From Microvirga soli (GTDB lineage: Bacteria > Pseudomonadota > Alphaproteobacteria > Rhizobiales > Beijerinckiaceae), in assembly GCF_016734765.1 (NCBI RefSeq), contig NZ_JAERQE010000012.1, forward strand, positions 1-64,000: 64,000 nucleotides of DNA. The letters are read 5' to 3'. Made by a program: the position numbers and the translations under genes. This document shows, piece after piece, positions 1 to 64,000 of this stretch. Each line of letters opens with the position of its first letter. Position 1 is the stretch's first letter. The notes beneath the pieces are model-generated. The model had not been told where the DNA came from. It made no database searches and saw only the letters and a program-made list of their open reading frames with translations.

Positions 1-408
1 TGCGACCTCCAGCTTCACGGGTAAGTTATGTGGCTCCAGTTCAGCAGCGGCTTCGAAGTAGGTCAGGGCTGCAGCGCGATCTCCACGCCTGCGAGCCACG
101 TGACCGAGCGCTATGCGTGCACCGGCGTGCTGCGGAGCCTGTTTGAGGATCTCCTGGAGAACTGCTTCCGCCTCATCCAGCCGGCCGAGCTCGCGCAGAT
201 CTGCTGCGACCTCCAGCTTCACGGGTAAGTTATGTGGCTCCAGTTCAGCAGCGGCTTCGAAGTAGGTCAGGGCTGCAGCGCGATCTCCACGCCTGCGAGC
301 CACGTGACCAAGCCATATGCGTGCACCGGCGTGCTGCGGAGCCTGTTTGAGGATCTCCTGGAGAACTGCTTCCGCCTCATCCAGCCGGCCGAGCTCGCGC
401 AGATCTGC
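1..408. repeat. 204-bp tandem repeat inside the TPR gene
   Basis: Positions 1-204 and 205-408 are near-identical direct copies with only about three visible substitutions, clustered around 100-110 versus 304-314. A third copy begins at 409 but diverges after about nine bases. The period equals 68 codons, so copy number can change without breaking the frame. The left limit is the window edge, so more copies may exist. Confidence 0.9.
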
Positions 409-546
409 TGCGACCTCGATTTTGAAGGAAATCTGATTGGGATCGGCGGCTAGAGCGGCTCGGAGATGGCAAAGCGATGCGGTCCGATCACCGCGGCTTC
501 GGGCTTGGCGCGACAAGTCCATCAGTGTTCGGGGTTCACCACGCAT
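1..546 (-). CDS. TPR-repeat protein, N-terminal part, runs off the left edge
   Basis: A minus-strand frame is open from an ATG at 546 to base 1 without a stop, so about 182 codons of a longer protein are visible. An in-frame stop (tga) sits directly upstream of this ATG, which fixes the N-terminal limit. The protein is made of helical TPR-like pairs. Recurrent motifs are A-R-I-x-L-G-H-V-A-R-R-R-G-D, A-A-L-T-Y-F-E-A-A and L-R-E-L-G-R-L-D-E-A-E-A-V-L. One unit is 68 residues, i.e. two 34-residue TPRs, and it repeats almost perfectly. TPR arrays are protein-interaction scaffolds, and in polysaccharide loci they often accompany assembly or export proteins. No catalytic domain is visible in this part, but one could lie beyond the edge, because TPR-glycosyltransferase fusions are common. 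Confident as a TPR protein; function unknown. Confidence 0.75.
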   Translation of the reverse strand, partial: MRGEPRTLMDLSRQARSRGDRTASLCHLRAALAADPNQISFKIEVAADLRELGRLDEAEAVLQEILKQAPQHAGARIWLGHVARRRGDRAAALTYFEAAAELEPHNLPVKLEVAADLRELGRLDEAEAVLQEILKQAPQHAGARIALGHVARRRGDRAAALTYFEAAAELEPHNLPVKLEVA

Positions 547-865
547 TCAGGATCATTCTCAACAGTTTGCCGCTCGGTACCGGGGATAAGGGAGACGACA
601 ACGGCACGGAGTAGAGCTTCAAGTCAGATCACCTCGAGGTGCTTAGCGATTTGGAGTGCAATGACCAAACCTAAGGCACTCGCACAGCGCTTTAGGTTTG
701 ATGATAGATGCATGGTCAAAAGGTCGCACTTTCAGATGAGTCAAGCTTAAAGCTTACCCGCGAGGAGGTAGATGGGAGAATGCAAAGGGGGAGCTTGAAC
801 GGTGGACTGTGGCCTTTCAGACTTTGCTCCCGTCGACGTCTCCACCAATGATGTAATAGAATTTT
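547..865. other. intergenic, inverted repeat at 666-700
   Basis: No gene is recognised between the TPR gene and the fucosyltransferase-like gene. The one visible structure is a 12-bp inverted repeat (arms 666-677 and 689-700, one G-T pair, 11-base loop). It could be a transcription stop or attenuator, but no T-run follows it on either strand, so the role is uncertain. Confidence 0.4.
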
Positions 866-1792
866 TTAGGTGCGCTTCTTGCAGCGGTCGCCTACAACGT
901 TGTATATGAAGTGGTTCAGTTCATGGTTTTTATTATGTCTTGCTACAATAAGAAGTATATTTGAGAAGGTAGACAAACTTAACCCGACATAATTCCTTAG
1001 GTTCATCGCTATCTGGAAGTCAATGAGGGATCGTTTCAAACGCGACTCTGGATAGTCGATTCCATCAGGCAAATCCGATTTGAACTCGATCTTAAAACCA
1101 TAATTGGCCGCAGCAACTTTGATTGATGACTTCTCTATTAGCAGATCGTCTTCGTCACAGCAGGCCCAAATCCTGTCGACTCCACTCAGCTCTGGGGTGT
1201 TAGCAATTTTGCTAAAGATTTTATCAACATCGACGGTCACGTGCTCATTGTCGCGTGTAAGTTCAACCGATCCGAATTTCCTAATTAGGTGTTCCTGCCA
1301 GTCACGTTCAATTCGGAGCTGTAGAGCGGTTACTCTGCTTAGGTCAAAATGCCCTGTGATGTCTGCTGCGACCTGCTGTAGCTGTTGTGTGGGAACCAAG
1401 TTAGCGGTAACAGTTATCGCTGCCGAGGCGGCTTTATCTTCTTCAGGATCAAAATTAGGTTTTGCTGCTCGGGTCAGCGCCTTCGCGCCAGCGGGAAAGC
1501 AATCATTAAATGACAGCACTTCGGTTGCTGGCTTCTCAGTCAACAAGTTTTCCGGGATGCTGTTCAGAAATGTGTTCTGATCGAAGGCTTCCCAAATCTG
1601 GAGCGTGTCAGACTCGGACGGTGACTTTCCAGCCATCGGCGTAAAGTCAAAAACATGATCCGGAATTCGCACCTTCCCATTTCGCTCAATTGCCGTTGCG
1701 AATAGGCCAGCGATACTCATCTTTTGGTTGTTAAGCCCGCCAGCCAAGGGCCCTAGTTCGAAAACTTCCATATTTCCATTCCAGCTATTCAT
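866..1792 (-). CDS. O-fucosyltransferase-like glycan enzyme (putative)
   Basis: This 308-residue protein has a GGLNNQ motif near residue 18, a central R-I-E-R-D-W-Q motif and a C-terminal GLSLSTFSN stretch. That arrangement is reminiscent of GDP-fucose-dependent O-fucosyltransferase/NodZ-like GT-B proteins, where the glycine-rich N-terminal loop and the late Ser/Thr-rich motif bind the nucleotide sugar. No signal peptide or membrane segment is seen, so it is probably cytoplasmic. The ATG at 1792 is used; Met8 is an alternative start that gives a better match to the conserved beginning. It lies among glycosyltransferases and polysaccharide genes, which supports a role in decorating a surface glycan. 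Base composition is more AT-rich than in the neighbouring polysaccharide genes, as is often seen for acquired glycosyltransferases. The family call rests on remembered motifs only and is moderate. Confidence 0.5.
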   Translation of the reverse strand: MNSWNGNMEVFELGPLAGGLNNQKMSIAGLFATAIERNGKVRIPDHVFDFTPMAGKSPSESDTLQIWEAFDQNTFLNSIPENLLTEKPATEVLSFNDCFPAGAKALTRAAKPNFDPEEDKAASAAITVTANLVPTQQLQQVAADITGHFDLSRVTALQLRIERDWQEHLIRKFGSVELTRDNEHVTVDVDKIFSKIANTPELSGVDRIWACCDEDDLLIEKSSIKVAAANYGFKIEFKSDLPDGIDYPESRLKRSLIDFQIAMNLRNYVGLSLSTFSNILLIVARHNKNHELNHFIYNVVGDRCKKRT

Positions 1793-1989
1793 TTGACGTG
1801 GCTGCCCGCGTTGTATGAAGCTCGCAAAGCAGCGTTCACTCTACCACTAAGCCCCTGTAGAGAAAGACGCAATAGCTCCAAGGGTCTGCTGGAGACTTCC
1901 ATTGAGCGGATGACACCAATCGACGCTGATCCCCTTGCATTGACCTGGTCGCGGAGGACTATAGACATGATTTGACCTGCGCCGGTTTA

Positions 1990-2121
1990 AAACCCGCCAC
2001 CGCCGCCATGCTGTTCTGGGTTCTGCTCGCATCTGGTGAGATCACCATGCGCAAAATTGACGGCTGGAAGACGCTCCAACAGGCATCAGTTTCAAGAGTG
2101 ACGATTGACTGCAAAGCCTGA
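1990..2121 (+). pseudogene. C-terminal remnant of an IS256-type transposase (putative)
   Basis: On the plus strand an open frame from about 1990 to the tga at 2119-2121 encodes a short peptide with motifs F-W-V-L-L-A-S-G-E-I-T-M-R-K and I-D-G-W-K-T-L. These resemble the C-terminal tail of mutator-type (IS256) transposases of Rhizobiales. There is no start codon or catalytic domain upstream. A second short reading around 2158-2215 (F-H-T-T-R-D-W-N-R-R-K) may be another scrap of the same kind. No gene is visible in the remaining bases of 1793-2324. Confidence 0.4.
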
Positions 2122-2324
2122 CCTAATCATCATAATGTTACTGGAGGTCGCTCTGTCCGAAGTTCCATACAACTCGCGATTGGAATCGGCGCAAGATGCA
2201 GGCGCATGCAGCGGGGGCAGGCTACGAGGTTCTGCACCTACTAGTGACTCTTAAACGGGCACTCAGATTTTACTTAATTGCTCTGGTCCCCTTGGCGACC
2301 ACGCGAAGCTGGTCGGCTTCCTTC

Positions 2325-3245
2325 TCACCTCAATTGAGCTGCGCTTAAAAAAGCTCTGATGTCATCAGATAGTATCAGTGGGAGGAACTCATCGACCTGC
2401 TGGTCGGGCCAATCCCACCAGCGCAACGAAAGAAGGTGTTCGACAATATCGGGAGTGAAACGATAACGGATAACGGCAGCTGGAATTCCAACTGCGATAG
2501 CATAAGGAGGAACGTCTTTCGTTATAACGGAGTGGGCTCCGATCACTGCTCCGTCGCCGACCGTTACCCCGGATCCGATGAATGCGCCTGAGCCGATCCA
2601 TACATCATTCCCAATCGTAACATCGCCCCTCGTTGAATGGTCATTCACACCTACGGGTATGGATGACCAATACTTCCGAAGTGTGGCGAATGGATATGTA
2701 CTAACGAAATCTGTTCTATGGTTTCCAAGGGCGATTGTAGTGCCACCCGCGATGGACGTATATTTGCCAATGGTTAGTTTAGCCTGTTGTTCCTCGAACA
2801 CGGTGGGGCGGCCGTAAGTATGATCACCGATATTCCATCCGTAAATTGATCTTTGCTTTTCGAAATGCTGCTTTGTGCTATTTGGAAGCCGCGGTCGATT
2901 TTCCCATGTCTGCTGGTCGAGGTGCATGAAAAGATTTGCTTTGTTCAAAAGGAACAATCCGCGCAACCTTAAAATTCCGGCTTCTCGTCTGACTTCAGTG
3001 AAATGTGTGCTTACCCTTTGACCATCTTTGTGAACTAGAAGCAGGTAACCACCATCCAGACGCCAGAAGGTCTCATTTTCGTGAAGGTACCCGCCAATCT
3101 TCCCGTTAGGAAGAAATCTTAAAGCTTCTGTCGCAATGTGCCCTGTCGAATGGGATAGACGCCAAACGCATTCTAATAACTCTTTTTCTGAAACTAGTTC
3201 CTGATGCACGCTATCTTCAGTGTGCTGGATGAAGTTTTCCTTCAT
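2325..3245 (-). CDS. CatB/XAT-like hexapeptide-repeat acetyltransferase
   Basis: A 306-residue protein. The C-terminal half (about residues 155-275) has left-handed parallel beta-helix hexapeptides, including I-G-N-D-V-W-I-G-S-G-A-F-I-G, V-G-D-G-A-V-I-G-A-H-S-V-I and the closing D-V-P-P-Y-A-I-A-V-G-I-P-A. This is typical of xenobiotic/virginiamycin-type O-acetyltransferases, which use acetyl-CoA. G-N-H at about 176-178 matches the conserved catalytic-His region of that family. The first ~135 residues form an extra N-terminal domain (W-R-L-S-H-S-T-G, G-G-Y-L-H-E-N-E-T-F-W-R-L) that is not part of the usual ~210-residue enzyme. Such an extension occurs in polysaccharide-modifying members. Given the surrounding glycosyltransferases, it most likely acetylates a sugar of the surface polysaccharide rather than an antibiotic. 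Confidence 0.75.
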   Translation of the reverse strand: MKENFIQHTEDSVHQELVSEKELLECVWRLSHSTGHIATEALRFLPNGKIGGYLHENETFWRLDGGYLLLVHKDGQRVSTHFTEVRREAGILRLRGLFLLNKANLFMHLDQQTWENRPRLPNSTKQHFEKQRSIYGWNIGDHTYGRPTVFEEQQAKLTIGKYTSIAGGTTIALGNHRTDFVSTYPFATLRKYWSSIPVGVNDHSTRGDVTIGNDVWIGSGAFIGSGVTVGDGAVIGAHSVITKDVPPYAIAVGIPAAVIRYRFTPDIVEHLLSLRWWDWPDQQVDEFLPLILSDDIRAFLSAAQLR

Positions 3246-4091
3246 GACTGGATCATCTTTCCTAGAACATTGACGCTGTTGTGGCGCCGCACCTCGAAAG
3301 TGAGACAGGGACGCCCTGATTGATGTGAGAGGATCAATTTACTTGGGAACGATAACCAAGCGTCTTGTGAGATGAAGGTTGTTGTCCCTCTCAACACACA
3401 TCGACAGGTTCTTCAGAACCGAATTAGCCTCAGCGGTTGGGCTCGTTCCGACGAAGTCATGCTTAACCGTGCGTATGAAGACTTCCATTACGTCATCGCT
3501 ATGGGAACTCTGGTCTAGCTAGATCCGCTTCTCCTACGTCTCCACGCAGACCCTTTGTCTCGGGCGTGATGTGGCTCGATCCGTTGTCAGAGGCTCGCCC
3601 GATGGTCTCCGGCAGACGGTTCGCAGACCCGAAGCGTTCCTCGGCAACCGTGGGCACAAAGTCCCTTCGTCTTCGGTCTAGCGCTATTCAATCGTTATGA
3701 CATGGCCCGGAATTTCCGATCGCATCTCTCCAGCACAGAAGCCACTCGCACTAAGTCGCTGTCGTCAGAGCCAATCCGGAACTTATCCAAGAACTAGCGC
3801 CCGTTACATTACTTTACCGCAACGCGCTCCTTGGCACCGGGATTGTGCTGCGCCAGCAGGCCATAGCCCCCAGCACCTGCGGGATTAGCTACGACTTACC
3901 GGTGCTCGGCCTTGCTCGCGCACTTGGCACACCAAACGGCTACACACCGCCGACGACAATGGCTTGGCGGACTGCGGATGGCCGCCTCAATGACTATCAG
4001 CTGTTTCTTCGGCTCCTGTCGCAGATCAAGTCGTTGGACTGGGCGTTTCTGAGCTTTCAGAAACTAGAACAAGGTTGATGCGTTAATGGTA
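3246..4091. other. 846-bp region without a recognisable gene
   Basis: No convincing coding sequence was found. A plus-strand frame from about 3740 to 4078 (stop before 4079) carries protein-like stretches such as L-G-L-A-R-A-L-G and D-Y-Q-L-F-L-R-L-L. It lacks a credible start and ribosome binding site and matches no family I know. It may be the eroded tail of a transferred gene. Nothing else is seen. Confidence 0.35.
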
Positions 4092-5210
4092 TCACGCAGA
4101 AAGTGCCTCAACAAACTTGTCGTCTTCGCCTTGGACAGATACCAATCCTCGATGAAAGGCTTCTAAGTAGGCTCGCTGATGTGCCCAAGTCGGTTCAAGT
4201 ACTGCACCCTCTGCCCACTCGTTCCACGCGTTAATGAAGAGGAACGGTGCGGGGATCTTTCCGGCGCGAGCTCTTATGATTGATGCTTCAACTGCCTTTT
4301 GGGTCCACCCTTCGAATTTATGAGGCGTACTTCCTACTAGGACGTGTGCGTTCTTCGGGCGGCGCGACGAGTTATCCCAGTCTGGGCAAATGCCGGGCAC
4401 AAGGTTCTCAATGAGATTGAGACCAGCAAGGCTCGCATCGCGTACAGCGTCATAGGCTTCGAAGTAATCTCCACGCTCCGGCTCAAACACATTTAAGGCC
4501 GCCGGATCGAGCAACGCCCGCTTCTGCGCTCTGGGAACCCGATGCGGCGGAAACTGAACCACGAAATCGAGCAACTTCGCCATCTCAGGTTTGAAGCCAT
4601 GGGAGTAGACCCCACCAAGCATAACGTCCGCTGCCGTTTTTTCCCTCAGGCGCGCCCGAAACTCCGAAATCCACTCCCCAACCGGGCTCGGAAGGTGCTC
4701 GGTTTGATAGATCAGAAACACAGGACGGCCATTCACCCGGATATAGCGCGGATCCGCCATGGCTGAGGCCAAGTCGTCGATCAAACCTGTCAACGTGACT
4801 TCATCGTAGGTCTGCTCCCGGATCAGCTGATCGCTCCGACCGTCCCAGGCCCGAGTCCAACTTTCGTTCGCCCAGCACAGGCAGAACGGTAGGTTCGGAT
4901 GAGGGCTCGACAACAGCGAGCGGACAGGCATATCGAGTTCCCGCTGTTCACCGAAGCGGTAGTAATAAAAACAGAAACCATAGATGCCATACGCTTGCGC
5001 CAGGGCAATCTGCTCGGCAAAAACAGGGCGATGCCGCAGATCATAGAAGCCGAGCTCACCCGGAATCCTCGGTTGGGCATGGCCAGGATAGCGCGGGGTG
5101 CCGCGTGCGACGTTGGTCCACTCGGTGAAGCCAGCGCCCCAATTCTCATCATTGAAGGCCGTAGTATGGAACTGCGGCAGGTAAAAGCAGATGGGTGTCA
5201 CGTTGGTCAT
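4092..5210 (-). CDS. WbsX-like glycan biosynthesis protein (GH99-related fold)
   Basis: The ATG at 5210 gives a 372-residue protein. The longer upstream reading frame overlaps the preceding gene and has no family character. Motifs of the WbsX family (found in O-antigen and capsule loci, related to GH99 glycosidases) are clear: P-I-C-F-Y-L-P-Q-F-H at the N-terminus, W-G-x-G-F-T-E-W-T-N-V, F-C-F-Y-Y-Y, W-A-N-E-S-W-T-R-x-W-D, D-P-R-Y-I-R-V-N-G-R-P-V and N-A-W-N-E-W-A-E-G-A near the C-terminus. The family is usually ~350 residues or a domain of larger glycosyltransferases, so this one is complete. It starts 13 bp after the stop of the upstream 1537-residue glycosyltransferase on the same strand, suggesting co-transcription. 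A close relative forms a domain of the 1303-residue protein at 23713-27624. Biochemical activity is not established. Confidence 0.85.
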   Translation of the reverse strand: MTNVTPICFYLPQFHTTAFNDENWGAGFTEWTNVARGTPRYPGHAQPRIPGELGFYDLRHRPVFAEQIALAQAYGIYGFCFYYYRFGEQRELDMPVRSLLSSPHPNLPFCLCWANESWTRAWDGRSDQLIREQTYDEVTLTGLIDDLASAMADPRYIRVNGRPVFLIYQTEHLPSPVGEWISEFRARLREKTAADVMLGGVYSHGFKPEMAKLLDFVVQFPPHRVPRAQKRALLDPAALNVFEPERGDYFEAYDAVRDASLAGLNLIENLVPGICPDWDNSSRRPKNAHVLVGSTPHKFEGWTQKAVEASIIRARAGKIPAPFLFINAWNEWAEGAVLEPTWAHQRAYLEAFHRGLVSVQGEDDKFVEALSA

Positions 5211-5223
5211 CGAAAAACTCTGC

Positions 5224-8200
5224 TCAGCGCTTGCTGATGTTAAGGTGATCCAGAATCTCAGCAGTCCGGGCCTTGAATGAATGCTTCTCCCGGACATGGC
5301 GCGAGACTTTTGAGCCGTCAAAGCCACGAAGGCCTTCGACCAGCGCAGGAAGCTTGGAGCTGTCGGAATACGTCCGCACGGCATCGCCGAAGATCTGATC
5401 CAGCCCTTCAACGAAGTCCGTGATAACAGGCCGACCAGCCGCAACGACATCGAAGATTCGATTCGAGATGATTCCGTACTCCCGCATCGTCAGCCAGTGA
5501 TCATTCAGGACCACGGCCGCTGACCCGTACCAGTTGCCGAGGTCCTCGTTTGGAATGTACTCACCGCGCACGTAGTGAGAAGGAAGGAACGGATCCCAGT
5601 CCTTTCCATACACCACTAAGGGCAGCCCTTGCTGTACGGAATCCAACACGATGGTTCGCGGCTGGAGGCGAGAATTGCCGACAAACAGAACCTTTCCGGA
5701 GACCGCGTCGACTGGCCTGACCCGATCAACGCAGAACCGCGCCGGATCGGTTGCTTGCAGCAGCAGGTGCGAGTCAACGCCGAGAACCTGCCAAAGGTGA
5801 GCCTTGAGTTGGTACCCTGCCGCAAAAACAGCATCCATGGCCGCGTACTCGTCGGGCCGAATCTTGTCGGGATGGCTGATCACCCACATGGCATTGAGGG
5901 CGCTCTTGACCGGCTTCACGTCCACGATGCCGCGAATGTGCAGGACGACATCGCCAGCCGAACTCTCCTCGCTCCAGTCATCACGAAACTCAATAACGCC
6001 TGAATGACCATAGTCTTCCAGCGCTGCAATGATCGATTGTGCGTAATGGTAGTCCCCCCAGGAGTCTTTTTCAGGAGAGTTCGGGGCGGGGCACCGCAAC
6101 GCAAACACCAGTGGCCGGGAAACGGCTGGTGCGACCAGCGCGCTGCCGCTGTGGGTATCAGGAAGAAGATTCCAGTTTACCACCGAGGTTGGCCTCTTGC
6201 GCGGATCACGCAAGGCAAAGCCTTCCGGAAGGCTCGGCTCGATGCGCAGCTTTCCAAGCCATCGCTCCTTCAACGCATCGAGCTCCTTAAGGTACTCGTT
6301 CTGCGATGATGCCGGCGAAAGCTTCTTGTTGGCGCTCAGGCGGGTGTCGAGATGGACGACGGTTGCACGAGGGTCCGCACTCAGGAGCCGAGCGGCAAAG
6401 TCAGCAAGACCATATGTGACGGCGAAGTCGGCTTCAAAGCCGCCGAGCTCTCGGAACGTCTGGGCATGGATCAGGACAGGCGAGGTCACCGGAATGATGC
6501 CGTGGATTTGTCCAGCTCTCGGCAGGTCCGATTGACCAGTTAAGGTAGGCAGGAGGAGAGCTGACGTAAGGTCCAGGCGCGCGAGCTCATTCACGACGAC
6601 GGTCGCTGGATCAACCACAAGGGGGAGTGCCAATGCGGAGGGTCGCTGGCCTGCCACCCGCACAAAGTCGTCTACGGCGCTGGCCTCATAGGTGACGCCG
6701 GACCGCCACACCAGGAGGTGGTGTCCCTTTGCAATGGACGCGGCCAGGTTTGCCGCGGGATATTCCTGGAAGGAGCGCCAGAGATTGATTACCCGCACAT
6801 GCCTTGTCTGCCGTGCCAGGGCATTGAGGAGGTTTGTGGCGGCGAAGGTCAAGGCATTGTTGACGATGATCAACTCGTGACCGGACTCGACAACGTGCCG
6901 GACCGCTGCCCAGAGATCATCCGTAATCGCGGCCCAATCCGCGTTGGAGATCGGCCAGACGATCGAAACAGAACACTCCCCGGCAGGCGCTGTTCCGACG
7001 ATATGAGGATCAAGATTGATATTTCTTTGACAGACTTTGTAGAAGTCGCCGGACAGCTCGCTCGTCGTGATGCGCTCCAAGGTATCATTGTCGTCCACGT
7101 AGTTGCAGCCGATCACAGGAACAAACAGGGGGTCTGCAATCTTGCTGATGCGCAGGATCAGGTCCCAGTCGACGCAACGCCGCAGATTTTCATCGAAGGC
7201 AATCCCGTCATCGACGAAGCGGCGATGATGAACGTACACGTTCATATCGATGTAGTTTTCACGACGCAGGGCGTCGAGATTGAACACGTCGCCGCGGTAC
7301 ACGACAGTGCCGGCGGCGTTGAAAACCCGTAAGGTAGAGTAAGCCGCCGCGGCCTGCTTGAGGATCATTGCTTTGAGGGTGATCTCAAGGTGGCGCGGTT
7401 CCCAGTAGTTATCTGAGTCTAGGTATGCAATGTACTCGCCACGGGCCCTCCGGATTCCCTCATTGCGTGCGGCACTGACGCCGCTTGCGGCAATCGGGAT
7501 GTAAACGACCCGTGGATCAGGTATGTGTGTCCGCAGAAGCTTTTCTGTGCCGTCTGTGCTTCCGTCGTCAACGACAATAAGCTCAAGGTTGGCGTGAGTT
7601 TGGCTCAACACGGAACGGATCGCGCGCTTCAGAACGCTGGCACGATTGCGCGTCGGCATGATCACTGAGACCAGGGGAAGGGGCCTCTCGGAGGGGCCAA
7701 ACTGGGCGTCGATATCCCGGGCGTATTTCTCTGCGGCCGTCTCATTGAAGACAGCGTACTGACGCGCGATTGGCTCCCACCGTTTGGCACGGTTGGCCGT
7801 GAAGGTTGTTCCAGCGTGGGCTTCGCGTTCGAAGCGATCAACCAGCCAGGCCTGACCATTCACGGGCGGCAAGATGCCGTTATGTGGTGGCGTGTTGCCC
7901 TCGGTAAAAACCGTCTGGATGCCTGGGACAACAGTCGATCGAGACGGATTTGGTTCAAGAAACGCTGTTAGAGCCTCTGACGCTCGCCCCCGCGGCTCGA
8001 CCTGAACCGCAGGGTGCGGCGCATGTCCTGCGGCGCGCCCTGTCTCGAGAAAATACTCGAATGCCTTTTCTTTCGCTTCAGCCGGAATCTGCTCAGCGTA
8101 CCATTTCAGGTCAAACCGTGGATGGGGACGCCGGCCCTCACGCTGCCCCGAGGTAATGAAATGACGCAGCGGCGCTTGACGCGCTCTCGCGACGTCCGCA

Positions 8201-9837
8201 TGGCGTTCGAGATAATAGCGTGGATCGAACCCAGGACACGGATGCCGCTGAAGCTTTTCCCCAGTATCGGCAAACTCCTCTAAAGCTGAGTTATGCCGCT
8301 CCGGGCTGCCATAATGTCCCTTGTACCAATCTGGGTGGAAAAGCGGGATCGGCAGCAGACCGTCTTTTTCTCCATGCAAGATGTAATCTGCGAGAGCCCG
8401 GAATGTGGTCGCACGACCGGTCACTTGCCGTAGGTAGTAGCGGGGATCGAAGTAAAGGTGGGTCCGAATTTCCCGGCCGCGGTAAGCGGTCCAGAATGTC
8501 TCGTACGCCCGAGAGGCATCTACATCCTTGTTGTGACGGACGACGAGAGTCAGATCGAGCAACGGGTGCGGGGATTGAGCAGAGCCGCTGTGTTGGGCGA
8601 GATAAGTCTCGAGCGGAGTTCGCTGCGTATTGCTCCCAAGGTCGAAAAGCCTTGCGACGAGGCTATGAGAGAACAGCCAGTTTGGTTCCCGAGCGCCATT
8701 CTGCCCGTTCAGCAGGTAATCTATCCAAGGGTGCTGATGATCTCGCGTCTCGTAACGTGAGCGATACCATGCCATTGAGAAGCAGGGGTGCGGGTCTGCA
8801 TCGATCCTGTGGCCGTTGTGCAGGAAATGCAGAAACAAATCCTTATTCTGGATGGACTTGTCGCCAACTTGCTTCGCATAAAAGGCATGATCAAACAGGC
8901 GATGCGGGCTCAAGCCCTTATGCCGTCCATGATTCCACCAGTGGTCGAACGGCGCCTTCGATCCCCCGACACCGTCCGGAGCTTGATCGGCATACCATTC
9001 TGCATCGAAGAAGCGAGATGCAAGCACCTTCCAGTCAATCTTTTGGCTGGCAGGAGCGGCTAATTCCGGTTGAGTTTTCTTCTCAGCCGGAGTGTCATCG
9101 GAGCTCTTCTCGTCGGAACGAGCTAGTTTATCAGTGGGATCAGTTTGGGCTCTCGATCCACGAGAGGACGACACCGTTCCTAAAGAGAGAGTGCCATCGG
9201 GCAGGAGAATGCTGCCGAGCAGGGCAGATCCCTCGGCGGTTTGAACTGCGATGTGCACCTCTGCGGGCTTGCTGACGTCCATCGGTATGCTGCTGAGGGC
9301 AACCTGGAAGGCATGTCGGCCATCGCCGATATTAGCTTTTACCAGATCGCTCCGCTTCCGATCGGCTGCGACTTTGGCGACGACAACTCCATTGACATGT
9401 AACTCGACCGGAACACGCGACGTGGGATGCTGCTCATCCCAGACCCAGCCAATGATCTTGCCGTCCCGCAGTCCCTCCAATCGCCCACGGATCGTTTGAG
9501 ATGGAAGTTGACCCTCAAGCAGAACAGTTCGAGCATCCACAAGGATGGCACGCCCATCAGCAGCCACAGCCTCAAGCGTCACCTGATGCGTCCGACCATC
9601 ACACAGCTGCAGCGGGAGGGGCAGTTCGAATGCATGGGCGCCGCTTCCAATCCCTGCACGGAGCAAGTCCTTTCGGCTTCTGTTCGCTTTCACAGAGCCG
9701 ATGACAGCGCCATCAATACTGACCTGAGCGACAAGGGGCTCGGTTGGGTGGTTGGCATCCCAGATCCACCCGTGCAGAGCGTTCTTCAGGGTGCGGTCGA
9801 TCTTGCCCTTTATCGACATCACTTCAATCTTGGTCAT
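5224..9837 (-). CDS. giant modular glycosyltransferase: beta-sandwich modules, FD-x2-WY repeats, GT2, CgeB-like GT
   Basis: About 1537 residues from the ATG at 9837; a TTG three codons earlier is less likely. In order: two ~100-residue beta-sandwich modules (about 10-215) with GW(I/V)WD and R-x-D-L motifs, then a low-complexity linker (~220-270). Next come roughly nine degenerate ~36-residue repeats beginning FD-x2-WY (about 275-620). A GT2 domain follows (from ~725) with V-S-V-I-M-P-T-R-N, V-V-D-D-G-S-T-D-G-T and L-D-S-D-N at ~810, then a second degenerate GT2-like segment (~970-1195). The C-terminal domain (~1230-1530) has K-D-W-D-P-F and S-N-R-I-F-D-V-V-A-A-G-R-P-V-I, typical of CgeB-like GT4-fold enzymes. 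It presumably adds two different sugars in a surface polysaccharide on the cytoplasmic side, as no membrane segment is seen. The WbsX gene follows after 13 bp, and ugd lies 104 bp upstream on the same strand. Confidence 0.85.
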   Translation of the reverse strand: MTKIEVMSIKGKIDRTLKNALHGWIWDANHPTEPLVAQVSIDGAVIGSVKANRSRKDLLRAGIGSGAHAFELPLPLQLCDGRTHQVTLEAVAADGRAILVDARTVLLEGQLPSQTIRGRLEGLRDGKIIGWVWDEQHPTSRVPVELHVNGVVVAKVAADRKRSDLVKANIGDGRHAFQVALSSIPMDVSKPAEVHIAVQTAEGSALLGSILLPDGTLSLGTVSSSRGSRAQTDPTDKLARSDEKSSDDTPAEKKTQPELAAPASQKIDWKVLASRFFDAEWYADQAPDGVGGSKAPFDHWWNHGRHKGLSPHRLFDHAFYAKQVGDKSIQNKDLFLHFLHNGHRIDADPHPCFSMAWYRSRYETRDHQHPWIDYLLNGQNGAREPNWLFSHSLVARLFDLGSNTQRTPLETYLAQHSGSAQSPHPLLDLTLVVRHNKDVDASRAYETFWTAYRGREIRTHLYFDPRYYLRQVTGRATTFRALADYILHGEKDGLLPIPLFHPDWYKGHYGSPERHNSALEEFADTGEKLQRHPCPGFDPRYYLERHADVARARQAPLRHFITSGQREGRRPHPRFDLKWYAEQIPAEAKEKAFEYFLETGRAAGHAPHPAVQVEPRGRASEALTAFLEPNPSRSTVVPGIQTVFTEGNTPPHNGILPPVNGQAWLVDRFEREAHAGTTFTANRAKRWEPIARQYAVFNETAAEKYARDIDAQFGPSERPLPLVSVIMPTRNRASVLKRAIRSVLSQTHANLELIVVDDGSTDGTEKLLRTHIPDPRVVYIPIAASGVSAARNEGIRRARGEYIAYLDSDNYWEPRHLEITLKAMILKQAAAAYSTLRVFNAAGTVVYRGDVFNLDALRRENYIDMNVYVHHRRFVDDGIAFDENLRRCVDWDLILRISKIADPLFVPVIGCNYVDDNDTLERITTSELSGDFYKVCQRNINLDPHIVGTAPAGECSVSIVWPISNADWAAITDDLWAAVRHVVESGHELIIVNNALTFAATNLLNALARQTRHVRVINLWRSFQEYPAANLAASIAKGHHLLVWRSGVTYEASAVDDFVRVAGQRPSALALPLVVDPATVVVNELARLDLTSALLLPTLTGQSDLPRAGQIHGIIPVTSPVLIHAQTFRELGGFEADFAVTYGLADFAARLLSADPRATVVHLDTRLSANKKLSPASSQNEYLKELDALKERWLGKLRIEPSLPEGFALRDPRKRPTSVVNWNLLPDTHSGSALVAPAVSRPLVFALRCPAPNSPEKDSWGDYHYAQSIIAALEDYGHSGVIEFRDDWSEESSAGDVVLHIRGIVDVKPVKSALNAMWVISHPDKIRPDEYAAMDAVFAAGYQLKAHLWQVLGVDSHLLLQATDPARFCVDRVRPVDAVSGKVLFVGNSRLQPRTIVLDSVQQGLPLVVYGKDWDPFLPSHYVRGEYIPNEDLGNWYGSAAVVLNDHWLTMREYGIISNRIFDVVAAGRPVITDFVEGLDQIFGDAVRTYSDSSKLPALVEGLRGFDGSKVSRHVREKHSFKARTAEILDHLNISKR

Positions 9838-9941
9838 GAAAATCAAGCCCTTGCTCAGGCGAATGGCTGTTGCACGCCGCTATAAATGAGGTCGCTGAGG
9901 AATGGTCGGCTGTTGGCACCGAGGCCAACGTTCCGGCCTAC

Positions 9942-11288
9942 TCACTCGGCTGCAATACTCTGATGCCAAGCGGGGGCGGGATCGCTCGATCGTCCCACGC
10001 TGACATAGACAAATCCGTGTTTTTTCATCTCGTCCGGCCGGTAGACGTTGCGCAGGTCGACCACTACAGGCTCGGCCAGGGCCTCCTTCAGGCGGCGCAG
10101 GTCCAGGGCCCGGAACGTATCCCACTCGGTCACGAGCACCAGAGCATCGGCACCGCGGGCGCAGTCGTAGGCGTCCTTTGTGTAAGTCACGTCCGTCAGC
10201 ATGGACCGGGCGGCTTCCATGCCCTCCGGATCGTAGGCCTTCACCCGGGCGCCGGCATCCTGGAGTGCCGTGATCACGTCGATGGAGGGCGCGTCGCGCA
10301 TATCATCGGTGTTCGGCTTGAAGGTCAGCCCCAGCACCGCCACCGTCTTGCCGCGCACGGAACCGCCGCAGGCCGCGATCACCTTGCGGCCCATGGCGCG
10401 CTTGCGCTGGCTGTTGACCGCCGCCACCGTCTCCACGATCCGGATCGGCGCCTCATGGTCCTGCGCCGTCTTGATCAGGGCGAGCGTGTCCTTCGGGAAG
10501 CACGAGCCGCCATAGCCGGGGCCCGCGTGCAGGAACTTGGAGCCGATGCGGTTGTCGAGCCCGATGCCCCGGGCCACATCCTGCACGTTGGCGCCCACGT
10601 GCTCGCACAGATCCGCGATTTCGTTGATGAAGGTGATCTTGGTGGCGAGAAACGCATTCGCCGCATATTTCGTCAGCTCCGCCGTGCGCCGGGACATGGC
10701 GAGCACCGGCGACTGGTTGAGGTAGAGCGGGCGGTAGATGTCGTTCATCACGCTCAGGGCGCGCTCGTCCTCGGTGCCGATCACGATCCGGTCCGGCCGC
10801 TTGAAATCGGCAATCGCCGCGCCTTCGCGCAGGAATTCCGGGTTGGACACCACGGCGAAATCCGCGTCAGCCCGGGCCTCGCGGATAATGCGCTCCACCT
10901 CGTCCCCGGTGCCGACCGGCACGGTGGATTTGGTCACGACCACCGTGTAGCCGTCGATGGCGGCGGCGATGTCGCGGGCGGCCTGGTAGACGTAAGAGAG
11001 GTCCGCATGGCCGTCGCCGCGCCGGGAGGGGGTGCCCACGGCGATGAACACGGATTCGGCGCTCTTGACCGCCTGGCCTAAGTCGGTGGTGAAGGTCAGC
11101 CGTCCCTCGCGCACGTTCTTGGCGACGAGCTCGGCGAGCCCCGGCTCGAAGATCGGGATCTCGCCCCGGTTGAGGGCCTCGATCTTGGCCGGATCCTTGT
11201 CGACGCAGCAGACCTCATGGCCGAAATCCGCAAAGCAGGCGCCGGAGACCAGGCCCACATAGCCCGCGCCAATCATCGCAACATGCAT
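9942..11288 (-). CDS. ugd: UDP-glucose 6-dehydrogenase
   Basis: 448 residues, normal for the family. It oxidises UDP-glucose to UDP-glucuronate with two NAD+, supplying uronic acid for polysaccharide. The N-terminal Rossmann motif G-A-G-Y-V-G-L is at residues 8-14. Other landmarks are F-E-P-G-L, V-G-T-P, F-L-R-E-G-A-A-I, the catalytic-cysteine segment G-P-G-Y-G-G-S-C-F-P-K-D and F-K-P-N-T-D-D-M-R. A good ribosome binding site (ggggc, about nine bases before the ATG) supports the start at 11288. In rhizobia the same enzyme is known as RkpK or ExoB-linked Ugd. Here it lies upstream of, and on the same strand as, the giant glycosyltransferase and the WbsX gene, so it probably heads that transcription unit. 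Its codon use is strongly GC-rich, closer to a core gene than the glycosyltransferases around it. Confidence 0.96.
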   Translation of the reverse strand: MHVAMIGAGYVGLVSGACFADFGHEVCCVDKDPAKIEALNRGEIPIFEPGLAELVAKNVREGRLTFTTDLGQAVKSAESVFIAVGTPSRRGDGHADLSYVYQAARDIAAAIDGYTVVVTKSTVPVGTGDEVERIIREARADADFAVVSNPEFLREGAAIADFKRPDRIVIGTEDERALSVMNDIYRPLYLNQSPVLAMSRRTAELTKYAANAFLATKITFINEIADLCEHVGANVQDVARGIGLDNRIGSKFLHAGPGYGGSCFPKDTLALIKTAQDHEAPIRIVETVAAVNSQRKRAMGRKVIAACGGSVRGKTVAVLGLTFKPNTDDMRDAPSIDVITALQDAGARVKAYDPEGMEAARSMLTDVTYTKDAYDCARGADALVLVTEWDTFRALDLRRLKEALAEPVVVDLRNVYRPDEMKKHGFVYVSVGRSSDPAPAWHQSIAAE

Positions 11289-12001
11289 CTTATTTGCCCC
11301 AAAAAATTATCGCCAAAGAGCTTGGTTAAAGCCGAGCCACTCATCTTTTATTATGAGAAAGTCTAATACCTCTCATGGATCAGGCAAGCAATCCTAGAGT
11401 GCCGCAGGGGCATCTTATCAGAGTGGTCCCCCAAACCGTGTGACCCGCGTATCACAGCGGCCTACCAAAGCCCTGCGATAGAGGGGAAAGCGCGCGATGT
11501 CCTTGATTGTACATGTGAACGACAACGGGGGCACTGTTTCGGCCTGACACCACTCTAATCAACTGTCAGGGCCGGGTCGGCATCGGCAGCGAAAATGCCG
11601 CAATACTTGCGCGGTCCCAACAGGTCCAATCGATCGTCTCGGCTCACGCTGGACTGGCGCAGAGCTGCTCTGGCGGACAGGACTGATTCGTCCGATTCGA
11701 GCCGCACGAGGTTCCGGCCTCCGCTCACCTGAAGAAAACGGAATTCCCGGTTCGGCTGGGACGCCCCGGCAGGGGCGCTCCTCTGTGAAGACAGCGATGC
11801 GGTCTGACATGGGTGCATGGCGTCCCGCCCCTTGGTGGCGGAGCATGCGCCCCGCCGCCTCGCCTCAAGCGCGCAGTCTAGGGCAACCAGAGCCGGCTAC
11901 GATCAACACAGCAAAAGGTTAGGACAACAACAGCAAAGGTTTCGTGGTGTCGGATATCGTTGAGCCCTGTTGAGACTGGGGTGATCCTGTCGTGACGCAG
12001 T
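11289..12001. other. 713-bp intergenic region, probably the ugd promoter side
   Basis: No gene is recognised. The first ~100 bases are AT-rich (around 11290-11380) and probably hold the promoter for ugd reading leftwards, but no clear -35/-10 pair was identified. The small open frames at 11555-11846 overlap in different frames, lack ribosome binding sites and resemble nothing known. Confidence 0.4.
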
Positions 12002-13318
12002 TCAACCGGGCGTCCAAGTCATCAGGCGGGCAGGGGCCACCTCTATATCTTCCTGGCCGTCACGACCCATCCCCTGAGCGCAGCGCTGAACATACATCAC
12101 AAGCTCGCCCCGGCCGCTCCACGCGGCTCGGTCAACGATCGGTTCATAAAAGTCCAGATCCTCATCAACCAGGGTCTGCGGCCGGGCGCGCCTGAGGACA
12201 TAGTCGGGAGGATCAAGCTGGAGTGCAACCAAGCGATTGTTGACCTCACGGCTGCGGTAAAGCACCAAGGCTCGTCCGGTAGGATCAATGAGCAACTCCG
12301 GGCGGCTGTGGGGCAGGGGGAGCGTCCCTCCACCGTCAAGCCGAAAGGGTGTTCGAAACGAACTGACGGGTGCAGTCCGCCATGACAGGTTCTCCAGCCA
12401 GCAGAGCCTGTACTGAGGAATGCCATCGCCTGCATCCCAATAAGTGAGCGCGGCCGGCTTGCCGGTTGGCAGGAGCGCCGCGGCTGCCTGATTGATGAGG
12501 CTGGCCCCGAGCGGCACCGGGATCACCCTCTCCGAGGTCAGGGGGGTCACTGGAAGGGAACTCTCGACCCCGCGATGGGTCCGGACGCTCCTGAGCCCAT
12601 CCTGGGCGACCAGAGCATCCAATCCAACATTCACCACGGCTCCCGCAGAGGTGGCGGTCTCATTCAGGCGCCACACAAGAAACAGGTGGACGGACCCATC
12701 GGGCGCGACAACCGGAGTATTGAGATATGGTCCACAGGACCAGGGCTGACCAAGCCCGCTGATCAAGGGTGTTGCAGATCGTGTCCATTCCCTGCTGTCG
12801 CCTGCGAGCCGATCGACGTAAATTGCCCCCTTGTTATGCCGCCCTCGACGGTGAAGACGCACCAGGCCCTGGTCCTTCAGCGTCAGGAACATGGGGTAGG
12901 TGGCTTCCTCTGCATCCTCCCGAATTTCCTCGAAGCCATCCGTGAGTTCGGCAGACCGCGAGCGGGTCACGAGGAGGCTCGACGCATGAGCCCCAAAGGC
13001 AAGATGGAGGTGGCCTGTCGGGTCGATGCCAAGGCTGATGGCCTGGTGGGCGTCATAGGGTTTACGGGAATTGGTGATGTGGGCCCTTGCAACGGAGCCT
13101 GCCGACGGATCAACACCAGCGACCACAATGTCGCCGGCGTCATCAAAGTAGGCGACGTAGCGTACTCCGTTGTAGGTGCGCACGGCATCGACCCGGTACG
13201 GGACGCAATTGACGCTGTTGCCGGCCCAGGCGGGGCCGAGTTCAATTGTTTGCTGCAGCTGCAAGAAAGCGGTCTTGCTGCTGTGAGAGGATCGCCTTCG
13301 CTGGACTGTCTTTGTCAT
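12002..13318 (-). CDS. BNR-repeat protein (BNR_4 type, putative glycan-binding or lyase beta-propeller)
   Basis: 438 residues without a signal peptide. The start of the fold (residues ~30-75) shows N-C-V-P-Y-R-V-D-A-V and V-R-Y-V-A-Y-F-D-D-A-G-D-I-V-V-A. This is followed by repeated Asp-box-like strands such as I-D-P-T-G-H-L-H-L-A-F-G, V-A-P-D-G-S-V-H-L-F-L-V-W and L-I-D-P-T-G-R-A-L-V-L-Y-R. Tandem D-x-x-G-x-L-H-L strands indicate a beta-propeller of the BNR_4 family, which includes uncharacterised proteins and relatives of polysaccharide lyases. Its place between glycosyltransferase genes suggests it trims, binds or senses the polysaccharide made by the locus, but no secretion signal was seen. 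Activity cannot be assigned from sequence alone. Confidence 0.65.
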   Translation of the reverse strand: MTKTVQRRRSSHSSKTAFLQLQQTIELGPAWAGNSVNCVPYRVDAVRTYNGVRYVAYFDDAGDIVVAGVDPSAGSVARAHITNSRKPYDAHQAISLGIDPTGHLHLAFGAHASSLLVTRSRSAELTDGFEEIREDAEEATYPMFLTLKDQGLVRLHRRGRHNKGAIYVDRLAGDSREWTRSATPLISGLGQPWSCGPYLNTPVVAPDGSVHLFLVWRLNETATSAGAVVNVGLDALVAQDGLRSVRTHRGVESSLPVTPLTSERVIPVPLGASLINQAAAALLPTGKPAALTYWDAGDGIPQYRLCWLENLSWRTAPVSSFRTPFRLDGGGTLPLPHSRPELLIDPTGRALVLYRSREVNNRLVALQLDPPDYVLRRARPQTLVDEDLDFYEPIVDRAAWSGRGELVMYVQRCAQGMGRDGQEDIEVAPARLMTWTPG

Positions 13319-13478
13319 CTGACCCGCCTCGCTGCAGGGGTGAGGCCAAATCGTATTTGAGGGGTGAACTCACCGGAAGTGCGAAGACAAAGACGCTGGT
13401 GTTGCTTGTTGCGTTGCCTGAATCTCGGCCTCAACTTTCAGCCGATCGCCGAAAAGTCCTCGGCAGGGGCACGATGGT

Positions 13479-14201
13479 TCAACGGTAGTCGTCTGGGATG
13501 TCGTCCCATGAGAAGGTGCGGGACCAGGCGACATCGCTCTTGAGCTTCTTGGCAGGAGTGCCCGCATAAATGGAGTGCCCCTCAAGGCGGCCGCTGGCGA
13601 TCGCCGCGCTCGCGAGGATGGCTCCTGTCTCGATCCGGGCCCCCTTGTTCACCCGTGAGCCATTCCCCAGCCACACATGCGGTTCAATGACGACCGGCTT
13701 GGAGGTGTTGATGCGCTCGTGGGTCTGGCGGTCGAAAATCCCGTGGCCGTCGTCCGTGCGGATCAGGACGCTGTTCGAGATCATGCAATCATCGCCGATA
13801 ACAACATACTGGTCCTCCATTGAGCAAAGGCCGGACCCGCTTTCCCAGGTTGTGCCGGCTCCGATGATAAAGGCGCAGTTGCTACCCCAGACCTTGATTG
13901 TCGCCTTTCGAAGGCGGCAGCCCGGGCCGATGAAGACCAAGCAACCCCGTCCCTGGGCAATGATGTGCGTGCCCTCCAACTCGGCGCTTTCGGACAGATA
14001 AACCTTCGCCCCCTGAGCCGTGGCCACGATTTTTGCATTATCTGAAAACGAGCAGATACCGTCCGACAAGACCTCGGCGCCGTCTCTTACGTTCCACAGG
14101 GCGACGCCCGCATCGGGCTTCTCGATTGGACTGAACGGTTTATCCGGCATGGTCACATGGGTGGCGGCGGCCTGAATTATGGCGCGAATTCGTTCAAGCA
14201 T
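13479..14201 (-). CDS. left-handed beta-helix acyltransferase
   Basis: 240 residues, ATG at 14201. From about residue 45 on, the sequence is a hexapeptide beta-helix: V-F-I-G-P-G-C-R-L, A-F-I-I-G-A-G-T, Y-V-V-I-G-D-D-C-M-I-S, then V-V-I-E-P-H-V-W-L-G-N-G-S-R-V-N-K-G-A-R-I and S-I-Y-A-G-T-P-A-K-K-L. The ending G-x-P-A-K is typical of sugar O-acetyltransferases of the maltose/galactoside acetyltransferase group, which use acetyl-CoA. It lies in line with the BNR protein and the large glycosyltransferase at 14455-18396 on the same strand, consistent with acetyl decoration of the same glycan. The N-terminal ~40 residues are not hexapeptide-like. Confidence 0.75.
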   Translation of the reverse strand: MLERIRAIIQAAATHVTMPDKPFSPIEKPDAGVALWNVRDGAEVLSDGICSFSDNAKIVATAQGAKVYLSESAELEGTHIIAQGRGCLVFIGPGCRLRKATIKVWGSNCAFIIGAGTTWESGSGLCSMEDQYVVIGDDCMISNSVLIRTDDGHGIFDRQTHERINTSKPVVIEPHVWLGNGSRVNKGARIETGAILASAAIASGRLEGHSIYAGTPAKKLKSDVAWSRTFSWDDIPDDYR

Positions 14202-14454
14202 CGGAGCAGCCGCAATCTGGAGAGCAATGGACCTGGAAGCATCTGCCCGAAACCGCAGCAGAATGCCAATTTAGCCGTCATAATAGCTTTTCGACCGCCC
14301 GGAAAGTGGCACTCTGCCGCCATCCGGTTGCGCAACATTGTTCAGCATTGTGATTGCATCGCTCCAACGGAAATGACGCCAGACCACTGCGGATCGCCCG
14401 TTTCTGTCTCCAGAGGCGGTGAAGGGGCTTAGCGTTTCGCGGCGAGGATGGTCT

Positions 14455-17400
14455 TCAGATTGGAGCGGCCCCAAGGTCACTTCCCGTTGCCGGGTGGAAC
14501 GGGCGTTTGCGTTCGATCACGTCACGATACAAAGCCTCGTACTGCAGGCCCATATGGTCGATCGTGTGGACCCTGCTGTAGCCGTTCTGCCAAGACGTGA
14601 TCTCGGCCACACAGGCCTGATGACTCGCTGCATCATCCCGGATGCTGAGCAGGAGCCGGTAAAGGTCGTTCGCTGTGCTGCCGAGCGGCAACAGCCATCC
14701 CCCACCATGGGCCTTAATGCGTTCTCCCACAGCGCCGCAGTCGATCCCGACAACGGGAACGCCTGTGGCCCACATCTCCGTGAGCGTGTGACAATAGGTT
14801 TCCGGCCAGACCGACAACACGGCGCCAATGTTCGGCCGGATCGCCTTGACCAGGGCTCCAAACTCGTCTCGCTTGTAGCGGCCGTGGACCACGAGACCGG
14901 CCCGGGCCTTGAGCCTGCCGGGATCGCCAAGAATATGGAATTCGAGCGTCTCACCGCGGTCCGCATCCACAACGGCGCTGATGAGCTCTGCACCTTTTGC
15001 CGCTGAAATATTCCCGGGAATAAGAATACGCATCCGGCTCAGACGGTTCGGCTCCTCGGAGTCCAGCGACATCTCCTCGAAAGATCGTCCATGAGGGATG
15101 ACACGAAAGTCCTTATCGAGAACCTGCGGATAGACGGATGTAAACACCTCTTTGGCTGACTCTGCTGTGGTCACCAGCGCGTCCGATGTCTCAAGCACTG
15201 GACCGAACATTTCTCGCCAGCGATGAACGAAGCCATGCTTCAGGCGCGGAAACTGAGCCGATGTCCACAGCTCGACGGAGCAGTCGCCAGCCGTCGGCGT
15301 GCATGTCCCAGCGCAGTAGACGCGGTTCTCGTCCAGCAGCTTCGTGGCCGGACAGGTGGTGTAGAAGTCATGGAGCGACAGAACCACCGGGATCCCGAGC
15401 GTTCGGCATACACGCGGGAGGTCGATGCCGTGCCAGCCCAAGTGACGAATGTGGACGAACTCGAAGCCATAGCGCACAAGCATCGACGCGATAACATCAT
15501 TATACTCGGGCGAGGTGTGCAGCGCCGGCTCGATCCTGGTCGCCAACGTCACCGTTTCGACAAGCACGTCTCCTGTGGGATCATACCTATAGATCTCGAC
15601 GGCTTTCGAGTCGCATCGGAGCACCCATGGCTCATACCGATCGGCAAGCGTCGTCATGAGATCGCGGTTGGTCTGAGGCGTTCCGCCCGTCTGGGTCGAG
15701 ATCACGAATGCATAGCGGGGTCTCGGGGCCAACTGCGCATCGCCAAGCTCTACGATCGCCTTGCGCACCCGCCAGCGCATCGAGAGGATCTCGGGACCGG
15801 TTGTAAACAGCGAGGTCAGCCTTTTGTATTCGGGGTACCGGGCCTCGATCACTGCGCGTCCGGCCGCATAGTGGCCATCCTTGCTGTCGCCAAAACTGGC
15901 GGATCGCTTATGATACACAAACGTGCGGTCGTCGATGATGTTCAGCAGACCGGCCCGGCCCGCTCGCATGCAAAAGTCGTTCTCCTCGCCGTAACCGACG
16001 GGAAACGCGGCCTCATCCAGGCGGCCGATTTCGTTGATCGCATCCCGGCGGACATAAAGACAGAAGCCGTTGCCGGTTGGAACGCGGGGGTAGGATACCG
16101 CTGACGCGTGACGGACCAGGCGCGCGAAATCATCGACGGAGAAGCCAGCAGGGAGGGCATTGTCGACGCCTATTTCCGGAACGTTAAAGGCCCCGGCGTT
16201 GTTGGAGGTGGGTGTCACGGTCGCGACACGGAGGTCACTGTAGGCCGCAGCCTGCATGCCCTGCAGCCAGCCTGGGGTGACGATGGTATCGGAGTTCAGG
16301 AAAACAACGTCATCATCGCCAGCCAACTCGATCCCGCGGTTGATGGTACGGGTAAAGCCAAGATTCGATTCATTCTGGTGAATGTCGATGTTGCTGTGCC
16401 CACGATAGGTCGCAAGAATTGCATCGACCTTGGGATCCGGGCTGCAGTCGTTGATCACGATGAGCCGACAGGGCATGGTCGTGTTGCGCACCAACGACTC
16501 GAGACAGCGGGCGAGATCATCGGCGGCATTATACACCGGCACGATGACGGACACACCGGCGGCGCGGGCTCGGGTGAGATTGGCGAAGAGGTTTCCGAGA
16601 GCGGCACATTTCGCTGACGGGAGGTCCAGCGTTGCGTTCGCGCCCTCAAGGAAGGTCGTTGTCAGAGCCTGGGCAACCTGGATGGTCACCTTGCTTTCGC
16701 CAAACTTTGGATTCGCCGGCTCAAACCTGAAACCACCACCCCGATCGGTTAGGCCCGCCCGAACGAGGTCCTCGCGGTTCCTGTCAGCGGGAAATGTCGC
16801 GTAGCGCACCCCGTCGACCAAGACATCCAGTTCCAGCGTGGTGGAGCTTTTCTCAGACGGAACAAGCCACCCCGAAACTCTGTCGGCCTGAGCAATCTCG
16901 AGGCGGCCTTTGGCTGGTCTCACGAGAGCAATGTCACGGATCACAGCCGCATGCCCGTTGATCATCAACGCAACAGAGGAGAGTGCGTCCTCATCCAAGA
17001 TGAGTCTAGGTTCAAGACCTCGGATTTTGGCGATTAGATCCTTGCAGCTTATTGCAAAGTGTGACCGTACAACTCCATGGGCGCTCCAGGCCCGAGCGTC
17101 GGCACTATCGGCCACTAACGGGATTGCTAAATCCAATCGGCCCAGGAGGCGCAAGGTCACACTCGATGGATGCGCGTCCTGATCGATGGACAATAATGCT
17201 CCGCGAAGACCATGTTCGCTCACGCTCAAATCGTAAAGGTGGCTTGATGGATTAACAGGCTGTGACGGGAACTGAATCGTGAGTGGCTCGATTGCAGCCG
17301 AAGGAGTCAATCGCAAGGCCTGGGGGAGAGGCTGCTCACGATCAAGGCGGAAGGCGGCCATGAAGCCTGCATAGCCGTCGGCGATTCCAGCTGCCCTGAT

Positions 17401-18396
17401 ATCCTCTCGGTAGTTCAGAGCTCCGACCACGATCGAGTCGGATTGAACGCCGATGAGTTCTGCGCGAATCGGACCTGTCACGGCTGATTTGTCAGAACAG
17501 GATGTCCAGCCCGACACCAGCAGTGAGCGGCCACTGCGAAAGACCGTTTCGATATAGGCCGTGAGTGTTTGCGCTGGGAGCGGGGCGTTAGCTGTCTCAG
17601 AAGCGAGCGCCTGCCTCTCCTCAGGACTGGGCGGCTCGTGGGGATCCGCCGGACTTATAAGCTTTTCGGTTTTCGTCCGACTTTGAGGCGCATCAGAAAG
17701 ACTAATTGGTGGAAATGGAGCAGTCGATGATTGACTGAGTTCTTCGCTGATCGGCTCGCCTGACCCAAGGTCGACATCAACAGAGGCTATAATTTCGCCG
17801 CCTGATAGCAAAGTCAGCGTATGATTCTGGCTGTCGAGCGAAGCGGCTTTGAGGGATTGGGCTATGCGTGCAACGACATCCTCATGACGCACTTCAAACC
17901 CGAACACATCTTGCCAGTATGGAACATCGGGGCGCGGCTTATTGTGGCTCAAGCGCACTTCATGCTTTCCATCCAGAAGCAGCCGCACAGAAGCGTCTGA
18001 GAGCCGGATGGCTGGATCAAATACCCACCCCTCGATGAGACCGCCCCGAGTCCGGTCGATTGTACCAAAGGGCACGAAGCGCGCCAATTTGGTCAGGGAA
18101 CTGACCAAATTGGCGGTTTCTATGCCGTCAATAGAGGCGACGACAACTGGATGCTCAATGCCGGATTCCCGGAGCGGGATTGCGATTTGGAATGCGGCGT
18201 GCCCGCCGGCGATCCCTGCCGCTTCTAAATCCTGCCGGTAGAGAAGTTTCGGGACGAGCCCAGTGCTTGAGCCTGGAATCGAGATTGTTACCGGTCCGGA
18301 AACGGGGCTTTTTTCGCGATATGCCACCCAACCTGAAAGATAAACGAACCCGGCCCCGAATTCGACCCGCTCTGTATGGCCGATCAGCTGACTCAT
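14455..18396 (-). CDS. giant modular glycosyltransferase: five beta-sandwich modules, GT2, GT4
   Basis: About 1313 residues from the ATG at 18396, where the first beta module begins; an earlier in-frame start adds 19 unconvincing residues. The N-terminal ~600 residues hold about five beta-sandwich modules. Two carry Y-R-x-D-(L/I)-x2-A-G-I-A-x-G followed by A-F or G-F, and the last carries a variant (N-R-E-D-L-V-R-A-G-L). They are related to the modules of the 1537-residue protein. A GT2 domain begins near residue 610 (V-S-V-I-V-P-V-Y-N, I-N-D-C-S-P-D, F-L-N-S-D-T at ~699, G-Y-G-E-E-N-D-F-C). A GT4 domain follows from ~895 (H-D-F-Y-T-T-C-P, I-P-G-N-I-S-A-A-K-G at ~1125, W-P-E-T-Y-C-H-T-L-T-E-M-W-A-T-G-V-P-V-V). 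The GT4 part resembles rhamnosyl/mannosyltransferases that extend surface glycans. Acceptor and donor are unknown, and no membrane anchor is visible. Confidence 0.85.
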   Translation of the reverse strand: MSQLIGHTERVEFGAGFVYLSGWVAYREKSPVSGPVTISIPGSSTGLVPKLLYRQDLEAAGIAGGHAAFQIAIPLRESGIEHPVVVASIDGIETANLVSSLTKLARFVPFGTIDRTRGGLIEGWVFDPAIRLSDASVRLLLDGKHEVRLSHNKPRPDVPYWQDVFGFEVRHEDVVARIAQSLKAASLDSQNHTLTLLSGGEIIASVDVDLGSGEPISEELSQSSTAPFPPISLSDAPQSRTKTEKLISPADPHEPPSPEERQALASETANAPLPAQTLTAYIETVFRSGRSLLVSGWTSCSDKSAVTGPIRAELIGVQSDSIVVGALNYREDIRAAGIADGYAGFMAAFRLDREQPLPQALRLTPSAAIEPLTIQFPSQPVNPSSHLYDLSVSEHGLRGALLSIDQDAHPSSVTLRLLGRLDLAIPLVADSADARAWSAHGVVRSHFAISCKDLIAKIRGLEPRLILDEDALSSVALMINGHAAVIRDIALVRPAKGRLEIAQADRVSGWLVPSEKSSTTLELDVLVDGVRYATFPADRNREDLVRAGLTDRGGGFRFEPANPKFGESKVTIQVAQALTTTFLEGANATLDLPSAKCAALGNLFANLTRARAAGVSVIVPVYNAADDLARCLESLVRNTTMPCRLIVINDCSPDPKVDAILATYRGHSNIDIHQNESNLGFTRTINRGIELAGDDDVVFLNSDTIVTPGWLQGMQAAAYSDLRVATVTPTSNNAGAFNVPEIGVDNALPAGFSVDDFARLVRHASAVSYPRVPTGNGFCLYVRRDAINEIGRLDEAAFPVGYGEENDFCMRAGRAGLLNIIDDRTFVYHKRSASFGDSKDGHYAAGRAVIEARYPEYKRLTSLFTTGPEILSMRWRVRKAIVELGDAQLAPRPRYAFVISTQTGGTPQTNRDLMTTLADRYEPWVLRCDSKAVEIYRYDPTGDVLVETVTLATRIEPALHTSPEYNDVIASMLVRYGFEFVHIRHLGWHGIDLPRVCRTLGIPVVLSLHDFYTTCPATKLLDENRVYCAGTCTPTAGDCSVELWTSAQFPRLKHGFVHRWREMFGPVLETSDALVTTAESAKEVFTSVYPQVLDKDFRVIPHGRSFEEMSLDSEEPNRLSRMRILIPGNISAAKGAELISAVVDADRGETLEFHILGDPGRLKARAGLVVHGRYKRDEFGALVKAIRPNIGAVLSVWPETYCHTLTEMWATGVPVVGIDCGAVGERIKAHGGGWLLPLGSTANDLYRLLLSIRDDAASHQACVAEITSWQNGYSRVHTIDHMGLQYEALYRDVIERKRPFHPATGSDLGAAPI

Positions 18397-19247
18397 TGTG
18401 GCGCTCTTGTATTTGATTTGTATCACTGCTGAAGAGGGGAGGTGCTGTGGCACATTATTGCAGCTCCCACGCGAATATCAGGTCCTGAGCCAATTACCCG
18501 TTCGCCATTAGTATAGGAATAGTATATGAAAACCTGCGCTGTTTCATCTTGACCGATTGGTTCACATGGCGCTCATGTACAACCACTTCCGCCGAGCAAG
18601 GTTCGAAGGCTAGGGCTTCACGTCGATAAAGGGGTTCGACGGTGGTTAGATTCTCATCGGCGCAGGAGATTTGGTGCCCGAAGCCCACATTGGCCTCGGA
18701 GGCCAGGCTTACATCGCCTGATACGATTGCTTCGAAGTACATGTCCACCTGCCCCAGAACAGCCAATCGGGAAGTCTCAATGAGCTGAGCCATCCTCTGA
18801 ACGTTGTGAGTATGTCTATTAACTTCCCGAGCTAAGGTGAGCAATCCCGCAATGTTTTCGCTGCTACACCGCCGGCGCACCTAGGATCTGTAGGATCAAC
18901 CTTATCGAAGTAGCAAAACTTACCTCTAAGACTCTCTAAGACGCTTTTGAAGGCAGGATGGGCTGAAATGTCGCAACAATGCGCTTGCTGGTATGAAATT
19001 ACTGAAGGCAGACCTACCTGAACGGTCGATCGGGAATGAGATGACAGCCTTGAGTTGTGGCACTTGAAGATAGATTGGGCTCGTGTCCGTAGCGCCAGTA
19101 TGCATAACTCGTGACGCTCGCGATCTAAGGTGGTACAGGATTACAATAATTCGTCCGAAGGCGACCAAGCAGATTTTGGCAAGCACCAATGCCCTAAGGC
19201 TGATTAATCCGCTGTGAGACTGCTGGCGCGAGTGCGATCATCTTGAC
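18397..19247. other. 851-bp intergenic region with a doubtful minus-strand reading frame
   Basis: The main open frame is on the minus strand from 18880 to 18494 (about 128 codons). Its first codon is a GTG directly after an in-frame tag stop, there is no ribosome binding site, and no family is recognised, although parts (R-M-A-Q-L-I-E-T-S-R, V-V-V-H-E-R-H-V) look protein-like. It may be the 3' remnant of a glycan-locus gene. The upstream part serves as the divergent promoter space between the 1313-residue protein and the plus-strand gene at 19248. No clear promoter hexamers were found. Confidence 0.3.
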
Positions 19248-20645
19248 ATGAAATTGGGTCTAGCAAAGGTTGAGCCCCGCGTTTGTTCACTGCAACGCGA
19301 TCCTTACCAGGCTCTATCTATGCACCAACTTTCAAAAGACATTCCTCGGCTCGTTTCGATTGGTCTGAGCCGCGACCGCCGGCAACTCCTACAAGAATCG
19401 CTCCGGGGGATCTTCCACAATGATTATGCTATGCGGTACTTGGTGCCGCTCCTTGATGCCGTCGTCGACGGGCATGTCGGCGCTCTCGACACGGTGGTGC
19501 CTCGCGGTTTTGATGGGCTCTTCTTGGCGGCGCTGAGCGACAGTATCCGAGAACGCCTCAAGGCCCCTTGGCATGGGAGGCGCCTGCCAGTGAATGCAGA
19601 CAAGGGATTTGATTTCCTCTGCCTTGGGTGCCATGAATGGGGTTTGATCCAAACGCTCAACTTTCTGTCGCGAGCAGCTTGCCGCCCCTCGCGTAAGTTG
19701 GCGATGCTTACCTCCATTCGCAGCGAGGGGATCAATTTGCTTGAGTGGATTGCATACCATCGTTTGGCGGGCGTCGAACACTTCTTTGTTTATGCAAACG
19801 ACAATGAAGACGACTCAGACGAACTTTTAAGAACTTTGGAGCGGAATGGGATAATCACATACATCCCCAACGAAACCGTGGTTCGGGGGGTGTATCAAAT
19901 CCAATCCAAGGTATTCGAGCATGCCATTCACTTTCTGCCTGAGATCAGGGATTTTGAGTGGGTATTCTTTGCCGATCCGGATGAATTTCTTATCTTGCAG
20001 TCGGGGACCGAGGCCTGCGGCACCATCACGGATTATCTGGACAAAGTGCCTGCCAGCGATTCGACGGGTGCTTTGGTTTCAGGCGTCTGCTGGAATTGGA
20101 AATGGTTCAACAATGAGGCTGTGTTGAAGCGGTCGGACCAGTTGAACTTCGAACGCTTTAAGCGCTCGAAGCCCGATCGGCACGTCAAGACCGTCGCTCG
20201 ATTCCGTGACGTTGTTGGATTCGGTCTCTCACACAAACCTCGGGTGATGGGAGGCTCCATTTTGGTAAACCCGGTATTCCAGCCTGTCGATCTAAACTCT
20301 GTGGGTGCAGACCCCGAATACAGTGTCGGGCAGTTAAACCATTACTGGAGCCGCTCATTTGAGGAATTTGCCGCCAAACATGCGCGAGGTCGAGGCGATA
20401 GGGATTTCAGCCAGTTTTTCGTTTGGGGAAATCAGTTTATGGGGACCCCTGATGAAGTGCCAGAGGCATTGATCGTGCGAGTCCGAGGGGAGATTGAGAG
20501 ATTGATCAATCTCGACGGTGTCGAGTTGGCTCATGAAATTGTACGGCGGGCATTCGACCGGTGGGTTTGCGATGCAAACAGTCGTCTCAACATTGGCCAA
20601 CTCTTTGAAGAGACAAAGACGGCGAGCACGATAAAGACGGTTTAG
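19248..20645 (+). CDS. GT92/GT2_4-like glycosyltransferase
   Basis: 465 residues. The conserved core starts near residue 155 with T-S-I-R-S-E-G-I-N-L-L-E-W-I-A-Y-H-R-L-A-G-V-E, then Y-A-N-D-N-E-D-D-S-D-E-L-L and F-F-A-D-P-D-E-F (the DxD metal/sugar-nucleotide site). Later come W-N-W-K-W-F-N and the H-K-P-R/N-H-Y-W-S motifs. This is the pattern of the family of bacterial 'glycosyl transferase family 2' proteins related to eukaryotic GT92. The first 150 residues are an extra N-terminal domain of unknown role. The ATG at 19248 has only a weak ribosome binding site; Met25 (19320) is an alternative start. It is transcribed opposite to its flanking genes and is probably its own unit in the polysaccharide locus. 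Confidence 0.8.
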   Translation: MKLGLAKVEPRVCSLQRDPYQALSMHQLSKDIPRLVSIGLSRDRRQLLQESLRGIFHNDYAMRYLVPLLDAVVDGHVGALDTVVPRGFDGLFLAALSDSIRERLKAPWHGRRLPVNADKGFDFLCLGCHEWGLIQTLNFLSRAACRPSRKLAMLTSIRSEGINLLEWIAYHRLAGVEHFFVYANDNEDDSDELLRTLERNGIITYIPNETVVRGVYQIQSKVFEHAIHFLPEIRDFEWVFFADPDEFLILQSGTEACGTITDYLDKVPASDSTGALVSGVCWNWKWFNNEAVLKRSDQLNFERFKRSKPDRHVKTVARFRDVVGFGLSHKPRVMGGSILVNPVFQPVDLNSVGADPEYSVGQLNHYWSRSFEEFAAKHARGRGDRDFSQFFVWGNQFMGTPDEVPEALIVRVRGEIERLINLDGVELAHEIVRRAFDRWVCDANSRLNIGQLFEETKTASTIKTV

Positions 20646-20956
20646 ATGCCGGACATTTCTTCACTAGCTCTTCAAAGCCGCCCCTCTGGTGGGCTTATTG
20701 TTTGGCGGCTTGGTGACACGAAATACCTTCCTAGCGCCAGTGACAGCCAGCGGAACGGGCCCGCCCAAAGCAAGGACAGGACGGCCTCAAAGGCATGCAG
20801 TTTAGCATTACGACCAGAATCTTTCCGCGCTTTGAATTCAACGACCAGCAGATTTGTCAAAACACTGAAATCGTGATCGAACCAACCTGCTCCACGCATG
20901 ATGGCGGCTCATCCGCGCGGAATGCGCCTACTGAGAATTGAACTGCTGATAACCCG
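20646..20956. other. 311-bp intergenic region, possible glycosyltransferase remnant
   Basis: A minus-strand frame (20899 to 20672, about 75 codons) has a hydrophobic, basic character (F-K-A-R-K-D, F-R-W-L-S-L-A-L-G-R-Y-F-V). It faintly recalls the C-terminal tail of KdtX/WaaE-type glycosyltransferases. No N-terminal part exists, so at best it is a remnant. Nothing else is seen. Confidence 0.25.
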
Positions 20957-21931
20957 TCACCTGATCGAGTTATCATACTCCCACCATTCGCCAACCTTAG
21001 TGTTCCAGAAGTCAGGGCTGAAGGCTCTGTACGCATTAGTGGGTGTGAGGGTGACTTCACCAACTTTTACGCCGAAGACCGGAGACCAGAAAAAGTCTAT
21101 ACGGCTGAAAGGCATTTCACATTTTGTAGCCATTACTTTCGCCATTCCGACCATCGTGTCTAAATGTTTTGGGCAAGGCGGAGGGGCTGAACTCATAGGA
21201 AAGCCCTGGAGGATGGGCATCAGGTTCCAATCAACGTCAAAATAATCACGCGTATGACCTTGCTGACTATAGCTATTCTGATCGACCTGAATCAGCCGAG
21301 GCTCACCTTTGAAGCAGAAAAAGCGGTAATCGACAGCGTCATTCGTTCCAAGGGATTTCTCTAAAAAGATCTTCTTCGGAAAGGTCGAGTAATGGAACTC
21401 GCCCCAGGCGTAGCCGAAATTGTCGCTTAACCACTCGTGAGCTTTCAACTTAAGCGTTTCTGCTACGGCCGTGCGATCTTCACTGGTGAGTGTTATGCGC
21501 AGGTTGGTTCCGCTCGCATGATTGGCTTTGAAGTAGTAAATTCCATCTGGAAGAGACCAGACAACTTGTTCTAGCTGCTCTGCCGTGTCTGAGAACCACA
21601 CGATCTCGGCGACGTGATTTTCGCCAAACAAAGCTGCCGCAGTCTGATTTACATAAACCTTATCTGCCAATGAAGGTATGGAGAATGGGACGAGAAATTT
21701 GGTGGCGAAAACCTTTTCGTTGAACGTCTTAGGACTTTGGATGGAGGGCAAATAGCCGTTTCCGAGGACAAATATCTCTAATGAGTTTGCAACTGCGACT
21801 CTTAGATCGACGCTGTTATAGAAGTCGATTCCGCGGATCTTGCCTGGTTGCCTCGCTGTTTGAGCTGACAGGAGGGACATCAGGTCGCAGTATGGCCGAG
21901 CAAGCTCTAAAAATTTTTGTTTCGGTTGCAT
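20957..21931 (-). CDS. TupA-like ATP-grasp protein
   Basis: The ATG at 21931 gives 324 residues; a TTG 14 codons upstream is less likely. Motifs of the TupA-type ATP-grasp family of polysaccharide loci are visible: P-K-T-F-N-E-K-V-F-A-T-K-F around residue 70, L-A-D-K-V-Y-V, Y-Y-F-K-A-N-H-A-S-G-T-N (ATP-grasp strand and glycine-rich loop), F-L-E-K-S-L and D-Y-R-F-F-C-F-K-G-E-P. The late acidic metal-binding stretch is S-R-I-D-F-F. The founding member, TupA of teichuronopeptide synthesis, adds amino acids to uronic-acid polymers. Here, with UDP-glucose dehydrogenase in the same locus, a role in attaching an amino compound to uronic acids of the glycan is a reasonable but untested inference. Length is normal for the family. 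Confidence 0.8.
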   Translation of the reverse strand: MQPKQKFLELARPYCDLMSLLSAQTARQPGKIRGIDFYNSVDLRVAVANSLEIFVLGNGYLPSIQSPKTFNEKVFATKFLVPFSIPSLADKVYVNQTAAALFGENHVAEIVWFSDTAEQLEQVVWSLPDGIYYFKANHASGTNLRITLTSEDRTAVAETLKLKAHEWLSDNFGYAWGEFHYSTFPKKIFLEKSLGTNDAVDYRFFCFKGEPRLIQVDQNSYSQQGHTRDYFDVDWNLMPILQGFPMSSAPPPCPKHLDTMVGMAKVMATKCEMPFSRIDFFWSPVFGVKVGEVTLTPTNAYRAFSPDFWNTKVGEWWEYDNSIR

Positions 21932-22135
21932 GGTTCGCGATTTTTGTTGGTATGGCTGATGGTGCTTAAGCAAGATCCGACCGAAGATGACAGGTCGCTG
22001 CCGCCATTGGCTAACCTGACGGATCTTGGTCTGAGTTAGCTGTTATTGGTGAGCCCGAAGCAATGCCGTCAGGTCCTCACCAAGGCTGCCTTTGCTTGAT
22101 CTTTTCTTTGTACAGAACCGCCGCTGGGGGGCGTC

Positions 22136-22999
22136 TCAGAAGGATCCACGAAATTCCGCCGGCAGGCGCAGAAGCTCTCGTCCGAACAGCACGGTGTTGA
22201 CCCAGTATGTTTCCTGCTGCGGATGGCCTTTCTTTTCAGCCTCTTTGAATTCCTTTAGATATCCAGCGAGGATACCTTCGGTCGCGGAAAATGGATCTTC
22301 GTCGATGACGGGCAGGTTGCCCCAGTTTCTCATCATGGAGACCATGCTGTCGTCCGGAACCCTTTGATGTGATCCTGCATCAACGCGGGCCCAGTCCATG
22401 GAGCGGGTGATTGCAAGCCGGTCGAGGGTGTGCCCAACGTCAACGTATCTGAGATGGAACAGGAAGATACTGTCGAACACAGCTGGGGTTTGTCGACTAT
22501 GGAAACCCGGCGACCAGACGACCTCTGTTGATGTGAGATTGGGTTTATTCATCGCAGATGAATAGTGAATATAGGAGCGCTGGAGCGAGATAAGGTTAAA
22601 GGGATCCAGATCCCCCTCAATCCCTATCTTATGTAGTACGTCCAGTCCGATCGAGGTTGCATATTCTGGCCTTACTCTCTCACAATAATCCTTCAACCCA
22701 GCGTATTTGCGTGGGTCTGCGACAAGTAGTTCATCGCAATCGGTGTAAAGAACGTAATCGTAATATTTCAGCAGGGAATTTGTGAGTTCGCCAATGAACT
22801 TGGTTCGTAACTCGTTGTTCTGGGGGGAGCGCGGGAGCCTGATGATATTTGCACCGCCGAGATTGGCGGTGGAGCCATCGGTGCTCCCATGATCGACAAC
22901 GAAGCAACTGTCGACGCCAACCTCCCGCGAATAATGTCGGAGCCAAAGTGGGAGCTTCAGTCTCTCGTTATAAACCATTGTGATCGCGGCTATTCGCAT
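22136..22999 (-). CDS. GT2_4/GT92-like glycosyltransferase
   Basis: 287 residues, ATG at 22999 preceded by a good agga ribosome binding site. The N-terminus shows the family pattern A-A-I-T-M-V-Y-N-E-R-L-K-L-P-L-W-L-R-H-Y, then V-V-D-H-G-S-T-D-G-S and Y-T-D-C-D-E-L-L-V (the DxD-like site). H-L-R-Y-V-D follows near residue 185. This is the short form of the same superfamily as the protein at 19248-20645, without the N-terminal extension. It is transcribed leftwards, in line with the TupA-like gene about 200 bp downstream and the repeat proteins upstream. A cytoplasmic sugar transfer step in the polysaccharide is likely; donor unknown. Confidence 0.8.
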   Translation of the reverse strand: MRIAAITMVYNERLKLPLWLRHYSREVGVDSCFVVDHGSTDGSTANLGGANIIRLPRSPQNNELRTKFIGELTNSLLKYYDYVLYTDCDELLVADPRKYAGLKDYCERVRPEYATSIGLDVLHKIGIEGDLDPFNLISLQRSYIHYSSAMNKPNLTSTEVVWSPGFHSRQTPAVFDSIFLFHLRYVDVGHTLDRLAITRSMDWARVDAGSHQRVPDDSMVSMMRNWGNLPVIDEDPFSATEGILAGYLKEFKEAEKKGHPQQETYWVNTVLFGRELLRLPAEFRGSF

Positions 23000-23180
23000 A
23001 GTTCGTCCTAATCCAAGTTCTCTTGTTTGATATTTAGGCGGTTAACGCTCCGAATGCGACGATCAGCCTGTGATATCGAGTGCGCAAAGCATCTAAGGTC
23101 GATAGCCGTTCCACAGCAGCTGGATAGCCCCTAATTCAAACATACGAAGTTGCGCCCGAGGTGCCTTACTGGAAAAGCCT

Positions 23181-23651
23181 TTACGCAGGCTGCTCCTCTT
23201 GGTGCTCTGGTGCGCGGCCAAACGCGACCTTCCACTGATAGGCGTCCTGCTGAGCTCTCGCATTCGGGCTTCGGCCTTCGGCCGCGCCGGCCATGATAAA
23301 GTGCTCGGCGGCCGAATTGATCTTTCCAGCGCGGATCGCCGCGTCGATGTCAGGATAGGTTTCGCGATACCAAGCCTCGTCGACATCGGGTGTAGCACCA
23401 GCGCGTCCCTCAAAGAAGCCGTAGCCGATATAATGCAGACGTGCGGAGCGAACCTGGCCGTTTTTGACGGCTTCCGCGACATCTGGATTATCCCGCAGAT
23501 AGCCGGCCTCGTTGAACGAGCCCGCCGTCAGCAGAAGCTGCAGCATAAACCTAAACAGATCTGCCGGAACCGTGAGCTGGTCGGCCGAGTGGAACTCCTC
23601 GGCCGAGGTGTTCATGTTTTGCAGGAATGCGGAGAGTGGAGGAATGAACAC
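23181..23651 (-). CDS. stand-alone FD-x2-WY-type repeat protein without catalytic domain
   Basis: 156 residues from a GTG at 23651; the ATG at 23615 is the alternative start. There is no enzyme domain. Two copies of the ~40-residue repeat seen in the giant glycosyltransferases are present: F-N-E-A-G-Y-L-R-D-N-P-D-V with H-Y-I-G-Y-G-F-F-E-G-R, and V-D-E-A-W-Y-R-E-T-Y-P-D-I with H-F-I-M-A-G-A-A-E-G-R. It sits 61 bp downstream of the 1303-residue protein on the same strand, so the two are probably co-transcribed. It may be a free adaptor that binds the same partner as the repeats of the large enzymes, or a surviving piece of a former fusion. The repeat itself has no assigned biochemical role that I know of. 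Confidence 0.75.
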   Translation of the reverse strand: MFIPPLSAFLQNMNTSAEEFHSADQLTVPADLFRFMLQLLLTAGSFNEAGYLRDNPDVAEAVKNGQVRSARLHYIGYGFFEGRAGATPDVDEAWYRETYPDIDAAIRAGKINSAAEHFIMAGAAEGRSPNARAQQDAYQWKVAFGRAPEHQEEQPA

Positions 23652-23712
23652 TATTTGGGCGCCCTGTGGATTAGATACGATTGGGTCTGGCTGATATGCG
23701 GCTCAGTGATTT

Positions 23713-26700
23713 TCAATTATTCGTTTGTTTGACGACTCGGAATACTCTGCGAGGTTTGTTGAGCGCGGGATCCGGCTCGGGTTCCGCATCGGCAGGACGT
23801 TTGGCTTTGAGCTGGTCGGTCACCTCAGCCAGATAGGATTGCTGAGCCCGCTGGATGGTCTTCGGCAGGTCGAAGGCCTGCGCCACAAGCTCCTGGATCC
23901 CTTCAATCTCCGCAACGTGCTTATCGGCCCGCATCGAGTGGGTCACGCTCTCGGCGTGACGCCGGTGGACGTTGAGGGACATTGCCTCATAGGCCACCTT
24001 CGCACCTGGCTCCGACAGCACCTCGAGATAGAGCCGCCAGTCGCCCGCCATCCGGAAGGTGGCAAGATCGTCCTCGCACCGGTCAAGGGCGCGCAGCAGG
24101 GCATCGCGCCGCCAGACGACGGCACTGACGTTCAAAATCAGGTTCTTGACTGACATAAACCGCCGGACGAACTCATCGCCGTCAAAGACGCCGCTGTGGC
24201 TCAGTGCGCCGGGTTGAACGGTCGCATAGTAGCTCTTGTAGCTGTCCCACTGGGGCAAGCCGTCGCTGGTGATCGTCCGGCTGTCTGAGAACCCCAGCAC
24301 GATGCTGGGATCCTCCTCCATCGCCGTCATGATCTCGGCCAGGAACGCGGGTTCGGCGAAATCGTCGGCTTCGGCGATCCACAGGTAATCACCGGTGGCG
24401 AGCTCGGCCGCCTTGCGCCACTGCGCAAACACCCAACCGGAGTTCTCCTCGTTGGGAACGAGCTGAATGTAGCGGCGCCACTCGCCGGACACCTGGCGGA
24501 TCACCGGGATGCTGTCGTCGGTGGAACAGTCATCCAGCACAATCACCTCGTGGACGGGATAGGACTGGCCGAACACGGAGCCCAGGCGATCGGCCACGAA
24601 GCGCGCATAGTTGTAGTTGGGCACCGCCACGGAGACCTTCTGCAGACCGGGCAGCACCAGGCGCAACAGGTGCTGCACATAGGGCGCAAAGGCGAAGGCC
24701 TGCTGTGCCTGCTCCTGCTGTTCGCGCCGCGCCTCCAGGCTGCGGGGCTCCTTGGTCAGTTCAACGAGCGCCCGGGCCATTGCGTCGACGTCGCCATGCG
24801 GCGCCACGGCTCCGAAGCCGGTTTCCCGCAGCATGTCAGGAATGCCGCCGGAGCGGTCGAACGCCACCACCGGGGTTCCGGTGCTCAGAGCCTCGAGGAC
24901 CACGGACGGGAAGGGATCCTCGCGCGAGGTCAGCACAAAGGCATCTGCCGCAGACAAATAACTTTCAACGGCTGTCTGATAGCCGGCCAGGTGGAAGGTG
25001 CCGGTGGCTTTGGCATCCGCGAGCTCGATTCCGAGCCAGTCTTCCAGCTGCGGGTCCATGCCGCCTACCCAGCAAAAATGCATGCGGCCCGGCTGGTTGG
25101 AGGTGGCGGACGGCGCCTGGAGCATGCGCCACAGCGACAAGAAGAGGTCAAAGCCCTTGCGCATGTCAGCGTAGCCCATACCGAGCACGAGGCAGTCGTC
25201 GGCGGTGAGGCCGAGCTCGGTGCGCACCTGTGCAGCCGCCTCGGCCGAGAAGCTGACCTTCTTGTAGAGCCCGTTCTGAATGATGCGCATCCGGCTGTCG
25301 ACCGCAATGTCCAGCGCCTCCGTCACCTTGTCCCGAACGTATGGCGCCGGAAAGACCACGCTCGTGGCGGCCGCCAAGCCAGCCTTGGCGCCAGCCGCCA
25401 GGTTCTTTTCCCGGATGATACGCGGCAGCTCGTGCACGAGCAGGTGCGTGTCGAAGCCAAGAGTCTTGGCGCCGGGAATGATCCGGGCGGCGGCTGTGGT
25501 GTTGACGATTGCGCTGGTGAATCCGCGCTCGTGTAATTCCCTGAGGCGGCGCAGGGCCTCCTGGTCACTGCCTGCCACCGTTGTCGGAGCCAGGGCCGCA
25601 TAGGCATCCTGCAGCTTGCCTCCGCCGAGGAGCAGGAACGCGATCTCCACGCCATGGCGGGCGCGCAGGTCGTGCCCAATGTTGAGGAGGAGCTGCTGCG
25701 CTCCGCTCGGGAAGGCGTCATGCCCGATCAGGACCACGCGCGAGTTGGTCCGCTGCGACACGCCCGTGACGGCCCGGCTGGTGGCGTTCAGATAGGCCGC
25801 GCCGTAGTGCAGATCCGGTTCCAGGTAGGCGCCTTCGCACCACTCGTTCCAGGCGTTGACGCACACAAAGGCTTCGCCAAAGAACGGTGTGGTGTTGGCC
25901 TGGTCGATGAGCTGGTTCAGCCAGGTCTCATACTTGGCCGGCGTCGATCCAATCAGCGTAAGGCCGGATCCCTGCCGGCGGGCATCATTGTCCCAACTCG
26001 GCACAGCGGTCTTGATGAGCGGGAAGGACGCCGACGGGGCGTCCTCGAGCGAGACCCGCACAACGTCGTCATAGTGATAGACCCTGCCGTCAAACTCGGG
26101 GTCCAGGATCTGCAGATTGTTGGCAATCGAGGGGATCGCGGCGGTCAGCTTGTGCGGCGGAAACTCGATTGCCCCATCAAGGCCGAAGACCCGCGGGTCG
26201 GTGTCGTTGAAGCTCTGAGCCATGACGATGATGGGATCTTCATCGAACTGTTCCTGGAACATCGCGCGCCAGCGGGCGAGCGTCTCGACCGTGTCGGGGA
26301 TCAGCCGTGGGCGGTAGATCATGAGCAGGGGGCGCCCCTGAACCCGGATGTAGCGCGGGTCCTGGAAGTGGCGGCCGAAATCGGCCACGAGGCGGGCATC
26401 ATCGTCTTCCAGATAATCCTGGGAGATCAGGACTTCGCTTTCCGCGCCATCCCACCGGCGGGTCCAGTTCTCGTTGGCCCACATCACGCAGAACGGCATC
26501 TCGATCGACGGATCATCGAGGAAGCGCTCCATCGGAGCATCCATGATCCGCCGGCCGTTGAACCAGTAATAGTAGAAAACAAAACCGAAGACCCCGGCGT
26601 CCTGGGCCATCTTCACCTGGCGCCGGAGCGCCTCATTGGTCTCCAGGGTATAGAAGCCGAGATCGCGCGGCACCCGCGGCTGATAATGGCCGGCAAAGCG

Positions 26701-27624
26701 TGGGATGCCGCGCGGCAGGTTCGACCATTCCGTGAAGCCCTTGCCCCACCAGGCATCGTTTTCGGGAAACGCATGGAACTGGGGCAGGTAATAGGCGAGC
26801 AGCTTCACCCGCGGCTCAGACACCGCAGCCACCGGCTTGAACTCCTCAAAGTCCGGACCGGGCTTGGTGAACCGCTTGATCTCGCGCGGAATCGAGACCT
26901 CGTCCTCCGGCATACGCCCGTGGACACCCGGCTCATGCTTGTGCGCGATGAAATGAAACAGCGGACACTCGGCGGTTGAGCCCCCCAGGTACCGCTTGAT
27001 GTAGAAGCGGGTGTCAAAATCAGCGGACGGATTGCGGCCTTCCCGAAACCCGGCGTTGATGTAGTGCTCGAAGGGATCGATCGCCGCCGCGGCAATATCC
27101 GGATAGGTATGGTAGTAGTACTCGGCATCAAATTCGGGAAGCGGGCTGACCTGCCCTGTGGTGCGGTGCGCGAGGAAGTGGGCAAACGCCAAGCCCTGGC
27201 CTTCAATTCGATATCGTTCGCGGTACCAGACTGGGTCGAAGATCGGGGTCGGCCGGCGCCCCTCGCGCTCGCCGATCAGAACATAATGGGTGAGGGGCTC
27301 GATCCCAGCCTGCCTGATGTCGGCGTAGGTCGCCAGGTACCAAGCGGCATCGAAGTAGGGGTTCGGCCGTCGCCCGGAAAAGGCACCGGTGGTGATGTAG
27401 TGCTCGAAAGGGTCCGCGCCGGCCTCACCAACGTCCGGATACGCGCGGACATACCACTCTCCGTCGAAAAGCTTCGCCTGTAGCAGGAGAGAGCGAAGCT
27501 CCTCTGGCGTGGACGGACGCTCCTCTGCCGCCTGTGCCAGCCCCGTTTCATCACCGATCCGCCGTTCGAGCTCGTCGAAAAAATCGAGCGCGGTGTGACC
27601 ACCCTGTCGCGAGAATGTCTTCAC
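23713..27624 (-). CDS. giant modular protein: FD-x2-WY repeats, WbsX domain, GT4, GT2
   Basis: 1303 residues from a GTG at 27624 preceded by a gggg ribosome binding site. Five ~36-residue repeats (about 53-240) follow F-D-x2-W-Y-x3-Y-x-D-I, D-P-F-E-H-Y-I-x2-G-x2-E-G-R-x-P. A WbsX/GH99-like domain (~275-600) shows Y-Y-L-P-Q-F-H, W-G-K-G-F-T-E-W-S-N, W-A-N-E-N-W-T-R-R-W-D and N-A-W-N-E-W-C-E-G-A. A GT4 domain (~628-975) has S-R-E-D-P-F-P-S-V-V-L-E-A-L-S-T-G, and a C-terminal GT2 domain (~1000-1240) has V-S-V-A-V-P-N-Y-N, L-D-D-C-S-T-D-D-S and A-E-A-D-D. So three glycan-active domains sit in one chain. This fits a multi-step assembly enzyme for one repeating unit. The C-terminal ~40 residues are basic and Pro-rich. 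No membrane segment is seen. Confidence 0.88.
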   Translation of the reverse strand: MKTFSRQGGHTALDFFDELERRIGDETGLAQAAEERPSTPEELRSLLLQAKLFDGEWYVRAYPDVGEAGADPFEHYITTGAFSGRRPNPYFDAAWYLATYADIRQAGIEPLTHYVLIGEREGRRPTPIFDPVWYRERYRIEGQGLAFAHFLAHRTTGQVSPLPEFDAEYYYHTYPDIAAAAIDPFEHYINAGFREGRNPSADFDTRFYIKRYLGGSTAECPLFHFIAHKHEPGVHGRMPEDEVSIPREIKRFTKPGPDFEEFKPVAAVSEPRVKLLAYYLPQFHAFPENDAWWGKGFTEWSNLPRGIPRFAGHYQPRVPRDLGFYTLETNEALRRQVKMAQDAGVFGFVFYYYWFNGRRIMDAPMERFLDDPSIEMPFCVMWANENWTRRWDGAESEVLISQDYLEDDDARLVADFGRHFQDPRYIRVQGRPLLMIYRPRLIPDTVETLARWRAMFQEQFDEDPIIVMAQSFNDTDPRVFGLDGAIEFPPHKLTAAIPSIANNLQILDPEFDGRVYHYDDVVRVSLEDAPSASFPLIKTAVPSWDNDARRQGSGLTLIGSTPAKYETWLNQLIDQANTTPFFGEAFVCVNAWNEWCEGAYLEPDLHYGAAYLNATSRAVTGVSQRTNSRVVLIGHDAFPSGAQQLLLNIGHDLRARHGVEIAFLLLGGGKLQDAYAALAPTTVAGSDQEALRRLRELHERGFTSAIVNTTAAARIIPGAKTLGFDTHLLVHELPRIIREKNLAAGAKAGLAAATSVVFPAPYVRDKVTEALDIAVDSRMRIIQNGLYKKVSFSAEAAAQVRTELGLTADDCLVLGMGYADMRKGFDLFLSLWRMLQAPSATSNQPGRMHFCWVGGMDPQLEDWLGIELADAKATGTFHLAGYQTAVESYLSAADAFVLTSREDPFPSVVLEALSTGTPVVAFDRSGGIPDMLRETGFGAVAPHGDVDAMARALVELTKEPRSLEARREQQEQAQQAFAFAPYVQHLLRLVLPGLQKVSVAVPNYNYARFVADRLGSVFGQSYPVHEVIVLDDCSTDDSIPVIRQVSGEWRRYIQLVPNEENSGWVFAQWRKAAELATGDYLWIAEADDFAEPAFLAEIMTAMEEDPSIVLGFSDSRTITSDGLPQWDSYKSYYATVQPGALSHSGVFDGDEFVRRFMSVKNLILNVSAVVWRRDALLRALDRCEDDLATFRMAGDWRLYLEVLSEPGAKVAYEAMSLNVHRRHAESVTHSMRADKHVAEIEGIQELVAQAFDLPKTIQRAQQSYLAEVTDQLKAKRPADAEPEPDPALNKPRRVFRVVKQTNN

Positions 27625-28248
27625 TGGTGCCCCACAAGTATTAATGTATTTTTTGACTTGCGCCGTTAGTTGCAGCCGAGGTCAGGATCTCGCGCAGGAT
27701 CGTCGCTTTGAGACTTCCTTGCCATAAGCTGTGGCAATAAGGAAGATCGGAATGTGGCGTCTTGCCTGGAGGAGACGCGGTCAAAAGCCTCATGTCCCCC
27801 TCAGCGGCTCTAGAAGTAACTGTACGCTTCCCTGTGCTCTTCCGACGCAGGACATGCCAAATCAGAAGGGAATTTTGCGAAATTGGTTAATTTCCGGGCG
27901 GGATTGCAACGTAAAGCCAAGCTTATCTGTTGAAACTCTGCTGTTTTGATACGGCGAGGTTTTATTCGCGCCGCCCTGCGTGCTGCTATTTATTTACTTT
28001 CGATTAGAGTAATGTTAGTCGATCAATAAGACGAATCGCTCGCCTGAGAAGCGAATTAATTGGGGCATTCCTGATGTCGAGCCTGATGGTGTGGTCAGCC
28101 AAGCGTGCTGGCCCGTTTTTCCTGATCTCTTGCTGTCTCAGCGATGAGCCCGGCCAGTTCGCCAAAGGCAACGCTCCATGCGCCTGAAAAGGCTGCCGGG
28201 CTAGCAGCAAATCCGCGCGGTCAGCGCCATCAACCCGCCTGATGTCCT
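27625..28248. other. 624-bp divergent intergenic region
   Basis: It separates the leftward 1303-residue gene from the rightward glycosyltransferase and rhamnose operon, so it should hold promoters for both. It is AT-rich around 27840-28010. No convincing -35/-10 pair or operator was identified, and the short frames in it (27731-27949, 28004-28210) have no family resemblance. Confidence 0.4.
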
Positions 28249-30144
28249 ATGCACGCTCAGATCGATGAACTGTTTGAATTCGGAGGCGTTCTCCTCGCGC
28301 TGATCCGCGTTGCGGCGCCATTGTGCGGTGATCCCGCCCTGTGCTGCCGCCTTGAGCAGGATGGCGCTGTTCTGTTGGTCCCCCGCCACAGTTGGGCTGA
28401 GATCCCATCGGCAGCCTCAGGCTTGGAGCAAAACCAGGATGGCCCCGGCCGCCGGGTGATCCCAGTACGGCGGATGCGGGCGTACCTGGTGGCGTTTGCG
28501 GACGAGGCGCGTCGTCAGTTCAGCGCAACCAATCCGGTGATCGTGACGGTGCAGGCAACTTCCGCTGCTTTGAATGAGAGGGCCCTGTCCATCAGCGGCC
28601 TTGCCATCGCCAGGTTGGATGATCCGGTGCTCAAGGAGGCTCTGCGTGCTGCGGTTCAGACCGCTGGGGTGCCAGCGGTGGCAGCCGCCCTCGATAAGAC
28701 AATCAAAGTCGAAGCGCTTGAACGATTTAACGAGGTGCAGGTTACCGGCACGATCCTTGCCAATGCCGGCCTGGTGTTAACCGGACGGATCAAGGGGGCC
28801 GTCCGTCCAAATATGCACATTGTCAGTGCGGATCTGCGCTCCTGGGTGCCGCCGTTCCTGATTGCATACCACGCGCGCAGCCACGACGGAGCTAAGCCTG
28901 GCGCGAGCCCCGAAGGTGTCGCCCAGCACCCTGACGGCCCTGATTTCACAGCTGTTCTCAGCGCAACGGCAGGCCAGGTCGCTCGAGAAGTTTACTTCGT
29001 GGAGGCTGACCCTGCCGGCGATGCGACTGTGTTCTATGGTCCTCTGACCGTGAACGGGGTGAACGACGAGCAGCAGGCATTCAGGCGTGTCAAGGAGGCC
29101 TTCGGGCCGATCCAGTCGCTGCCGCGGGCGCTGGTCCAGCATGTGTACCGGCCTATCCTCGCCCGGCCCAAGACATCCGCTCGGGCGCGGCGCTTTACCT
29201 TTGGGCCTCCGATCGATGAAGCCGAACCCCTGGTCTCCATCATCATACCGTTCTACGGGGATGCGTTCTTTCTCAACTGTGCGTCCCATCTGCAGCGACT
29301 TCTGGGGCCCGGGTTTGAGATGATCCTCGTGGTTGATGACCCCCGCATCTGGCCGCGCGTGTACGGTCAGTTGAGCGCGCGCCGCTCGTCGATTGTGGTT
29401 CCGACCGTACTGCTCGAATGCGAGGACAATTATGGTTATGCCCGAGCCAACAACCTCGGGGCCATGGCCGCACGAGGCGACGTCCTCGTCCTCATGAACT
29501 CCGACATCATGGTGGTCGACGTCGCGGCTTTGAACCAGGCAGCCGCCGCAATCCGGGGAAGGCGTCAGGCTCGGGAGCCCGAGGCGATCATCGGTTTCTC
29601 ACTTCTGTTTGAAGACGACACCATTCAACACGTCGGAATGGAGTTCCCGCGCTCGCCTCTCGTCGGTGACATGAGGTTGGCTGACCATCCCCTGAAAGGC
29701 CTGCCATCCGCCCTGCTCGAGGGAGACGAGGGGCGCCGTGTTCCTGCCGTGACGGGAGCCCTGATGGCTCTGTCGTCGGATCTCTACGGGACGCTCGGAG
29801 GGTTTGATGCCGCCTACGAGCGTGGGGACTTCGAAGATGCCGACCTGTGCCTGAGGGCCCAGCAGAGCGGGGCTGAGATATGGGTGCACGTTGCGCCGGG
29901 CCTTTACCATTTGGAGCGGCAGTCCATTCGCGCGATGGGGGATGCTCACCTGCGTGAAGCAGTCACCTATCTGAACTGTCTGACGTTCAACGCCCGGTGG
30001 GATGCTCACCTGTCCGAACCATCGGCCACCCATATCAGGGTGCCGGCCTCCCAGGCTGCTGGGCGGCGGCCAATCACCGTTCGCAAGCGTCACTCTCTGC
30101 AGGCCGCCCTTCATCATCCCGCCTCACAGGCGAGAGTGGATTGA
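28249..30144 (+). CDS. GT2 glycosyltransferase with long N-terminal domain
   Basis: 631 residues. The catalytic GT2 domain starts near residue 325 (L-V-S-I-I-I-P-F-Y-G-D) with V-V-D-D-P around 360. It continues with N-Y-G-Y-A-R-A-N-N-L-G, V-L-M-N-S-D-I-M (the N-S-D variant of DxD), T-G-A-L-M-A-L-S and G-D-F-E-D-A-D-L-C-L-R, the acceptor-side motif of rhamnosyltransferase-like GT2 enzymes. The first 320 residues are non-catalytic and beta-rich, possibly related to the beta modules of the giant enzymes. The start is uncertain: Met76 (28474) would give a shorter N-terminus. The stop lies nine bases before the next gene, the GT4 at 30154, and the rhamnose genes follow, so one operon is likely. 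That context makes a rhamnosyl donor plausible. Confidence 0.8.
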   Translation: MHAQIDELFEFGGVLLALIRVAAPLCGDPALCCRLEQDGAVLLVPRHSWAEIPSAASGLEQNQDGPGRRVIPVRRMRAYLVAFADEARRQFSATNPVIVTVQATSAALNERALSISGLAIARLDDPVLKEALRAAVQTAGVPAVAAALDKTIKVEALERFNEVQVTGTILANAGLVLTGRIKGAVRPNMHIVSADLRSWVPPFLIAYHARSHDGAKPGASPEGVAQHPDGPDFTAVLSATAGQVAREVYFVEADPAGDATVFYGPLTVNGVNDEQQAFRRVKEAFGPIQSLPRALVQHVYRPILARPKTSARARRFTFGPPIDEAEPLVSIIIPFYGDAFFLNCASHLQRLLGPGFEMILVVDDPRIWPRVYGQLSARRSSIVVPTVLLECEDNYGYARANNLGAMAARGDVLVLMNSDIMVVDVAALNQAAAAIRGRRQAREPEAIIGFSLLFEDDTIQHVGMEFPRSPLVGDMRLADHPLKGLPSALLEGDEGRRVPAVTGALMALSSDLYGTLGGFDAAYERGDFEDADLCLRAQQSGAEIWVHVAPGLYHLERQSIRAMGDAHLREAVTYLNCLTFNARWDAHLSEPSATHIRVPASQAAGRRPITVRKRHSLQAALHHPASQARVD

Positions 30145-30153
30145 GGCCGGCCC

Positions 30154-31479
30154 ATGCGCGTTCTCATCCTCTCCCATGGTCATCCAGATCTGAGCCCCGG
30201 TGGGGGCGAACGGGCGGCGTATTCGCTGTTCCAGCGCCTCAAGCGGGCTCCGAAAGTCACACAGGTGGTGTTTGCCGCTTATGCCGGCTCGGAGACCATC
30301 GGTCATGATGCAATGTTTGGAAGCTTTCGGGGACGGCCCGATGAGATTCTGGTCGCGACCCCACCGGTTGATGGCTTTACGTTTCAGAGCCTCGGCTATG
30401 ACGTACTCAAGCGGATTGTAAGCGACCTTGTTCGGTCTGTGCGGCCGGACATCGTTCACATTCATCACTTCATCCACTGGGGTGTCGAGATCTTTGATCT
30501 GTTCCAGCAGGCTGGCGTCCGGGTCGTTTTCACCCTGCACGAGTTTGCCGCGATCTGCGCTCAGTTCGGCCAGATGGTGAAGAGCAATGGTCGGCTCTGT
30601 CATGTGGCGTCCCCGGGCGAGTGCGGCCTCTGTTTTCCCTCGGTCAGCGCCGGAAAATTCTTCGTGCGCACCACCATCCTGAAATCGCTTCTGGCGTCGG
30701 TTGACCAGTTCATTGCACCCAGTGAGTTTCTGAAGGAGCGTTATATCGCCTGGGGGCTTGGGCAGGACCAGGTTGCGGTGATCGAGAACCTGCTCGACCG
30801 ATCCGGCATGGCGCAGAACCGGAACGCAACAGGTCAAGGACCGGCCCAGGCGCAGTTGATGGCAGACGTAACCAGGGTGGTGTTTGGCTTCTTTGCGCAG
30901 ATCAACCCGTTCAAAGGGTATGACGTCCTGCTTGAGGCGATATCGCTCTTACCCGAGGATGTGCGCCGTCAGGTGACGTTCCGCATCCATGGCGAGAACC
31001 AACAATACCGCGACACCCCGTTCCACGAGCGGACCGATCGCCTTCTGGAGGATGTCAATGATGCGGTGTCCCTGATCGGAAGCTATCGTGGGGAGGACGT
31101 GTTCACCCTCATGGCGGCCTGCGACTGGATTATCGTTCCATCGATCTGGTGGGAGAACTCCCCCGTCGTCATCCAGGAGGCTCGCATCGCCGGACGGCCC
31201 CTGATCTGTGCCAACATTGGCGGGATGGCCGAGAAAATCGACAGCCGAACGGATCTCCTGTTTCCTGCGCGCAGTCCTGGCGCCTTGGCTGAACTGATCA
31301 CCCGGATCATCCGCCAGCGCATCAAGCCAAACGCTCAGCTCCTCGGTGACCTGGCGCAGGCACGGCTTGATGCGGATGAAACCCATTTCGCACGCCATGA
31401 AGCCATTTACGAGAGGCTCCTTCAGCAACCGAGTGCCTGGGGTTCCGAGACCCGGCAAGTCATGCGTTCAACCCTTTGA
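30154..31479 (+). CDS. GT4 glycosyltransferase
   Basis: 441 residues. The N-terminal GT-B domain begins I-L-S-H-G-H-P-D and has a G-G-G-E-R loop. Further on are H-I-H-H-F-I-H-W and T-L-H-E-F, then F-F-A-Q-I-N-P-F-K-G-Y-D-V-L near residue 250. The C-terminal nucleotide-sugar site follows the EX7E pattern in W-W-E-N-S-P-V-V-I-Q-E-A-R-I-A-G-R-P-L-I. A C-x2-G-x-C-G-L-C-like cysteine cluster (P-G-E-C-G-L-C-F) around residue 150 occurs in many GT4 members of capsule loci. It is nine bases downstream of the GT2 gene and 123 bp upstream of rfbC. The expected role is transfer of a nucleotide sugar, possibly dTDP-rhamnose, to a lipid-linked glycan at the cytoplasmic membrane face. Confidence 0.85.
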   Translation: MRVLILSHGHPDLSPGGGERAAYSLFQRLKRAPKVTQVVFAAYAGSETIGHDAMFGSFRGRPDEILVATPPVDGFTFQSLGYDVLKRIVSDLVRSVRPDIVHIHHFIHWGVEIFDLFQQAGVRVVFTLHEFAAICAQFGQMVKSNGRLCHVASPGECGLCFPSVSAGKFFVRTTILKSLLASVDQFIAPSEFLKERYIAWGLGQDQVAVIENLLDRSGMAQNRNATGQGPAQAQLMADVTRVVFGFFAQINPFKGYDVLLEAISLLPEDVRRQVTFRIHGENQQYRDTPFHERTDRLLEDVNDAVSLIGSYRGEDVFTLMAACDWIIVPSIWWENSPVVIQEARIAGRPLICANIGGMAEKIDSRTDLLFPARSPGALAELITRIIRQRIKPNAQLLGDLAQARLDADETHFARHEAIYERLLQQPSAWGSETRQVMRSTL

Positions 31480-31602
31480 TCTGTCGAGCATTGCCAGCCA
31501 TGAATACGCGAAACAGCTGGGACTTCGCCCCGACATCAGGCCCGATGCACGCCAACGCCACGCACGGGATTAAACGACACCATCATTTTTTGCGAGTTCA
31601 CG

Positions 31603-32190
31603 ATGTCAAATCTAACGATTAAAGAAACTGGAATTCCCGACGTGGTCTGCCTCATTCCGCGGCGCTTCGGCGATGCGCGGGGCTGGTTTGCCGAGACCTA
31701 CAGCACGCGCGCCTTCGCCGACCTGCTCGGCGGTACGGTGTTCGTGCAGGACAATCAGGCCTTTTCGGCGCAGAAAGGCACCCTGCGCGGCCTGCACTTC
31801 CAGCTTCCTCCTGAGCCCCAGGCCAAGCTGGTGCGCGTTCTGCGCGGGAGCATCTTCGACGTCGCCGTTGATCTGCGGCTGGGATCCCCAACGTACGGCC
31901 AGTGGGTGGGTGAGATGCTGACGGCTGACGGCGGTGAGCAGCTCTTCGTGCCGCACGGCTTCGCCCACGGCTACTGCACCCTGGAGCCGAACACCGAGGT
32001 GGCCTACAAGGTCGACGGCTTCTATGCGCCAGCCTGTGACGCCGGCCTGGCCTGGGATGATCCCACCATCGGCATCACTTGGCCGATTGCGCCCGAGGAC
32101 GCCATCCTGTCCGACAAGGACAAGACGCAGCCGGCCTTTGCCGGGTTCTCGTCGCCCTTCCGCTTCCATCGCGCCGCCTCGGCCGCCTAG
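31603..32190 (+). CDS. rfbC: dTDP-4-dehydrorhamnose 3,5-epimerase
   Basis: 195 residues, the usual length. It performs the third step of dTDP-L-rhamnose synthesis, the double epimerisation of dTDP-4-keto-6-deoxyglucose at C3 and C5. The cupin-fold signature is clear: R-R-F-G-D-A-R-G-W-F-x-E-T-Y near residue 20, F-V-Q-D-N-Q-A-F-S, the catalytic-His motif R-G-L-H-F-Q at about 62-67, and V-P-H-G-F-A-H-G-Y. It is the first of four contiguous rhamnose genes on the plus strand and starts at an ATG 24 bp after an AT-rich stretch. The order C-B-D-A is common in alphaproteobacteria. Confidence 0.95.
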   Translation: MSNLTIKETGIPDVVCLIPRRFGDARGWFAETYSTRAFADLLGGTVFVQDNQAFSAQKGTLRGLHFQLPPEPQAKLVRVLRGSIFDVAVDLRLGSPTYGQWVGEMLTADGGEQLFVPHGFAHGYCTLEPNTEVAYKVDGFYAPACDAGLAWDDPTIGITWPIAPEDAILSDKDKTQPAFAGFSSPFRFHRAASAA

Positions 32191-32214
32191 CACCAGGACC
32201 TCAGGGCTCATCTC

Positions 32215-33291
32215 ATGTCTGTCACCTCACCCTCGAAGCGCATCCTGGTCACCGGCGGCGCCGGCTTCATCGGATCAGCCGTGGCCCGGCATCTGATCAA
32301 CGAGACGGAGCATCAGGTGCTCGTCCTCGACAAGCTGACCTATGCCGGCAACCTCGACTCGCTCCAGCCCGTCGCGGACAACCCGCGCTACACGTTCGTC
32401 CAGGCCGACATCTTGGATGCATCGAAGCTGCGGGAGGTGTTTGCCGCCTTCCGCCCCGACATCGTCATGCACCTGGCGGCCGAGAGCCACGTCGACCGCT
32501 CCATCGACGGACCGGGCGAGTTCATCCAGACCAATGTGGTCGGCACCTACACGCTGCTACAAGCGGCTCTGGCCCATTGGCAGAGCCTGTCGGGCGCGGA
32601 CAAGGACGCTTTCCGCTTCCATCACATCTCCACCGACGAGGTCTTCGGCTCCCTCGGGGCGGACGGCTACTTCACCGAAACCACCGCCTACGATCCCCGC
32701 TCGCCGTACTCGGCCTCCAAGGCGGCCTCCGATCACCTAGTGCGGGCCTGGCATCACACCTTCGGGCTGCCGGTCGTGGTGAGCAACTGCTCGAACAACT
32801 ATGGGCCCTATCACTTCCCGGAGAAGCTGATCCCGCTCGTCATCCTCAACGCGCTGGAGGGCAAGCCGCTCCCGGTCTACGGCGACGGATCGAATGTGCG
32901 CGACTGGCTCTACGTGGAAGACCACGCCCGGGCGCTCGCTCTGATCGCTCTTACCGGCAAAGTGGGCGAGAGCTACAATGTGGGCGGCCACAACGAGAAG
33001 ACGAACCTCGAGGTGGTCCAGGCGATCTGCACGATCCTCGACGCGATCGCACCGGACGAGCGGATCGGCTCCCGCCAGAGCCTGATCACGTTCGTGCGCG
33101 ACCGGCCCGGTCATGACCAGCGCTACGCCATTGACCCGACCAAGATCGGCCAGGATCTGGGCTGGGTGCCGCAGGAAACGTTTGAAACGGGTCTGGCCAA
33201 GACCGTGCGCTGGTATCTGGAGAACCGGCCCTGGTGGGAGCGCATCCGGTCCGGTGTGTACCGCGGCGAGCGGCTGGGGCAGGTGGCATGA
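32215..33291 (+). CDS. rfbB: dTDP-glucose 4,6-dehydratase
   Basis: 358 residues. It converts dTDP-glucose to dTDP-4-keto-6-deoxyglucose using tightly bound NAD+. Features of the extended short-chain dehydrogenase family are visible: [10 protein letters not shown] at residues 12-21, [11 protein letters not shown], the catalytic S-T-D-E-V-F-G-S-L and [16 protein letters not shown] and R-D-W-L-Y-V-E-D-H follow. It starts 25 bp after rfbC, and its stop overlaps the rfbD start by four bases (ATGA), indicating translational coupling. Confidence 0.96.
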
Positions 33292-34175
33292 TCCTGGTGT
33301 TTGGCAGCGGCGGGCAACTGGGGCAGGAACTGACCGGGCTTGCGCGCGGCGGGAATGTGCCGTTGACCGGCTTGACCCGGGCCGAAGCTGACATTGCGGA
33401 TCCTGCGCAGGTCGAGCGGGCCTTGGCCGAGATCCGCCCCCGTGTCGTTCTCAACGCCGGTGCCTACACCAAGGTTGACCGTGCCGAGACGGACGAGGCT
33501 GCGGCCTTTCAGGCCAATGCCACGGGTCCCGAGGTCCTGGCCAAGGCGTGTGCGGCCGCCAACGTTCCCCTGATCCATGTCTCGACCGATTATGTCTTCA
33601 ACGGCTCGCAGACCGGCGCCTATCGCGAAAGCGACCCCGTGGCCCCGCTCGGGGTCTATGGCCGCAGTAAACTGGCCGGCGAGGACGCGATCCGCCATCA
33701 TCTGCCGCAGCATGTCATCGTGCGGACCTCATGGGTGTATGGCGTCTATGGGGCGAACTTCCTGAAGACCATCCTGCGGCTTGCCGCCGAGCGCGAGGAA
33801 TTGCGGATCGTTGCCGATCAAAGGGGCTGCCCCACATCGACGGCCGACCTCGCCAACGGGTTGTTGGCTGTGGCCCAGGCTCTGGGTGAGGGCAGGGCGG
33901 TGCCAGGCACCTATCACTTCGCCGGGTCGGGCGTCACCACGTGGCACGGCTTTGCGGCTCGCATCGTCGAGGCCCAAGCACCCTTCACCGGCCGCGCGCC
34001 TGGGGTCGTGGCCATCCGGACGGAGGAGTACCCGACGCCGGCCGAGCGGCCGGCCAATTCGGAACTCGACTCAAGCCTGTTCAGCCGCACCTTCGGGTAT
34101 ACCGCGCGCCCTTGGCACGAGGCCACCGACGCCACCGTGGCGCAGCTGCTGTCACAGAACCAAACGCATTCGTAA
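33288..34175 (+). CDS. rfbD: dTDP-4-dehydrorhamnose reductase
   Basis: 295 residues from the ATG at 33288, which overlaps the rfbB stop. An upstream start in the same frame would lie inside rfbB and lacks family similarity. It reduces dTDP-4-keto-L-rhamnose to dTDP-L-rhamnose with NADPH. Seen in the sequence are the nucleotide-binding F-G-S-G-G-Q-L-G at the N-terminus, [20 protein letters not shown] and the catalytic [16 protein letters not shown] follows. Length and motif order are normal. It is followed by rfbA after 28 bp. Confidence 0.95.
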
Positions 34176-34203
34176 TCCAAACAGAAAGTACACGGGGCTC
34201 ACT

Positions 34204-35085
34204 ATGAACCGAAAAGGCATTATCCTCGCAGGCGGCTCGGGCACACGCCTGCATCCGCTCACGCTGTCGACCTCGAAGCAACTTCTGGCGATCTACGACA
34301 AGCCGATGATCTATTACCCGCTCACGTCATTGATGCTGGCAGGGATCAAGGAAATCCTGATCATCACGACGCCTGAAGATCAAGCGGCCTTCAAGAAGCT
34401 GCTAGGCACAGGCGCCCAATGGGGCGTCCGCCTCGAATATGCGGTGCAGCCCAGCCCGGACGGTCTGGCACAGGCCTTCATCATCGGCGAAGACTTCCTG
34501 CAGGGTCACCCCTCCTGTTTGGTCCTTGGCGACAACCTCATCTACGGCCATGGCCTCACCGAGGTGCTGCAGCAGGCGCATCAACGGCGCGAAGGAGCCA
34601 CCGTCTTCGGCTACCGGGTCGAGGATCCGGAGCGCTACGGCATCGTGGCCTTCGATGGCGACGGCCGTGCCACCTCGATCGAGGAGAAGCCGGCTGTCCC
34701 GCAATCCCACTGGGCCGTGATCGGCCTCTACTTCTATGATGAGCAGGCGGTCGAGATTGCAAAGAGCATCAAGCCATCGGCGCGCGGCGAACTGGAAATC
34801 ACCGATCTGAACAACGTCTACCTCAACCAGGGCAGTCTCTATGTCGAGCGTCTTGGGCGCGGGTACACCTGGCTTGATGCCGGTACGCACGAGTCACTTC
34901 TCGAAGCCGGAGAATTCGTGCGTGTTCTGCAGTCCCGGCAGGGTCAGCTGATCGCTTCGCCCGAGGAGATTGCCTACCGGCAAGGCTGGATCGACCGCTG
35001 GAGCTTCGAAGAGGTGGCGGCCAAACTGTCCAAAACCAAGTACGGCCAAATGCTGCTGGCGCAGCTTCAGGCGCACGATCTCTGA
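34204..35085 (+). CDS. rfbA: glucose-1-phosphate thymidylyltransferase
   Basis: 293 residues from the ATG at 34204; the longer in-frame opening upstream overlaps rfbD and is not used. It makes dTDP-glucose from dTTP and glucose-1-phosphate, the committing step of the dTDP-rhamnose pathway. The nucleotidyltransferase signature [16 protein letters not shown] is at residues 5-20. It is followed by [29 protein letters not shown] and the C-terminal [10 protein letters not shown]. It completes the rfbCBDA set and is probably the last gene of the operon that starts at 28249 or 31603. Confidence 0.96.
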
Positions 35086-35687
35086 GCGGCTGACGCTGCG
35101 GGAGCTGTCGCGCAAGAGGAGGCGGCGTTCCGCAGCAAGCTCCGGTCATGTTAGCTGGGTGGCCACTGCCGCCCATCGGGAGTGATGGACGCCGGAATCG
35201 TCACTCCTCATGGCGGATAGGAATTCACAGGACAGCGAGTCCTTTGAGACGAGTGGCCGACGCTCCGGGCACCGTCTCAACCAATGTGGAATCGGCCTTG
35301 TGCTTTCCGCATGGGCCCACAGGACGCCTCTTGAGTGTCGCACACTCTCGGAGCCAGCAAAGCGCTCCCCGCGGCAGTCAAATCAGCCCGTGCTGGGATT
35401 GACAGAAATCCTAGAACATGAGAATTCCCGAAGGATTAACTCTTACGAGGTAACGATTCGGCAGCTGGGCCGATGCCTTGTGTAATTTAAAAACGATTTC
35501 AGTAAGATAGCAGCGGCCTGGCAAAGTGATATGATATGTCAATTTCACAGAAAAGACCGGTTTGCGCCAAATTAGGCTTAATAAGTTCTTATCTGTGTTG
35601 AATCCGTGACAGAAATGTCATCTCCGACGTGGTACATCAGCAGAGTAGATTAATGGTCGAGCTCGAAACGGGCTCGCAGGGGGTGTT
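35086..35687. other. 602-bp intergenic region, promoter side of the RTX operon
   Basis: No gene is recognised. The second half (about 35400-35640) is clearly more AT-rich than its surroundings and should hold the promoter of the RTX/type I secretion operon. A ttgaca hexamer lies at 35399-35404, but no good -10 element is found 16-18 bases after it. A ribosome binding site (ggggg, just before the ATG at 35688) is clear. Confidence 0.4.
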
Positions 35688-36902
35688 ATGGCAACAGTAC
35701 GAGCTGCTTTTGACGGGCACGTTTCGCCCGAAGCGTATTCTGCATTTCTCAATGCAGTTCCCAGGTCGCTGCGGGATGATCCTGCTCGGTTCCGTGATCT
35801 GAGTGATCTGCCGGGCTCTCAGACGTTTTCTGCAACCAAGTCGTCCGACTATGTGGTCCTGGGCAGCGGCGACAAGCTGGCCAAGATCAGTGGCCAGGGC
35901 TCGGGCTTCGACGTTGTCGAGACGTCGCGTTCGATCAACATCAACGGCACGGGCTTCGACAGCGTGATCCTGACCGGATCGGCGAACATCAGTGTCACCG
36001 GTGGCCGCTATAACGAGGTGATCGCCGGCAACAGCGGCAACAACACCGTTCGCGCTGGCGACGGCCGCGACCTCGTGGCCGGTGGCGCCGGCAACGACAA
36101 GGTCTTCGGCGACGACGGCAACGACACCTTGTTTGGCGATGTCGGAAATGACTCGCTGGTGGGTGGTGACGGGAGCGACAAACTCTACGGCGGCGTGGGT
36201 CGTGACACCCTTCGGGGCGGCGACGGCAATGACACGCTCGACGGCGGCGACGACAGGGATTCGCTCTTCGGCGACTCCGGCAACGATCTCCTCTACGGTC
36301 GCGATGGCAACGACGTGCTGCGCGGCGGTGACGGCAAGGACACGCTCTCCGGCGGCAACGACAACGACACGCTCCGGGGCGATGACGGCAACGACAAGCT
36401 CGATGGCGATGCCGGCAACGACACTGTGTACGGTGGTGAGGGCAACGACTCGCTCTTCGGCGGTCTCGGTGACGACAGCCTGCTGGGCGACAGCGGCAAC
36501 GATCGTCTCTACGGAGAAGCCGGTGACGACGTGCTCAAGGGTCTGGTGGGCAACGACGTGCTCTTCGGCGGCTCGGGCGACGACACGCTGTTCGGCGACT
36601 CGGGCAACGACACGCTCTTCGGTCAGGCCGGCTCCGACTGGCTGCGCGGCGGCGCTGGCAAGGACACCTTCGAGATCGCCAAGGGCGCGGCGGGTGAGAT
36701 CGACACCATCGCCGACTTCAAGCTCGGTGAGGACATCATCGACCTCTCGGAGACGGCTGCGCATAAGTCGAAGTTCAAGGGTCTTGACTTCGACAGCGAC
36801 GGCCAGGGCAACACGATCGTGACGGTCAAGGGCGACGGCACCCAGTTCAAGCTGATCGGCTTCGAGCCGGACGACATCACGTCGAAGTTCTTCCAGTTCT
36901 GA
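35688..36902 (+). CDS. RTX (hemolysin-type calcium-binding repeat) protein, type I secreted
   Basis: 404 residues. Residues 1-104 form a beta-rich N-terminal region (N-I-N-G-T-G-F-D-S-V-I-L-T-G) without an enzymatic signature. Residues ~105-329 are about 25 uninterrupted nonapeptides of the type G-G-x-G-x-D-x-L-x, the calcium-binding beta-roll. The last ~75 residues (I-A-D-F-K-L-G-E-D-I-I-D-L-S and the F-F-Q-F end) resemble the uncleaved C-terminal secretion signal of serralysin-type RTX proteins. No Sec signal is present. The stop overlaps the next start (TGATG), and the ABC exporter and adaptor genes follow, so this is the probable cargo. Without a catalytic domain, it is most likely a structural or polysaccharide-associated surface protein folded by extracellular calcium. 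The TolC-like partner is not in the window. Confidence 0.9.
   Translation: MATVRAAFDGHVSPEAYSAFLNAVPRSLRDDPARFRDLSDLPGSQTFSATKSSDYVVLGSGDKLAKISGQGSGFDVVETSRSININGTGFDSVILTGSANISVTGGRYNEVIAGNSGNNTVRAGDGRDLVAGGAGNDKVFGDDGNDTLFGDVGNDSLVGGDGSDKLYGGVGRDTLRGGDGNDTLDGGDDRDSLFGDSGNDLLYGRDGNDVLRGGDGKDTLSGGNDNDTLRGDDGNDKLDGDAGNDTVYGGEGNDSLFGGLGDDSLLGDSGNDRLYGEAGDDVLKGLVGNDVLFGGSGDDTLFGDSGNDTLFGQAGSDWLRGGAGKDTFEIAKGAAGEIDTIADFKLGEDIIDLSETAAHKSKFKGLDFDSDGQGNTIVTVKGDGTQFKLIGFEPDDITSKFFQF
36000..36674 (+). repeat. RTX nonapeptide-coding repeat tract
   Basis: About 25 successive 27-bp units encode G-G-x-G-x-D-x-L-x nonapeptides without any spacer. The DNA copies are diverged, so selection rather than recent duplication probably maintains them. 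Confidence 0.9.
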
Positions 36903-38866
36903 TGCAGGCCGTTCACGGCGATTATGCAAAGCTCCCGGTGCCGAACGCACCGGGGGCTTCAGCTTTGTTCGTCATCCCCCATTCAGCCAACGAAGCGTTT
37001 GTCTGGTGCTCGCTGGCCGATGGCGGAAGCATCGAGAATGTGCAGATCGGGGGAGCGTCCGCGCCCGTGCTCGATCGCAAAAAGCTGTTCCGGCCGGGGA
37101 GCAGCCTTGAGGTTTTGTTCATCCAGGCGGCGCAGCTGCGCGACGGGATTGAGTGTGACCTGCACGTGTCCCTGCCTGCCGGCGAGGTTCAAATTGTTCG
37201 TGCTGTGGCGCAGCTTGCGCGCTGGGATAATGCCGACACAGTTCGCGTTCTCACCCTGATTGCCAACCGGTTCGAGGGCGCCGGCGCCGCTCCCGTCCTG
37301 GAGCGCTATCTTGCCTACATCAGCATTTGGCAGGCGCCGAGCCGCCTGATCACGAAGCTGTCCGATGCACGCATTGTCGAAGTCGACGTTGAGGCCCAGG
37401 ACGACAGCCTGCGCATCTTTGGTTTTTCGGACGAGGGCTTTCGCAGCGATGTCGCACAGCTCCTCACCACCGGCGACGGAAAAGTCGTTCTTTGGGTGAG
37501 CGACGCCAGCGTGCAGCAGCTGTATCTTGATGGGGCGGGATCCCTGGTGCGGGTGAGCCTCGACGTGCGCCCATCCGCTCTGTCGGTTCCGGTTGCCCCA
37601 CGCGGCCCGAACCACACGCTCGTGGAGGCCCTGCACCGGTCCGTTGAGAACCCTTCGCCTGAACTCGCGGCATGGGCGGCGAACCAGTGCCAGCCGCAGG
37701 GCTCGACGGTCATCGACACTGGTGTCCTCGAGGTGGTCAGAGCGGTCCGTCTGCCCAGCGATGAGGTGGTGCTGCTTCTGGGCGTGTCGGGAGCGGCTTT
37801 CGATCTCGAAGCCGTTCATGTTGAGGCCTTTGGCGTGCCCGAGGTCATCGAACCCCGGATCGTCGCCCGTGACACCGAGGGCGAGGCCTCTGAGTGGCAG
37901 CAGCAGATCCTGGCATCCTTCCCGGCGCCCGTCGGACCCGACGGTTGCTACAGGATTGAGTGGACCTGCGCCGGCCAGCGCCTCTCTGCTTGGATTCGGG
38001 AAACAGGCGCAACGGATCCCGCCATGCCGGCGCTCGCGCGCGCCTTCCGGTCGGTGGCTTCGGTTGAGCCCGAGGCCTTTGCGGCGCTCATCCACCCGCT
38101 GGCGACGGCCTCAGACCATTATGCACTCCCGAGTCGTGCGCGCGTGTGCGACTTCGGAGCGGCCCTCCCGGACCCCCGCGCCGAGGTCCATGTGTTTGTC
38201 GGCAGCGACTTGGATGCAGCCCACCGCACCGTGCTCGGGTTGTTTCTCACGACGGGAACGACGCCGATCCGGGTGCATCTCTGCCTGTTCGACGGCGGTC
38301 TGGCTGATACAGTTGCTGCAGCGGCGCGCGAGTGGTCTGAGACATACCAGCTTTGTCTGCGGATGACGTGTTACAGTGCGCGCGCTACCGAGGCCCAGGT
38401 CGTGCGGCACCTGTGCACAGCTGCCCATCCGGCTGTGTTCGTGCGGGCCGGTGCCGTCCCGCGCCACAGCGACTGGCTCAGGCGGGTGCTGGATCACCTG
38501 CAGACGGAGCCGGTGCTCCATATCGGGGGCAGGGCAAACGATGATGTGCTCGGCGCTGACCCGCTGCGCCTCGTCGAGCCTCGTCTCACCGCAGCGGCGG
38601 TTGGCCCCGGCTACGCCGTGACGACTGCCGGCATGCCGCGGTTTTACTCCATGGAAGGGCTGTTGCTCGGCCAGGTGATCCGTGAGGGTCAGACACAGGC
38701 CACTTTGCCGCTGTTGCCTGAGCTGGATTTTGTCTGCACTGATAGGAATTCTGGTGCGGACCCGTTTTCGACCGAGCTCGATTCGCGTAGTTTGACCATT
38801 CTCAGTCAGCCATCGGCTGCGACAGGGACCCGGTCCTCGCCCCGTCGCTCCACGAAGGCTGGCTAA
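36902..38866 (+). CDS. unrecognised 654-residue protein between RTX cargo and ABC exporter
   Basis: The start overlaps the RTX stop by one base (TGATG), so translation is coupled. The family is not recognised. Residues 1-420 are beta-rich and include two or three Ig-like segments (S-L-R-I-F-G-F-S-D-E-G, V-V-L-W-V-S-D). Residues ~425-545 look like a degenerate GT2 fold: V-H-V-F-V-G-S-D-L-D at the first strand, then V-H-L-C-L-F-D-G-G. A-V-F-V-R-A-G-A-V-P-R stands where active GT2 enzymes carry the DxD motif. The metal site is therefore missing. There is no signal peptide or membrane span. It could be a chaperone or modifier of the RTX protein, a second secreted protein, or a link between secretion and the glycan machinery. 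The C-terminus is Ser/Arg/Lys-rich. Confidence 0.7.
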   Translation: MQAVHGDYAKLPVPNAPGASALFVIPHSANEAFVWCSLADGGSIENVQIGGASAPVLDRKKLFRPGSSLEVLFIQAAQLRDGIECDLHVSLPAGEVQIVRAVAQLARWDNADTVRVLTLIANRFEGAGAAPVLERYLAYISIWQAPSRLITKLSDARIVEVDVEAQDDSLRIFGFSDEGFRSDVAQLLTTGDGKVVLWVSDASVQQLYLDGAGSLVRVSLDVRPSALSVPVAPRGPNHTLVEALHRSVENPSPELAAWAANQCQPQGSTVIDTGVLEVVRAVRLPSDEVVLLLGVSGAAFDLEAVHVEAFGVPEVIEPRIVARDTEGEASEWQQQILASFPAPVGPDGCYRIEWTCAGQRLSAWIRETGATDPAMPALARAFRSVASVEPEAFAALIHPLATASDHYALPSRARVCDFGAALPDPRAEVHVFVGSDLDAAHRTVLGLFLTTGTTPIRVHLCLFDGGLADTVAAAAREWSETYQLCLRMTCYSARATEAQVVRHLCTAAHPAVFVRAGAVPRHSDWLRRVLDHLQTEPVLHIGGRANDDVLGADPLRLVEPRLTAAAVGPGYAVTTAGMPRFYSMEGLLLGQVIREGQTQATLPLLPELDFVCTDRNSGADPFSTELDSRSLTILSQPSAATGTRSSPRRSTKAG

Positions 38867-38905
38867 CGGCCGATTTGGGCTTCTGCGGCCCGACAGCAAA
38901 GATGT

Positions 38906-40630
38906 ATGATGAATAAGAACAGCGACCATTCCGTCCAGGATGATGACGTAAGGGCCGCGCTGCGCGCCTGCAGCGCGCATTTTCTGTTTGCCCTCGGCTT
39001 CAACTCCTTTGTCAACATCCTGCTGCTGGCCTATCCGGTTTATATGTTCCAGCTCTACGACCGGGTCATCCCGGCCCGGAGCTGGGAGACGCTGATCGCC
39101 CTCGGGATCGGCCTGACCCTCGCGGTCTGCGCCAAGGGTGTTTTTCAGTGGGTTCGGGGCACCTTGCTGGTGCGGGCGTCCGCCCGCATCGAACAGCGCC
39201 TGGCCGATCGCCTGTTCACCGTCATCATGCGGCGCTCGGCAAGCGGCAGTGGCCCGGCCAATGCGCAGTTGATCCGGGATCTCGACAGCTACCGCCAGTT
39301 CGTCACCGGCAAGGGCGCCCTCGCGGCGATTGATATGCCGTGGGGGTTCCTGTTCTGGGGCGTGCTCATGGCGATCGACCCGGTCATCGGTCTTGTTGCC
39401 GGCCTCTGTCTCGCCGTGTCAGCGGCGGCCACGATCCTCAATTCGATCCTGACCAAACGCGCCCTGATCAAAGCCAACGTCATCGGCAACGCCTCGCAAC
39501 AGTTCAGTGAGGCGGCCACCCGCTCCGCCGATGCCGTGATGGGGCTCGGCATGCTCAATGCTGTTGTCGGGCGCTGGCGCCGCGAGCGCAACAAGGCGAT
39601 CCAGGAGCAGCTGATTGCCAGCGGCCGCGGTGTGTCGTTTTCGTCGTTCCTCGCCGCCGCCCGCATTCTGATGCAGGGCATTTTGATGGGTGTGGGTGTT
39701 CTTCAGGTTATCAACGGCCACGTGCCGGCAGGCGTTGTGTTCGCCGCGATCCTCATCTTCAATTTCGCCATGAAGCCGATCGACCAGCTAATCGCCGCCT
39801 GGGAGGACTACCACACGGTCAAGGACTCCATGCGCCGGATCGACGCCGCGCTCACGCAGACCCCGGCGGTGATCACCTCGTTGCACCTGCCGCGCCCGGC
39901 CGGATCGATCACCTGCCAGGATGTGACCTTTGTGCCGCCAGGCTCCGATCGGCCGATTCTCAAGCGCATCAGCTTCCACCTGGCGGCCGGCCAGAGCCTG
40001 GGCCTGATCGGCCTGAACGGATCCGGCAAGACGACGCTTGCCCGCATTCTCACCGGCGGCCTGCGCCCCAATGTCGGAACGGTGCGCCTCGACGGCGCAG
40101 AGCTCAACCAGTGGAGCAATGACGAGTTCGGATCCTTCTTCGGCTATCTGCCTCAGTCGGTCGGCCTCCTGCCGGGTACGATTGCCGACAACATTGGCCG
40201 GTTCGGCCGGTTCTCCGATGATGACATCATCGATGCAGCCAAGCGTGCACGGGTGCATGATCTGATCGTTCGGCTTCCCAAAGGGTACGAGACGCCTCTT
40301 GATGAAGGCACGATGCTGTCGGGCGGACAGCGCCAGCTCATTGCGCTGGCACGCGCCATCATCGGCAACCCGTCGATCGTGATTCTGGACGAGCCGAACT
40401 CCAATCTGGACGGCCCGGGTGAGGAAGCGCTGGTTTCGTGCATGCTGGATCTGAGAGATCGCGGAACGACTGTAATCCTGATCACGCACCGGCCGAACCT
40501 CGTGCTTCACCTTGACCAGGCCGCCGTGCTCAAGGAGGGCGTGCTGGTCAGCTTCGGCCCAACTCAAGACGTGTTCAAACACATTGGTCGCCCGGCGATC
40601 GTCAAGAAGGTGGCCCATGTCAACGAGTAA
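38906..40630 (+). CDS. type I secretion ABC exporter (PrtD/HlyB-like ATPase-permease)
   Basis: 574 residues. The N-terminal half is a type 1 exporter membrane domain with about six transmembrane helices (first near residues 25-50). The C-terminal half is the nucleotide-binding domain: Walker A G-L-N-G-S-G-K-T-T at ~372, Q-loop L-P-Q-S-V, signature L-S-G-G-Q-R-Q, Walker B V-I-L-D-E-P-N and H-loop T-H-R-P. There is no C39-peptidase domain, as in PrtD exporters of RTX proteases. It pumps unfolded RTX protein with its adaptor and an outer-membrane TolC-type channel. Two ATGs are adjacent at 38906 and 38909. The gene follows the 654-residue gene by 39 bp and overlaps the adaptor gene by 14 bp. Confidence 0.95.
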   Translation: MMNKNSDHSVQDDDVRAALRACSAHFLFALGFNSFVNILLLAYPVYMFQLYDRVIPARSWETLIALGIGLTLAVCAKGVFQWVRGTLLVRASARIEQRLADRLFTVIMRRSASGSGPANAQLIRDLDSYRQFVTGKGALAAIDMPWGFLFWGVLMAIDPVIGLVAGLCLAVSAAATILNSILTKRALIKANVIGNASQQFSEAATRSADAVMGLGMLNAVVGRWRRERNKAIQEQLIASGRGVSFSSFLAAARILMQGILMGVGVLQVINGHVPAGVVFAAILIFNFAMKPIDQLIAAWEDYHTVKDSMRRIDAALTQTPAVITSLHLPRPAGSITCQDVTFVPPGSDRPILKRISFHLAAGQSLGLIGLNGSGKTTLARILTGGLRPNVGTVRLDGAELNQWSNDEFGSFFGYLPQSVGLLPGTIADNIGRFGRFSDDDIIDAAKRARVHDLIVRLPKGYETPLDEGTMLSGGQRQLIALARAIIGNPSIVILDEPNSNLDGPGEEALVSCMLDLRDRGTTVILITHRPNLVLHLDQAAVLKEGVLVSFGPTQDVFKHIGRPAIVKKVAHVNE

Positions 40631-41957
40631 TCACCTGCCTGTGCCTGTTGCCGCTCAATCCGCGCCCGCGCCCTTCAAGGACACAGCCTTCGGCCCGGTG
40701 CTGTTCGGCGGCGTTGCCGCGCTGGCTCTCGTCGCAGCCGTCACGGCGTGGTCGTCCACCATGTCGGTGGCCAGCGCCGCGATCTCACCCGGCAAGGTGG
40801 CGGTTGAAGGCAACCGCAAGGCCGTTCAGCACCACACGGGCGGGGAGGTCGGCACTGTCTTTGTGCGCGAGGGGCAACTCGTCGAGAAAGGGCAAAAGCT
40901 GATCCAGCTTGAACTGGCGGATGCCAAGGCAGAGGCCCTGGTTCTGAGCAGCGGCCGCGCCGCGGCTCTCGTGCGGGCCGCCCGGCTTCAAGCGGAAAGT
41001 GCCAATGCGCCGGACCTCAAGTTTCCGGATCAGCTGTCGGACCAAAAGGGTGACCCGCAGATCCAGATGCTGTTCCGGCAGGAAGCGGCGCTCCTGACCG
41101 CCCGCCGTGCCGCTTACCTCGGTCAAATCAGCTTGTTGACGCAGCAGGTGGACGGCAGCCGGCGCCAGATCGGCGCGCTGCGCGATCGGATCCGGGCTGC
41201 CGAAGCGCAGCTGACGAGCGTGCAGCAAGAGCTGCAATCCCTGTTGCCGTTGTTGGAGAAAGGGCTTGTGGCGCGCCCCCGTGTACTGACTCTGGAGCGC
41301 ACGGCGGCAAGTCTCCTGGGCGACATCTCCGCATTAGCGGGATCGATCACGGCCGAGGAGGACAAAATCCGTGCGGCTGACATCCAGAGCGAGCAGCTCA
41401 CGAAGGAACGCTTGGAGAGCATCGCCAAGGACAGTGCGGAGAACGATGCCAACCTTGCAACGATCGAGCCTCGGCTGGTCTGGGCCCAGCGCCGCCTCGA
41501 GCAGGCCGTGATCGCCGCTCCGGAAAGTGGCTACGTGTATGGGTTGTCCGTATTCGGGTCCGGGGCCACGCTCGCCCCAGGCCAGACTGCGCTCGAGATC
41601 GTGCCGAAGGACGATCCCCTGGTGCTCGCGGTTGAGATCTCGCCGACCGATATCAACCGGGTGAGGCCGGGCCAAACCGCCAGCATCCACCTCTTGCCTT
41701 ACCGTCAGAAGTATCAAACTGCGATTGAGGGCAGGCTTGAGAAGGTGTCGGCGGATCGCTTTGACGACAAGGCGAGCAACACGACCTACTACAAGGGGGT
41801 CGTCAAGGTTGATCCCAAACAGCTTGAGCAGGCCCAGGTCGAACTGACACCGGGCATGCCAGCGCAGGTCACCATCGAAACGGGAAAGCGCACGATCCTT
41901 GCATATTTCCTGGATCCGGTGCTTAGAATCTACGACTTTGCTCTCAAGGAACAATAG
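40617..41957 (+). CDS. type I secretion membrane fusion protein (HlyD/PrtE-like)
   Basis: 446 residues from the ATG at 40617, which overlaps the exporter stop. The longer upstream frame is inside the exporter gene. One transmembrane helix lies at residues ~22-45. It is followed by the lipoyl-like half motif G-G-E-V-G-T-V-F-V-R-E-G-Q-L-V and long coiled-coil segments (~130-290) rich in Gln, Arg and Leu. The second lipoyl half is V-I-A-A-P-E-S-G-Y-V-Y-G, and a beta-barrel region ends the chain. It links the ABC exporter in the inner membrane to the outer-membrane channel across the periplasm. Length and order are typical for PrtE/HlyD proteins. Confidence 0.95.
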   Translation: MSTSNHLPVPVAAQSAPAPFKDTAFGPVLFGGVAALALVAAVTAWSSTMSVASAAISPGKVAVEGNRKAVQHHTGGEVGTVFVREGQLVEKGQKLIQLELADAKAEALVLSSGRAAALVRAARLQAESANAPDLKFPDQLSDQKGDPQIQMLFRQEAALLTARRAAYLGQISLLTQQVDGSRRQIGALRDRIRAAEAQLTSVQQELQSLLPLLEKGLVARPRVLTLERTAASLLGDISALAGSITAEEDKIRAADIQSEQLTKERLESIAKDSAENDANLATIEPRLVWAQRRLEQAVIAAPESGYVYGLSVFGSGATLAPGQTALEIVPKDDPLVLAVEISPTDINRVRPGQTASIHLLPYRQKYQTAIEGRLEKVSADRFDDKASNTTYYKGVVKVDPKQLEQAQVELTPGMPAQVTIETGKRTILAYFLDPVLRIYDFALKEQ

Positions 41958-41967
41958 GAGAAGCCAA

Positions 41968-42216
41968 ATGGCATTGGGGCGTGCAGGATCAGTTGCAGAT
42001 CAGACGAAGGGGGGCGCAAGCCGGCCAGTCAATCTTGAGGGGGACAGCCCCGAGGTCGTTGCGTTCGCGTTGCTGCGGTACCTCGCGCAGTTAGAGCAGG
42101 CCACCGCGCGTGAGTCAGGCACGGTCTTCGACCGCGATTGGATGCTCGACGCTTACGCGGAATGCCTTGCGGCCGTAAAGGGAAACCGGTCGGTTGGCGG
42201 CAAAAAGACGAAGTGA
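41968..42216 (+). CDS. 82-residue protein of the type I secretion operon, unknown function
   Basis: It starts at the ATG at 41968, which has an excellent ribosome binding site (aggag) overlapping the region just after the adaptor stop. The protein is hydrophilic, with L-R-Y-L-A-Q-L-E-Q-A-T-A-R in a predicted helix, F-D-R-D-W-M-L-D-A-Y-A-E-C-L in a second, and a basic tail ending K-K-T-K. The family is not recognised. Its position at the end of the type I operon suggests a small regulatory or accessory protein for secretion, but this is inference from context only. Confidence 0.7.
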   Translation: MALGRAGSVADQTKGGASRPVNLEGDSPEVVAFALLRYLAQLEQATARESGTVFDRDWMLDAYAECLAAVKGNRSVGGKKTK

Positions 42217-42239
42217 CATTCGCAGTCGCGCCAACATTG

Positions 42240-42261
42240 AGGCGCCGCTCCGGCGGCGCCT
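42240..42261. terminator. hairpin between convergent genes
   Basis: A perfect 8-bp stem (arms 42240-42247 and 42254-42261, all GC-rich, 6-base loop) lies between the plus-strand 82-residue gene and the minus-strand glycosyltransferase. No T-run follows, so it would be a weak, possibly bidirectional, transcription stop. Confidence 0.45.
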
Positions 42262-42267
42262 GTTGCC

Positions 42268-43500
42268 TCATGCGGCAAGCACGTCAGAGATGAGTCTCTC
42301 ATAGGCGGGCCAACTCGCCGAGCGAAAGTCATAGCGCTCCACAACCGTGCTGCGGGCGTGGGCTGACAGCCGGTTTCGCAGATCGGCGTCCTCTGCCAAT
42401 CCTGCAACCTTGTCGGCCAGCTCACGGGGGTCGAAGAAGTCGGTCAGGAGGCCGTTCTCGCCATCCTGGATCACCTCCATCACCGGCTCGGTCGCCGAGC
42501 CCACCACCGCACATCCGGTGGCCATGGCCTCAAGCAAGGACCATGACAACACGAACGGGTACGTCAGATAGACGTGGACGGTCGAAAGGCGGAACAGGTT
42601 GATCAGCGCTGGGTAGGGCAGGGTCCCCAAGAAGTGAACCCGGCTCCAATCAACCTGGGGGCCGAGCTCATCGAGCATCACCTGCTTCCACGTGCGTCCA
42701 CGCGCGGGGTTGCGGCCATAACTTGTCTTCTCCTTGCCAACGATCGCCACGTGAGCATGGGGAAGATGCTTCTGCAGATATGGGAGCGCCCGCATGAAGC
42801 TGTGGAAGCCTCGGTAGGGTTCCATGGAGCGGGCCACATAGGTAATGAGCGTGTGGCCTGGCTGGATCACGCCGGATGATGGCACCGCCAGAGGTGACGC
42901 CACTCCGGGCTTTGCCAATTCGGTATCAATTCCCTCGTGCAGGACCTTGATGCGATTTGACAGGGGAGTTGGGAAGGTCTGAGCCTGCCACCGTGTCGGT
43001 GAGATCAAGGCGTCGGCCTCGGCAGCCGATTGGAGTGTGGGGAGATTGCGCAGCGGGACATATTGGAAGTCGACCGAAGGAGCCTGGAATTCAGGATCGT
43101 AGTCGAGATCGCTGCCGCGGCTCCGGTAATAGTATTCCAGATACGAGACGATCTTGGTCCTGGGAAACACATCCCGCAAAAACAGAGCCTCACCCCAGCC
43201 AGGGTGCACGAAGCAGAGATCCGGCGCAAAACCCTGCTGCTTCAGCTCAAGCAGGTGCTGGCGCACGATGTCGCCCCGCCGCGCCTGCTCCGAGAAAAAG
43301 GTGAGGGGCGGGAAGAGGTCGGCGCCTGTGTCCGGTCCGGAGGTGTATGCGTGATACTGAACAGGCCCGAAGTCATGCGCGAAGGGCGACTTTTGCCCGA
43401 TTGCAACGACCTTGTAACCGTCACGGCTCCCGAGTTCGCGCGCGAGCAGTTTGTACTGCCCGGGGAAGTTCTGATGAGCGAATAAGACATTGCACGTCAT
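42268..43500 (-). CDS. GT4 glycosyltransferase
   Basis: 410 residues from the ATG at 43500 (L-F-A-H-Q-N-F-P-G-Q-Y begins the GT-B fold); the longer opening upstream has no family match. Visible features are F-V-H-P-G-W-G-E-A near residue 100, E-Y-Y-Y-R, V-L-H-E-G-I-D-T, Y-V-A-R-S-M-E-P-Y-R-G-F-H and the C-terminal W-S-L-L-E-A-M-A-T-G-C-A-V-V-G-S (EX7E type). The last lies in the donor-binding domain. This is the subfamily with an N-terminal 'Glyco_trans_4_3'-like domain. It is convergent with the type I secretion operon and is the last polysaccharide gene on the right side of the locus. Confidence 0.88.
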   Translation of the reverse strand: MTCNVLFAHQNFPGQYKLLARELGSRDGYKVVAIGQKSPFAHDFGPVQYHAYTSGPDTGADLFPPLTFFSEQARRGDIVRQHLLELKQQGFAPDLCFVHPGWGEALFLRDVFPRTKIVSYLEYYYRSRGSDLDYDPEFQAPSVDFQYVPLRNLPTLQSAAEADALISPTRWQAQTFPTPLSNRIKVLHEGIDTELAKPGVASPLAVPSSGVIQPGHTLITYVARSMEPYRGFHSFMRALPYLQKHLPHAHVAIVGKEKTSYGRNPARGRTWKQVMLDELGPQVDWSRVHFLGTLPYPALINLFRLSTVHVYLTYPFVLSWSLLEAMATGCAVVGSATEPVMEVIQDGENGLLTDFFDPRELADKVAGLAEDADLRNRLSAHARSTVVERYDFRSASWPAYERLISDVLAA

Positions 43501-44080
43501 AGGATGTCCGGTTGGAAGTCGGGTGTTCGGTTGAGGTGGGCAGGTCATCAAGTCTCGTGTGCACCGTCGAAGCTGGATGAATGGCGCAAACTTTAACAGT
43601 CCCTCTGAGGTGTTCTAGCGCAGCAGCGTCTTCGAGGGCCACCACAAATCGGACCACCTGCCGGTCTTCTGCGCGCCTCTGTTCACGATCTGCTTAATGC
43701 ATCGAGCCTCCTCGCTGCTGGCTCGGGGACTTCTCGAGTGGACCGCTTCTGAGAAGTGCACGGGCCGGTTTCCGTGAAACCCGGACGAAAGACCCAGAGT
43801 TCACGAGGGTCGGGGCGGAACCTGCCGCGAAGAGCAGAGCCGATTCTTTTGGCTCAGGGATTGCAGCGCGTCCATGAGGCCAAAGCGACTAGCCTCAAAG
43901 TGCCGGGAATCAACACGAAGAGGCTGCCGTTCCCGTACATTCGAGGTGCCGCGCTTTCATCCTAAGTAGTCAGGCAAGTATTCTGTACAAGCTTGACAAT
44001 ACATGCGTTAATTCCCCCGTAGCGTCCAACGAGAGCTACAGTGACTGTCTTACAGGCGGCATACGAGGGGAAACACATCA
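43501..44080. other. 580-bp divergent intergenic region
   Basis: No gene is seen. It separates the leftward glycosyltransferase from the rightward cytochrome c' gene and marks the end of the polysaccharide locus. A ttgaca hexamer is at 43993-43998, but a matching -10 box is not evident. The cytochrome gene has a strong ribosome binding site (gagggg) just before 44081. Confidence 0.4.
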
Positions 44081-44518
44081 ATGAAGCGTACAATGTTCGT
44101 CGCCAGCCTTCTGGCGATCGGGGTGACCGCCGCCATTGCCCAGAGCAATGTGGTCGAGCAGCGTCAGGCTCTGATGAAGGAGATGGGCGCGCAGACCCGG
44201 CCCATCGGCGCCATGATGCGCGGGCAGGAACCCTTCGACCTTGCCAAGGCTCAGGCCGGCCTGAAGGTGTTTGCCGAAAACCCCAAGAAGTTCGTCACGC
44301 TCTTCCCGGAAAGCTCGAAGAACGCGGAGAAGACCGAGGCCCTGCCGACAATCTGGGAGAACAAGGCCAAGTTCGAGTCCATCGGAACGAAGATGAGCCA
44401 GGACGCTCAGACCGCCATGACGACGATCAAGGACGAGGCCTCCTTCAAGACCGAGATGCCCAAGGTGCTTCAGAACTGCGGCGCCTGCCATAACGAGTTC
44501 CGCAAGAAGGCCTCCTGA
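44081..44518 (+). CDS. cytochrome c' family protein
   Basis: 145 residues with a Sec signal peptide (K-R-T-M start, hydrophobic core, cleavage after A-I-A at about residue 20), so it is periplasmic. The mature four-helix part carries a single haem site C-G-A-C-H near the C-terminus (~136-140), the typical class II position. Helix motifs such as V-E-Q-R-Q-A-L-M-K-E-M and I-G-A-M-M-R-G lie near the N-terminus. Length fits cytochrome c' (about 125-130 mature residues). These proteins bind NO or act in electron transfer or NO resistance. It is a single gene with no visible partner downstream for about 1 kb. Confidence 0.9.
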   Translation: MKRTMFVASLLAIGVTAAIAQSNVVEQRQALMKEMGAQTRPIGAMMRGQEPFDLAKAQAGLKVFAENPKKFVTLFPESSKNAEKTEALPTIWENKAKFESIGTKMSQDAQTAMTTIKDEASFKTEMPKVLQNCGACHNEFRKKAS

Positions 44519-45547
44519 TCTGCTTCCGGATGCACGACTATCTTCTCGGTTGCCAATGTTGTGACAGGCGGTTGGCGCAGAGGGTCGCTCTCAGTGTCCC
44601 GCCGCCTGATCTGTTGTGAACTATCCCATGCGCCTATCTGCCAGGCGCTAATTGGGTTTCTGGAGCCTTCCGGGCACATCTCCCGGAAAGACTCTACACA
44701 AGGTGGGGACAGGTGTGAGATCACTTGCGGGATTGGTGTTGAGGGATGCATCGCGCCAAGCGTCTGTGAGACGTCACAAAGGGCATCTTCTGGCCAGAAC
44801 AGAAGGCTGATGCTGCAGAGGCTTTGTCGCGCGACAATACCGAGCGACGGTGCTCTGGACTACGACCAAGGGACGAGTTCCCTGACCTGCGGAGTGCTGT
44901 TCGTCCCGCAGTGCCCGGGCGCCTGTCGTATGACGGAGGACCCATCGCACGCGACGATCCGGTTCGCGATTGTCTTCCACGTGACGAACAGCCTCAACAG
45001 CAGAGCACGGGTAAAGGCAATGCTCCACCGGTCTTAGAGACGCCTCACAACTTCACTGCCAACCCGCGGGACGGCAGGGACAGCGCTCGTGGGTCGTGAA
45101 AGCTGACGTGGATGGTGTCATTGCTCTCTGGCAGTACCATGGCGCGTTGTCATCCAGGTGGCAGCACCGCCTGCGGTGACAGGCCCGGTCAGACCTTAGC
45201 CTCGGACCTTCGGACGATGACATGCGCCGGCTGTGCCGTCAGCTTAGTCTCGCGAATGGTCGCCATCTTGTTGCCCCTAGATGGAGACAGCCATTCGCTG
45301 ACTTCAGGGATCAGGAGCGATGGCCGCTCTTGGTCCCTCTTTTCATGCGCAGGACCCGATGAAATCCTCTGGGTAGAGAATGGAACCTGGCGGTTCGATT
45401 CCTGCGGTTGATCCTGCACCACGGTGGTTGATACCTGTTCGAGGGTCCAAAGGTCCTGCGGGAATTGGGCCAAAGGTCCGATTTGCGGAAGTCGGAACTG
45501 CGGTAATCATCAGCGACAACGATGAAACTTCTCTCAATCTCGATCAC
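44519..45547. other. about 1 kb without a recognisable gene
   Basis: Several short frames on both strands overlap one another and have no family character or ribosome binding site. No tRNA was found: the ggttcgattc stretch near 45394 lacks a matching T-arm stem. The TlpA-like frame is open upstream to 45380 but without a credible start there. Confidence 0.4.
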
Positions 45548-46165
45548 ATGTCATTCCGCATCGACCGTACCATGAGGTTCCGCCACACCGGTTCAGGAGC
45601 GAACACCAGGTGGGCAATCCTGATCTTGCTTGGCGTTGTCCTTGGGCCTGGCACCGTCGGCGCTAAGAACAGGCCCGCCCATCTGGTGGTCCATGAGATG
45701 CCGCGCTCCCTGCCGGACATCTCGTTCACTGACGAGACGGCAAGGTCGCTCAAGCTGTCCGACCTTCGCGACAGGGTGGTTGTGCTGAATGTCTGGGCGA
45801 CTTGGTGCTTCCCTTGCCGCGAGGAGATGCCCAGCCTTGACCGACTTCAGGCGAAATTTGACCCGCGGGATGTCGCCGTGATCGCCCTGTCCATTGACAG
45901 GAAAGGTCCCAGCGCTGTGCGCAAGTTCTTCGACGAGGTTGGGGTGAGAAACCTAAGTCTTCATAATGACGAGAGCGCCCAAGCCATGCGCGATCTAGGC
46001 CTCGTCGGCCTGCCGGGGACTCTGGTGATTGATCGGGCTGGACGGGAGATCGGCCGTCTCGTGGGCGGCGCGGAGTGGGATAATCCGGGGACAGTCGAAT
46101 TCCTGAAAAGCCAGGTTGAACAAACATCCCAAGGCGCTGCCCCAAAACAGGCGAGTGCCTCGTGA
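45548..46165 (+). CDS. TlpA/ResA-like periplasmic thioredoxin
   Basis: 205 residues from the ATG at 45548; the next ATG (45572) is about equally likely, and neither has a strong ribosome binding site. One hydrophobic N-terminal segment (W-A-I-L-I-L-L-G-V-V-L-G) is an export signal or anchor. The redoxin domain has L-P-D-I-S-F-T-D, L-S-D-L-R-D-R-V-V-V-L-N-V-W-A-T-W and the redox site C-F-P-C. The cis-Pro loop G-L-P-G-T-L-V-I-D follows. TlpA-type proteins reduce disulfides in cytochrome c and CuA-site maturation. The PCuAC gene follows 19 bp downstream, so the pair likely serves copper delivery to cytochrome oxidase, TlpA keeping cysteines reduced. Confidence 0.88.
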   Translation: MSFRIDRTMRFRHTGSGANTRWAILILLGVVLGPGTVGAKNRPAHLVVHEMPRSLPDISFTDETARSLKLSDLRDRVVVLNVWATWCFPCREEMPSLDRLQAKFDPRDVAVIALSIDRKGPSAVRKFFDEVGVRNLSLHNDESAQAMRDLGLVGLPGTLVIDRAGREIGRLVGGAEWDNPGTVEFLKSQVEQTSQGAAPKQASAS

Positions 46166-46184
46166 TCTCACCGGAGAGCATATC

Positions 46185-46703
46185 ATGAAAACTATCTTTT
46201 CTGCCGTTGTAGGCGCCGTCCTCCTGGGCGCCGTGGCCGGCATAAACATCCGGCATGCCTCCGCCCAAACGGCAGAGCCCCCCACCTACCGCATCGGTTC
46301 CATCGTGATCGAGGTGCCCTGGTCGAGAGAGGCGCCTGGAGGGGTCAAACGGGCCGTTGGCTACATGCGCATCACCAACACAGGGCAGCAGGCGGACAGG
46401 TTGCTGGGCGGCACGGCAGCCGAAACGGGACGCCTCGAGATTCATCAATCCGTCACCTCTGACGGATTCACTCGCATGCAAGCTGTGGCGGAAGGTCTTG
46501 TGATTGACCCGGGAGAAACGGTGGAGCTGAAGCCAGGTGCCGTGCACGCGATGCTCGTAGATCTGCACCGAGGACCAAAGGCCGGTGAAATCATCAAGGG
46601 CACGCTCGTGTTCGAGAAGGCCGGTATTGTGGAAATTGAGTACCAGATCGGCCGCGCCGGTGTCCGAAACGCGCCGACGGCAGCCGCGGGCCACCACCAC
46701 TGA
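46185..46703 (+). CDS. PCuAC copper chaperone
   Basis: 172 residues from the ATG at 46185, with a ggagag ribosome binding site. An N-terminal signal peptide ends near A-S-A-Q (~residue 29), so the protein is periplasmic. The cupredoxin-like fold shows P-W-S-R near the start and Y-M-R-I-T-N-T-G. The copper(I) ligands fit the PCuAC pattern: a His (E-I-H-Q-S) followed ten residues later by Met (F-T-R-M), and a final H-A-M. The C-terminus is His-rich (G-H-H-H), which may bind extra copper. Known PCuAC proteins insert copper into the CuA site of cytochrome oxidase together with Sco/TlpA proteins, matching its TlpA neighbour. Confidence 0.92.
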   Translation: MKTIFSAVVGAVLLGAVAGINIRHASAQTAEPPTYRIGSIVIEVPWSREAPGGVKRAVGYMRITNTGQQADRLLGGTAAETGRLEIHQSVTSDGFTRMQAVAEGLVIDPGETVELKPGAVHAMLVDLHRGPKAGEIIKGTLVFEKAGIVEIEYQIGRAGVRNAPTAAAGHHH

Positions 46704-47010
46704 TGCTGGAAGGTCGTTACCACGTGACTTACATCGCGGCTGGTTCCAGGCCTGAGAAAGCCGTAATTCAAAAAGGGCAGGGCGGCTTTCCAGAGACCAA
46801 GCGACCGGCTCTCACCTAACTCTCCTGCAACATCCCAACCCATGAAGTTCCATGCGCAGGAGAAGCCGATCTAGGGACGATGTTGCAGATATCAGGCCGT
46901 TGATGGAAAGCATTCAGGCGAGCGGCGCCGTGTCCTAGCGCTAGATGCGGCAGCCCTGATCGCGCAGGGATCAGGACATCCAACGATGGTGAGTGGGGCG
47001 CTGTGCAGGT
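46704..47010. other. intergenic, nothing seen
   Basis: About 300 bases after the PCuAC gene hold no recognisable gene, terminator or promoter. Confidence 0.4.
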
Positions 47011-47238
47011 TCAGCGGGTGGTGGGGCGAGCAATGTGAGCTGCTGGCGACAGGGCCGCGTCAGGCTCAACCCCGCGCTCGGCTCTGGTTCTCAGGAGGGC
47101 CAGAAGAAGGCCTGCCATGAGGCACAAGAGGCTCCCTCCAAACGGGGCTCCGAGCAGCGCTATGAGTATCCCGGAGGGCAAGAGTATCGCAAATGTAGCG
47201 AACCCGCCCAGTAGGGCCGCAACCAATAACAAAGCCAT
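47011..47238 (-). CDS. small two-helix membrane protein, unknown
   Basis: 75 residues. An agagga ribosome binding site about six bases before the ATG at 47238 supports the start. The N-terminal half has two hydrophobic segments (M-A-L-L-L-V-A-A-L-L-G-G, then L-L-C-L-M-A-G-L-L-L-A-L-L) with a short turn, followed by a charged Arg/Glu tail. No family is recognised. It stands alone between PCuAC and other small hypothetical genes. Confidence 0.5.
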   Translation of the reverse strand: MALLLVAALLGGFATFAILLPSGILIALLGAPFGGSLLCLMAGLLLALLRTRAERGVEPDAALSPAAHIARPTTR

Positions 47239-47500
47239 ACTGTCCTCTGCCTGTAGAGACGACCACTATGAGGTAACTCTTTCTCGGCTGTCCAGTTCAA
47301 AACACGGAGCAGCCTTGTAGCTAAGCTCTGGCGAATTGCCGCTGGGTTTACACGTCAAGGGCAGCAGGCCGGCCGGGCAGAAATCTACAGCCACTCACGT
47401 GATACGAATTACGAGGCAAGAAGAAAGCTCAATCGGAAGCGGTCTGGACGGGCTTAGGTCTAGGGGGCGATCAAGGCCTGTCAGAGATGCTCCATGTGCG

Positions 47501-47764
47501 TCAGGACCATTCCCGATTAGTCTCATCGAAGTCCGCTGGCGGGGCCAGGGTGATGCTGCCGAGCGAGGCGAGAGCCGACTTCCCCTGATATGAATCAACT
47601 GTTTGCTGGCCATCCTCGCTACGAAGCCACGCCTGAGCGCTGGCACGAGAAGAAAACTCGGCCACATGGACCTTCGGAGTGAGCTTCCCGCAAATGGGAA
47701 TGACGACCCGCCATCGTCTCTTAATTTCCAGAACGTAAGCAGGTGGGTGATTTTGCCTCTTCAT
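47501..47764 (-). CDS. small hypothetical protein
   Basis: 87 residues, with a ggagg ribosome binding site five bases before the ATG at 47764. The sequence starts basic (M-K-R-Q-N-H-P-P) and has W-R-V-V-I-P and A-E-F-S-S-R-A-S-A-Q-A-W-L-R. The second stretch resembles the short alpha/beta segments of conserved rhizobial proteins of unknown function. No signal peptide or membrane span is present. The good ribosome binding site is the main reason to accept it. Confidence 0.5.
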   Translation of the reverse strand: MKRQNHPPAYVLEIKRRWRVVIPICGKLTPKVHVAEFSSRASAQAWLRSEDGQQTVDSYQGKSALASLGSITLAPPADFDETNREWS

Positions 47765-47997
47765 AAGGCCCTCCGAGTTCAGTCGGAGAAATCAAAGTGC
47801 GCTGATCCGCATTTCCAGAGGGTTAACTGGCGACTGGTTAACGTTACCACGACAGACGAGCAGGTCAGCGTTTACGAATTGATAACCATACTGCCGCAGC
47901 TTGCGCCCTACCCGGAGCAGATCGGCCGATGGCTTGCGCGCTATTCGCCGCTCTCTCCAAGCGACACTGCCTTTTGATTTCAGCGGGGTTCCAGTTC

Positions 47998-48294
47998 ATG
48001 GAAATCAAGTGGATGTTGACCCAAGAGGATGCTCAACCCAAGCCGGACTTTACAGCGTTCGACGGCATCAAAGTCATCGGACGGGTGTGCCAGATTGAGG
48101 ACGGGCCCGTCCGAGGGTTATGGCTTTGGACGATCACCGTTGCCGAGTCTGCATCGCCCTCTGAGCAACTAACCTGCGGCAGAGCAACTGAGGGCGGGAA
48201 AGCGGGGCGCTGTCTAATCGAAGCGTATCATGCGCTCCTTACGCGGCAACCGTTTGATCGACAACTTTTTGCGTGCCCCTCCGTTCGGGCATAG
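47998..48294 (+). CDS. small hypothetical protein
   Basis: 98 residues from the ATG at 47998; the frame opens earlier but without a better start. It has I-G-R-V, G-P-V-R-G-L-W-L-W-T-I-T-V and a helix E-A-Y-H-A-L-L. This pattern is shared by conserved rhizobial hypothetical proteins. The ribosome binding site (ggggt) is moderate. No function is known, and nothing upstream suggests an operon. Confidence 0.45.
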   Translation: MEIKWMLTQEDAQPKPDFTAFDGIKVIGRVCQIEDGPVRGLWLWTITVAESASPSEQLTCGRATEGGKAGRCLIEAYHALLTRQPFDRQLFACPSVRA

Positions 48295-48954
48295 GGCGCA
48301 AAAAGCTCATGAGCAGCAACCGTCGATACAGTGAGGTTGCCTGTAGCGACCTCGCCATCGTCTTCAAATCGGAGTTTCTGCTGACAATCATGGGGTAGGC
48401 TCTCAATGTGCTTGGTTCAAACTTCGATCACGCCAACAGTCGAACACGCCACAATTCAAGCCGGAGGATAAGCCGTTTTCGGCTGCGTCTCAGGTTCGTT
48501 CCGGAGGGGGGCCTTCACAAAATCTCAGAAACGACCTTATGACCTGTCATCAATGCAGAGGAAACGGCGCGTCCTGATCGTGACCATAGACACTACTGTG
48601 CTCATATGCCCTCTTACGGCCGAAACCCAATGCGCCTTTGGGACGGGAATCTACAGGAACGTCCTGAACCCTCACCCTGAGATCGCATTTCATAGCCGGG
48701 ATAGCGGATCAATCACGCGAAAGGCAGGACGGGCAACGCTTACGTCTGCGGTAGCTCAATGAATCTCGAATGGTTTTTACGGGTGCCCGTCGGGATTGGG
48801 CCGACAGTTCAAAATGCGCAAAGCAACGAAAGTACTGCATCCAGTGTCGTCGTGCACTTGAACTCATCTTTCTTTCCTTATTCCATAAGGTGTGTTCCCC
48901 GGAACATAGCAAGCTTGGCCGCGTTCCTCCCTTCGGAAACAAGGGAGACCTGCA
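48295..48954. other. 660-bp region without a confident gene
   Basis: A plus-strand frame at 48770-48991 contains a small Cys-rich stretch (C-A-K-Q-R-K-Y-C-I-Q-C) that could be a zinc-binding motif, but it has no ribosome binding site and overlaps the next gene. Another at 48553-48762 has no support. The last ~30 bases hold the ribosome binding site of the gene at 48955. Confidence 0.35.
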
Positions 48955-49326
48955 ATGGGCCGTCGACTCATGGGTGCTTTCGCTGGCTTGAGCTTCTCAG
49001 CCTGTTCCATGGCTGGTCCAATGGGTACATACGCGGCAGACCTCATCGAAAGGTATGACAGGGTGGTGCCGCAGGCCAAGGCTTACCGCATGGATCGTCG
49101 CCTGTGCGTTGACGAGCATGGTCCCGATGCCCCGCCTTATGGGTACGGCTGCATGGATCACTGGATCAAAGTGAGGAACACCCATGAAGTGATCCAGGAT
49201 AATGGATCTGGCTATACGATAACAACAGAGACCATCCGTCGCCGATATCCTCCACAAGTCTATGCCCCACCCTATGAAGTGCCAAGTCTATACGAAGGTT
49301 ACTATGCAGGCTTCGGGCAGAGGTGA
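48955..49326 (+). CDS. exported small protein, possible lipoprotein
   Basis: 123 residues with a gggaga ribosome binding site before the ATG at 48955. The N-terminus is a signal peptide (R-R-L-M-G-A-F-A-G-L-S-F-S-A-C). The F-S-A-C stretch could be a weak lipobox with Cys17 as the lipid site, though cleavage after T-Y-A-A is also possible. The mature part has two further cysteines, C-V-D-E-H-G and Y-G-C-M-D-H, a Tyr-rich region and a Pro/Tyr-rich C-terminus. No family is recognised. It is likely periplasmic or surface-attached. Confidence 0.6.
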   Translation: MGRRLMGAFAGLSFSACSMAGPMGTYAADLIERYDRVVPQAKAYRMDRRLCVDEHGPDAPPYGYGCMDHWIKVRNTHEVIQDNGSGYTITTETIRRRYPPQVYAPPYEVPSLYEGYYAGFGQR

Positions 49327-49524
49327 TCTCGCATCTGATTGCGCTAACCACACGTCGGCTTGACGTCATGTCTACGAGAGAATCGGACGAGACGTGGAGT
49401 CCAGTGAGGTCAGCCTCTCGGTAATCCTGGCGCTGTCTCGAAGCTGCCGGTGGTGCGTCTACTGAAAGGCGCGACGCTTGCAGCAAGACGAGCGCAACAT
49501 GGATCCGGCCCTCCATATGCTCCC

Positions 49525-50424
49525 TCAACCCGAGAGCCCGGGCGAGCCAATTGAGTGCTCGCCGGCACGCCTTAGGAGCCGCTCGGCACGCAGCAGGTGA
49601 GGCCGATCCAGCATCTCGCCGTTGACACCGACAACGCCTGCTCCGGGATTGGCTTTGAAGGCCTCGATCACCGCTAGGGCTCGTTCGACCGCCTCCTGCG
49701 ACGGTGTGAAGGCTTCGTTGATAACCGGTACCTGGGCCGGATGGATCGCCATCTTGGCCACGAAGCCGTCGCGCCGTGCCTCGCGGCATTCGGTTTCCAG
49801 GCCCGCCATATCGCGGTAGTTGGTGAAGACGGAATCAACAGCATCAACACCGGCCGCCGTGGCGCCCAGCAGGGTGAGGGAGCGGGCGAGACGGTAAGGG
49901 TCCGTGTACCCGCCATCCGCATCGCGGTTCGTTTCGGCGCCGAGATCAGCCGACAGATCCTCGCCGCCCCAGGTGAGGCCCATAAGCCGGTGGCTCGCTC
50001 CCGCGAAGGAGCCGAGCGCAAAGACGCCGGCGGCATTCTCCGTCGCGATGGCGAGAATGCGGGTGACGCCATCCTCCAAGCCGGACTCGGCCTCGCGCAC
50101 AGCGAGTTTGGCGCCGAGATGCGCTACGTCGGCGCCGCCGATCGTCTTCGGCAGAACGACTCCATCAGGACCGGATCGCATGACGCTGTCGAGATCTGCG
50201 TCGATGAGGCCGGTAGTCAAGCCGTTGACGCGTACAAAAAGGCGCGGGCGCTCAACCTTCGTGCGATGCTCGTCGAGAAACTCCGCCGTGACGCGGCGTG
50301 CTTCTTCCTTGGCGGAGAGGGCCACCGAATCCTCAAGATCGATGAGCAGGACATCGGCTCCGGAAGTCAGGCCTTTCTCAAGCTTCCTGGCGCTGTCGCC
50401 CGGCACGAAGAGAAGGGAGCGCAT
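49525..50424 (-). CDS. CitE-like HpcH/HpaI family lyase (malyl-CoA lyase/thioesterase type)
   Basis: The ATG at 50424 gives 299 residues; the upstream extension overlaps the MaoC gene. The beta-barrel begins R-S-L-L-F-V-P-G-D-S and has I-D-L-E-D-S-V-A (metal-binding Glu/Asp region). F-V-R-V-N, the V-L-P-K-T motif, A-T-E-N-A-A-G-V-F and D-L-G-A-E-T-N follow. This is the family of citrate lyase beta subunit, malyl-CoA and beta-methylmalyl-CoA lyases, which act on CoA thioesters with Mg2+. The one-base TGATG overlap with a MaoC hydratase suggests that both act on the same CoA intermediate, for example mesaconyl-CoA/methylmalyl-CoA or a related C4-C5 acid. The exact substrate cannot be told from sequence. 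Confidence 0.85.
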   Translation of the reverse strand: MRSLLFVPGDSARKLEKGLTSGADVLLIDLEDSVALSAKEEARRVTAEFLDEHRTKVERPRLFVRVNGLTTGLIDADLDSVMRSGPDGVVLPKTIGGADVAHLGAKLAVREAESGLEDGVTRILAIATENAAGVFALGSFAGASHRLMGLTWGGEDLSADLGAETNRDADGGYTDPYRLARSLTLLGATAAGVDAVDSVFTNYRDMAGLETECREARRDGFVAKMAIHPAQVPVINEAFTPSQEAVERALAVIEAFKANPGAGVVGVNGEMLDRPHLLRAERLLRRAGEHSIGSPGLSG

Positions 50425-50903
50425 CAGGCGCTCCTCTTGCGCATGAAGGCCTGACGGCGGCACTCGGCAACGAGAGTGCCGTCCTGCTTGTAAGCCCGGT
50501 GAATGAACTCCACGATGCCGGCGTCAGAGCGCGACTTCGACTCGCGCTTGGCGACGATCTCCGTCGTGGCATTGATCGTATCGCCCTCGAACAGCGGGGC
50601 CGGGAACTTCACGTCCGTCATGCCGAGATTGGCAATGGTCGTGCCGACTGTCGTGTCATTGACGGAGATGCCGATGAGCAGGCCGAGGGTGAACAGGGAA
50701 TTCATGAGCGGCTTGCCCCATTCCGTCTCCGTGGCGCAGAAATGCGCATCGATATGGAGCGGCTGCGGGTTCAGCGTCATGTTGGAGAACAGCATGTTGT
50801 CCATCTGCGTCACCGTCCGGGTCAGGCGGTGATGGATGGTGGTGCCGATGGTGAAATCCTCGAAATAGAGGCCGCCTCTTGGATGCCTGTTGTCATCGTT
50901 CAT
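50424..50903 (-). CDS. MaoC-family (R)-hydratase
   Basis: 159 residues, one hot-dog domain. Y-F-E-D-F-T-I-G-T-T opens the fold. Then come N-M-T-L-N-P-Q-P-L-H-I-D (the hydratase motif with Asn and His near residues 44-51), F-T-L-G-L-L-I-G-I, D-V-K-F-P-A-P-L-F-E-G-D-T and E-V-like strands. Family members add water to a CoA-bound enoyl group. It overlaps the CitE-like gene by one base and precedes it on the same strand, so a two-gene operon. Compared with the ~340-residue mesaconyl-CoA hydratase of the ethylmalonyl-CoA pathway, this one has a single domain. Confidence 0.88.
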   Translation of the reverse strand: MNDDNRHPRGGLYFEDFTIGTTIHHRLTRTVTQMDNMLFSNMTLNPQPLHIDAHFCATETEWGKPLMNSLFTLGLLIGISVNDTTVGTTIANLGMTDVKFPAPLFEGDTINATTEIVAKRESKSRSDAGIVEFIHRAYKQDGTLVAECRRQAFMRKRSA

Positions 50904-50959
50904 GATGGTGACCTCTGATTCTTAAGCCAGCACGTTGAAGCCCGCGCCTTCTGTCATCG

Positions 50960-51733
50960 TCAATAGCCGAACTGCTCCCGCAGGATACGCTCGTCGAGGC
51001 TGTGGCCCGGATCGTGCAGCATCACGAGATCCACGCTGCGGTCCATGGAGACATCGACCCGAGAGACGTTACGGAATTCGGTGTGGTCGGCGACCGCGCT
51101 CACCGGGCGGTTTCCGGGCTCCAGAACCTCGATCTGGATTTTGGCGTAATCCGGAAGCAGGGCGCCACGCCAGCGCCGCGGGCGGAAGGCGGAGATCGGC
51201 GTAAGGGCAAGCAGCGGGGCGTTCAGTGGCAGGATCGGCCCGCCAACGGAGAGATTGTACGCAGTCGACCCAGCAGGGGTTGCGACCAGGATGCCGTCCG
51301 CGCTGAGTTCAGGGATGCGCACCCGGTTGTCGACGCTCAGCCGCAGCTTGCCGGCCTGATAGGTCTGGCGCAGCATGGAGACTTCGTTGATGGCCCTCGC
51401 CGTGTGTGCCACCCCGTGGACATCCCAGGCCACCATCAGCAGCGGGTGAACCACACTCCGTCCGGCCGCTTCGAGCCGGTCGAACAGGTCCTCTTCCCGG
51501 AAGTCATTCATCAGGAAGCCGACGGTACCCTTGTTCATGCCGTAGATGGGCTTGGCGGTGCCCATGAACCGGTGAAGGCTCTGCAGCATGAGGCCGTCGC
51601 CGCCGAGGGCTACGATCACGTCGGCCTGCTCGGGCGCAACATTTGTGTAACGATCCTGCAGCACTTGCAGCGCGCTTTGTGCGTCAGGTGCTGCGCTGGC
51701 TACGAATGCGATGTTGTTGAAACGACGGGCCAT
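50960..51733 (-). CDS. nadK: NAD kinase
   Basis: 257 residues, typical of the shorter alphaproteobacterial form. It phosphorylates NAD+ to NADP+ with ATP or polyphosphate. Signatures seen are A-L-G-G-D-G-L-M-L (the catalytic GGDG), [39 protein letters not shown] and L-T-P-I-S at the fold end. It starts 49 bp from the divergent cutA gene and reads in the same direction as the MaoC gene, 56 bp downstream. Confidence 0.95.
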
Positions 51734-51782
51734 GCCCAGTTACCCTCGCTGCGTCCTATAGGATGCGGAGGAAAGGCATAGC

Positions 51783-52112
51783 ATGGATCGCCCGCTACTC
51801 GTCTATACGACCTTTCCCAATGTGGACATCGCGCTGTCGATCGGGGAGGGGCTGGTCCGAGACCGGTTGATTGCGTGCATCAACGTGCTGCCGGGAATGA
51901 GGTCGGTCTATGCCTGGAAGGGCGCCGTCGAGCATGGGCAGGAGGCGGTTGCCATCCTGAAGACCGGCAAGGGCCTTCAGGATCAGGTGCACCAGGCGCT
52001 GAAGGAGCGCCATCCTTATGAGACGCCGGTCGTTCTCTTCATCGAGCCGACCGGCGGAGATGCGGCCACCCTGGAGTGGCTTCTTGCGGAAACAGCCGCA
52101 GGCCTGTCTTAG
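51783..52112 (+). CDS. cutA: CutA divalent-cation tolerance family protein
   Basis: 109 residues, the family length. The trimeric ferredoxin-like fold signature appears: V-Y-T-T-F-P-N near residue 7, A-C-I-N-V-L-P-G-M-R-S-V-Y-x-W-K-G (the diagnostic stretch) and H-P-Y-E-T-P, ending with W-L. CutA proteins are trimers linked to copper tolerance in E. coli, but their true role is unclear. The stop tag overlaps the stop of the convergent metallo-beta-lactamase gene by four bases. Confidence 0.95.
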   Translation: MDRPLLVYTTFPNVDIALSIGEGLVRDRLIACINVLPGMRSVYAWKGAVEHGQEAVAILKTGKGLQDQVHQALKERHPYETPVVLFIEPTGGDAATLEWLLAETAAGLS

Positions 52113-53095
52113 ACCGCCGGGCTCCACTGAACGGGCACGAAGCGGAAGCTGTTGCCCTCCTTGGCGATGTGACCCGTTCCCGGGAAGGGAGCGTGGTAGA
52201 AGGCAACCTGTGCCCGCTCCGAGGCGGCCATATCCAGCAGCCGGCGGCGCGTGGCGCGGGCCTGGTCCGCATCCATGTCGAAGACCGCCGACCAATCGGG
52301 ATTGCGCACGAACAGAGCTGGGTGGTTCGTGGTGTCCGACATGATCATCAGCTTGCCGTTGCCGGAGGAGAGCATGTAGACCGTGTGACCGGGTGTGTGT
52401 CCCGGAGCTGCCACGGCGGTCAGGCCCGGCACGACCTCTTTGTCCATCTCATACCGCTTTACGTTATTGGCGATGGGGCCAAAGACCCGGCGGGCGCCCT
52501 GGAAGGCGCCCTTCATGCCTTCGGGCGCCTGATTCATGCGCGCATCGTCCATCCAGAAGGTCCACTCAGCAGCCGGAACCATCACTTCGGCATTCGGGAA
52601 GACGGCGGTGCCATCCTTCAGGCGCAGGCCGTTGATGTGGTCGCCGTGGAAGTGACTGATCACGACCGTGTTCACCTGGGCCGGATCGAACCCGGCGGCG
52701 CGGAAATTTGCCATCCAGCGGCCTGAGGTCGGCGCACCCATGTCGCCGTTGCCGGTGTCGATCAGGGTCAGGCGGCCGCCGTTGTTGAGCACGAGCGTAT
52801 TGAAGGTGATCGGCAACGCGTTGCCAGGCAGAAACGCCTCCTGCATGGCCTGCTGTACCTGGGACAATTCAGCATTGCGAACGAAGCCTTCGAGGGGGCG
52901 TTGCGCGAAACCGTCATTGATCGCCGTCACCTCGATGTCGCCGACCTTATAACGATAGAAGCCCGGCGCCTGACCCGAACCCGCCCCCTGGGGGGGAGCC
53001 GACGAGGAAGGAGTGGTCTGAGCCAGGGCAGGCCCGACAATTGGAGTGGCGGCGAGAGCGGTGGTGGCAAGAATGGTGCGGCGTGTGATGGTCAT
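52109..53095 (-). CDS. Tat-exported metallo-beta-lactamase-fold hydrolase
   Basis: 328 residues from the ATG at 53095. The N-terminus is a twin-arginine signal (T-R-R-T-I-L plus a hydrophobic core ending A-L-A-Q around residue 26), so it is exported folded. The MBL zinc motif S-H-F-H-G-D-H appears near residue 155. L-I-D-T-G, G-H-T-P-G-H-T-V and S-D-T-T-N-H are further metal ligands. It is in the group of MBL-fold proteins annotated as N-acyl-homoserine lactonase or alkylsulfatase-like, whose substrates differ. No partner gene is next to it. Export as a folded metalloprotein fits the Tat signal. Confidence 0.88.
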   Translation of the reverse strand: MTITRRTILATTALAATPIVGPALAQTTPSSSAPPQGAGSGQAPGFYRYKVGDIEVTAINDGFAQRPLEGFVRNAELSQVQQAMQEAFLPGNALPITFNTLVLNNGGRLTLIDTGNGDMGAPTSGRWMANFRAAGFDPAQVNTVVISHFHGDHINGLRLKDGTAVFPNAEVMVPAAEWTFWMDDARMNQAPEGMKGAFQGARRVFGPIANNVKRYEMDKEVVPGLTAVAAPGHTPGHTVYMLSSGNGKLMIMSDTTNHPALFVRNPDWSAVFDMDADQARATRRRLLDMAASERAQVAFYHAPFPGTGHIAKEGNSFRFVPVQWSPAV

Positions 53096-53194
53096 GAGCG
53101 TCTCCAGGCATGAGAGCAAAAGCCTAGAACGGCCACGCTTACAGGCAAGGGCGTGGCCTTTCACAAGTCAGCGAGCGGGACAGGGTCTTAACCC

Positions 53195-53992
53195 TTATTT
53201 GCTCCGGGTTAGATGGTGCAGGGCAATGCCACTGGTGGTGGCGACGTTGAGGGAGTCGAAGCCGCCGCTCATCGGGATGGACACTGTCCGGGTCCGGACC
53301 ATGAGATCCGGTGGCAGGCCAGGGCCCTCCGCCCCCAGGAGCAGGGCTGTGCGCCGGGCGGGCTGGACCTCAGAGAGGGCCTCAGTGCCGGAGGGGGAAA
53401 GGGCAATCACCTCGAAGGAGGCCTCCTCCAGCGCCTGCACCAAGGCATCGGTCGCGGGAACACGCGTGAAGGGAACCACCAAGGCTCCGCCGACCGAAAC
53501 GCGAACCGCTTTGCGGTAGAGCGGGTCGCAGGTCTCCTGATCGAGCAGGACCGCATCTGCCCCAAAGGCGGCCGCATTCCGGAAGATTCCGCCCACATTG
53601 TCGTGGTTGGCAAGGCCGACCATCACGACCACAAGGGCTTTCTCCGGCAGACTCGCCAGGAGAGCTTCGACCGAAGGCAGCACCGGTCGCTTGGCGACCG
53701 CGAGAATGCCTCGATGAATTGGAAAGCCCACAATTGCATCCATCACCTGCCGGTTTGCCACGTAGACAGGCACCTCGGATGACAAGGAGTGGAGGGCATC
53801 GCTCAGGCCCTCTACGCGTCCTTCGCTTAGAAGCAGCGATTCGACGTCGAAGCGGGACTGCCTCAGCAGCACCCTCAGGACCACCTCGCCTTCCGCGATG
53901 AAGCGATGCTGGCGGCCCAGAAGATCCCGCTCTTTCACGGCCCGATATGGTTCAATTCGCAGGTCGTCAGGATCCGTGATGGCGATCAGCAT
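53195..53992 (-). CDS. SpoU/TrmH-family RNA 2'-O-methyltransferase
   Basis: 265 residues from the ATG at 53992; the upstream openings (to 54304) have no family character. The N-terminal part has the substrate-binding domain (R-F-I-A-E-G-E-V-V-L, a common SpoU start). The SPOUT knot motifs follow: N-H-D-N-V-G-G-I-F-R-N-A-A-A-F-G-A (motif 1), L-L-L-G-A-E-G-P-G-L-P (motif 2) and L-N-V-A-T-T-S-G-I-A (motif 3). It transfers a methyl group from SAM to the 2'-O of a ribose in rRNA or tRNA; the exact nucleotide cannot be told. Nothing in the flanks suggests an operon. Confidence 0.92.
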   Translation of the reverse strand: MLIAITDPDDLRIEPYRAVKERDLLGRQHRFIAEGEVVLRVLLRQSRFDVESLLLSEGRVEGLSDALHSLSSEVPVYVANRQVMDAIVGFPIHRGILAVAKRPVLPSVEALLASLPEKALVVVMVGLANHDNVGGIFRNAAAFGADAVLLDQETCDPLYRKAVRVSVGGALVVPFTRVPATDALVQALEEASFEVIALSPSGTEALSEVQPARRTALLLGAEGPGLPPDLMVRTRTVSIPMSGGFDSLNVATTSGIALHHLTRSK

Positions 53993-54157
53993 GGGGTCTT
54001 GTCGTAGCGTCGGACTGTTTTCAGCATCCCGCTTGTCTAATGCCGGATCTCGGCTTTGCCTATGCATGGTGTTCGCGCGGAACAACAGGTTTGCATACCG
54101 GTTAGCCCTGCAAGCACAGTCAGGGCCGTCCCAAGGCGGCCCTGCATAAGGAGCAGG

Positions 54158-54334
54158 ATGATGTGGGATATAGCCGATGGTTGGGTCTGGGCATTGGTGA
54201 TCATCGGCGGCCCGTTGCTGATCGGCATCTTCATGGCCGTTGCCAGCAGCCGGCGCCGCAGACTTAACCGAACCGAGCAGAAGATCTCCGACGAGGTCGC
54301 ACACAAGAATTGGGGTAAGGAGCAGATTCGCTAG
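54158..54334 (+). CDS. 58-residue membrane protein
   Basis: The ribosome binding site (aggagcagg, directly before ATGATG) decides the start at 54158. One transmembrane helix (W-V-W-A-L-V-I-I-G-G-P-L-L-I-G-I-F) is followed by A-S-S-R-R-R-R-L and a charged C-terminal tail (T-E-Q-K-I-S-D-E-V). This small membrane protein type is common upstream of, or alone in, rhizobial genomes and has no known function. Confidence 0.7.
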   Translation: MMWDIADGWVWALVIIGGPLLIGIFMAVASSRRRRLNRTEQKISDEVAHKNWGKEQIR

Positions 54335-54404
54335 AAGCTTGGCATTTAATCCCTGGTGAGGCTCCCACTGGAACCGCCCGGCGCCAAGGCTGTAAATGTG
54401 CTGC

Positions 54405-54557
54405 TCAATCGACTATGCGCCGTTCCGGCCTTGGGTGCACCAGATGGCTGTCGCACCCATGTGCAATTTCGCGGGACAGCCGGGTAGCGATGATTCCAGC
54501 AATGATGCCAGAGGCAGCTGCCGCTGAGCCCATCACTTTGAGCAGGAATACCTCCAC
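54405..54557 (-). CDS. 50-residue membrane protein (small ORF)
   Basis: A GTG start at 54557 has a near-ideal ggagg ribosome binding site six bases upstream. The encoded 50 residues have a hydrophobic segment (V-F-L-L-K-V-M-G-S, then A-S-G-I-I-A-G-I-I-A-T) followed by basic R-L-S-R-E and a His/Arg tail. It faces the plus-strand 58-residue membrane gene across a 70-base gap. No homologous family is recalled. It is accepted on ribosome binding site and composition alone. Confidence 0.45.
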   Translation of the reverse strand: MEVFLLKVMGSAAAASGIIAGIIATRLSREIAHGCDSHLVHPRPERRIVD

Positions 54558-55052
54558 GAGTGCCTCCAGCCATAGCGCGAGGCAGCCTAGGCGAGATCAT
54601 GGAGAACCGCCTCCTGGGAAGACGGGCTAACCCCAGCGGGCAGCAAGGGCCCCGAAAGAGCAGGAAGTGGCGGCTGAGCAGGGCCTTAATCGTCAATGAA
54701 GCACAGAGCCCCAACGGCCTGCTGAGGCTGTTCTCAAAGCAATCGCCATTTCAAGGATGTTGGAATGGTGCCGGTGGAGAGGATCGAAAACTCCGCTCGA
54801 CAAGCATAATCTTTCAGAAACAACGACTTAGGAAGCGTCTTGCCTCTCAATGTGTGAGACTTCTGTGTGAGAATGTCAAGCCGTCCAGAGGCTTCTAGGA
54901 TATGGGGCTTTAGTTAACCATCTAAGTCCTTGCCAAAAGCGAGGATTCCTAAAGCCAAGCTATTGATTCCTAGGGAGAACAAAAGTAGAATTGTTGTTGG
55001 TCGAATCAGTTTTTCAAATTCGGCTGATAGTAACTTAGGAGTACAGAAGATT
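54558..55052. other. 495-bp region at the probable left edge of an integrated element
   Basis: No gene is recognised. Base composition becomes distinctly more AT-rich from about 54800 onward, and the gene style changes from core metabolic genes to short unknown genes. This is therefore the likely zone of the left junction. No att-like direct repeat could be identified, because the other end lies outside the window. Confidence 0.4.
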
Positions 55053-55313
55053 ATGGCTGATAAGTTCTTTGTCTGGATGCATGGTATCGAAGTGTTTGGC
55101 CTCGATAAAAACGAGTGGCGTCATGATGAGTTCGGAAACCTGATCCGGTTTTCCGAGTATGGTAATCGCCAGTCTTCCTATGGATGGGAGATCGACCACA
55201 GACACCCCAAAGCCCTCGGCGGTAGCGGCCTTCTCTCAAACCTTCGGCCTCTCCATCACCGCGCTAACTCCACGATGGGCGGCATTCTTGGCGGTATCCT
55301 GAGCCGAGTCTAA
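55053..55313 (+). CDS. HNH endonuclease domain protein
   Basis: 86 residues from the ATG at 55053, with a aggag-type ribosome binding site about 12 bases upstream. It has the HNH nuclease pattern: a W-R-H-D-E-F-G-N-L-I element, then W-E-I-D-H-R-H-P (the D-H pair), followed by G-G-S-G-L-L-S-N-L-R-P-L-H-H-R-A-N. This metal-dependent nuclease core is found in phage terminase-associated nucleases, homing enzymes and restriction systems. No partner gene nearby suggests which. It is a compact stand-alone version in an AT-rich part of the element, consistent with a phage-like origin. Confidence 0.75.
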   Translation: MADKFFVWMHGIEVFGLDKNEWRHDEFGNLIRFSEYGNRQSSYGWEIDHRHPKALGGSGLLSNLRPLHHRANSTMGGILGGILSRV

Positions 55314-55486
55314 TCAATCTCCATGAAAGAAGCCCCGGCAAGTTCGTGCTCGCCGGGGTCATCATCGGGTCAGTTCGCGGGATCGGACATCAATAAAGAG
55401 CCTAAAGACATGGACTGGGTCATCTTCGCCCGGGCGACCGTCCCAAGCGCCTCGATCGCGACTAACGACGGCAAAAAGCTTTGGCC

Positions 55487-55786
55487 TCAGCGTCCAACTG
55501 GTCTTGTGCGCTCCACGCAGCGGTACCCGATAGGGCACTGAGGGTTGTCTGCGGTGGGTACCCAAGCAGGATCTGGCACCTCACCCAAGACACACCGGCC
55601 ATATCCAGCGACGTAGCGGTCGTATGTTAAGGGACCAGTATTGAGAACGATTGCACCTTGGCTGGCTACCAGTGCTCGTGCCCCATTGCAGGACATCCGT
55701 AAAGTCAGAGGGTTGCTCTGGGCCAATGCACTGAAACTCATGCTTACAAGAGCTATAGCCGAGTAGATCACCTTTACAGGTTTCAT
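55487..55786 (-). CDS. exported small conserved protein
   Basis: 99 residues from the ATG at 55786, with a gaggg ribosome binding site. A Sec signal peptide (K-V-I-Y-S-A-I-A-L-V-S-M-S-F-S-A-L-A-Q) is followed by a mature domain with four to five Cys. Visible motifs are L-R-M-S-C, A-L-V-A-S-Q-G-A-I-V-L, Y-D-R-Y-V, P-A-W-V-P-T-A-D and P-Q-C-x-I-G-Y-R-C. This pattern recurs in a family of small secreted alphaproteobacterial proteins of unknown function, probably disulfide-bonded. Confidence 0.7.
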   Translation of the reverse strand: MKPVKVIYSAIALVSMSFSALAQSNPLTLRMSCNGARALVASQGAIVLNTGPLTYDRYVAGYGRCVLGEVPDPAWVPTADNPQCPIGYRCVERTRPVGR

Positions 55787-55922
55787 TGCGACCCTCACTA
55801 GCGAGTGCGTCTAGGCGAAGCTCAAGGTCATATAGTGCAGACTAGAGGAAGGTGGACCCGGAGCCTTGCGGTTGAAGTGCGCTCCCACACTGTTGAAGGG
55901 TTTCAGTTGCCTTCGTTCTCTT

Positions 55923-55972
55923 CGCAAAAACAAACGCCCCAGCCGGGGAGGGGGCTATCCTCGGCTAGGGCG
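55923..55972 (-). terminator. intrinsic terminator for minus-strand transcription
   Basis: A long GC-rich hairpin (arms 55935-55948 and 55959-55972, 12 of 14 pairs) is followed on the minus strand by a T-rich run (tttgttttt, complement of 55925-55933). It ends transcription of the leftward gene whose stop is at 56054. Confidence 0.7.
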
Positions 55973-56053
55973 CTAGGAGTGTCTGAGGCACTGCCTCGGG
56001 TTGGTATGCAACGCGCCCAGTGGCCTGTCCTATGGGACTTCCAAGGTTGATAT

Positions 56054-56359
56054 TCAGTTCTGGCGTCGTGCTCGATTGGCGGCATCTGAAGGGGAAGCGT
56101 GGTGCTGGGCACGTAATTCCTCAACGGCATTTTGGAGAGGCAGTCGCCTTTCCTGGTGGCGAGTTTGGATGTCCTGCCTGACAGCCTCCTTCAGGTCTTC
56201 CTCAGCGCCACTCTTGTCGAGCCATTCCAACTCACGAGCGGTTCGCATGTCCATGCACTCAAGAGCGTTTAAGAGAGTATGCAATCTCTCCTCAATGTCC
56301 GGTGCAATGATCGGCGTGTTGGTCTCGTATTCCCCCTGAAGCGTTCTGTTATAGTTCAT
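56054..56359 (-). CDS. hypothetical protein
   Basis: 101 residues from the ATG at 56359; ATG 56374 is an alternative. It is hydrophilic and mostly helical (E-E-R-L-H-T-L-L-N-A-L-E, L-K-E-A-V-R-Q-D-I-Q-T-R). The basic C-terminus R-A-R-R-Q-N could bind nucleic acid. The terminator at 55923-55972 lies downstream. No family is recognised. Confidence 0.5.
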   Translation of the reverse strand: MNYNRTLQGEYETNTPIIAPDIEERLHTLLNALECMDMRTARELEWLDKSGAEEDLKEAVRQDIQTRHQERRLPLQNAVEELRAQHHASPSDAANRARRQN

Positions 56360-56478
56360 GATAGTTCCCGCCATCGTAGAGGCTTCTACATATAGCCTAC
56401 ATTGATTAGGGAGTATTAGGACATGCTGCTCGTGCAGTGAGCAATACTCAAAACGCAATCTACTACTTCATGGTTATT

Positions 56479-57003
56479 CTAAGATCGGGCGGCTTGCTGG
56501 GCCTCGCCATTGGCTAGACTGTCCACCCTCTCATTCTCAGGGTGACCTGCGTGACCCTTCACCCACTTCCAAACGATCTTCCGGCCCGCCATAGCGGCGA
56601 CCATCTGCATCCATAGGTCCTGGTTCAGCACAGGCTTGCCGTCTGCCTTACGCCACCCTTTGGCCATCCACCCACGCAGCCACTCGGTCGCGCCTTTGAT
56701 CACGTATTGGCTGTCGCTATGGATCACGATGGAGAGACCCTGAGGGACAGCCTCAAGCGCCTTGATGGCGGCTGTCATCTCCATCTTGTTATTCGTCGTG
56801 GCTCGCTCGCGGCCAACAATGATCTGCTCTTCTCCAGCAACGGTAACGACGGCTGCGTAACCGCCAAGACTGTCAGGCGACCTCAGAGGCGCTCTCTTGG
56901 GGAGGGTTGCACTTATAGACGGCCAGCGTTGGTTGATAGGGTTCAAGCACCTGCCAGCCGAGAAATGTCGCCAGTGACGAGACGGTGACGCTGCAAATGG
57001 CAA
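56479..57003 (-). CDS. RNase HI-like protein lacking the first catalytic Asp
   Basis: The C-terminal 130 residues are clearly RNase HI: G-G-Y-A-A-V-V, A-T-T-N-N-K-M-E-M-T-A-A (second acidic residue, Glu), I-H-S-D-S-Q-Y-V (third, Asp), W-L-R-G-W, K-P-V-L-N-Q-D-L-W and W-V-K-G-H-A-G-H-x-E-N-E-R-V-D (His and last Asp). The usual N-terminal Y-T-D-G-(S/A) strand with the first catalytic Asp is missing in every frame I read just upstream. Instead there are ~45 unrelated residues after a TTG start that follows a tag stop directly. The gene may thus be decayed, frameshifted or a divergent variant. RNase HI removes RNA from RNA-DNA hybrids; phage-type elements often carry one. Confidence 0.7.
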   Translation of the reverse strand: MPFAASPSRHWRHFSAGRCLNPINQRWPSISATLPKRAPLRSPDSLGGYAAVVTVAGEEQIIVGRERATTNNKMEMTAAIKALEAVPQGLSIVIHSDSQYVIKGATEWLRGWMAKGWRKADGKPVLNQDLWMQMVAAMAGRKIVWKWVKGHAGHPENERVDSLANGEAQQAARS

Positions 57004-57041
57004 CTAGAACGGGAGTCTCTGCTCCAGCTTAGGCGGTCTGA

Positions 57042-57275
57042 TCAACATCCGATGCAGATGCTCCTCGTCGTTCGCTTTAGCATCTCGTCGCGAGTGCGTT
57101 GTACAGCCTCTGCCCTCTTCCGCTGGACCTCAGCCATTGCCGCACCCTCCTCGGCGCTCAGTGCCTTTGCAGCGGCAGTTTCAGGGGCTAGGACCTTGGC
57201 TGCTTGCCCTTGAGCCAGTGCGGCTTGGGACGCAAAAGTCAGAGCAAGGAAAGAGGCGGCTGTAAGGAGGTGCAT
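57042..57275 (-). CDS. exported small Ala-rich protein
   Basis: 77 residues from the ATG at 57275. A signal peptide (H-L-L-T-A-A-S-F-L-A-L-T-F-A-S-Q-A-A-L-A-Q) is followed by a helical Ala/Glu/Arg-rich region. The end C-I-G-C holds two Cys close together. A small periplasmic protein of unknown role; the ribosome binding site is weak. Confidence 0.45.
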   Translation of the reverse strand: MHLLTAASFLALTFASQAALAQGQAAKVLAPETAAAKALSAEEGAAMAEVQRKRAEAVQRTRDEMLKRTTRSICIGC

Positions 57276-57533
57276 GGTTCGCTCGCTTGAAGAGGTTTGT
57301 GTCTTTAGCGTATCACGTTCCATGCAGTCTCAAGGGGCACTTTCGGTCAATGATTGTAACCTCAATGGGTCGCAGAGCCTCCCTAAGGAGCAGCTAAAGG
57401 CGTGCCAAAAGGTCGAACACCTTATAGATAGCTTCGGTGCTCTATCCCCACTCTCCACAATCTCTCCATCACCCCATCGACGGACCTACGGCCTCTATGA
57501 GACGTTCCCTTTCCGTTCTCATGGAGATTCGCC

Positions 57534-57743
57534 GTGCCAATACGGAAGCGGAAGCTGACCACAGAGCAGGTTCTGGAAGCTCGCCTCAGGTTCGCCTCGG
57601 GTGAACGCGAGTGGGGCAAACTCTCCCGTGACTATGGCGTCAGCAGAGGGGTAATCAAAAGTGCCGTGATGGGAGAGACCTTCAAAGAGCTTCCTATGCC
57701 ACCCAAGAGGGCTCTGCATGACCGTCCGTTCCCCTATGGCTAG
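57534..57743 (+). CDS. small helix-turn-helix protein
   Basis: 69 residues from the GTG at 57534. It has a basic N-terminus (M-P-I-R-K-R-K), L-T-T-E-Q-V-L-E-A-R and then a helix-turn-helix K-L-S-R-D-Y-G-V-S-R-G-V-I-K-S-A-V. The G-V-S turn is typical. This resembles the small DNA-binding proteins of phages and plasmids and could regulate genes of the element. It overlaps the next plus-strand gene by 26 bases. Confidence 0.6.
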   Translation: MPIRKRKLTTEQVLEARLRFASGEREWGKLSRDYGVSRGVIKSAVMGETFKELPMPPKRALHDRPFPYG

Positions 57744-58032
57744 ACCACGTCGGAATCCACGAAGGGCTTATGATGAGAACGGCAAGGAAATCCAACCTGT
57801 AACAGTTGCCTCTAGTCGAGCATCGGGTTTGCATACGGTGGCTGTCTTCTGTGAAGCAAGAGGCTGCCACCACGATGCTGTTGTCTCAATCGACGGTTGG
57901 CCAGATGATTTGCCCGTGCCTGATATGGCTCTTCGCCTTCGCTGCTCAAAGTGCGGAGGGAAAAGCATCAAAGTGATGATCAACGTGAAGGAGCTATACG
58001 CGACAGCTCATGGGGCGGGGTATCAGCGATGA
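57718..58032 (+). CDS. small protein with Cys4-type zinc motif, unknown
   Basis: 104 residues from the ATG at 57718; the ATG at 57736 is also possible. A basic N-terminus is followed by V-A-V-F-C-E-A-R-G-C-H-H-D-A (two Cys plus His-His). Then come S-I-D-G-W-P-D-D-L-P-V-P-D and R-C-S-K-C-G-G. The two Cys pairs about 40 residues apart suggest a structural zinc site. The family appears in Methylobacteriaceae and related genomes as a conserved hypothetical protein. It overlaps the HTH gene, so they are probably co-expressed. Confidence 0.65.
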   Translation: MTVRSPMARPRRNPRRAYDENGKEIQPVTVASSRASGLHTVAVFCEARGCHHDAVVSIDGWPDDLPVPDMALRLRCSKCGGKSIKVMINVKELYATAHGAGYQR

Positions 58033-58039
58033 GAGGGCC

Positions 58040-58303
58040 TCACTGCGGCTTTGACGCATCTGCTTGGATGGTCGCCAGAACAATCGCGGAGGCTTGAGCC
58101 AAGGCGTATCTCTCCCCGTCTGTGAAAGTTGAGATGTCCATGCTGCCAACCCGAGGAGCGCCGCTGAGCGCCTGTTGAGAGAATTCGACGAGGGCTTTCT
58201 TGGCGAACCTCTGACCATCCTCCGAGCCCATCTCGACGAGCATCTTTGAGACACTCTGGGACAGGTCGGCAGACACCAACTCAACGAGAGCGCTGTGATC
58301 CAT
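58040..58303 (-). CDS. hypothetical protein
   Basis: 87 residues with an aagga ribosome binding site about nine bases before the ATG at 58303. It is helical and acidic (V-S-A-D-L-S-Q-S-V-S-K-M-L, F-T-D-G-E-R-Y-A-L-A-Q-A-S). No family is recognised. It converges with the plus-strand gene ending at 58032, with only seven bases between the stops. Confidence 0.55.
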   Translation of the reverse strand: MDHSALVELVSADLSQSVSKMLVEMGSEDGQRFAKKALVEFSQQALSGAPRVGSMDISTFTDGERYALAQASAIVLATIQADASKPQ

Positions 58304-58567
58304 CGTTCTTATTCCTTGCTATGCGTTGACCTTGGCCAGTTTCATTCAAAGCAAGGCTAGGATGAGGCAGCTATTCTTGAGACAAGCTTAAAGGCCGGAC
58401 GATACTGCTACAGACAGGCGTTTGCTGCCGCGCGAGGTCCGAGTCCCTCCGGCTAAGAAGTTGCCGCTGGTGACGGGACGGCGACACGGGAAAGGGCATC
58501 TTAGAGCTAGGCGGGAACCGAACCGCAGCAATCGCGTTATTGGGGATTGTTGTGTCAGGGGTAGCCC

Positions 58568-58666
58568 GTGTCCAAGCAGTTGACTTCAGCCATCGACCTA
58601 GGGCTTCTGACCACCGCAATCGCAGCCGCGACCGTCGCCCTGACCATCTGCGTTCAACTCCCATAG
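58568..58666 (+). CDS. 32-residue membrane peptide (small ORF)
   Basis: From GTG 58568: a short N-terminus (S-K-Q-L-T-S-A-I-D) and one hydrophobic helix (L-G-L-L-T-T-A-I-A-A-A-T-V-A-L-T-I). The ribosome binding site is only partial (ggggta). It resembles the single-helix peptides that often occur in integrated elements; a similar one is at 60376. The call is uncertain. Confidence 0.3.
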   Translation: MSKQLTSAIDLGLLTTAIAAATVALTICVQLP

Positions 58667-58960
58667 CCAGATATGAGAAGGGGCCGCACATGGCAGCCCC
58701 GGCGGATCTAATGCTCTAGAGCGGAGTTATCCCCACGGCGAGAGCCCTTCATGATGTCTCTAAGTGAATGTTGAGAGCCTCAGGTCCGCGAACCTCCTGG
58801 GGCTCTCTTCATGTCTGGGATCAGCCAGCCTTCCGCTCAGGCACACGGCTCCAGATCCAGCCCTGCTTAGGGTTCCAGAAGGCTTCCCACTTGTTGGTCC
58901 CGAAGAACAGCCCAAGGCCATCAACGATAAAGAACTTAGAATTGGTACGGATCTCGATAG

Positions 58961-59164
58961 TCACTGGCAGACGCTACTGATGTGGCTCTCTCAAGCATCT
59001 CAAGGGACCTGGATGCACTTGGGGAGGTGCATAGAAGCAGAAGACCAGGGCTTGGACTGATCGCCAAAGATTGGGACCCGAGGGAGCCTAGGAGGATGGT
59101 CGCTTGGTTGACCCCTAAGGGGAGGCAGGTAGTGGGCCGGTTGCTGGAGACGGTGGTGCCTTGA
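58961..59164 (+). pseudogene. MarR-like winged-helix remnant (C-terminal part)
   Basis: From an in-frame tag (58958-58960) to the tga at 59162-59164 the plus-strand frame encodes S-S-I-S-R-D-L-D-A-L-G-E-V-H-R (recognition-helix-like), G-L-G-L-I and D-P-R-E-P-R-R-M-V-A-W-L-T-P-K-G-R-Q-V-V. This is the usual wing and C-terminus of MarR-type regulators found in phages and islands. The N-terminal dimerisation and first helices are missing, so it is a broken gene. A stretch of about 40 bases around 59118-59158 recurs near 59742-59782. Confidence 0.45.
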
Positions 59165-59345
59165 AGAGCCGTAAACCTTCTGAAGAGAAGGGATCGTGCT
59201 TGATCTTGTGGCCATGGGCGCGAACCTAAGCCCTTAATTGCCCCTACAGGTGAGACCGGAAAGTGTTCTATCATAAGGGGCTTTGTTTTTGGTGCGTGTA
59301 ACAGTCCCTCGAATCTAGACCCAATCCTCCGCGGAGGGCGCAACG

Positions 59346-59729
59346 ATGGCTGAAGCACGGGTCGGCATAAAGGTTGCTGATGACCAGCAGACGGTCACCA
59401 TCGATATTGGCCCTATTGAGGGTCCATCAGCGCCTGTAGCTTTAGACCTTGAGCAACTCACCAAGCTCATAAAATTACTTGGTCAGGCAAGGTCGAGTAT
59501 GGTCGTGGGGACGCGCAAGCAGTCCCTTGATGGACAGACGGTTGAGACGGTCTTCAGTCCGCCGTGGTACATCCAACTCGCCCAGATTGAGGGTTCCCTC
59601 CTAGCGTTTGACCATCCCTCTTACGGGCCTATTGCCTATGCAATCCCAAGAGGAGACGTAGCGAGGATTGTTGAGGTCCTGAGCGCCCACCTTACCCTCC
59701 CTGAAGCCTCAAAGGCGAAGCCGAACTGA
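59346..59729 (+). CDS. hypothetical protein
   Basis: 127 residues with a ggagg ribosome binding site before the ATG at 59346. It is acidic-neutral with beta segments (V-T-I-D-I-G-P-I) and a helix (L-E-Q-L-T-K-L-I-K-L-L). A second beta region has P-P-W-Y-I-Q-L, S-Y-G-P-I-A-Y-A-I-P, and a final helix is V-A-R-I-V-E-V-L. A compact single domain, no family recalled. It is flanked by the two MarR-like fragments. Confidence 0.6.
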   Translation: MAEARVGIKVADDQQTVTIDIGPIEGPSAPVALDLEQLTKLIKLLGQARSSMVVGTRKQSLDGQTVETVFSPPWYIQLAQIEGSLLAFDHPSYGPIAYAIPRGDVARIVEVLSAHLTLPEASKAKPN

Positions 59730-59805
59730 GGCATTCGATAGACTGACCCCTAAGGGGCAGCAGGTGGTGAACCGGCGGCTGAACGCGGTGTCATATCCCG
59801 CGTGA
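59728..59805 (+). pseudogene. second MarR-like C-terminal fragment
   Basis: A short reading E-A-F-D-R-L-T-P-K-G-Q-Q-V-V-N-R-R-L ends at tga 59803-59805. It is very like the L-T-P-K-G-R-Q-V-V segment of the remnant at 58961-59164, and the DNA is similar over about 40 bases. No N-terminal part exists. It directly follows the stop of the 127-residue gene in another frame. Confidence 0.4.
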
Positions 59806-59955
59806 GTAGCCTTGATGCGACTGATGCAATGTACAAGACCTGATTAGGCTCAAAGGTATATTCGGCTGACAGTCCAAGGATTCGTCTGGCTTTTGCCCTG
59901 TGTTGGCCCAGATTCCACGTAGCGATAACGATCAACAAGAGTTGCGGGAGGTTGC

Positions 59956-60279
59956 ATGAACTTAGATGATCCATTTCCTCTAGAACTAGTCTCTCCGCGA
60001 GTAAGGACAGCCATCCTTCGTGAGTTTCAGGATCGACACCCCAGCATCCGTGAGATGACGCGGATTTCGAATAAGGACTGGTTGGCGACGCCTGGCATCG
60101 GTGAGACTGCCCTTGAGGATATCCGAAGTGTCGTTGATGACCGACTTTCCAGAGAGGAAAGCTCTTCCTCGACAGTGATGTCAGACGCTGAACTGCTCAA
60201 GTGCTTTGCCAATGTTCAGAATGAGCTTAAGCAAATTCGAACAATCATTAGGGACAGGATGACCAACGTTCCTGTGTGA
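59956..60279 (+). CDS. helix-hairpin-helix protein (RNA polymerase alpha-CTD-like)
   Basis: 107 residues from the ATG at 59956. The segment W-L-A-T-P-G-I-G-E-T-A-L-E-D-I-R (about 48-63) matches the helix-hairpin-helix that binds DNA in the C-terminal domain of the RNA polymerase alpha subunit and similar modules. A C-terminal helix with L-K-C-F-A-N-V-Q-N-E-L-K may form a coiled coil. It is probably a small DNA-binding protein of the element. The ribosome binding site (ggaggt) is good. Confidence 0.6.
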   Translation: MNLDDPFPLELVSPRVRTAILREFQDRHPSIREMTRISNKDWLATPGIGETALEDIRSVVDDRLSREESSSSTVMSDAELLKCFANVQNELKQIRTIIRDRMTNVPV

Positions 60280-60375
60280 TCAGGACTGGGCGTCTGACAG
60301 GCCAGAGCGAAATCCAAGCAAGGGCACTTAATGCGCTCGCCAACGTCGACTTAAGGTATCGATGTCGGGTGCTCT

Positions 60376-60483
60376 ATGGACACCCATGACCTCAGATCTC
60401 TCGTGATCCCGCTGACGGTCGCCTTTGGCCTCACAATCCTTGGGGTGCTGGTGGCTGTCTATCTTGAGTTGGCTTGGGATTGA
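60376..60483 (+). CDS. 35-residue membrane peptide (small ORF)
   Basis: From ATG 60376 to tga 60481-60483: a short charged N-terminus (M-D-T-H-D-L-R) and one hydrophobic helix (V-I-P-L-T-V-A-F-G-L-T-I-L-G-V-L-V-A-V-Y). It ends L-E-L-A-W-D. It resembles holin-like or small regulatory membrane peptides by size only. The ribosome binding site is weak. Confidence 0.35.
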   Translation: MDTHDLRSLVIPLTVAFGLTILGVLVAVYLELAWD

Positions 60484-60500
60484 GGTGAGGGCGTAAAACG

Positions 60501-61058
60501 TCACTCCTCACTCTCTGACGTCTGCCACAGGCTCGTTTCTTCTGCTGTAGCTCGCCGTCTGCTCAGAAGTTCAGCCAAGTGGTGGGCTGGAAACCGAACA
60601 GTCCTATGAACAGCCTGAATGAAACCATTCTCGTCCAAGTCTAGCAGGCTAATCGTGACAGCGTCGGGTCGCTCCTGATCGAACTCTATATCGAATGATA
60701 GGGAGGGATGCTTCTGTCCGAATGAGCCCTCGGCTGAAATGTTCAAGGACGAGACCCGATCGTCAGGCGCGGAAAAGCCGAACCGGATGTCATCAACATG
60801 GCCTTGCCCTAGGTGGTGCCCTATGTCGGGATTCATTGGAACACTGAGAGGCACTAACTCGCTAGTTGGCTCACAAGCGGCTGACCCTGATGGAGTCTCA
60901 GAGGTGGCTGTGGACGATATAATCGTGGATCTAAGCGACCAAACCTTGTGACGGCGCTTCGGTGTTGGCATCCACTTTGCTTCACCGGACGTGTCGTTGC
61001 AGATGTCGTGTTCAGTGATCGAGAGACGCCGCACAGCGTCACTTCGGCTTGCCATCAT
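60501..61058 (-). CDS. hypothetical protein
   Basis: 185 residues from the ATG at 61058, with a ggggga ribosome binding site seven bases upstream. The N-terminal third is basic and Ser/Thr-rich. The second half has beta strands (I-R-F-G-F-S-A-P, F-D-I-E-F-D-Q-E-R-P-D-A-V-T-I) and a C-terminal helix (H-H-L-A-E-L-L-S-R-R-R-A). No family is recognised. It lies just downstream of the broken integrase on the same strand. Confidence 0.5.
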   Translation of the reverse strand: MMASRSDAVRRLSITEHDICNDTSGEAKWMPTPKRRHKVWSLRSTIISSTATSETPSGSAACEPTSELVPLSVPMNPDIGHHLGQGHVDDIRFGFSAPDDRVSSLNISAEGSFGQKHPSLSFDIEFDQERPDAVTISLLDLDENGFIQAVHRTVRFPAHHLAELLSRRRATAEETSLWQTSESEE

Positions 61059-61133
61059 GATAGATCCCCCAGCCAAGACCGACGGAGGCATAGCGAACGC
61101 CTTCAGTCTCCAGCAGACATAATCCTGCTGGAG

Positions 61134-61392
61134 CTAAGTTAAAAAATAGCGAGGGAAACGCTTCAGGGCTTCCGCCTTCATGCCTACGGTAGGCGTCTCA
61201 TAGCTCCGCGCTACAGAGCCCGTGCTGTGACCGGTGATGGCATCGCTGAGCCGCTCAGGTACGCCAACAGCTAGGGCCTTGGACTTGAAGGTGTGCCGCC
61301 ATCCGTGGTTGGGATCTACAGCCTTATCCAGCTTCGTCTGAGCCCTTACCCAATCCGCCAGTTTAATAGCCCGTTGCTCTGACTGTGGAGTC
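61134..61392 (-). pseudogene. tyrosine integrase, C-terminal fragment downstream of the IS
   Basis: The minus-strand frame to the tag at 61134-61136 encodes the catalytic box-II part of a phage-type integrase: H-G-W-R-H-T-F (His and second Arg of the R-K-H-R-H-Y set), G-H-S-T-G-S-V-A-R-S-Y (third His and the nucleophile Tyr) and an A-L-K-R-F-P tail. It is cut off from the N-terminal and first-Arg part (62707-64000) by the IS. A short inverted repeat (61109-61116 and 61125-61132) lies right at its 3' end. Rejoined across one copy of the target duplication, the frame reads through A-K-T-P-Q-S-E-Q without a break. Confidence 0.9.
61388..61392. repeat. 5-bp target site duplication, left copy
   Basis: The bases gagtc directly precede the left end of the IS and are repeated directly after its right end at 62707-62711, as expected for an IS3-family insertion of the IS2 group. 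Confidence 0.9.
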
Positions 61393-61461
61393 TGAAGTAG
61401 CCCCTGAATGGACCGGACACGATCTCCCACCTCGCTAAGAGATAGGAGTAGTGTTGGTGCT

Positions 61462-61851
61462 ATGACTGGTTCTTCCAAGATTGAGGTCCTTGATGGACCG
61501 CAACGTCGCCGCCGCTGGACGGCCGCCGAGAAGCTGTCCATCGTCCAGGAGACCTTTGAGCCTGACGCCACGGTGAGCCTGGTCGCCCGCCGGCATGGAG
61601 TGGCTCCCAACCAGCTCTTCCGCTGGCGCAAGCTGGCCACCCAAGGAGCCCTCACGGCCACGAGCGCTCAGGAGGAGGTGGTCGCCGCCTCCGAATACCG
61701 TGCCCTGCAGAACCAGATCCGCGAGCTGCAGCGACTGCTCGGCAAGAAGACCTTGGAGGCTGAGATCCTCAAGGAGGCGCTGGAGGTCGCCACCGGGCCA
61801 AAAAAGCAGCTGTTGCGCTCGCTGTCGTGGCCCAAGGGCGGTTCGCGATGA
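61462..61851 (+). CDS. IS3-family OrfA (helix-turn-helix DNA-binding subunit)
   Basis: 129 residues from the ATG at 61462, which has a aggag ribosome binding site. The earlier ATG at 61408 falls within the terminal repeat region and is less likely. The HTH region [13 protein letters not shown] (about 15-27) is followed by [16 protein letters not shown] leucine-zipper-like coiled coil near 85-115 ([18 protein letters not shown]) allows multimerisation. It binds the IS ends and can be fused to OrfB by a -1 frameshift at 61800-61806. Its stop overlaps the OrfB ATG. Confidence 0.95.
61800..61806 (+). other. programmed -1 frameshift site (A-AAA-AAG)
   Basis: The heptamer aaaaaag lies in the zero frame as cc[a aaa aag], the slippery pattern known for IS3-family elements. 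A -1 shift joins OrfA to the OrfB frame and would make the OrfAB transposase. Confidence 0.8.
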
Positions 61852-62678
61852 GCGCCGTCTGCGCCACGCTCCAGGTCGCCCGCTCCAACATCGCCGAGCA
61901 GGCGGCAGGGCGGCCAGCCAAGCGCCGGGGCCGTCCTGCGCTGCCGGATGAGGACCTGGTGGCGGCGATCAAGGTGATCATTGGCAACCTGCCGACCTAC
62001 GGCTACCGTCGCGTGCACGCTCTTCTGGTCCGCCAGGCGCGGGAGCAGGGTCGACCTGCTCCCAACCACAAGCGCGTCTACCGGGTCATGAAGGCTCATG
62101 ACCTGTTGCTGCAGCGCCATGCCGGCGGGGCCGAGCAGCGCCGGCACGATGGGCGCGTGGCCGTGGAGCGCTCCAACTTGCGCTGGTGCTCGGACGGGTT
62201 CGAGATCGGCTGTGACAATGGCGAGAAGGTGCGGGTGGCGTTTGCCCTCGACTGCTGCGACCGGGAGGTGCTGGGGCATGTGGCCACGACTGAAGGGATC
62301 AAGGGTGAGGACGTGCAGGACCTGATGATCACCGCGGTCGAGTACCGCTTCGGGCCGGTGAATCGCCTGCCGCAGACGATTGAATGGCTCTCCGACAATG
62401 GCTCAGGCTACATCGCGCATGACACGAAGAGCCTGGCACGGGAGATGGGGCTCGAGCCGAGGACCACACCCGTGCAGAGCCCACAAAGCAATGGCATGGC
62501 GGAAGCCTTCGTGCGCACGATCAAGCGCGATTACGTCCGCGTCAGCCCGATCCCGGATGCACGGGCGGTCCTGGACAGCCTTCCCTTATGGTTCGAGCAT
62601 TACAATTGCCTTCACCCGCACAAGGCGCTCGGCTATCGTTCCCCGCGTGAGTTCATCGCCTCACGTCAACTGGGATGA
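61848..62678 (+). CDS. IS3-family OrfB/transposase (DDE integrase core)
   Basis: 276 residues from the ATG at 61848, whose ATGA overlaps the OrfA stop; the frame itself opens earlier, as needed for the OrfAB fusion. The rve integrase core carries the DDE residues: first Asp in R-W-C-S-D-G-F-E-I, second in W-L-S-D-N-G-S-G-Y, Glu in S-N-G-M-A-E-A-F. C-x2[12 protein letters not shown] near the end is the usual IS3 signature. The upstream helical part has [10 protein letters not shown]. All catalytic residues are present, so the enzyme is probably active. Confidence 0.95.
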
Positions 62679-62706
62679 TCTGTCCGATCTTTCGGGGGCA
62701 ACAACA

Positions 62707-62711
62707 GAGTC
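62707..62711. repeat. 5-bp target site duplication, right copy
   Basis: Identical gagtc copy immediately after the IS right end; see 61388-61392. Confidence 0.9.
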
Positions 62712-64000
62712 TTGGCCTTCCCGGTGCTTCTCTTAGGATCGTAGAAGAGGGGGCCTGTCTTCCTGCTCCTGACGAAATCGATGAAGCCCATCTCGATTAG
62801 ATGTTCGTGGATAGGGACTGTCCTGGGCTGACCTGTCTTCGTCTTATGAAAGTGCATGACCCAGATGCCGCCTTCCTCTTGGATGTCCTCCACCTTAAGC
62901 CCTGTAAGCTCCTGAATACGGGCTCCCGAGTAGGCAGCAAGCCAGGGGCACCAACGCTTCGCAAAAGCTGATGTCGGGTTCTTAGGGTCATCCTTAACGG
63001 CTAGGGCAGCCTTGAGGATGGCTGTGATCTCATGAGCCCTGAGGGTAGATTCCCTCTGCTTCTGGACCTTGGGAAGATCGAGGCGAACGTCTCTGGTGAC
63101 AGGGTTGCCTGGAATCAGCTTTCCACCTTGTCTGCTGGAAGCCCATATGAAGACCGAACTGGCAGCCACAAGGTCAACCTGATTGACCACCTTAGGGCTG
63201 ATGTTCTCCACATCACGCCTATGGATAGCCCATGCATAGAGATCATCGCTTGTGACGGACTCTGCTGCTTTGCCCTTAGTGAAGGTGGCCAAGGACCGGA
63301 GGCTGGCCTCATACCGCTCTATGGTCGTCGGGGCCTTCTTATCCGCATGATAGGTCTTCCATTGCTCCCACAGGTCAGCGACCGAGACCGTAGGGCTGGA
63401 CTTCCTAGCCTCAGGCTTATGCTCAATAGGCTTCCACTTCGGGAACCGTGAGGCTGCCGGATCAGGCGAGTAATCGAACTCAGCGTTACGCTCTAACTTC
63501 GCGGCTGCTGCATCGAGGGCATGAGCGAGAGCCTTGATGAGGAGATTTCTGCTGTCCTGATCAACGGCCAAGCCTTCACGCCTGAGAACGGCATCGGCAA
63601 TAGGACCGAAGCGGAAAGCCATTGAATGAGCCTGAGCGGCTTCCTTGCCAATCATAAGGGGACCAGCGCCTAACTTTCCGTCTCTAGCCATTTGGTTGAT
63701 GTTTTGCATCAGAGCCCACCTCTCAGGCGACCCAGGGTTGCGCTCAAGGGTCTCGGCAAAAGCTGTGTAGATGGTGCCAGCTAGGGCGGCTGCTTGTTGA
63801 TGGCTTAGTCGGGTAGGGGTGTTGTTCCGCTGGCTGTCCCAGAAGCGACGTAGGGCAGCATCGGCCACAGCATGGCGTTCCTTGGCTTCCCTTTGGTCCT
63901 TAGTTCGTAACGAGACTTGGACCACCTCTCCGATCTTCACTGAGACGAACCGGTCCCCCACAGGGAGTGTGACTAGATGCCCTTTTAGTTGAATAAGATC
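62707..64000 (-). pseudogene. tyrosine integrase, N-terminal and first catalytic part, IS-interrupted
   Basis: The frame is open from the window edge leftwards to the IS, where it then reads a few foreign codons. A GTG at 63961 is one possible start, but the upstream codons (H-L-V-T-L-P-V-G-D) also look like an integrase start, so the true N-terminus may be beyond 64000. There is an SAM-like core-binding region (W-E-Q-W-K-T-Y-H-A-D-K, Y-E-A-S-L-R-S-L) and the catalytic first Arg in A-Y-S-G-A-R-I-Q-E-L-T-G-L. F-H-K-T-K-T-G-Q-P-R-T-V-P-I holds the Lys region. It lacks the H-x2-R and Tyr part, which lies at 61134-61392. Typical of integrases of prophages and islands with ~500 residues. Confidence 0.9.

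Follow-up and report, generated by a model that had tools for sequence, protein, structure and literature searches.

The window analysed here, a stretch of 64,000 nt, holds three long open reading frames on the minus strand, at 5224-9846 (1540 codons), 14455-18453 (1332 codons) and 23713-27624 (1303 codons), whose products we denote P1, P2 and P3. The features used in this analysis are as follows, with the source of each assignment in parentheses.

4092..5450, minus strand: second WbsX gene, 452 aa (Pfam)
5224..9834, minus strand: P1, 1536 aa, with two ~100-residue modules, a repeat array, GT2 and Glyco_trans_1_2
9511..9816, minus strand: P1 ~100-residue module 1 (profile, E 3e-36)
9193..9495, minus strand: P1 ~100-residue module 2 (profile, E 3e-38)
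8005..9009, minus strand: P1 array of F-D-x2-[WYF]-Y repeats, seven clear units and two degenerate (profile)
7081..7668, minus strand: P1 GT2 domain, residues 723-918 (Pfam)
5248..5643, minus strand: P1 Glyco_trans_1_2 domain, residues 1398-1529 (Pfam)
14455..18393, minus strand: P2, 1312 aa, with four supported ~100-residue modules, GT2 and GT4 (GT2 and GT4 from Pfam)
16621..18384, minus strand: P2 ~100-residue modules, at 18085-18384, 17761-18072, 17263-17568 and 16621-16914 (profile)
23181..23651, minus strand: stand-alone protein of two repeat units, 156 aa, encoded just downstream of P3 (repeat profile)
23713..27624, minus strand: P3, 1303 aa, with five repeats, WbsX, GT4 and GT2 (domains from Pfam)
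26908..27468, minus strand: P3 array, five repeat units (profile)
25780..26799, minus strand: P3 WbsX domain with NEWxEG motif (Pfam and alignment)
24703..25212, minus strand: P3 GT4-type (Glycos_transf_1) domain, residues 805-974 (Pfam)
24256..24633, minus strand: P3 GT2 domain, residues 998-1123 (Pfam)
28249..31479, plus strand: GT2-like protein (631 aa, ExpE2-like, scoring slightly under the Pfam cut-off) and GT4 protein (441 aa, ExpE4/E7-like)
31603..35085, plus strand: rmlC, rmlB and rmlA (dTDP-sugar genes)
35688..36902, plus strand: RTX calcium-binding-repeat protein, 404 aa, ExpE1-like
38906..41957, plus strand: ABC transporter and HlyD adaptor of type I secretion, resembling ExpD1/ExpD2

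A first-pass annotation of this DNA had described three giant proteins that mix common building blocks, and the open reading frames, the Pfam domains and the profiles of both modules bear this out. Its domain order for P3 and its pairing of GT2 with a "CgeB-like" domain in P1 (its own word; Pfam gives Glyco_trans_1_2) hold as well. It had also counted five beta modules in P2, of which the profile supports four and leaves the fifth (about residues 400-510) unsupported.

The repeat is 38 residues long, and the ~100-residue module has the pattern GW...RxDLxxAGI. A profile derived from the P3 units only gave P1 a score of 63.4 bits (best of 500 shuffles of the P1 array region, 13.2), and a profile derived from the two P1 copies of the ~100-residue module gave P2 59.1 bits (the P2 N-terminal region, shuffled 500 times, reached 4.7 at best) and reported no such module in P3. 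The degenerate P1 units (about residues 390-461) are detected solely when they are among the units from which the profile is made. In the organism's own genome (6.2 Mb), all 11 matches of a broader repeat profile at E <= 0.1 lie in P1, P3 or the 156-aa protein, the last being a fourth repeat carrier that the first-pass annotation had overlooked; three extra off-contig matches of our first repeat profile (E 0.066-0.77) were taken as chance. The six genomic matches of the ~100-residue module at E <= 1e-24 are in P1 and P2, and the sole other match has E 0.046.

None of the matches listed for P1-P3 in Pfam, NCBIfam and PHROGs covers the repeat or the ~100-residue module; for NCBIfam this refers to the best 25 of the 27 families that P1 matched and the best 25 of the 46 that P3 matched. 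Both modules are nameless in these libraries, and a literature search with the motif strings gave no match. Two candidate relatives in the PDB were rejected as chance, namely the best profile match of the repeat array (E 1.4) and a short stretch of a mitochondrial ribosomal protein matching the ~100-residue module (E 8.7e-4).

By similarity to the array of P3, 80 named loci were fetched. Repeats, WbsX, GT4 and GT2 occur in one open reading frame in 41 of them, and the number of repeat units is five in 40 of these complete frames and seven in the other. Units at the same position are 52-64% identical between orthologues and units at different positions at most 47%; the fixed register used understates this difference for units 3 and 5, and units 1, 2 and 4 alone give 53-64% versus 40-47%. 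Among 149 other relatives, three match almost the whole of P3 and none the whole of P1; a fourth candidate for P3 (G467) has a 1485-aa frame in which the repeats sit at other places. Phase variation found no support as an origin of the broken P3 frames: G or C runs of at least seven are lacking over 3.9 kb in 9 of the 10 frames that are broken or short; L216 has two such runs and L201 a run of eight T. The identification of P3 with polE of acetic-acid bacteria was also dropped, since PCR yields a fragment of 3000 bp where polE is present and one of 1950 bp where it is missing (PMC5553594), and therefore a gene of about 1 kb versus about 3.9 kb for P3.

A homologue of the two-unit protein, matching over at least 141 residues, is encoded right behind P3 in nine of the fetched loci (L177-L182, L184, L258 and L260). 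All six repeat matches of N. lacus at E <= 0.01 (150 of 165 candidates scored) lie either in P3 or in the gene of the two-unit protein. In four genomes of acetic-acid bacteria, stand-alone frames of two units are located elsewhere, and no second repeat ORF was found beside P3 in L186-L224, which are mostly acetic-acid bacteria by title. The sole repeat-bearing frame of M. aerilata besides P3 has 74 aa and lies about 12 kb from it. These proteins bear on the suggestion that the arrays are passive spacers spread through domain shuffling, in favour of which one may cite the varying number of modules and a congener whose 1303-aa frame joins two repeats to the GT half of P1 with no ~100-residue modules. 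We consider this improbable, because a stand-alone two-unit protein leaves nothing to space, because almost every complete P3 frame keeps five units, and because the units most alike are those at the same position.

On the Bradyrhizobium plasmid pS11L-4, P3 is 56% identical over 1244 aa and is followed by the two-unit gene, in a single run of calcium-binding protein, type I pair, P3, two-unit gene and rfbBACD. The order is the same on plasmid pNK6c, whose annotation splits P3 into two CDS. Plasmid proteins of Bradyrhizobium go under the name "glycoside hydrolase family 99-like domain-containing protein", which 12 of the best 13 records bear over the match to the P3 repeats; the thirteenth is a lipopolysaccharide biosynthesis protein by name. 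The hydrolase name fits the WbsX part only and mentions neither repeat, GT4 nor GT2. The WbsX domain itself keeps NEWxE in 17 of 17 aligned sequences, with G next in 16. Its profile matched the PDB weakly (best E 0.0028), and seven of the ten matches up to E 10 bear the title of a glycosyl hydrolase family 71 enzyme or of an endo-alpha-mannosidase (5lyr, 4ad1, 4acy), with NEWHEG aligned to NEWxEG. We take these three structures to be GH99 and EWxE to be the catalytic motif of that family. In view of the weak match and the kept motif, the WbsX domain is perhaps not a glycosyltransferase. In P3, unlike in these structures, it is fused to glycosyltransferases.

The modules are also found on other proteins. 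RTX repeats (Pfam) are present in 24 of the 60 other repeat hosts of our class sample, which also include subtilase, CAP and beta-lactamase domains; a one-motif pattern gives 29 RTX-type hosts out of 62. By profile, the long-form repeats of these proteins belong to one family with those of P1 and P3, RTX-type hosts having mostly the longer unit (at least one in 26 of 29) and glycan enzymes mostly the short one. The expectation that the modules sit on glycan enzymes stands for this polysaccharide locus, but "always next to GT or WbsX" fails for the repeat because of these hosts; the unrelated non-glycan carriers that the first-pass annotation had named as counter-evidence do exist in part.

The main rival to the reading that we prefer below starts from these hosts, and we regard it as possible though doubtful. 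Both modules would bind sugar chains, so that the enzymes hold the growing polymer and exported RTX-type proteins are anchored to the same surface polymer; one ligand present in the cell as well as outside it would account for both kinds of host. The repeats are rich in aromatics. Of 29 RTX-type hosts, 19 have the array at the C-terminus, and of 16 glycan-enzyme hosts, 10 have it at the N-terminus; the ~100-residue module is also carried by proteins with methyltransferase, sulfotransferase, Hint and AIDA domains. However, almost every unit shares the conserved aromatic positions, which may belong to the core, neither profile has a believable relative of solved structure, and phage records gave no match for the P1 ~100-residue modules and one unannotated record for the P3 repeats.

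We tentatively prefer to see the repeat array as a non-catalytic tether in an EPS II-like locus, with the two-unit protein as its dedicated partner. The modules, the five-unit array of P3 relatives, the P3/two-unit gene pair and the gene neighbourhood can be read directly from sequence. P1, P2 and P3 would be multidomain enzymes of sugar-chain assembly, in which the N-terminal short repeats (P1, P3) and ~100-residue modules (P1, P2) are non-catalytic; the repeat units, presumably helical hairpins, would hold the enzyme within an assembly complex, and the protein encoded behind P3 would interact with the array. The docking platform proposed earlier is favoured indirectly by the nine loci that have the two-unit gene behind P3 and by genomes whose matches are confined to the pair, or to the pair and P1; the RTX hosts speak against it. 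An extended version, which we think unlikely, is homotypic docking by the F-D-x2-WY repeat, two-unit adaptors joining enzymes and the longer form acting likewise outside the cell for RTX-type exoproteins; if true, one repeat family organises both polymer synthesis and surface display. Nameless in the libraries searched, the repeat family links enzymes that make sugar polymers, small proteins that stand alone and proteins of the RTX type, and the P3/two-unit pair is a small system for asking what the repeat binds.

The RTX protein and type I exporter in the same locus, together with long-form repeats on RTX-type proteins elsewhere, could also mean that repeat-bearing enzymes glycosylate repeat-bearing proteins recognised by the array. 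This appears very unlikely to us, since the RTX protein of the locus has no repeat match and the repeats of this genome are confined to the three carriers given above. Single glycosyltransferase genes adjoin the giants (19248-20645, 22136-22999, 30154-31479 and 42268-43551), which does not fit the earlier idea of few, multi-headed enzymes building one repeat unit. Among the ORFs scanned, rmlD was not identified.

As part of the tethering explanation, and with the same reserve, we would assign the locus, from a presumed Microvirga species, to exopolysaccharide clusters like that for EPS II (galactoglucan; exp/wge) in Sinorhizobium meliloti. The exp names are assigned here to the S. meliloti genes by gene order. 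The ABC transporter is 36% identical to ExpD1 over 541 aa and the HlyD adaptor 27% to ExpD2 over 466 aa; the 48% identity of the RTX protein to ExpE1 over 164 aa lies in low-complexity RTX repeats. The GT4 protein is 40% identical to ExpE4 and 36% to ExpE7, and the GT2-like protein 31% to ExpE2. Among the ten S. meliloti proteins compared, P1 and P2 match solely via the ~100-residue module, present in the ExpE5-like protein and weakly in the ExpE6-like protein, or via the GT2 domain, and no match was found for the repeat, WbsX, P3 or the two-unit protein. The ABC and HlyD pair is absent from all 15 class-sample loci with repeat-bearing glycan enzymes (stretches up to 20 kb), and the P3 loci of acetic-acid bacteria list neither gene, so that an EPS II setting does not hold generally for the repeat. 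Reviews on S. meliloti describe dTDP-sugar genes in that cluster too, and ExpE1 and its exporter ExpD1/ExpD2 as serving the polymer (PMC1403797, PMC3233446). By analogy, the RTX protein and exporter of the present locus may serve its polymer. Through the P3/two-unit pair, one can also ask in a set of relatives beyond the model rhizobium why a secreted RTX protein is needed for EPS II.

The ORF positions bear out the coordinates that the first-pass annotation gave for three giant multidomain glycan-assembly proteins (P1 to P3). With a small repeat gene, the features considered here are:

5224-9834 (-), P1: GT2 and Glyco_trans_1_2 domains (Pfam), repeat and module
14455-18393 (-), P2: GT2 and GT4 domains (Pfam), module
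23181-23651 (-), two-unit gene: 156-aa ORF directly downstream of P3, two repeat units of the longer form
23713-27624 (-), P3: WbsX, GT4 and GT2 domains (Pfam), repeat

The repeat is a 38-residue F-D-x2-[WYF]-Y unit and the module a unit of about 100 residues (GW...RxDLxxAGI). A profile of the P3 units found P1 at 63.4 bits, compared to 13.2 for the best of 500 shuffles, and a profile of the P1 modules found P2 at 59.1 bits, compared to 4.7. Both score above all shuffles. Of the five modules claimed for P2, four are supported. Neither unit in P1-P3 has a Pfam match at E ≤ 0.1, a PHROGs match, or an NCBIfam match among the families listed (best 25 of 27 for P1, best 25 of 46 for P3). Repeat and module are real and without a name in the libraries searched. 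Within the 6.2-Mb genome, the repeat is carried by P1, P3 and the two-unit gene and the module by P1 and P2, the following module match having an E-value of 0.046.

In a class sample of 385 genomes, with the own genome counted, at least 24 carry the repeat and at least 29 the module; these are lower bounds, with at most 19 (repeat) and 12 (module) candidates scored per genome. We retrieved 91 stretches around the matches. The repeat had been expected to be confined to glycan enzymes; however, 24 of the 60 repeat hosts outside the window contain RTX repeats (Pfam, E ≤ 0.001). In the same tally, where one host can fall under several domains, we found GT2 (8), Glyco_trans_1_4 (6), RgpF (5), subtilase (3), PhyH (3), CAP (2) and beta-lactamase (1). 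Iterated profiles gave 62 repeat hosts outside the window, classed as 16 glycan enzymes (by our own domain profiles), 29 RTX-type (at least one nonapeptide pattern match) and 17 neither; the RTX-type hosts are spread over 7 genomes and the glycan hosts over 14. Long units, one or more per host, are present in 26/29 RTX-type, 3/16 glycan and 5/17 other hosts (RTX-type versus glycan, Fisher p = 3e-6, treating hosts as independent though they are not). Module hosts comprise 22 glycan enzymes, no RTX-type protein and 34 of neither kind (56 in total). P1 alone has both units in one ORF among the hosts from the class sample and the window (65 for the repeat, 58 for the module), and none of 100 repeat and 9 module ORFs does so in the fetched loci L173-L255. 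Another ten repeat hosts include six whose GT, RgpF or methyltransferase domains reach E ≤ 0.001, in two cases below the curated cut-off only. On E. coli plasmid pYLMB20b (L256), the repeat is present in one protein annotated as methyltransferase and another annotated as GT2, both encoded in a capsule-like cluster that includes ABC transporter genes.

We then consider P3. Three P3-type arrays served as queries against named genomes. The best 80 of 112 relatives were retained, and 41 of these loci have repeats, WbsX, GT4 and GT2 in a single ORF, with five units in 40 and seven in one; the most similar units are those at the same position. In another 12 ORFs the repeats are joined to a whole or partial WbsX, but the domain set is incomplete. 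By record title the complete loci are mostly from genera that we take to belong to Acetobacteraceae. In 149 other relatives, with three or four candidates scored per genome, P3 is matched over nearly full length in three, a related frame in a fourth has its repeats at other places, and P1 is matched over full length in none. The window locus looks accessory. A congeneric genome has its P3 match at the position, and with the frame length, seen in Microvirga aerilata locus L176, which points to a Microvirga as the source of the window. One locus titled Mycobacterium sp. Marseille-P9652 (L229) has a seven-repeat P3 with 56% identity to that of the window, a possible contamination. In Microvirga aerilata (L176), a frame of 1297 codons (2314-6207) containing 24 RTX-like motifs lies upstream of P3 on the opposite strand.

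A 17-sequence WbsX profile gave 10 PDB matches up to E 10, of which seven (best E 0.0028), presumably GH99 entries, carry the name glycosyl hydrolase family 71 or endo-alpha-mannosidase. WNEWxEG of WbsX aligned with FNEWHEG of the matches, and NEWxE is present in all 17 aligned sequences. Orthologues of P3 in plasmid records are also named GH99-like. Because of these matches, the motif and the record names, P3 may join a hydrolase-like domain to two transferases.

In seven loci, Gluconobacter/Asaia or proviral (L173, L191, L198, L201, L205, L207, L211), the P3 match ends at residue 356-361. In L205 the break is followed by an integrase-like ORF and phage-like genes (labelled by eye), and at the break L205 is identical over 1650 bases to L173, an IMG/VR contig. 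Of six such genomes examined for the remainder of P3, five have it elsewhere. Prophages may use P3 as an attachment site. The window itself has, at its far end (62666-63961), a phage-integrase-like ORF scoring under the Pfam cut-off.

A homologue of the two-unit protein (match over at least 141 of 156 residues) lies directly behind P3 in eight loci among L173-L258, and in L260. All six repeat matches of N. lacus at E ≤ 0.01 are within P3 or the two-unit gene (150 of 165 candidates scored), and in M. aerilata (150 of 154 scored) P3 accounts for four, while a 74-aa frame some 12 kb from it has one. Acetic-acid bacterial genomes are richer in matches (12 to 23 per genome, 18 genomes), and four of the fetched loci from these bacteria have two-unit frames of 139-222 codons. 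A docking role of the repeat is possible, with the two-unit protein as candidate partner.

Between polymer genes of the window, a BNR_4 protein (12002-13318) also has a below-cut-off match to an alpha-L-rhamnosidase model. In L177, L178, L179 and L182, P3 is preceded by ABC and HlyD genes like those of the window. In the class sample, the ABC-HlyD pair is present in 11/42 module loci, compared to 0/15 repeat-glycan and 2/24 repeat-RTX loci, and so the module, more than the repeat, is associated with clusters like EPS II, the galactoglucan (exp/wge) cluster of Sinorhizobium meliloti. By sequence comparison, a stretch of S. meliloti has counterparts for the ABC, HlyD, RTX, GT2 and GT4 proteins of the window; the compared record gives products alone, and we take the matching genes to be those with exp names. 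The roles of the S. meliloti exp genes are reviewed in PMC1403797 and PMC3233446. Bradyrhizobium plasmids pNK6c and pS11L-4 have the same EPS II-like setting as the window, together with P3 and the two-unit gene.
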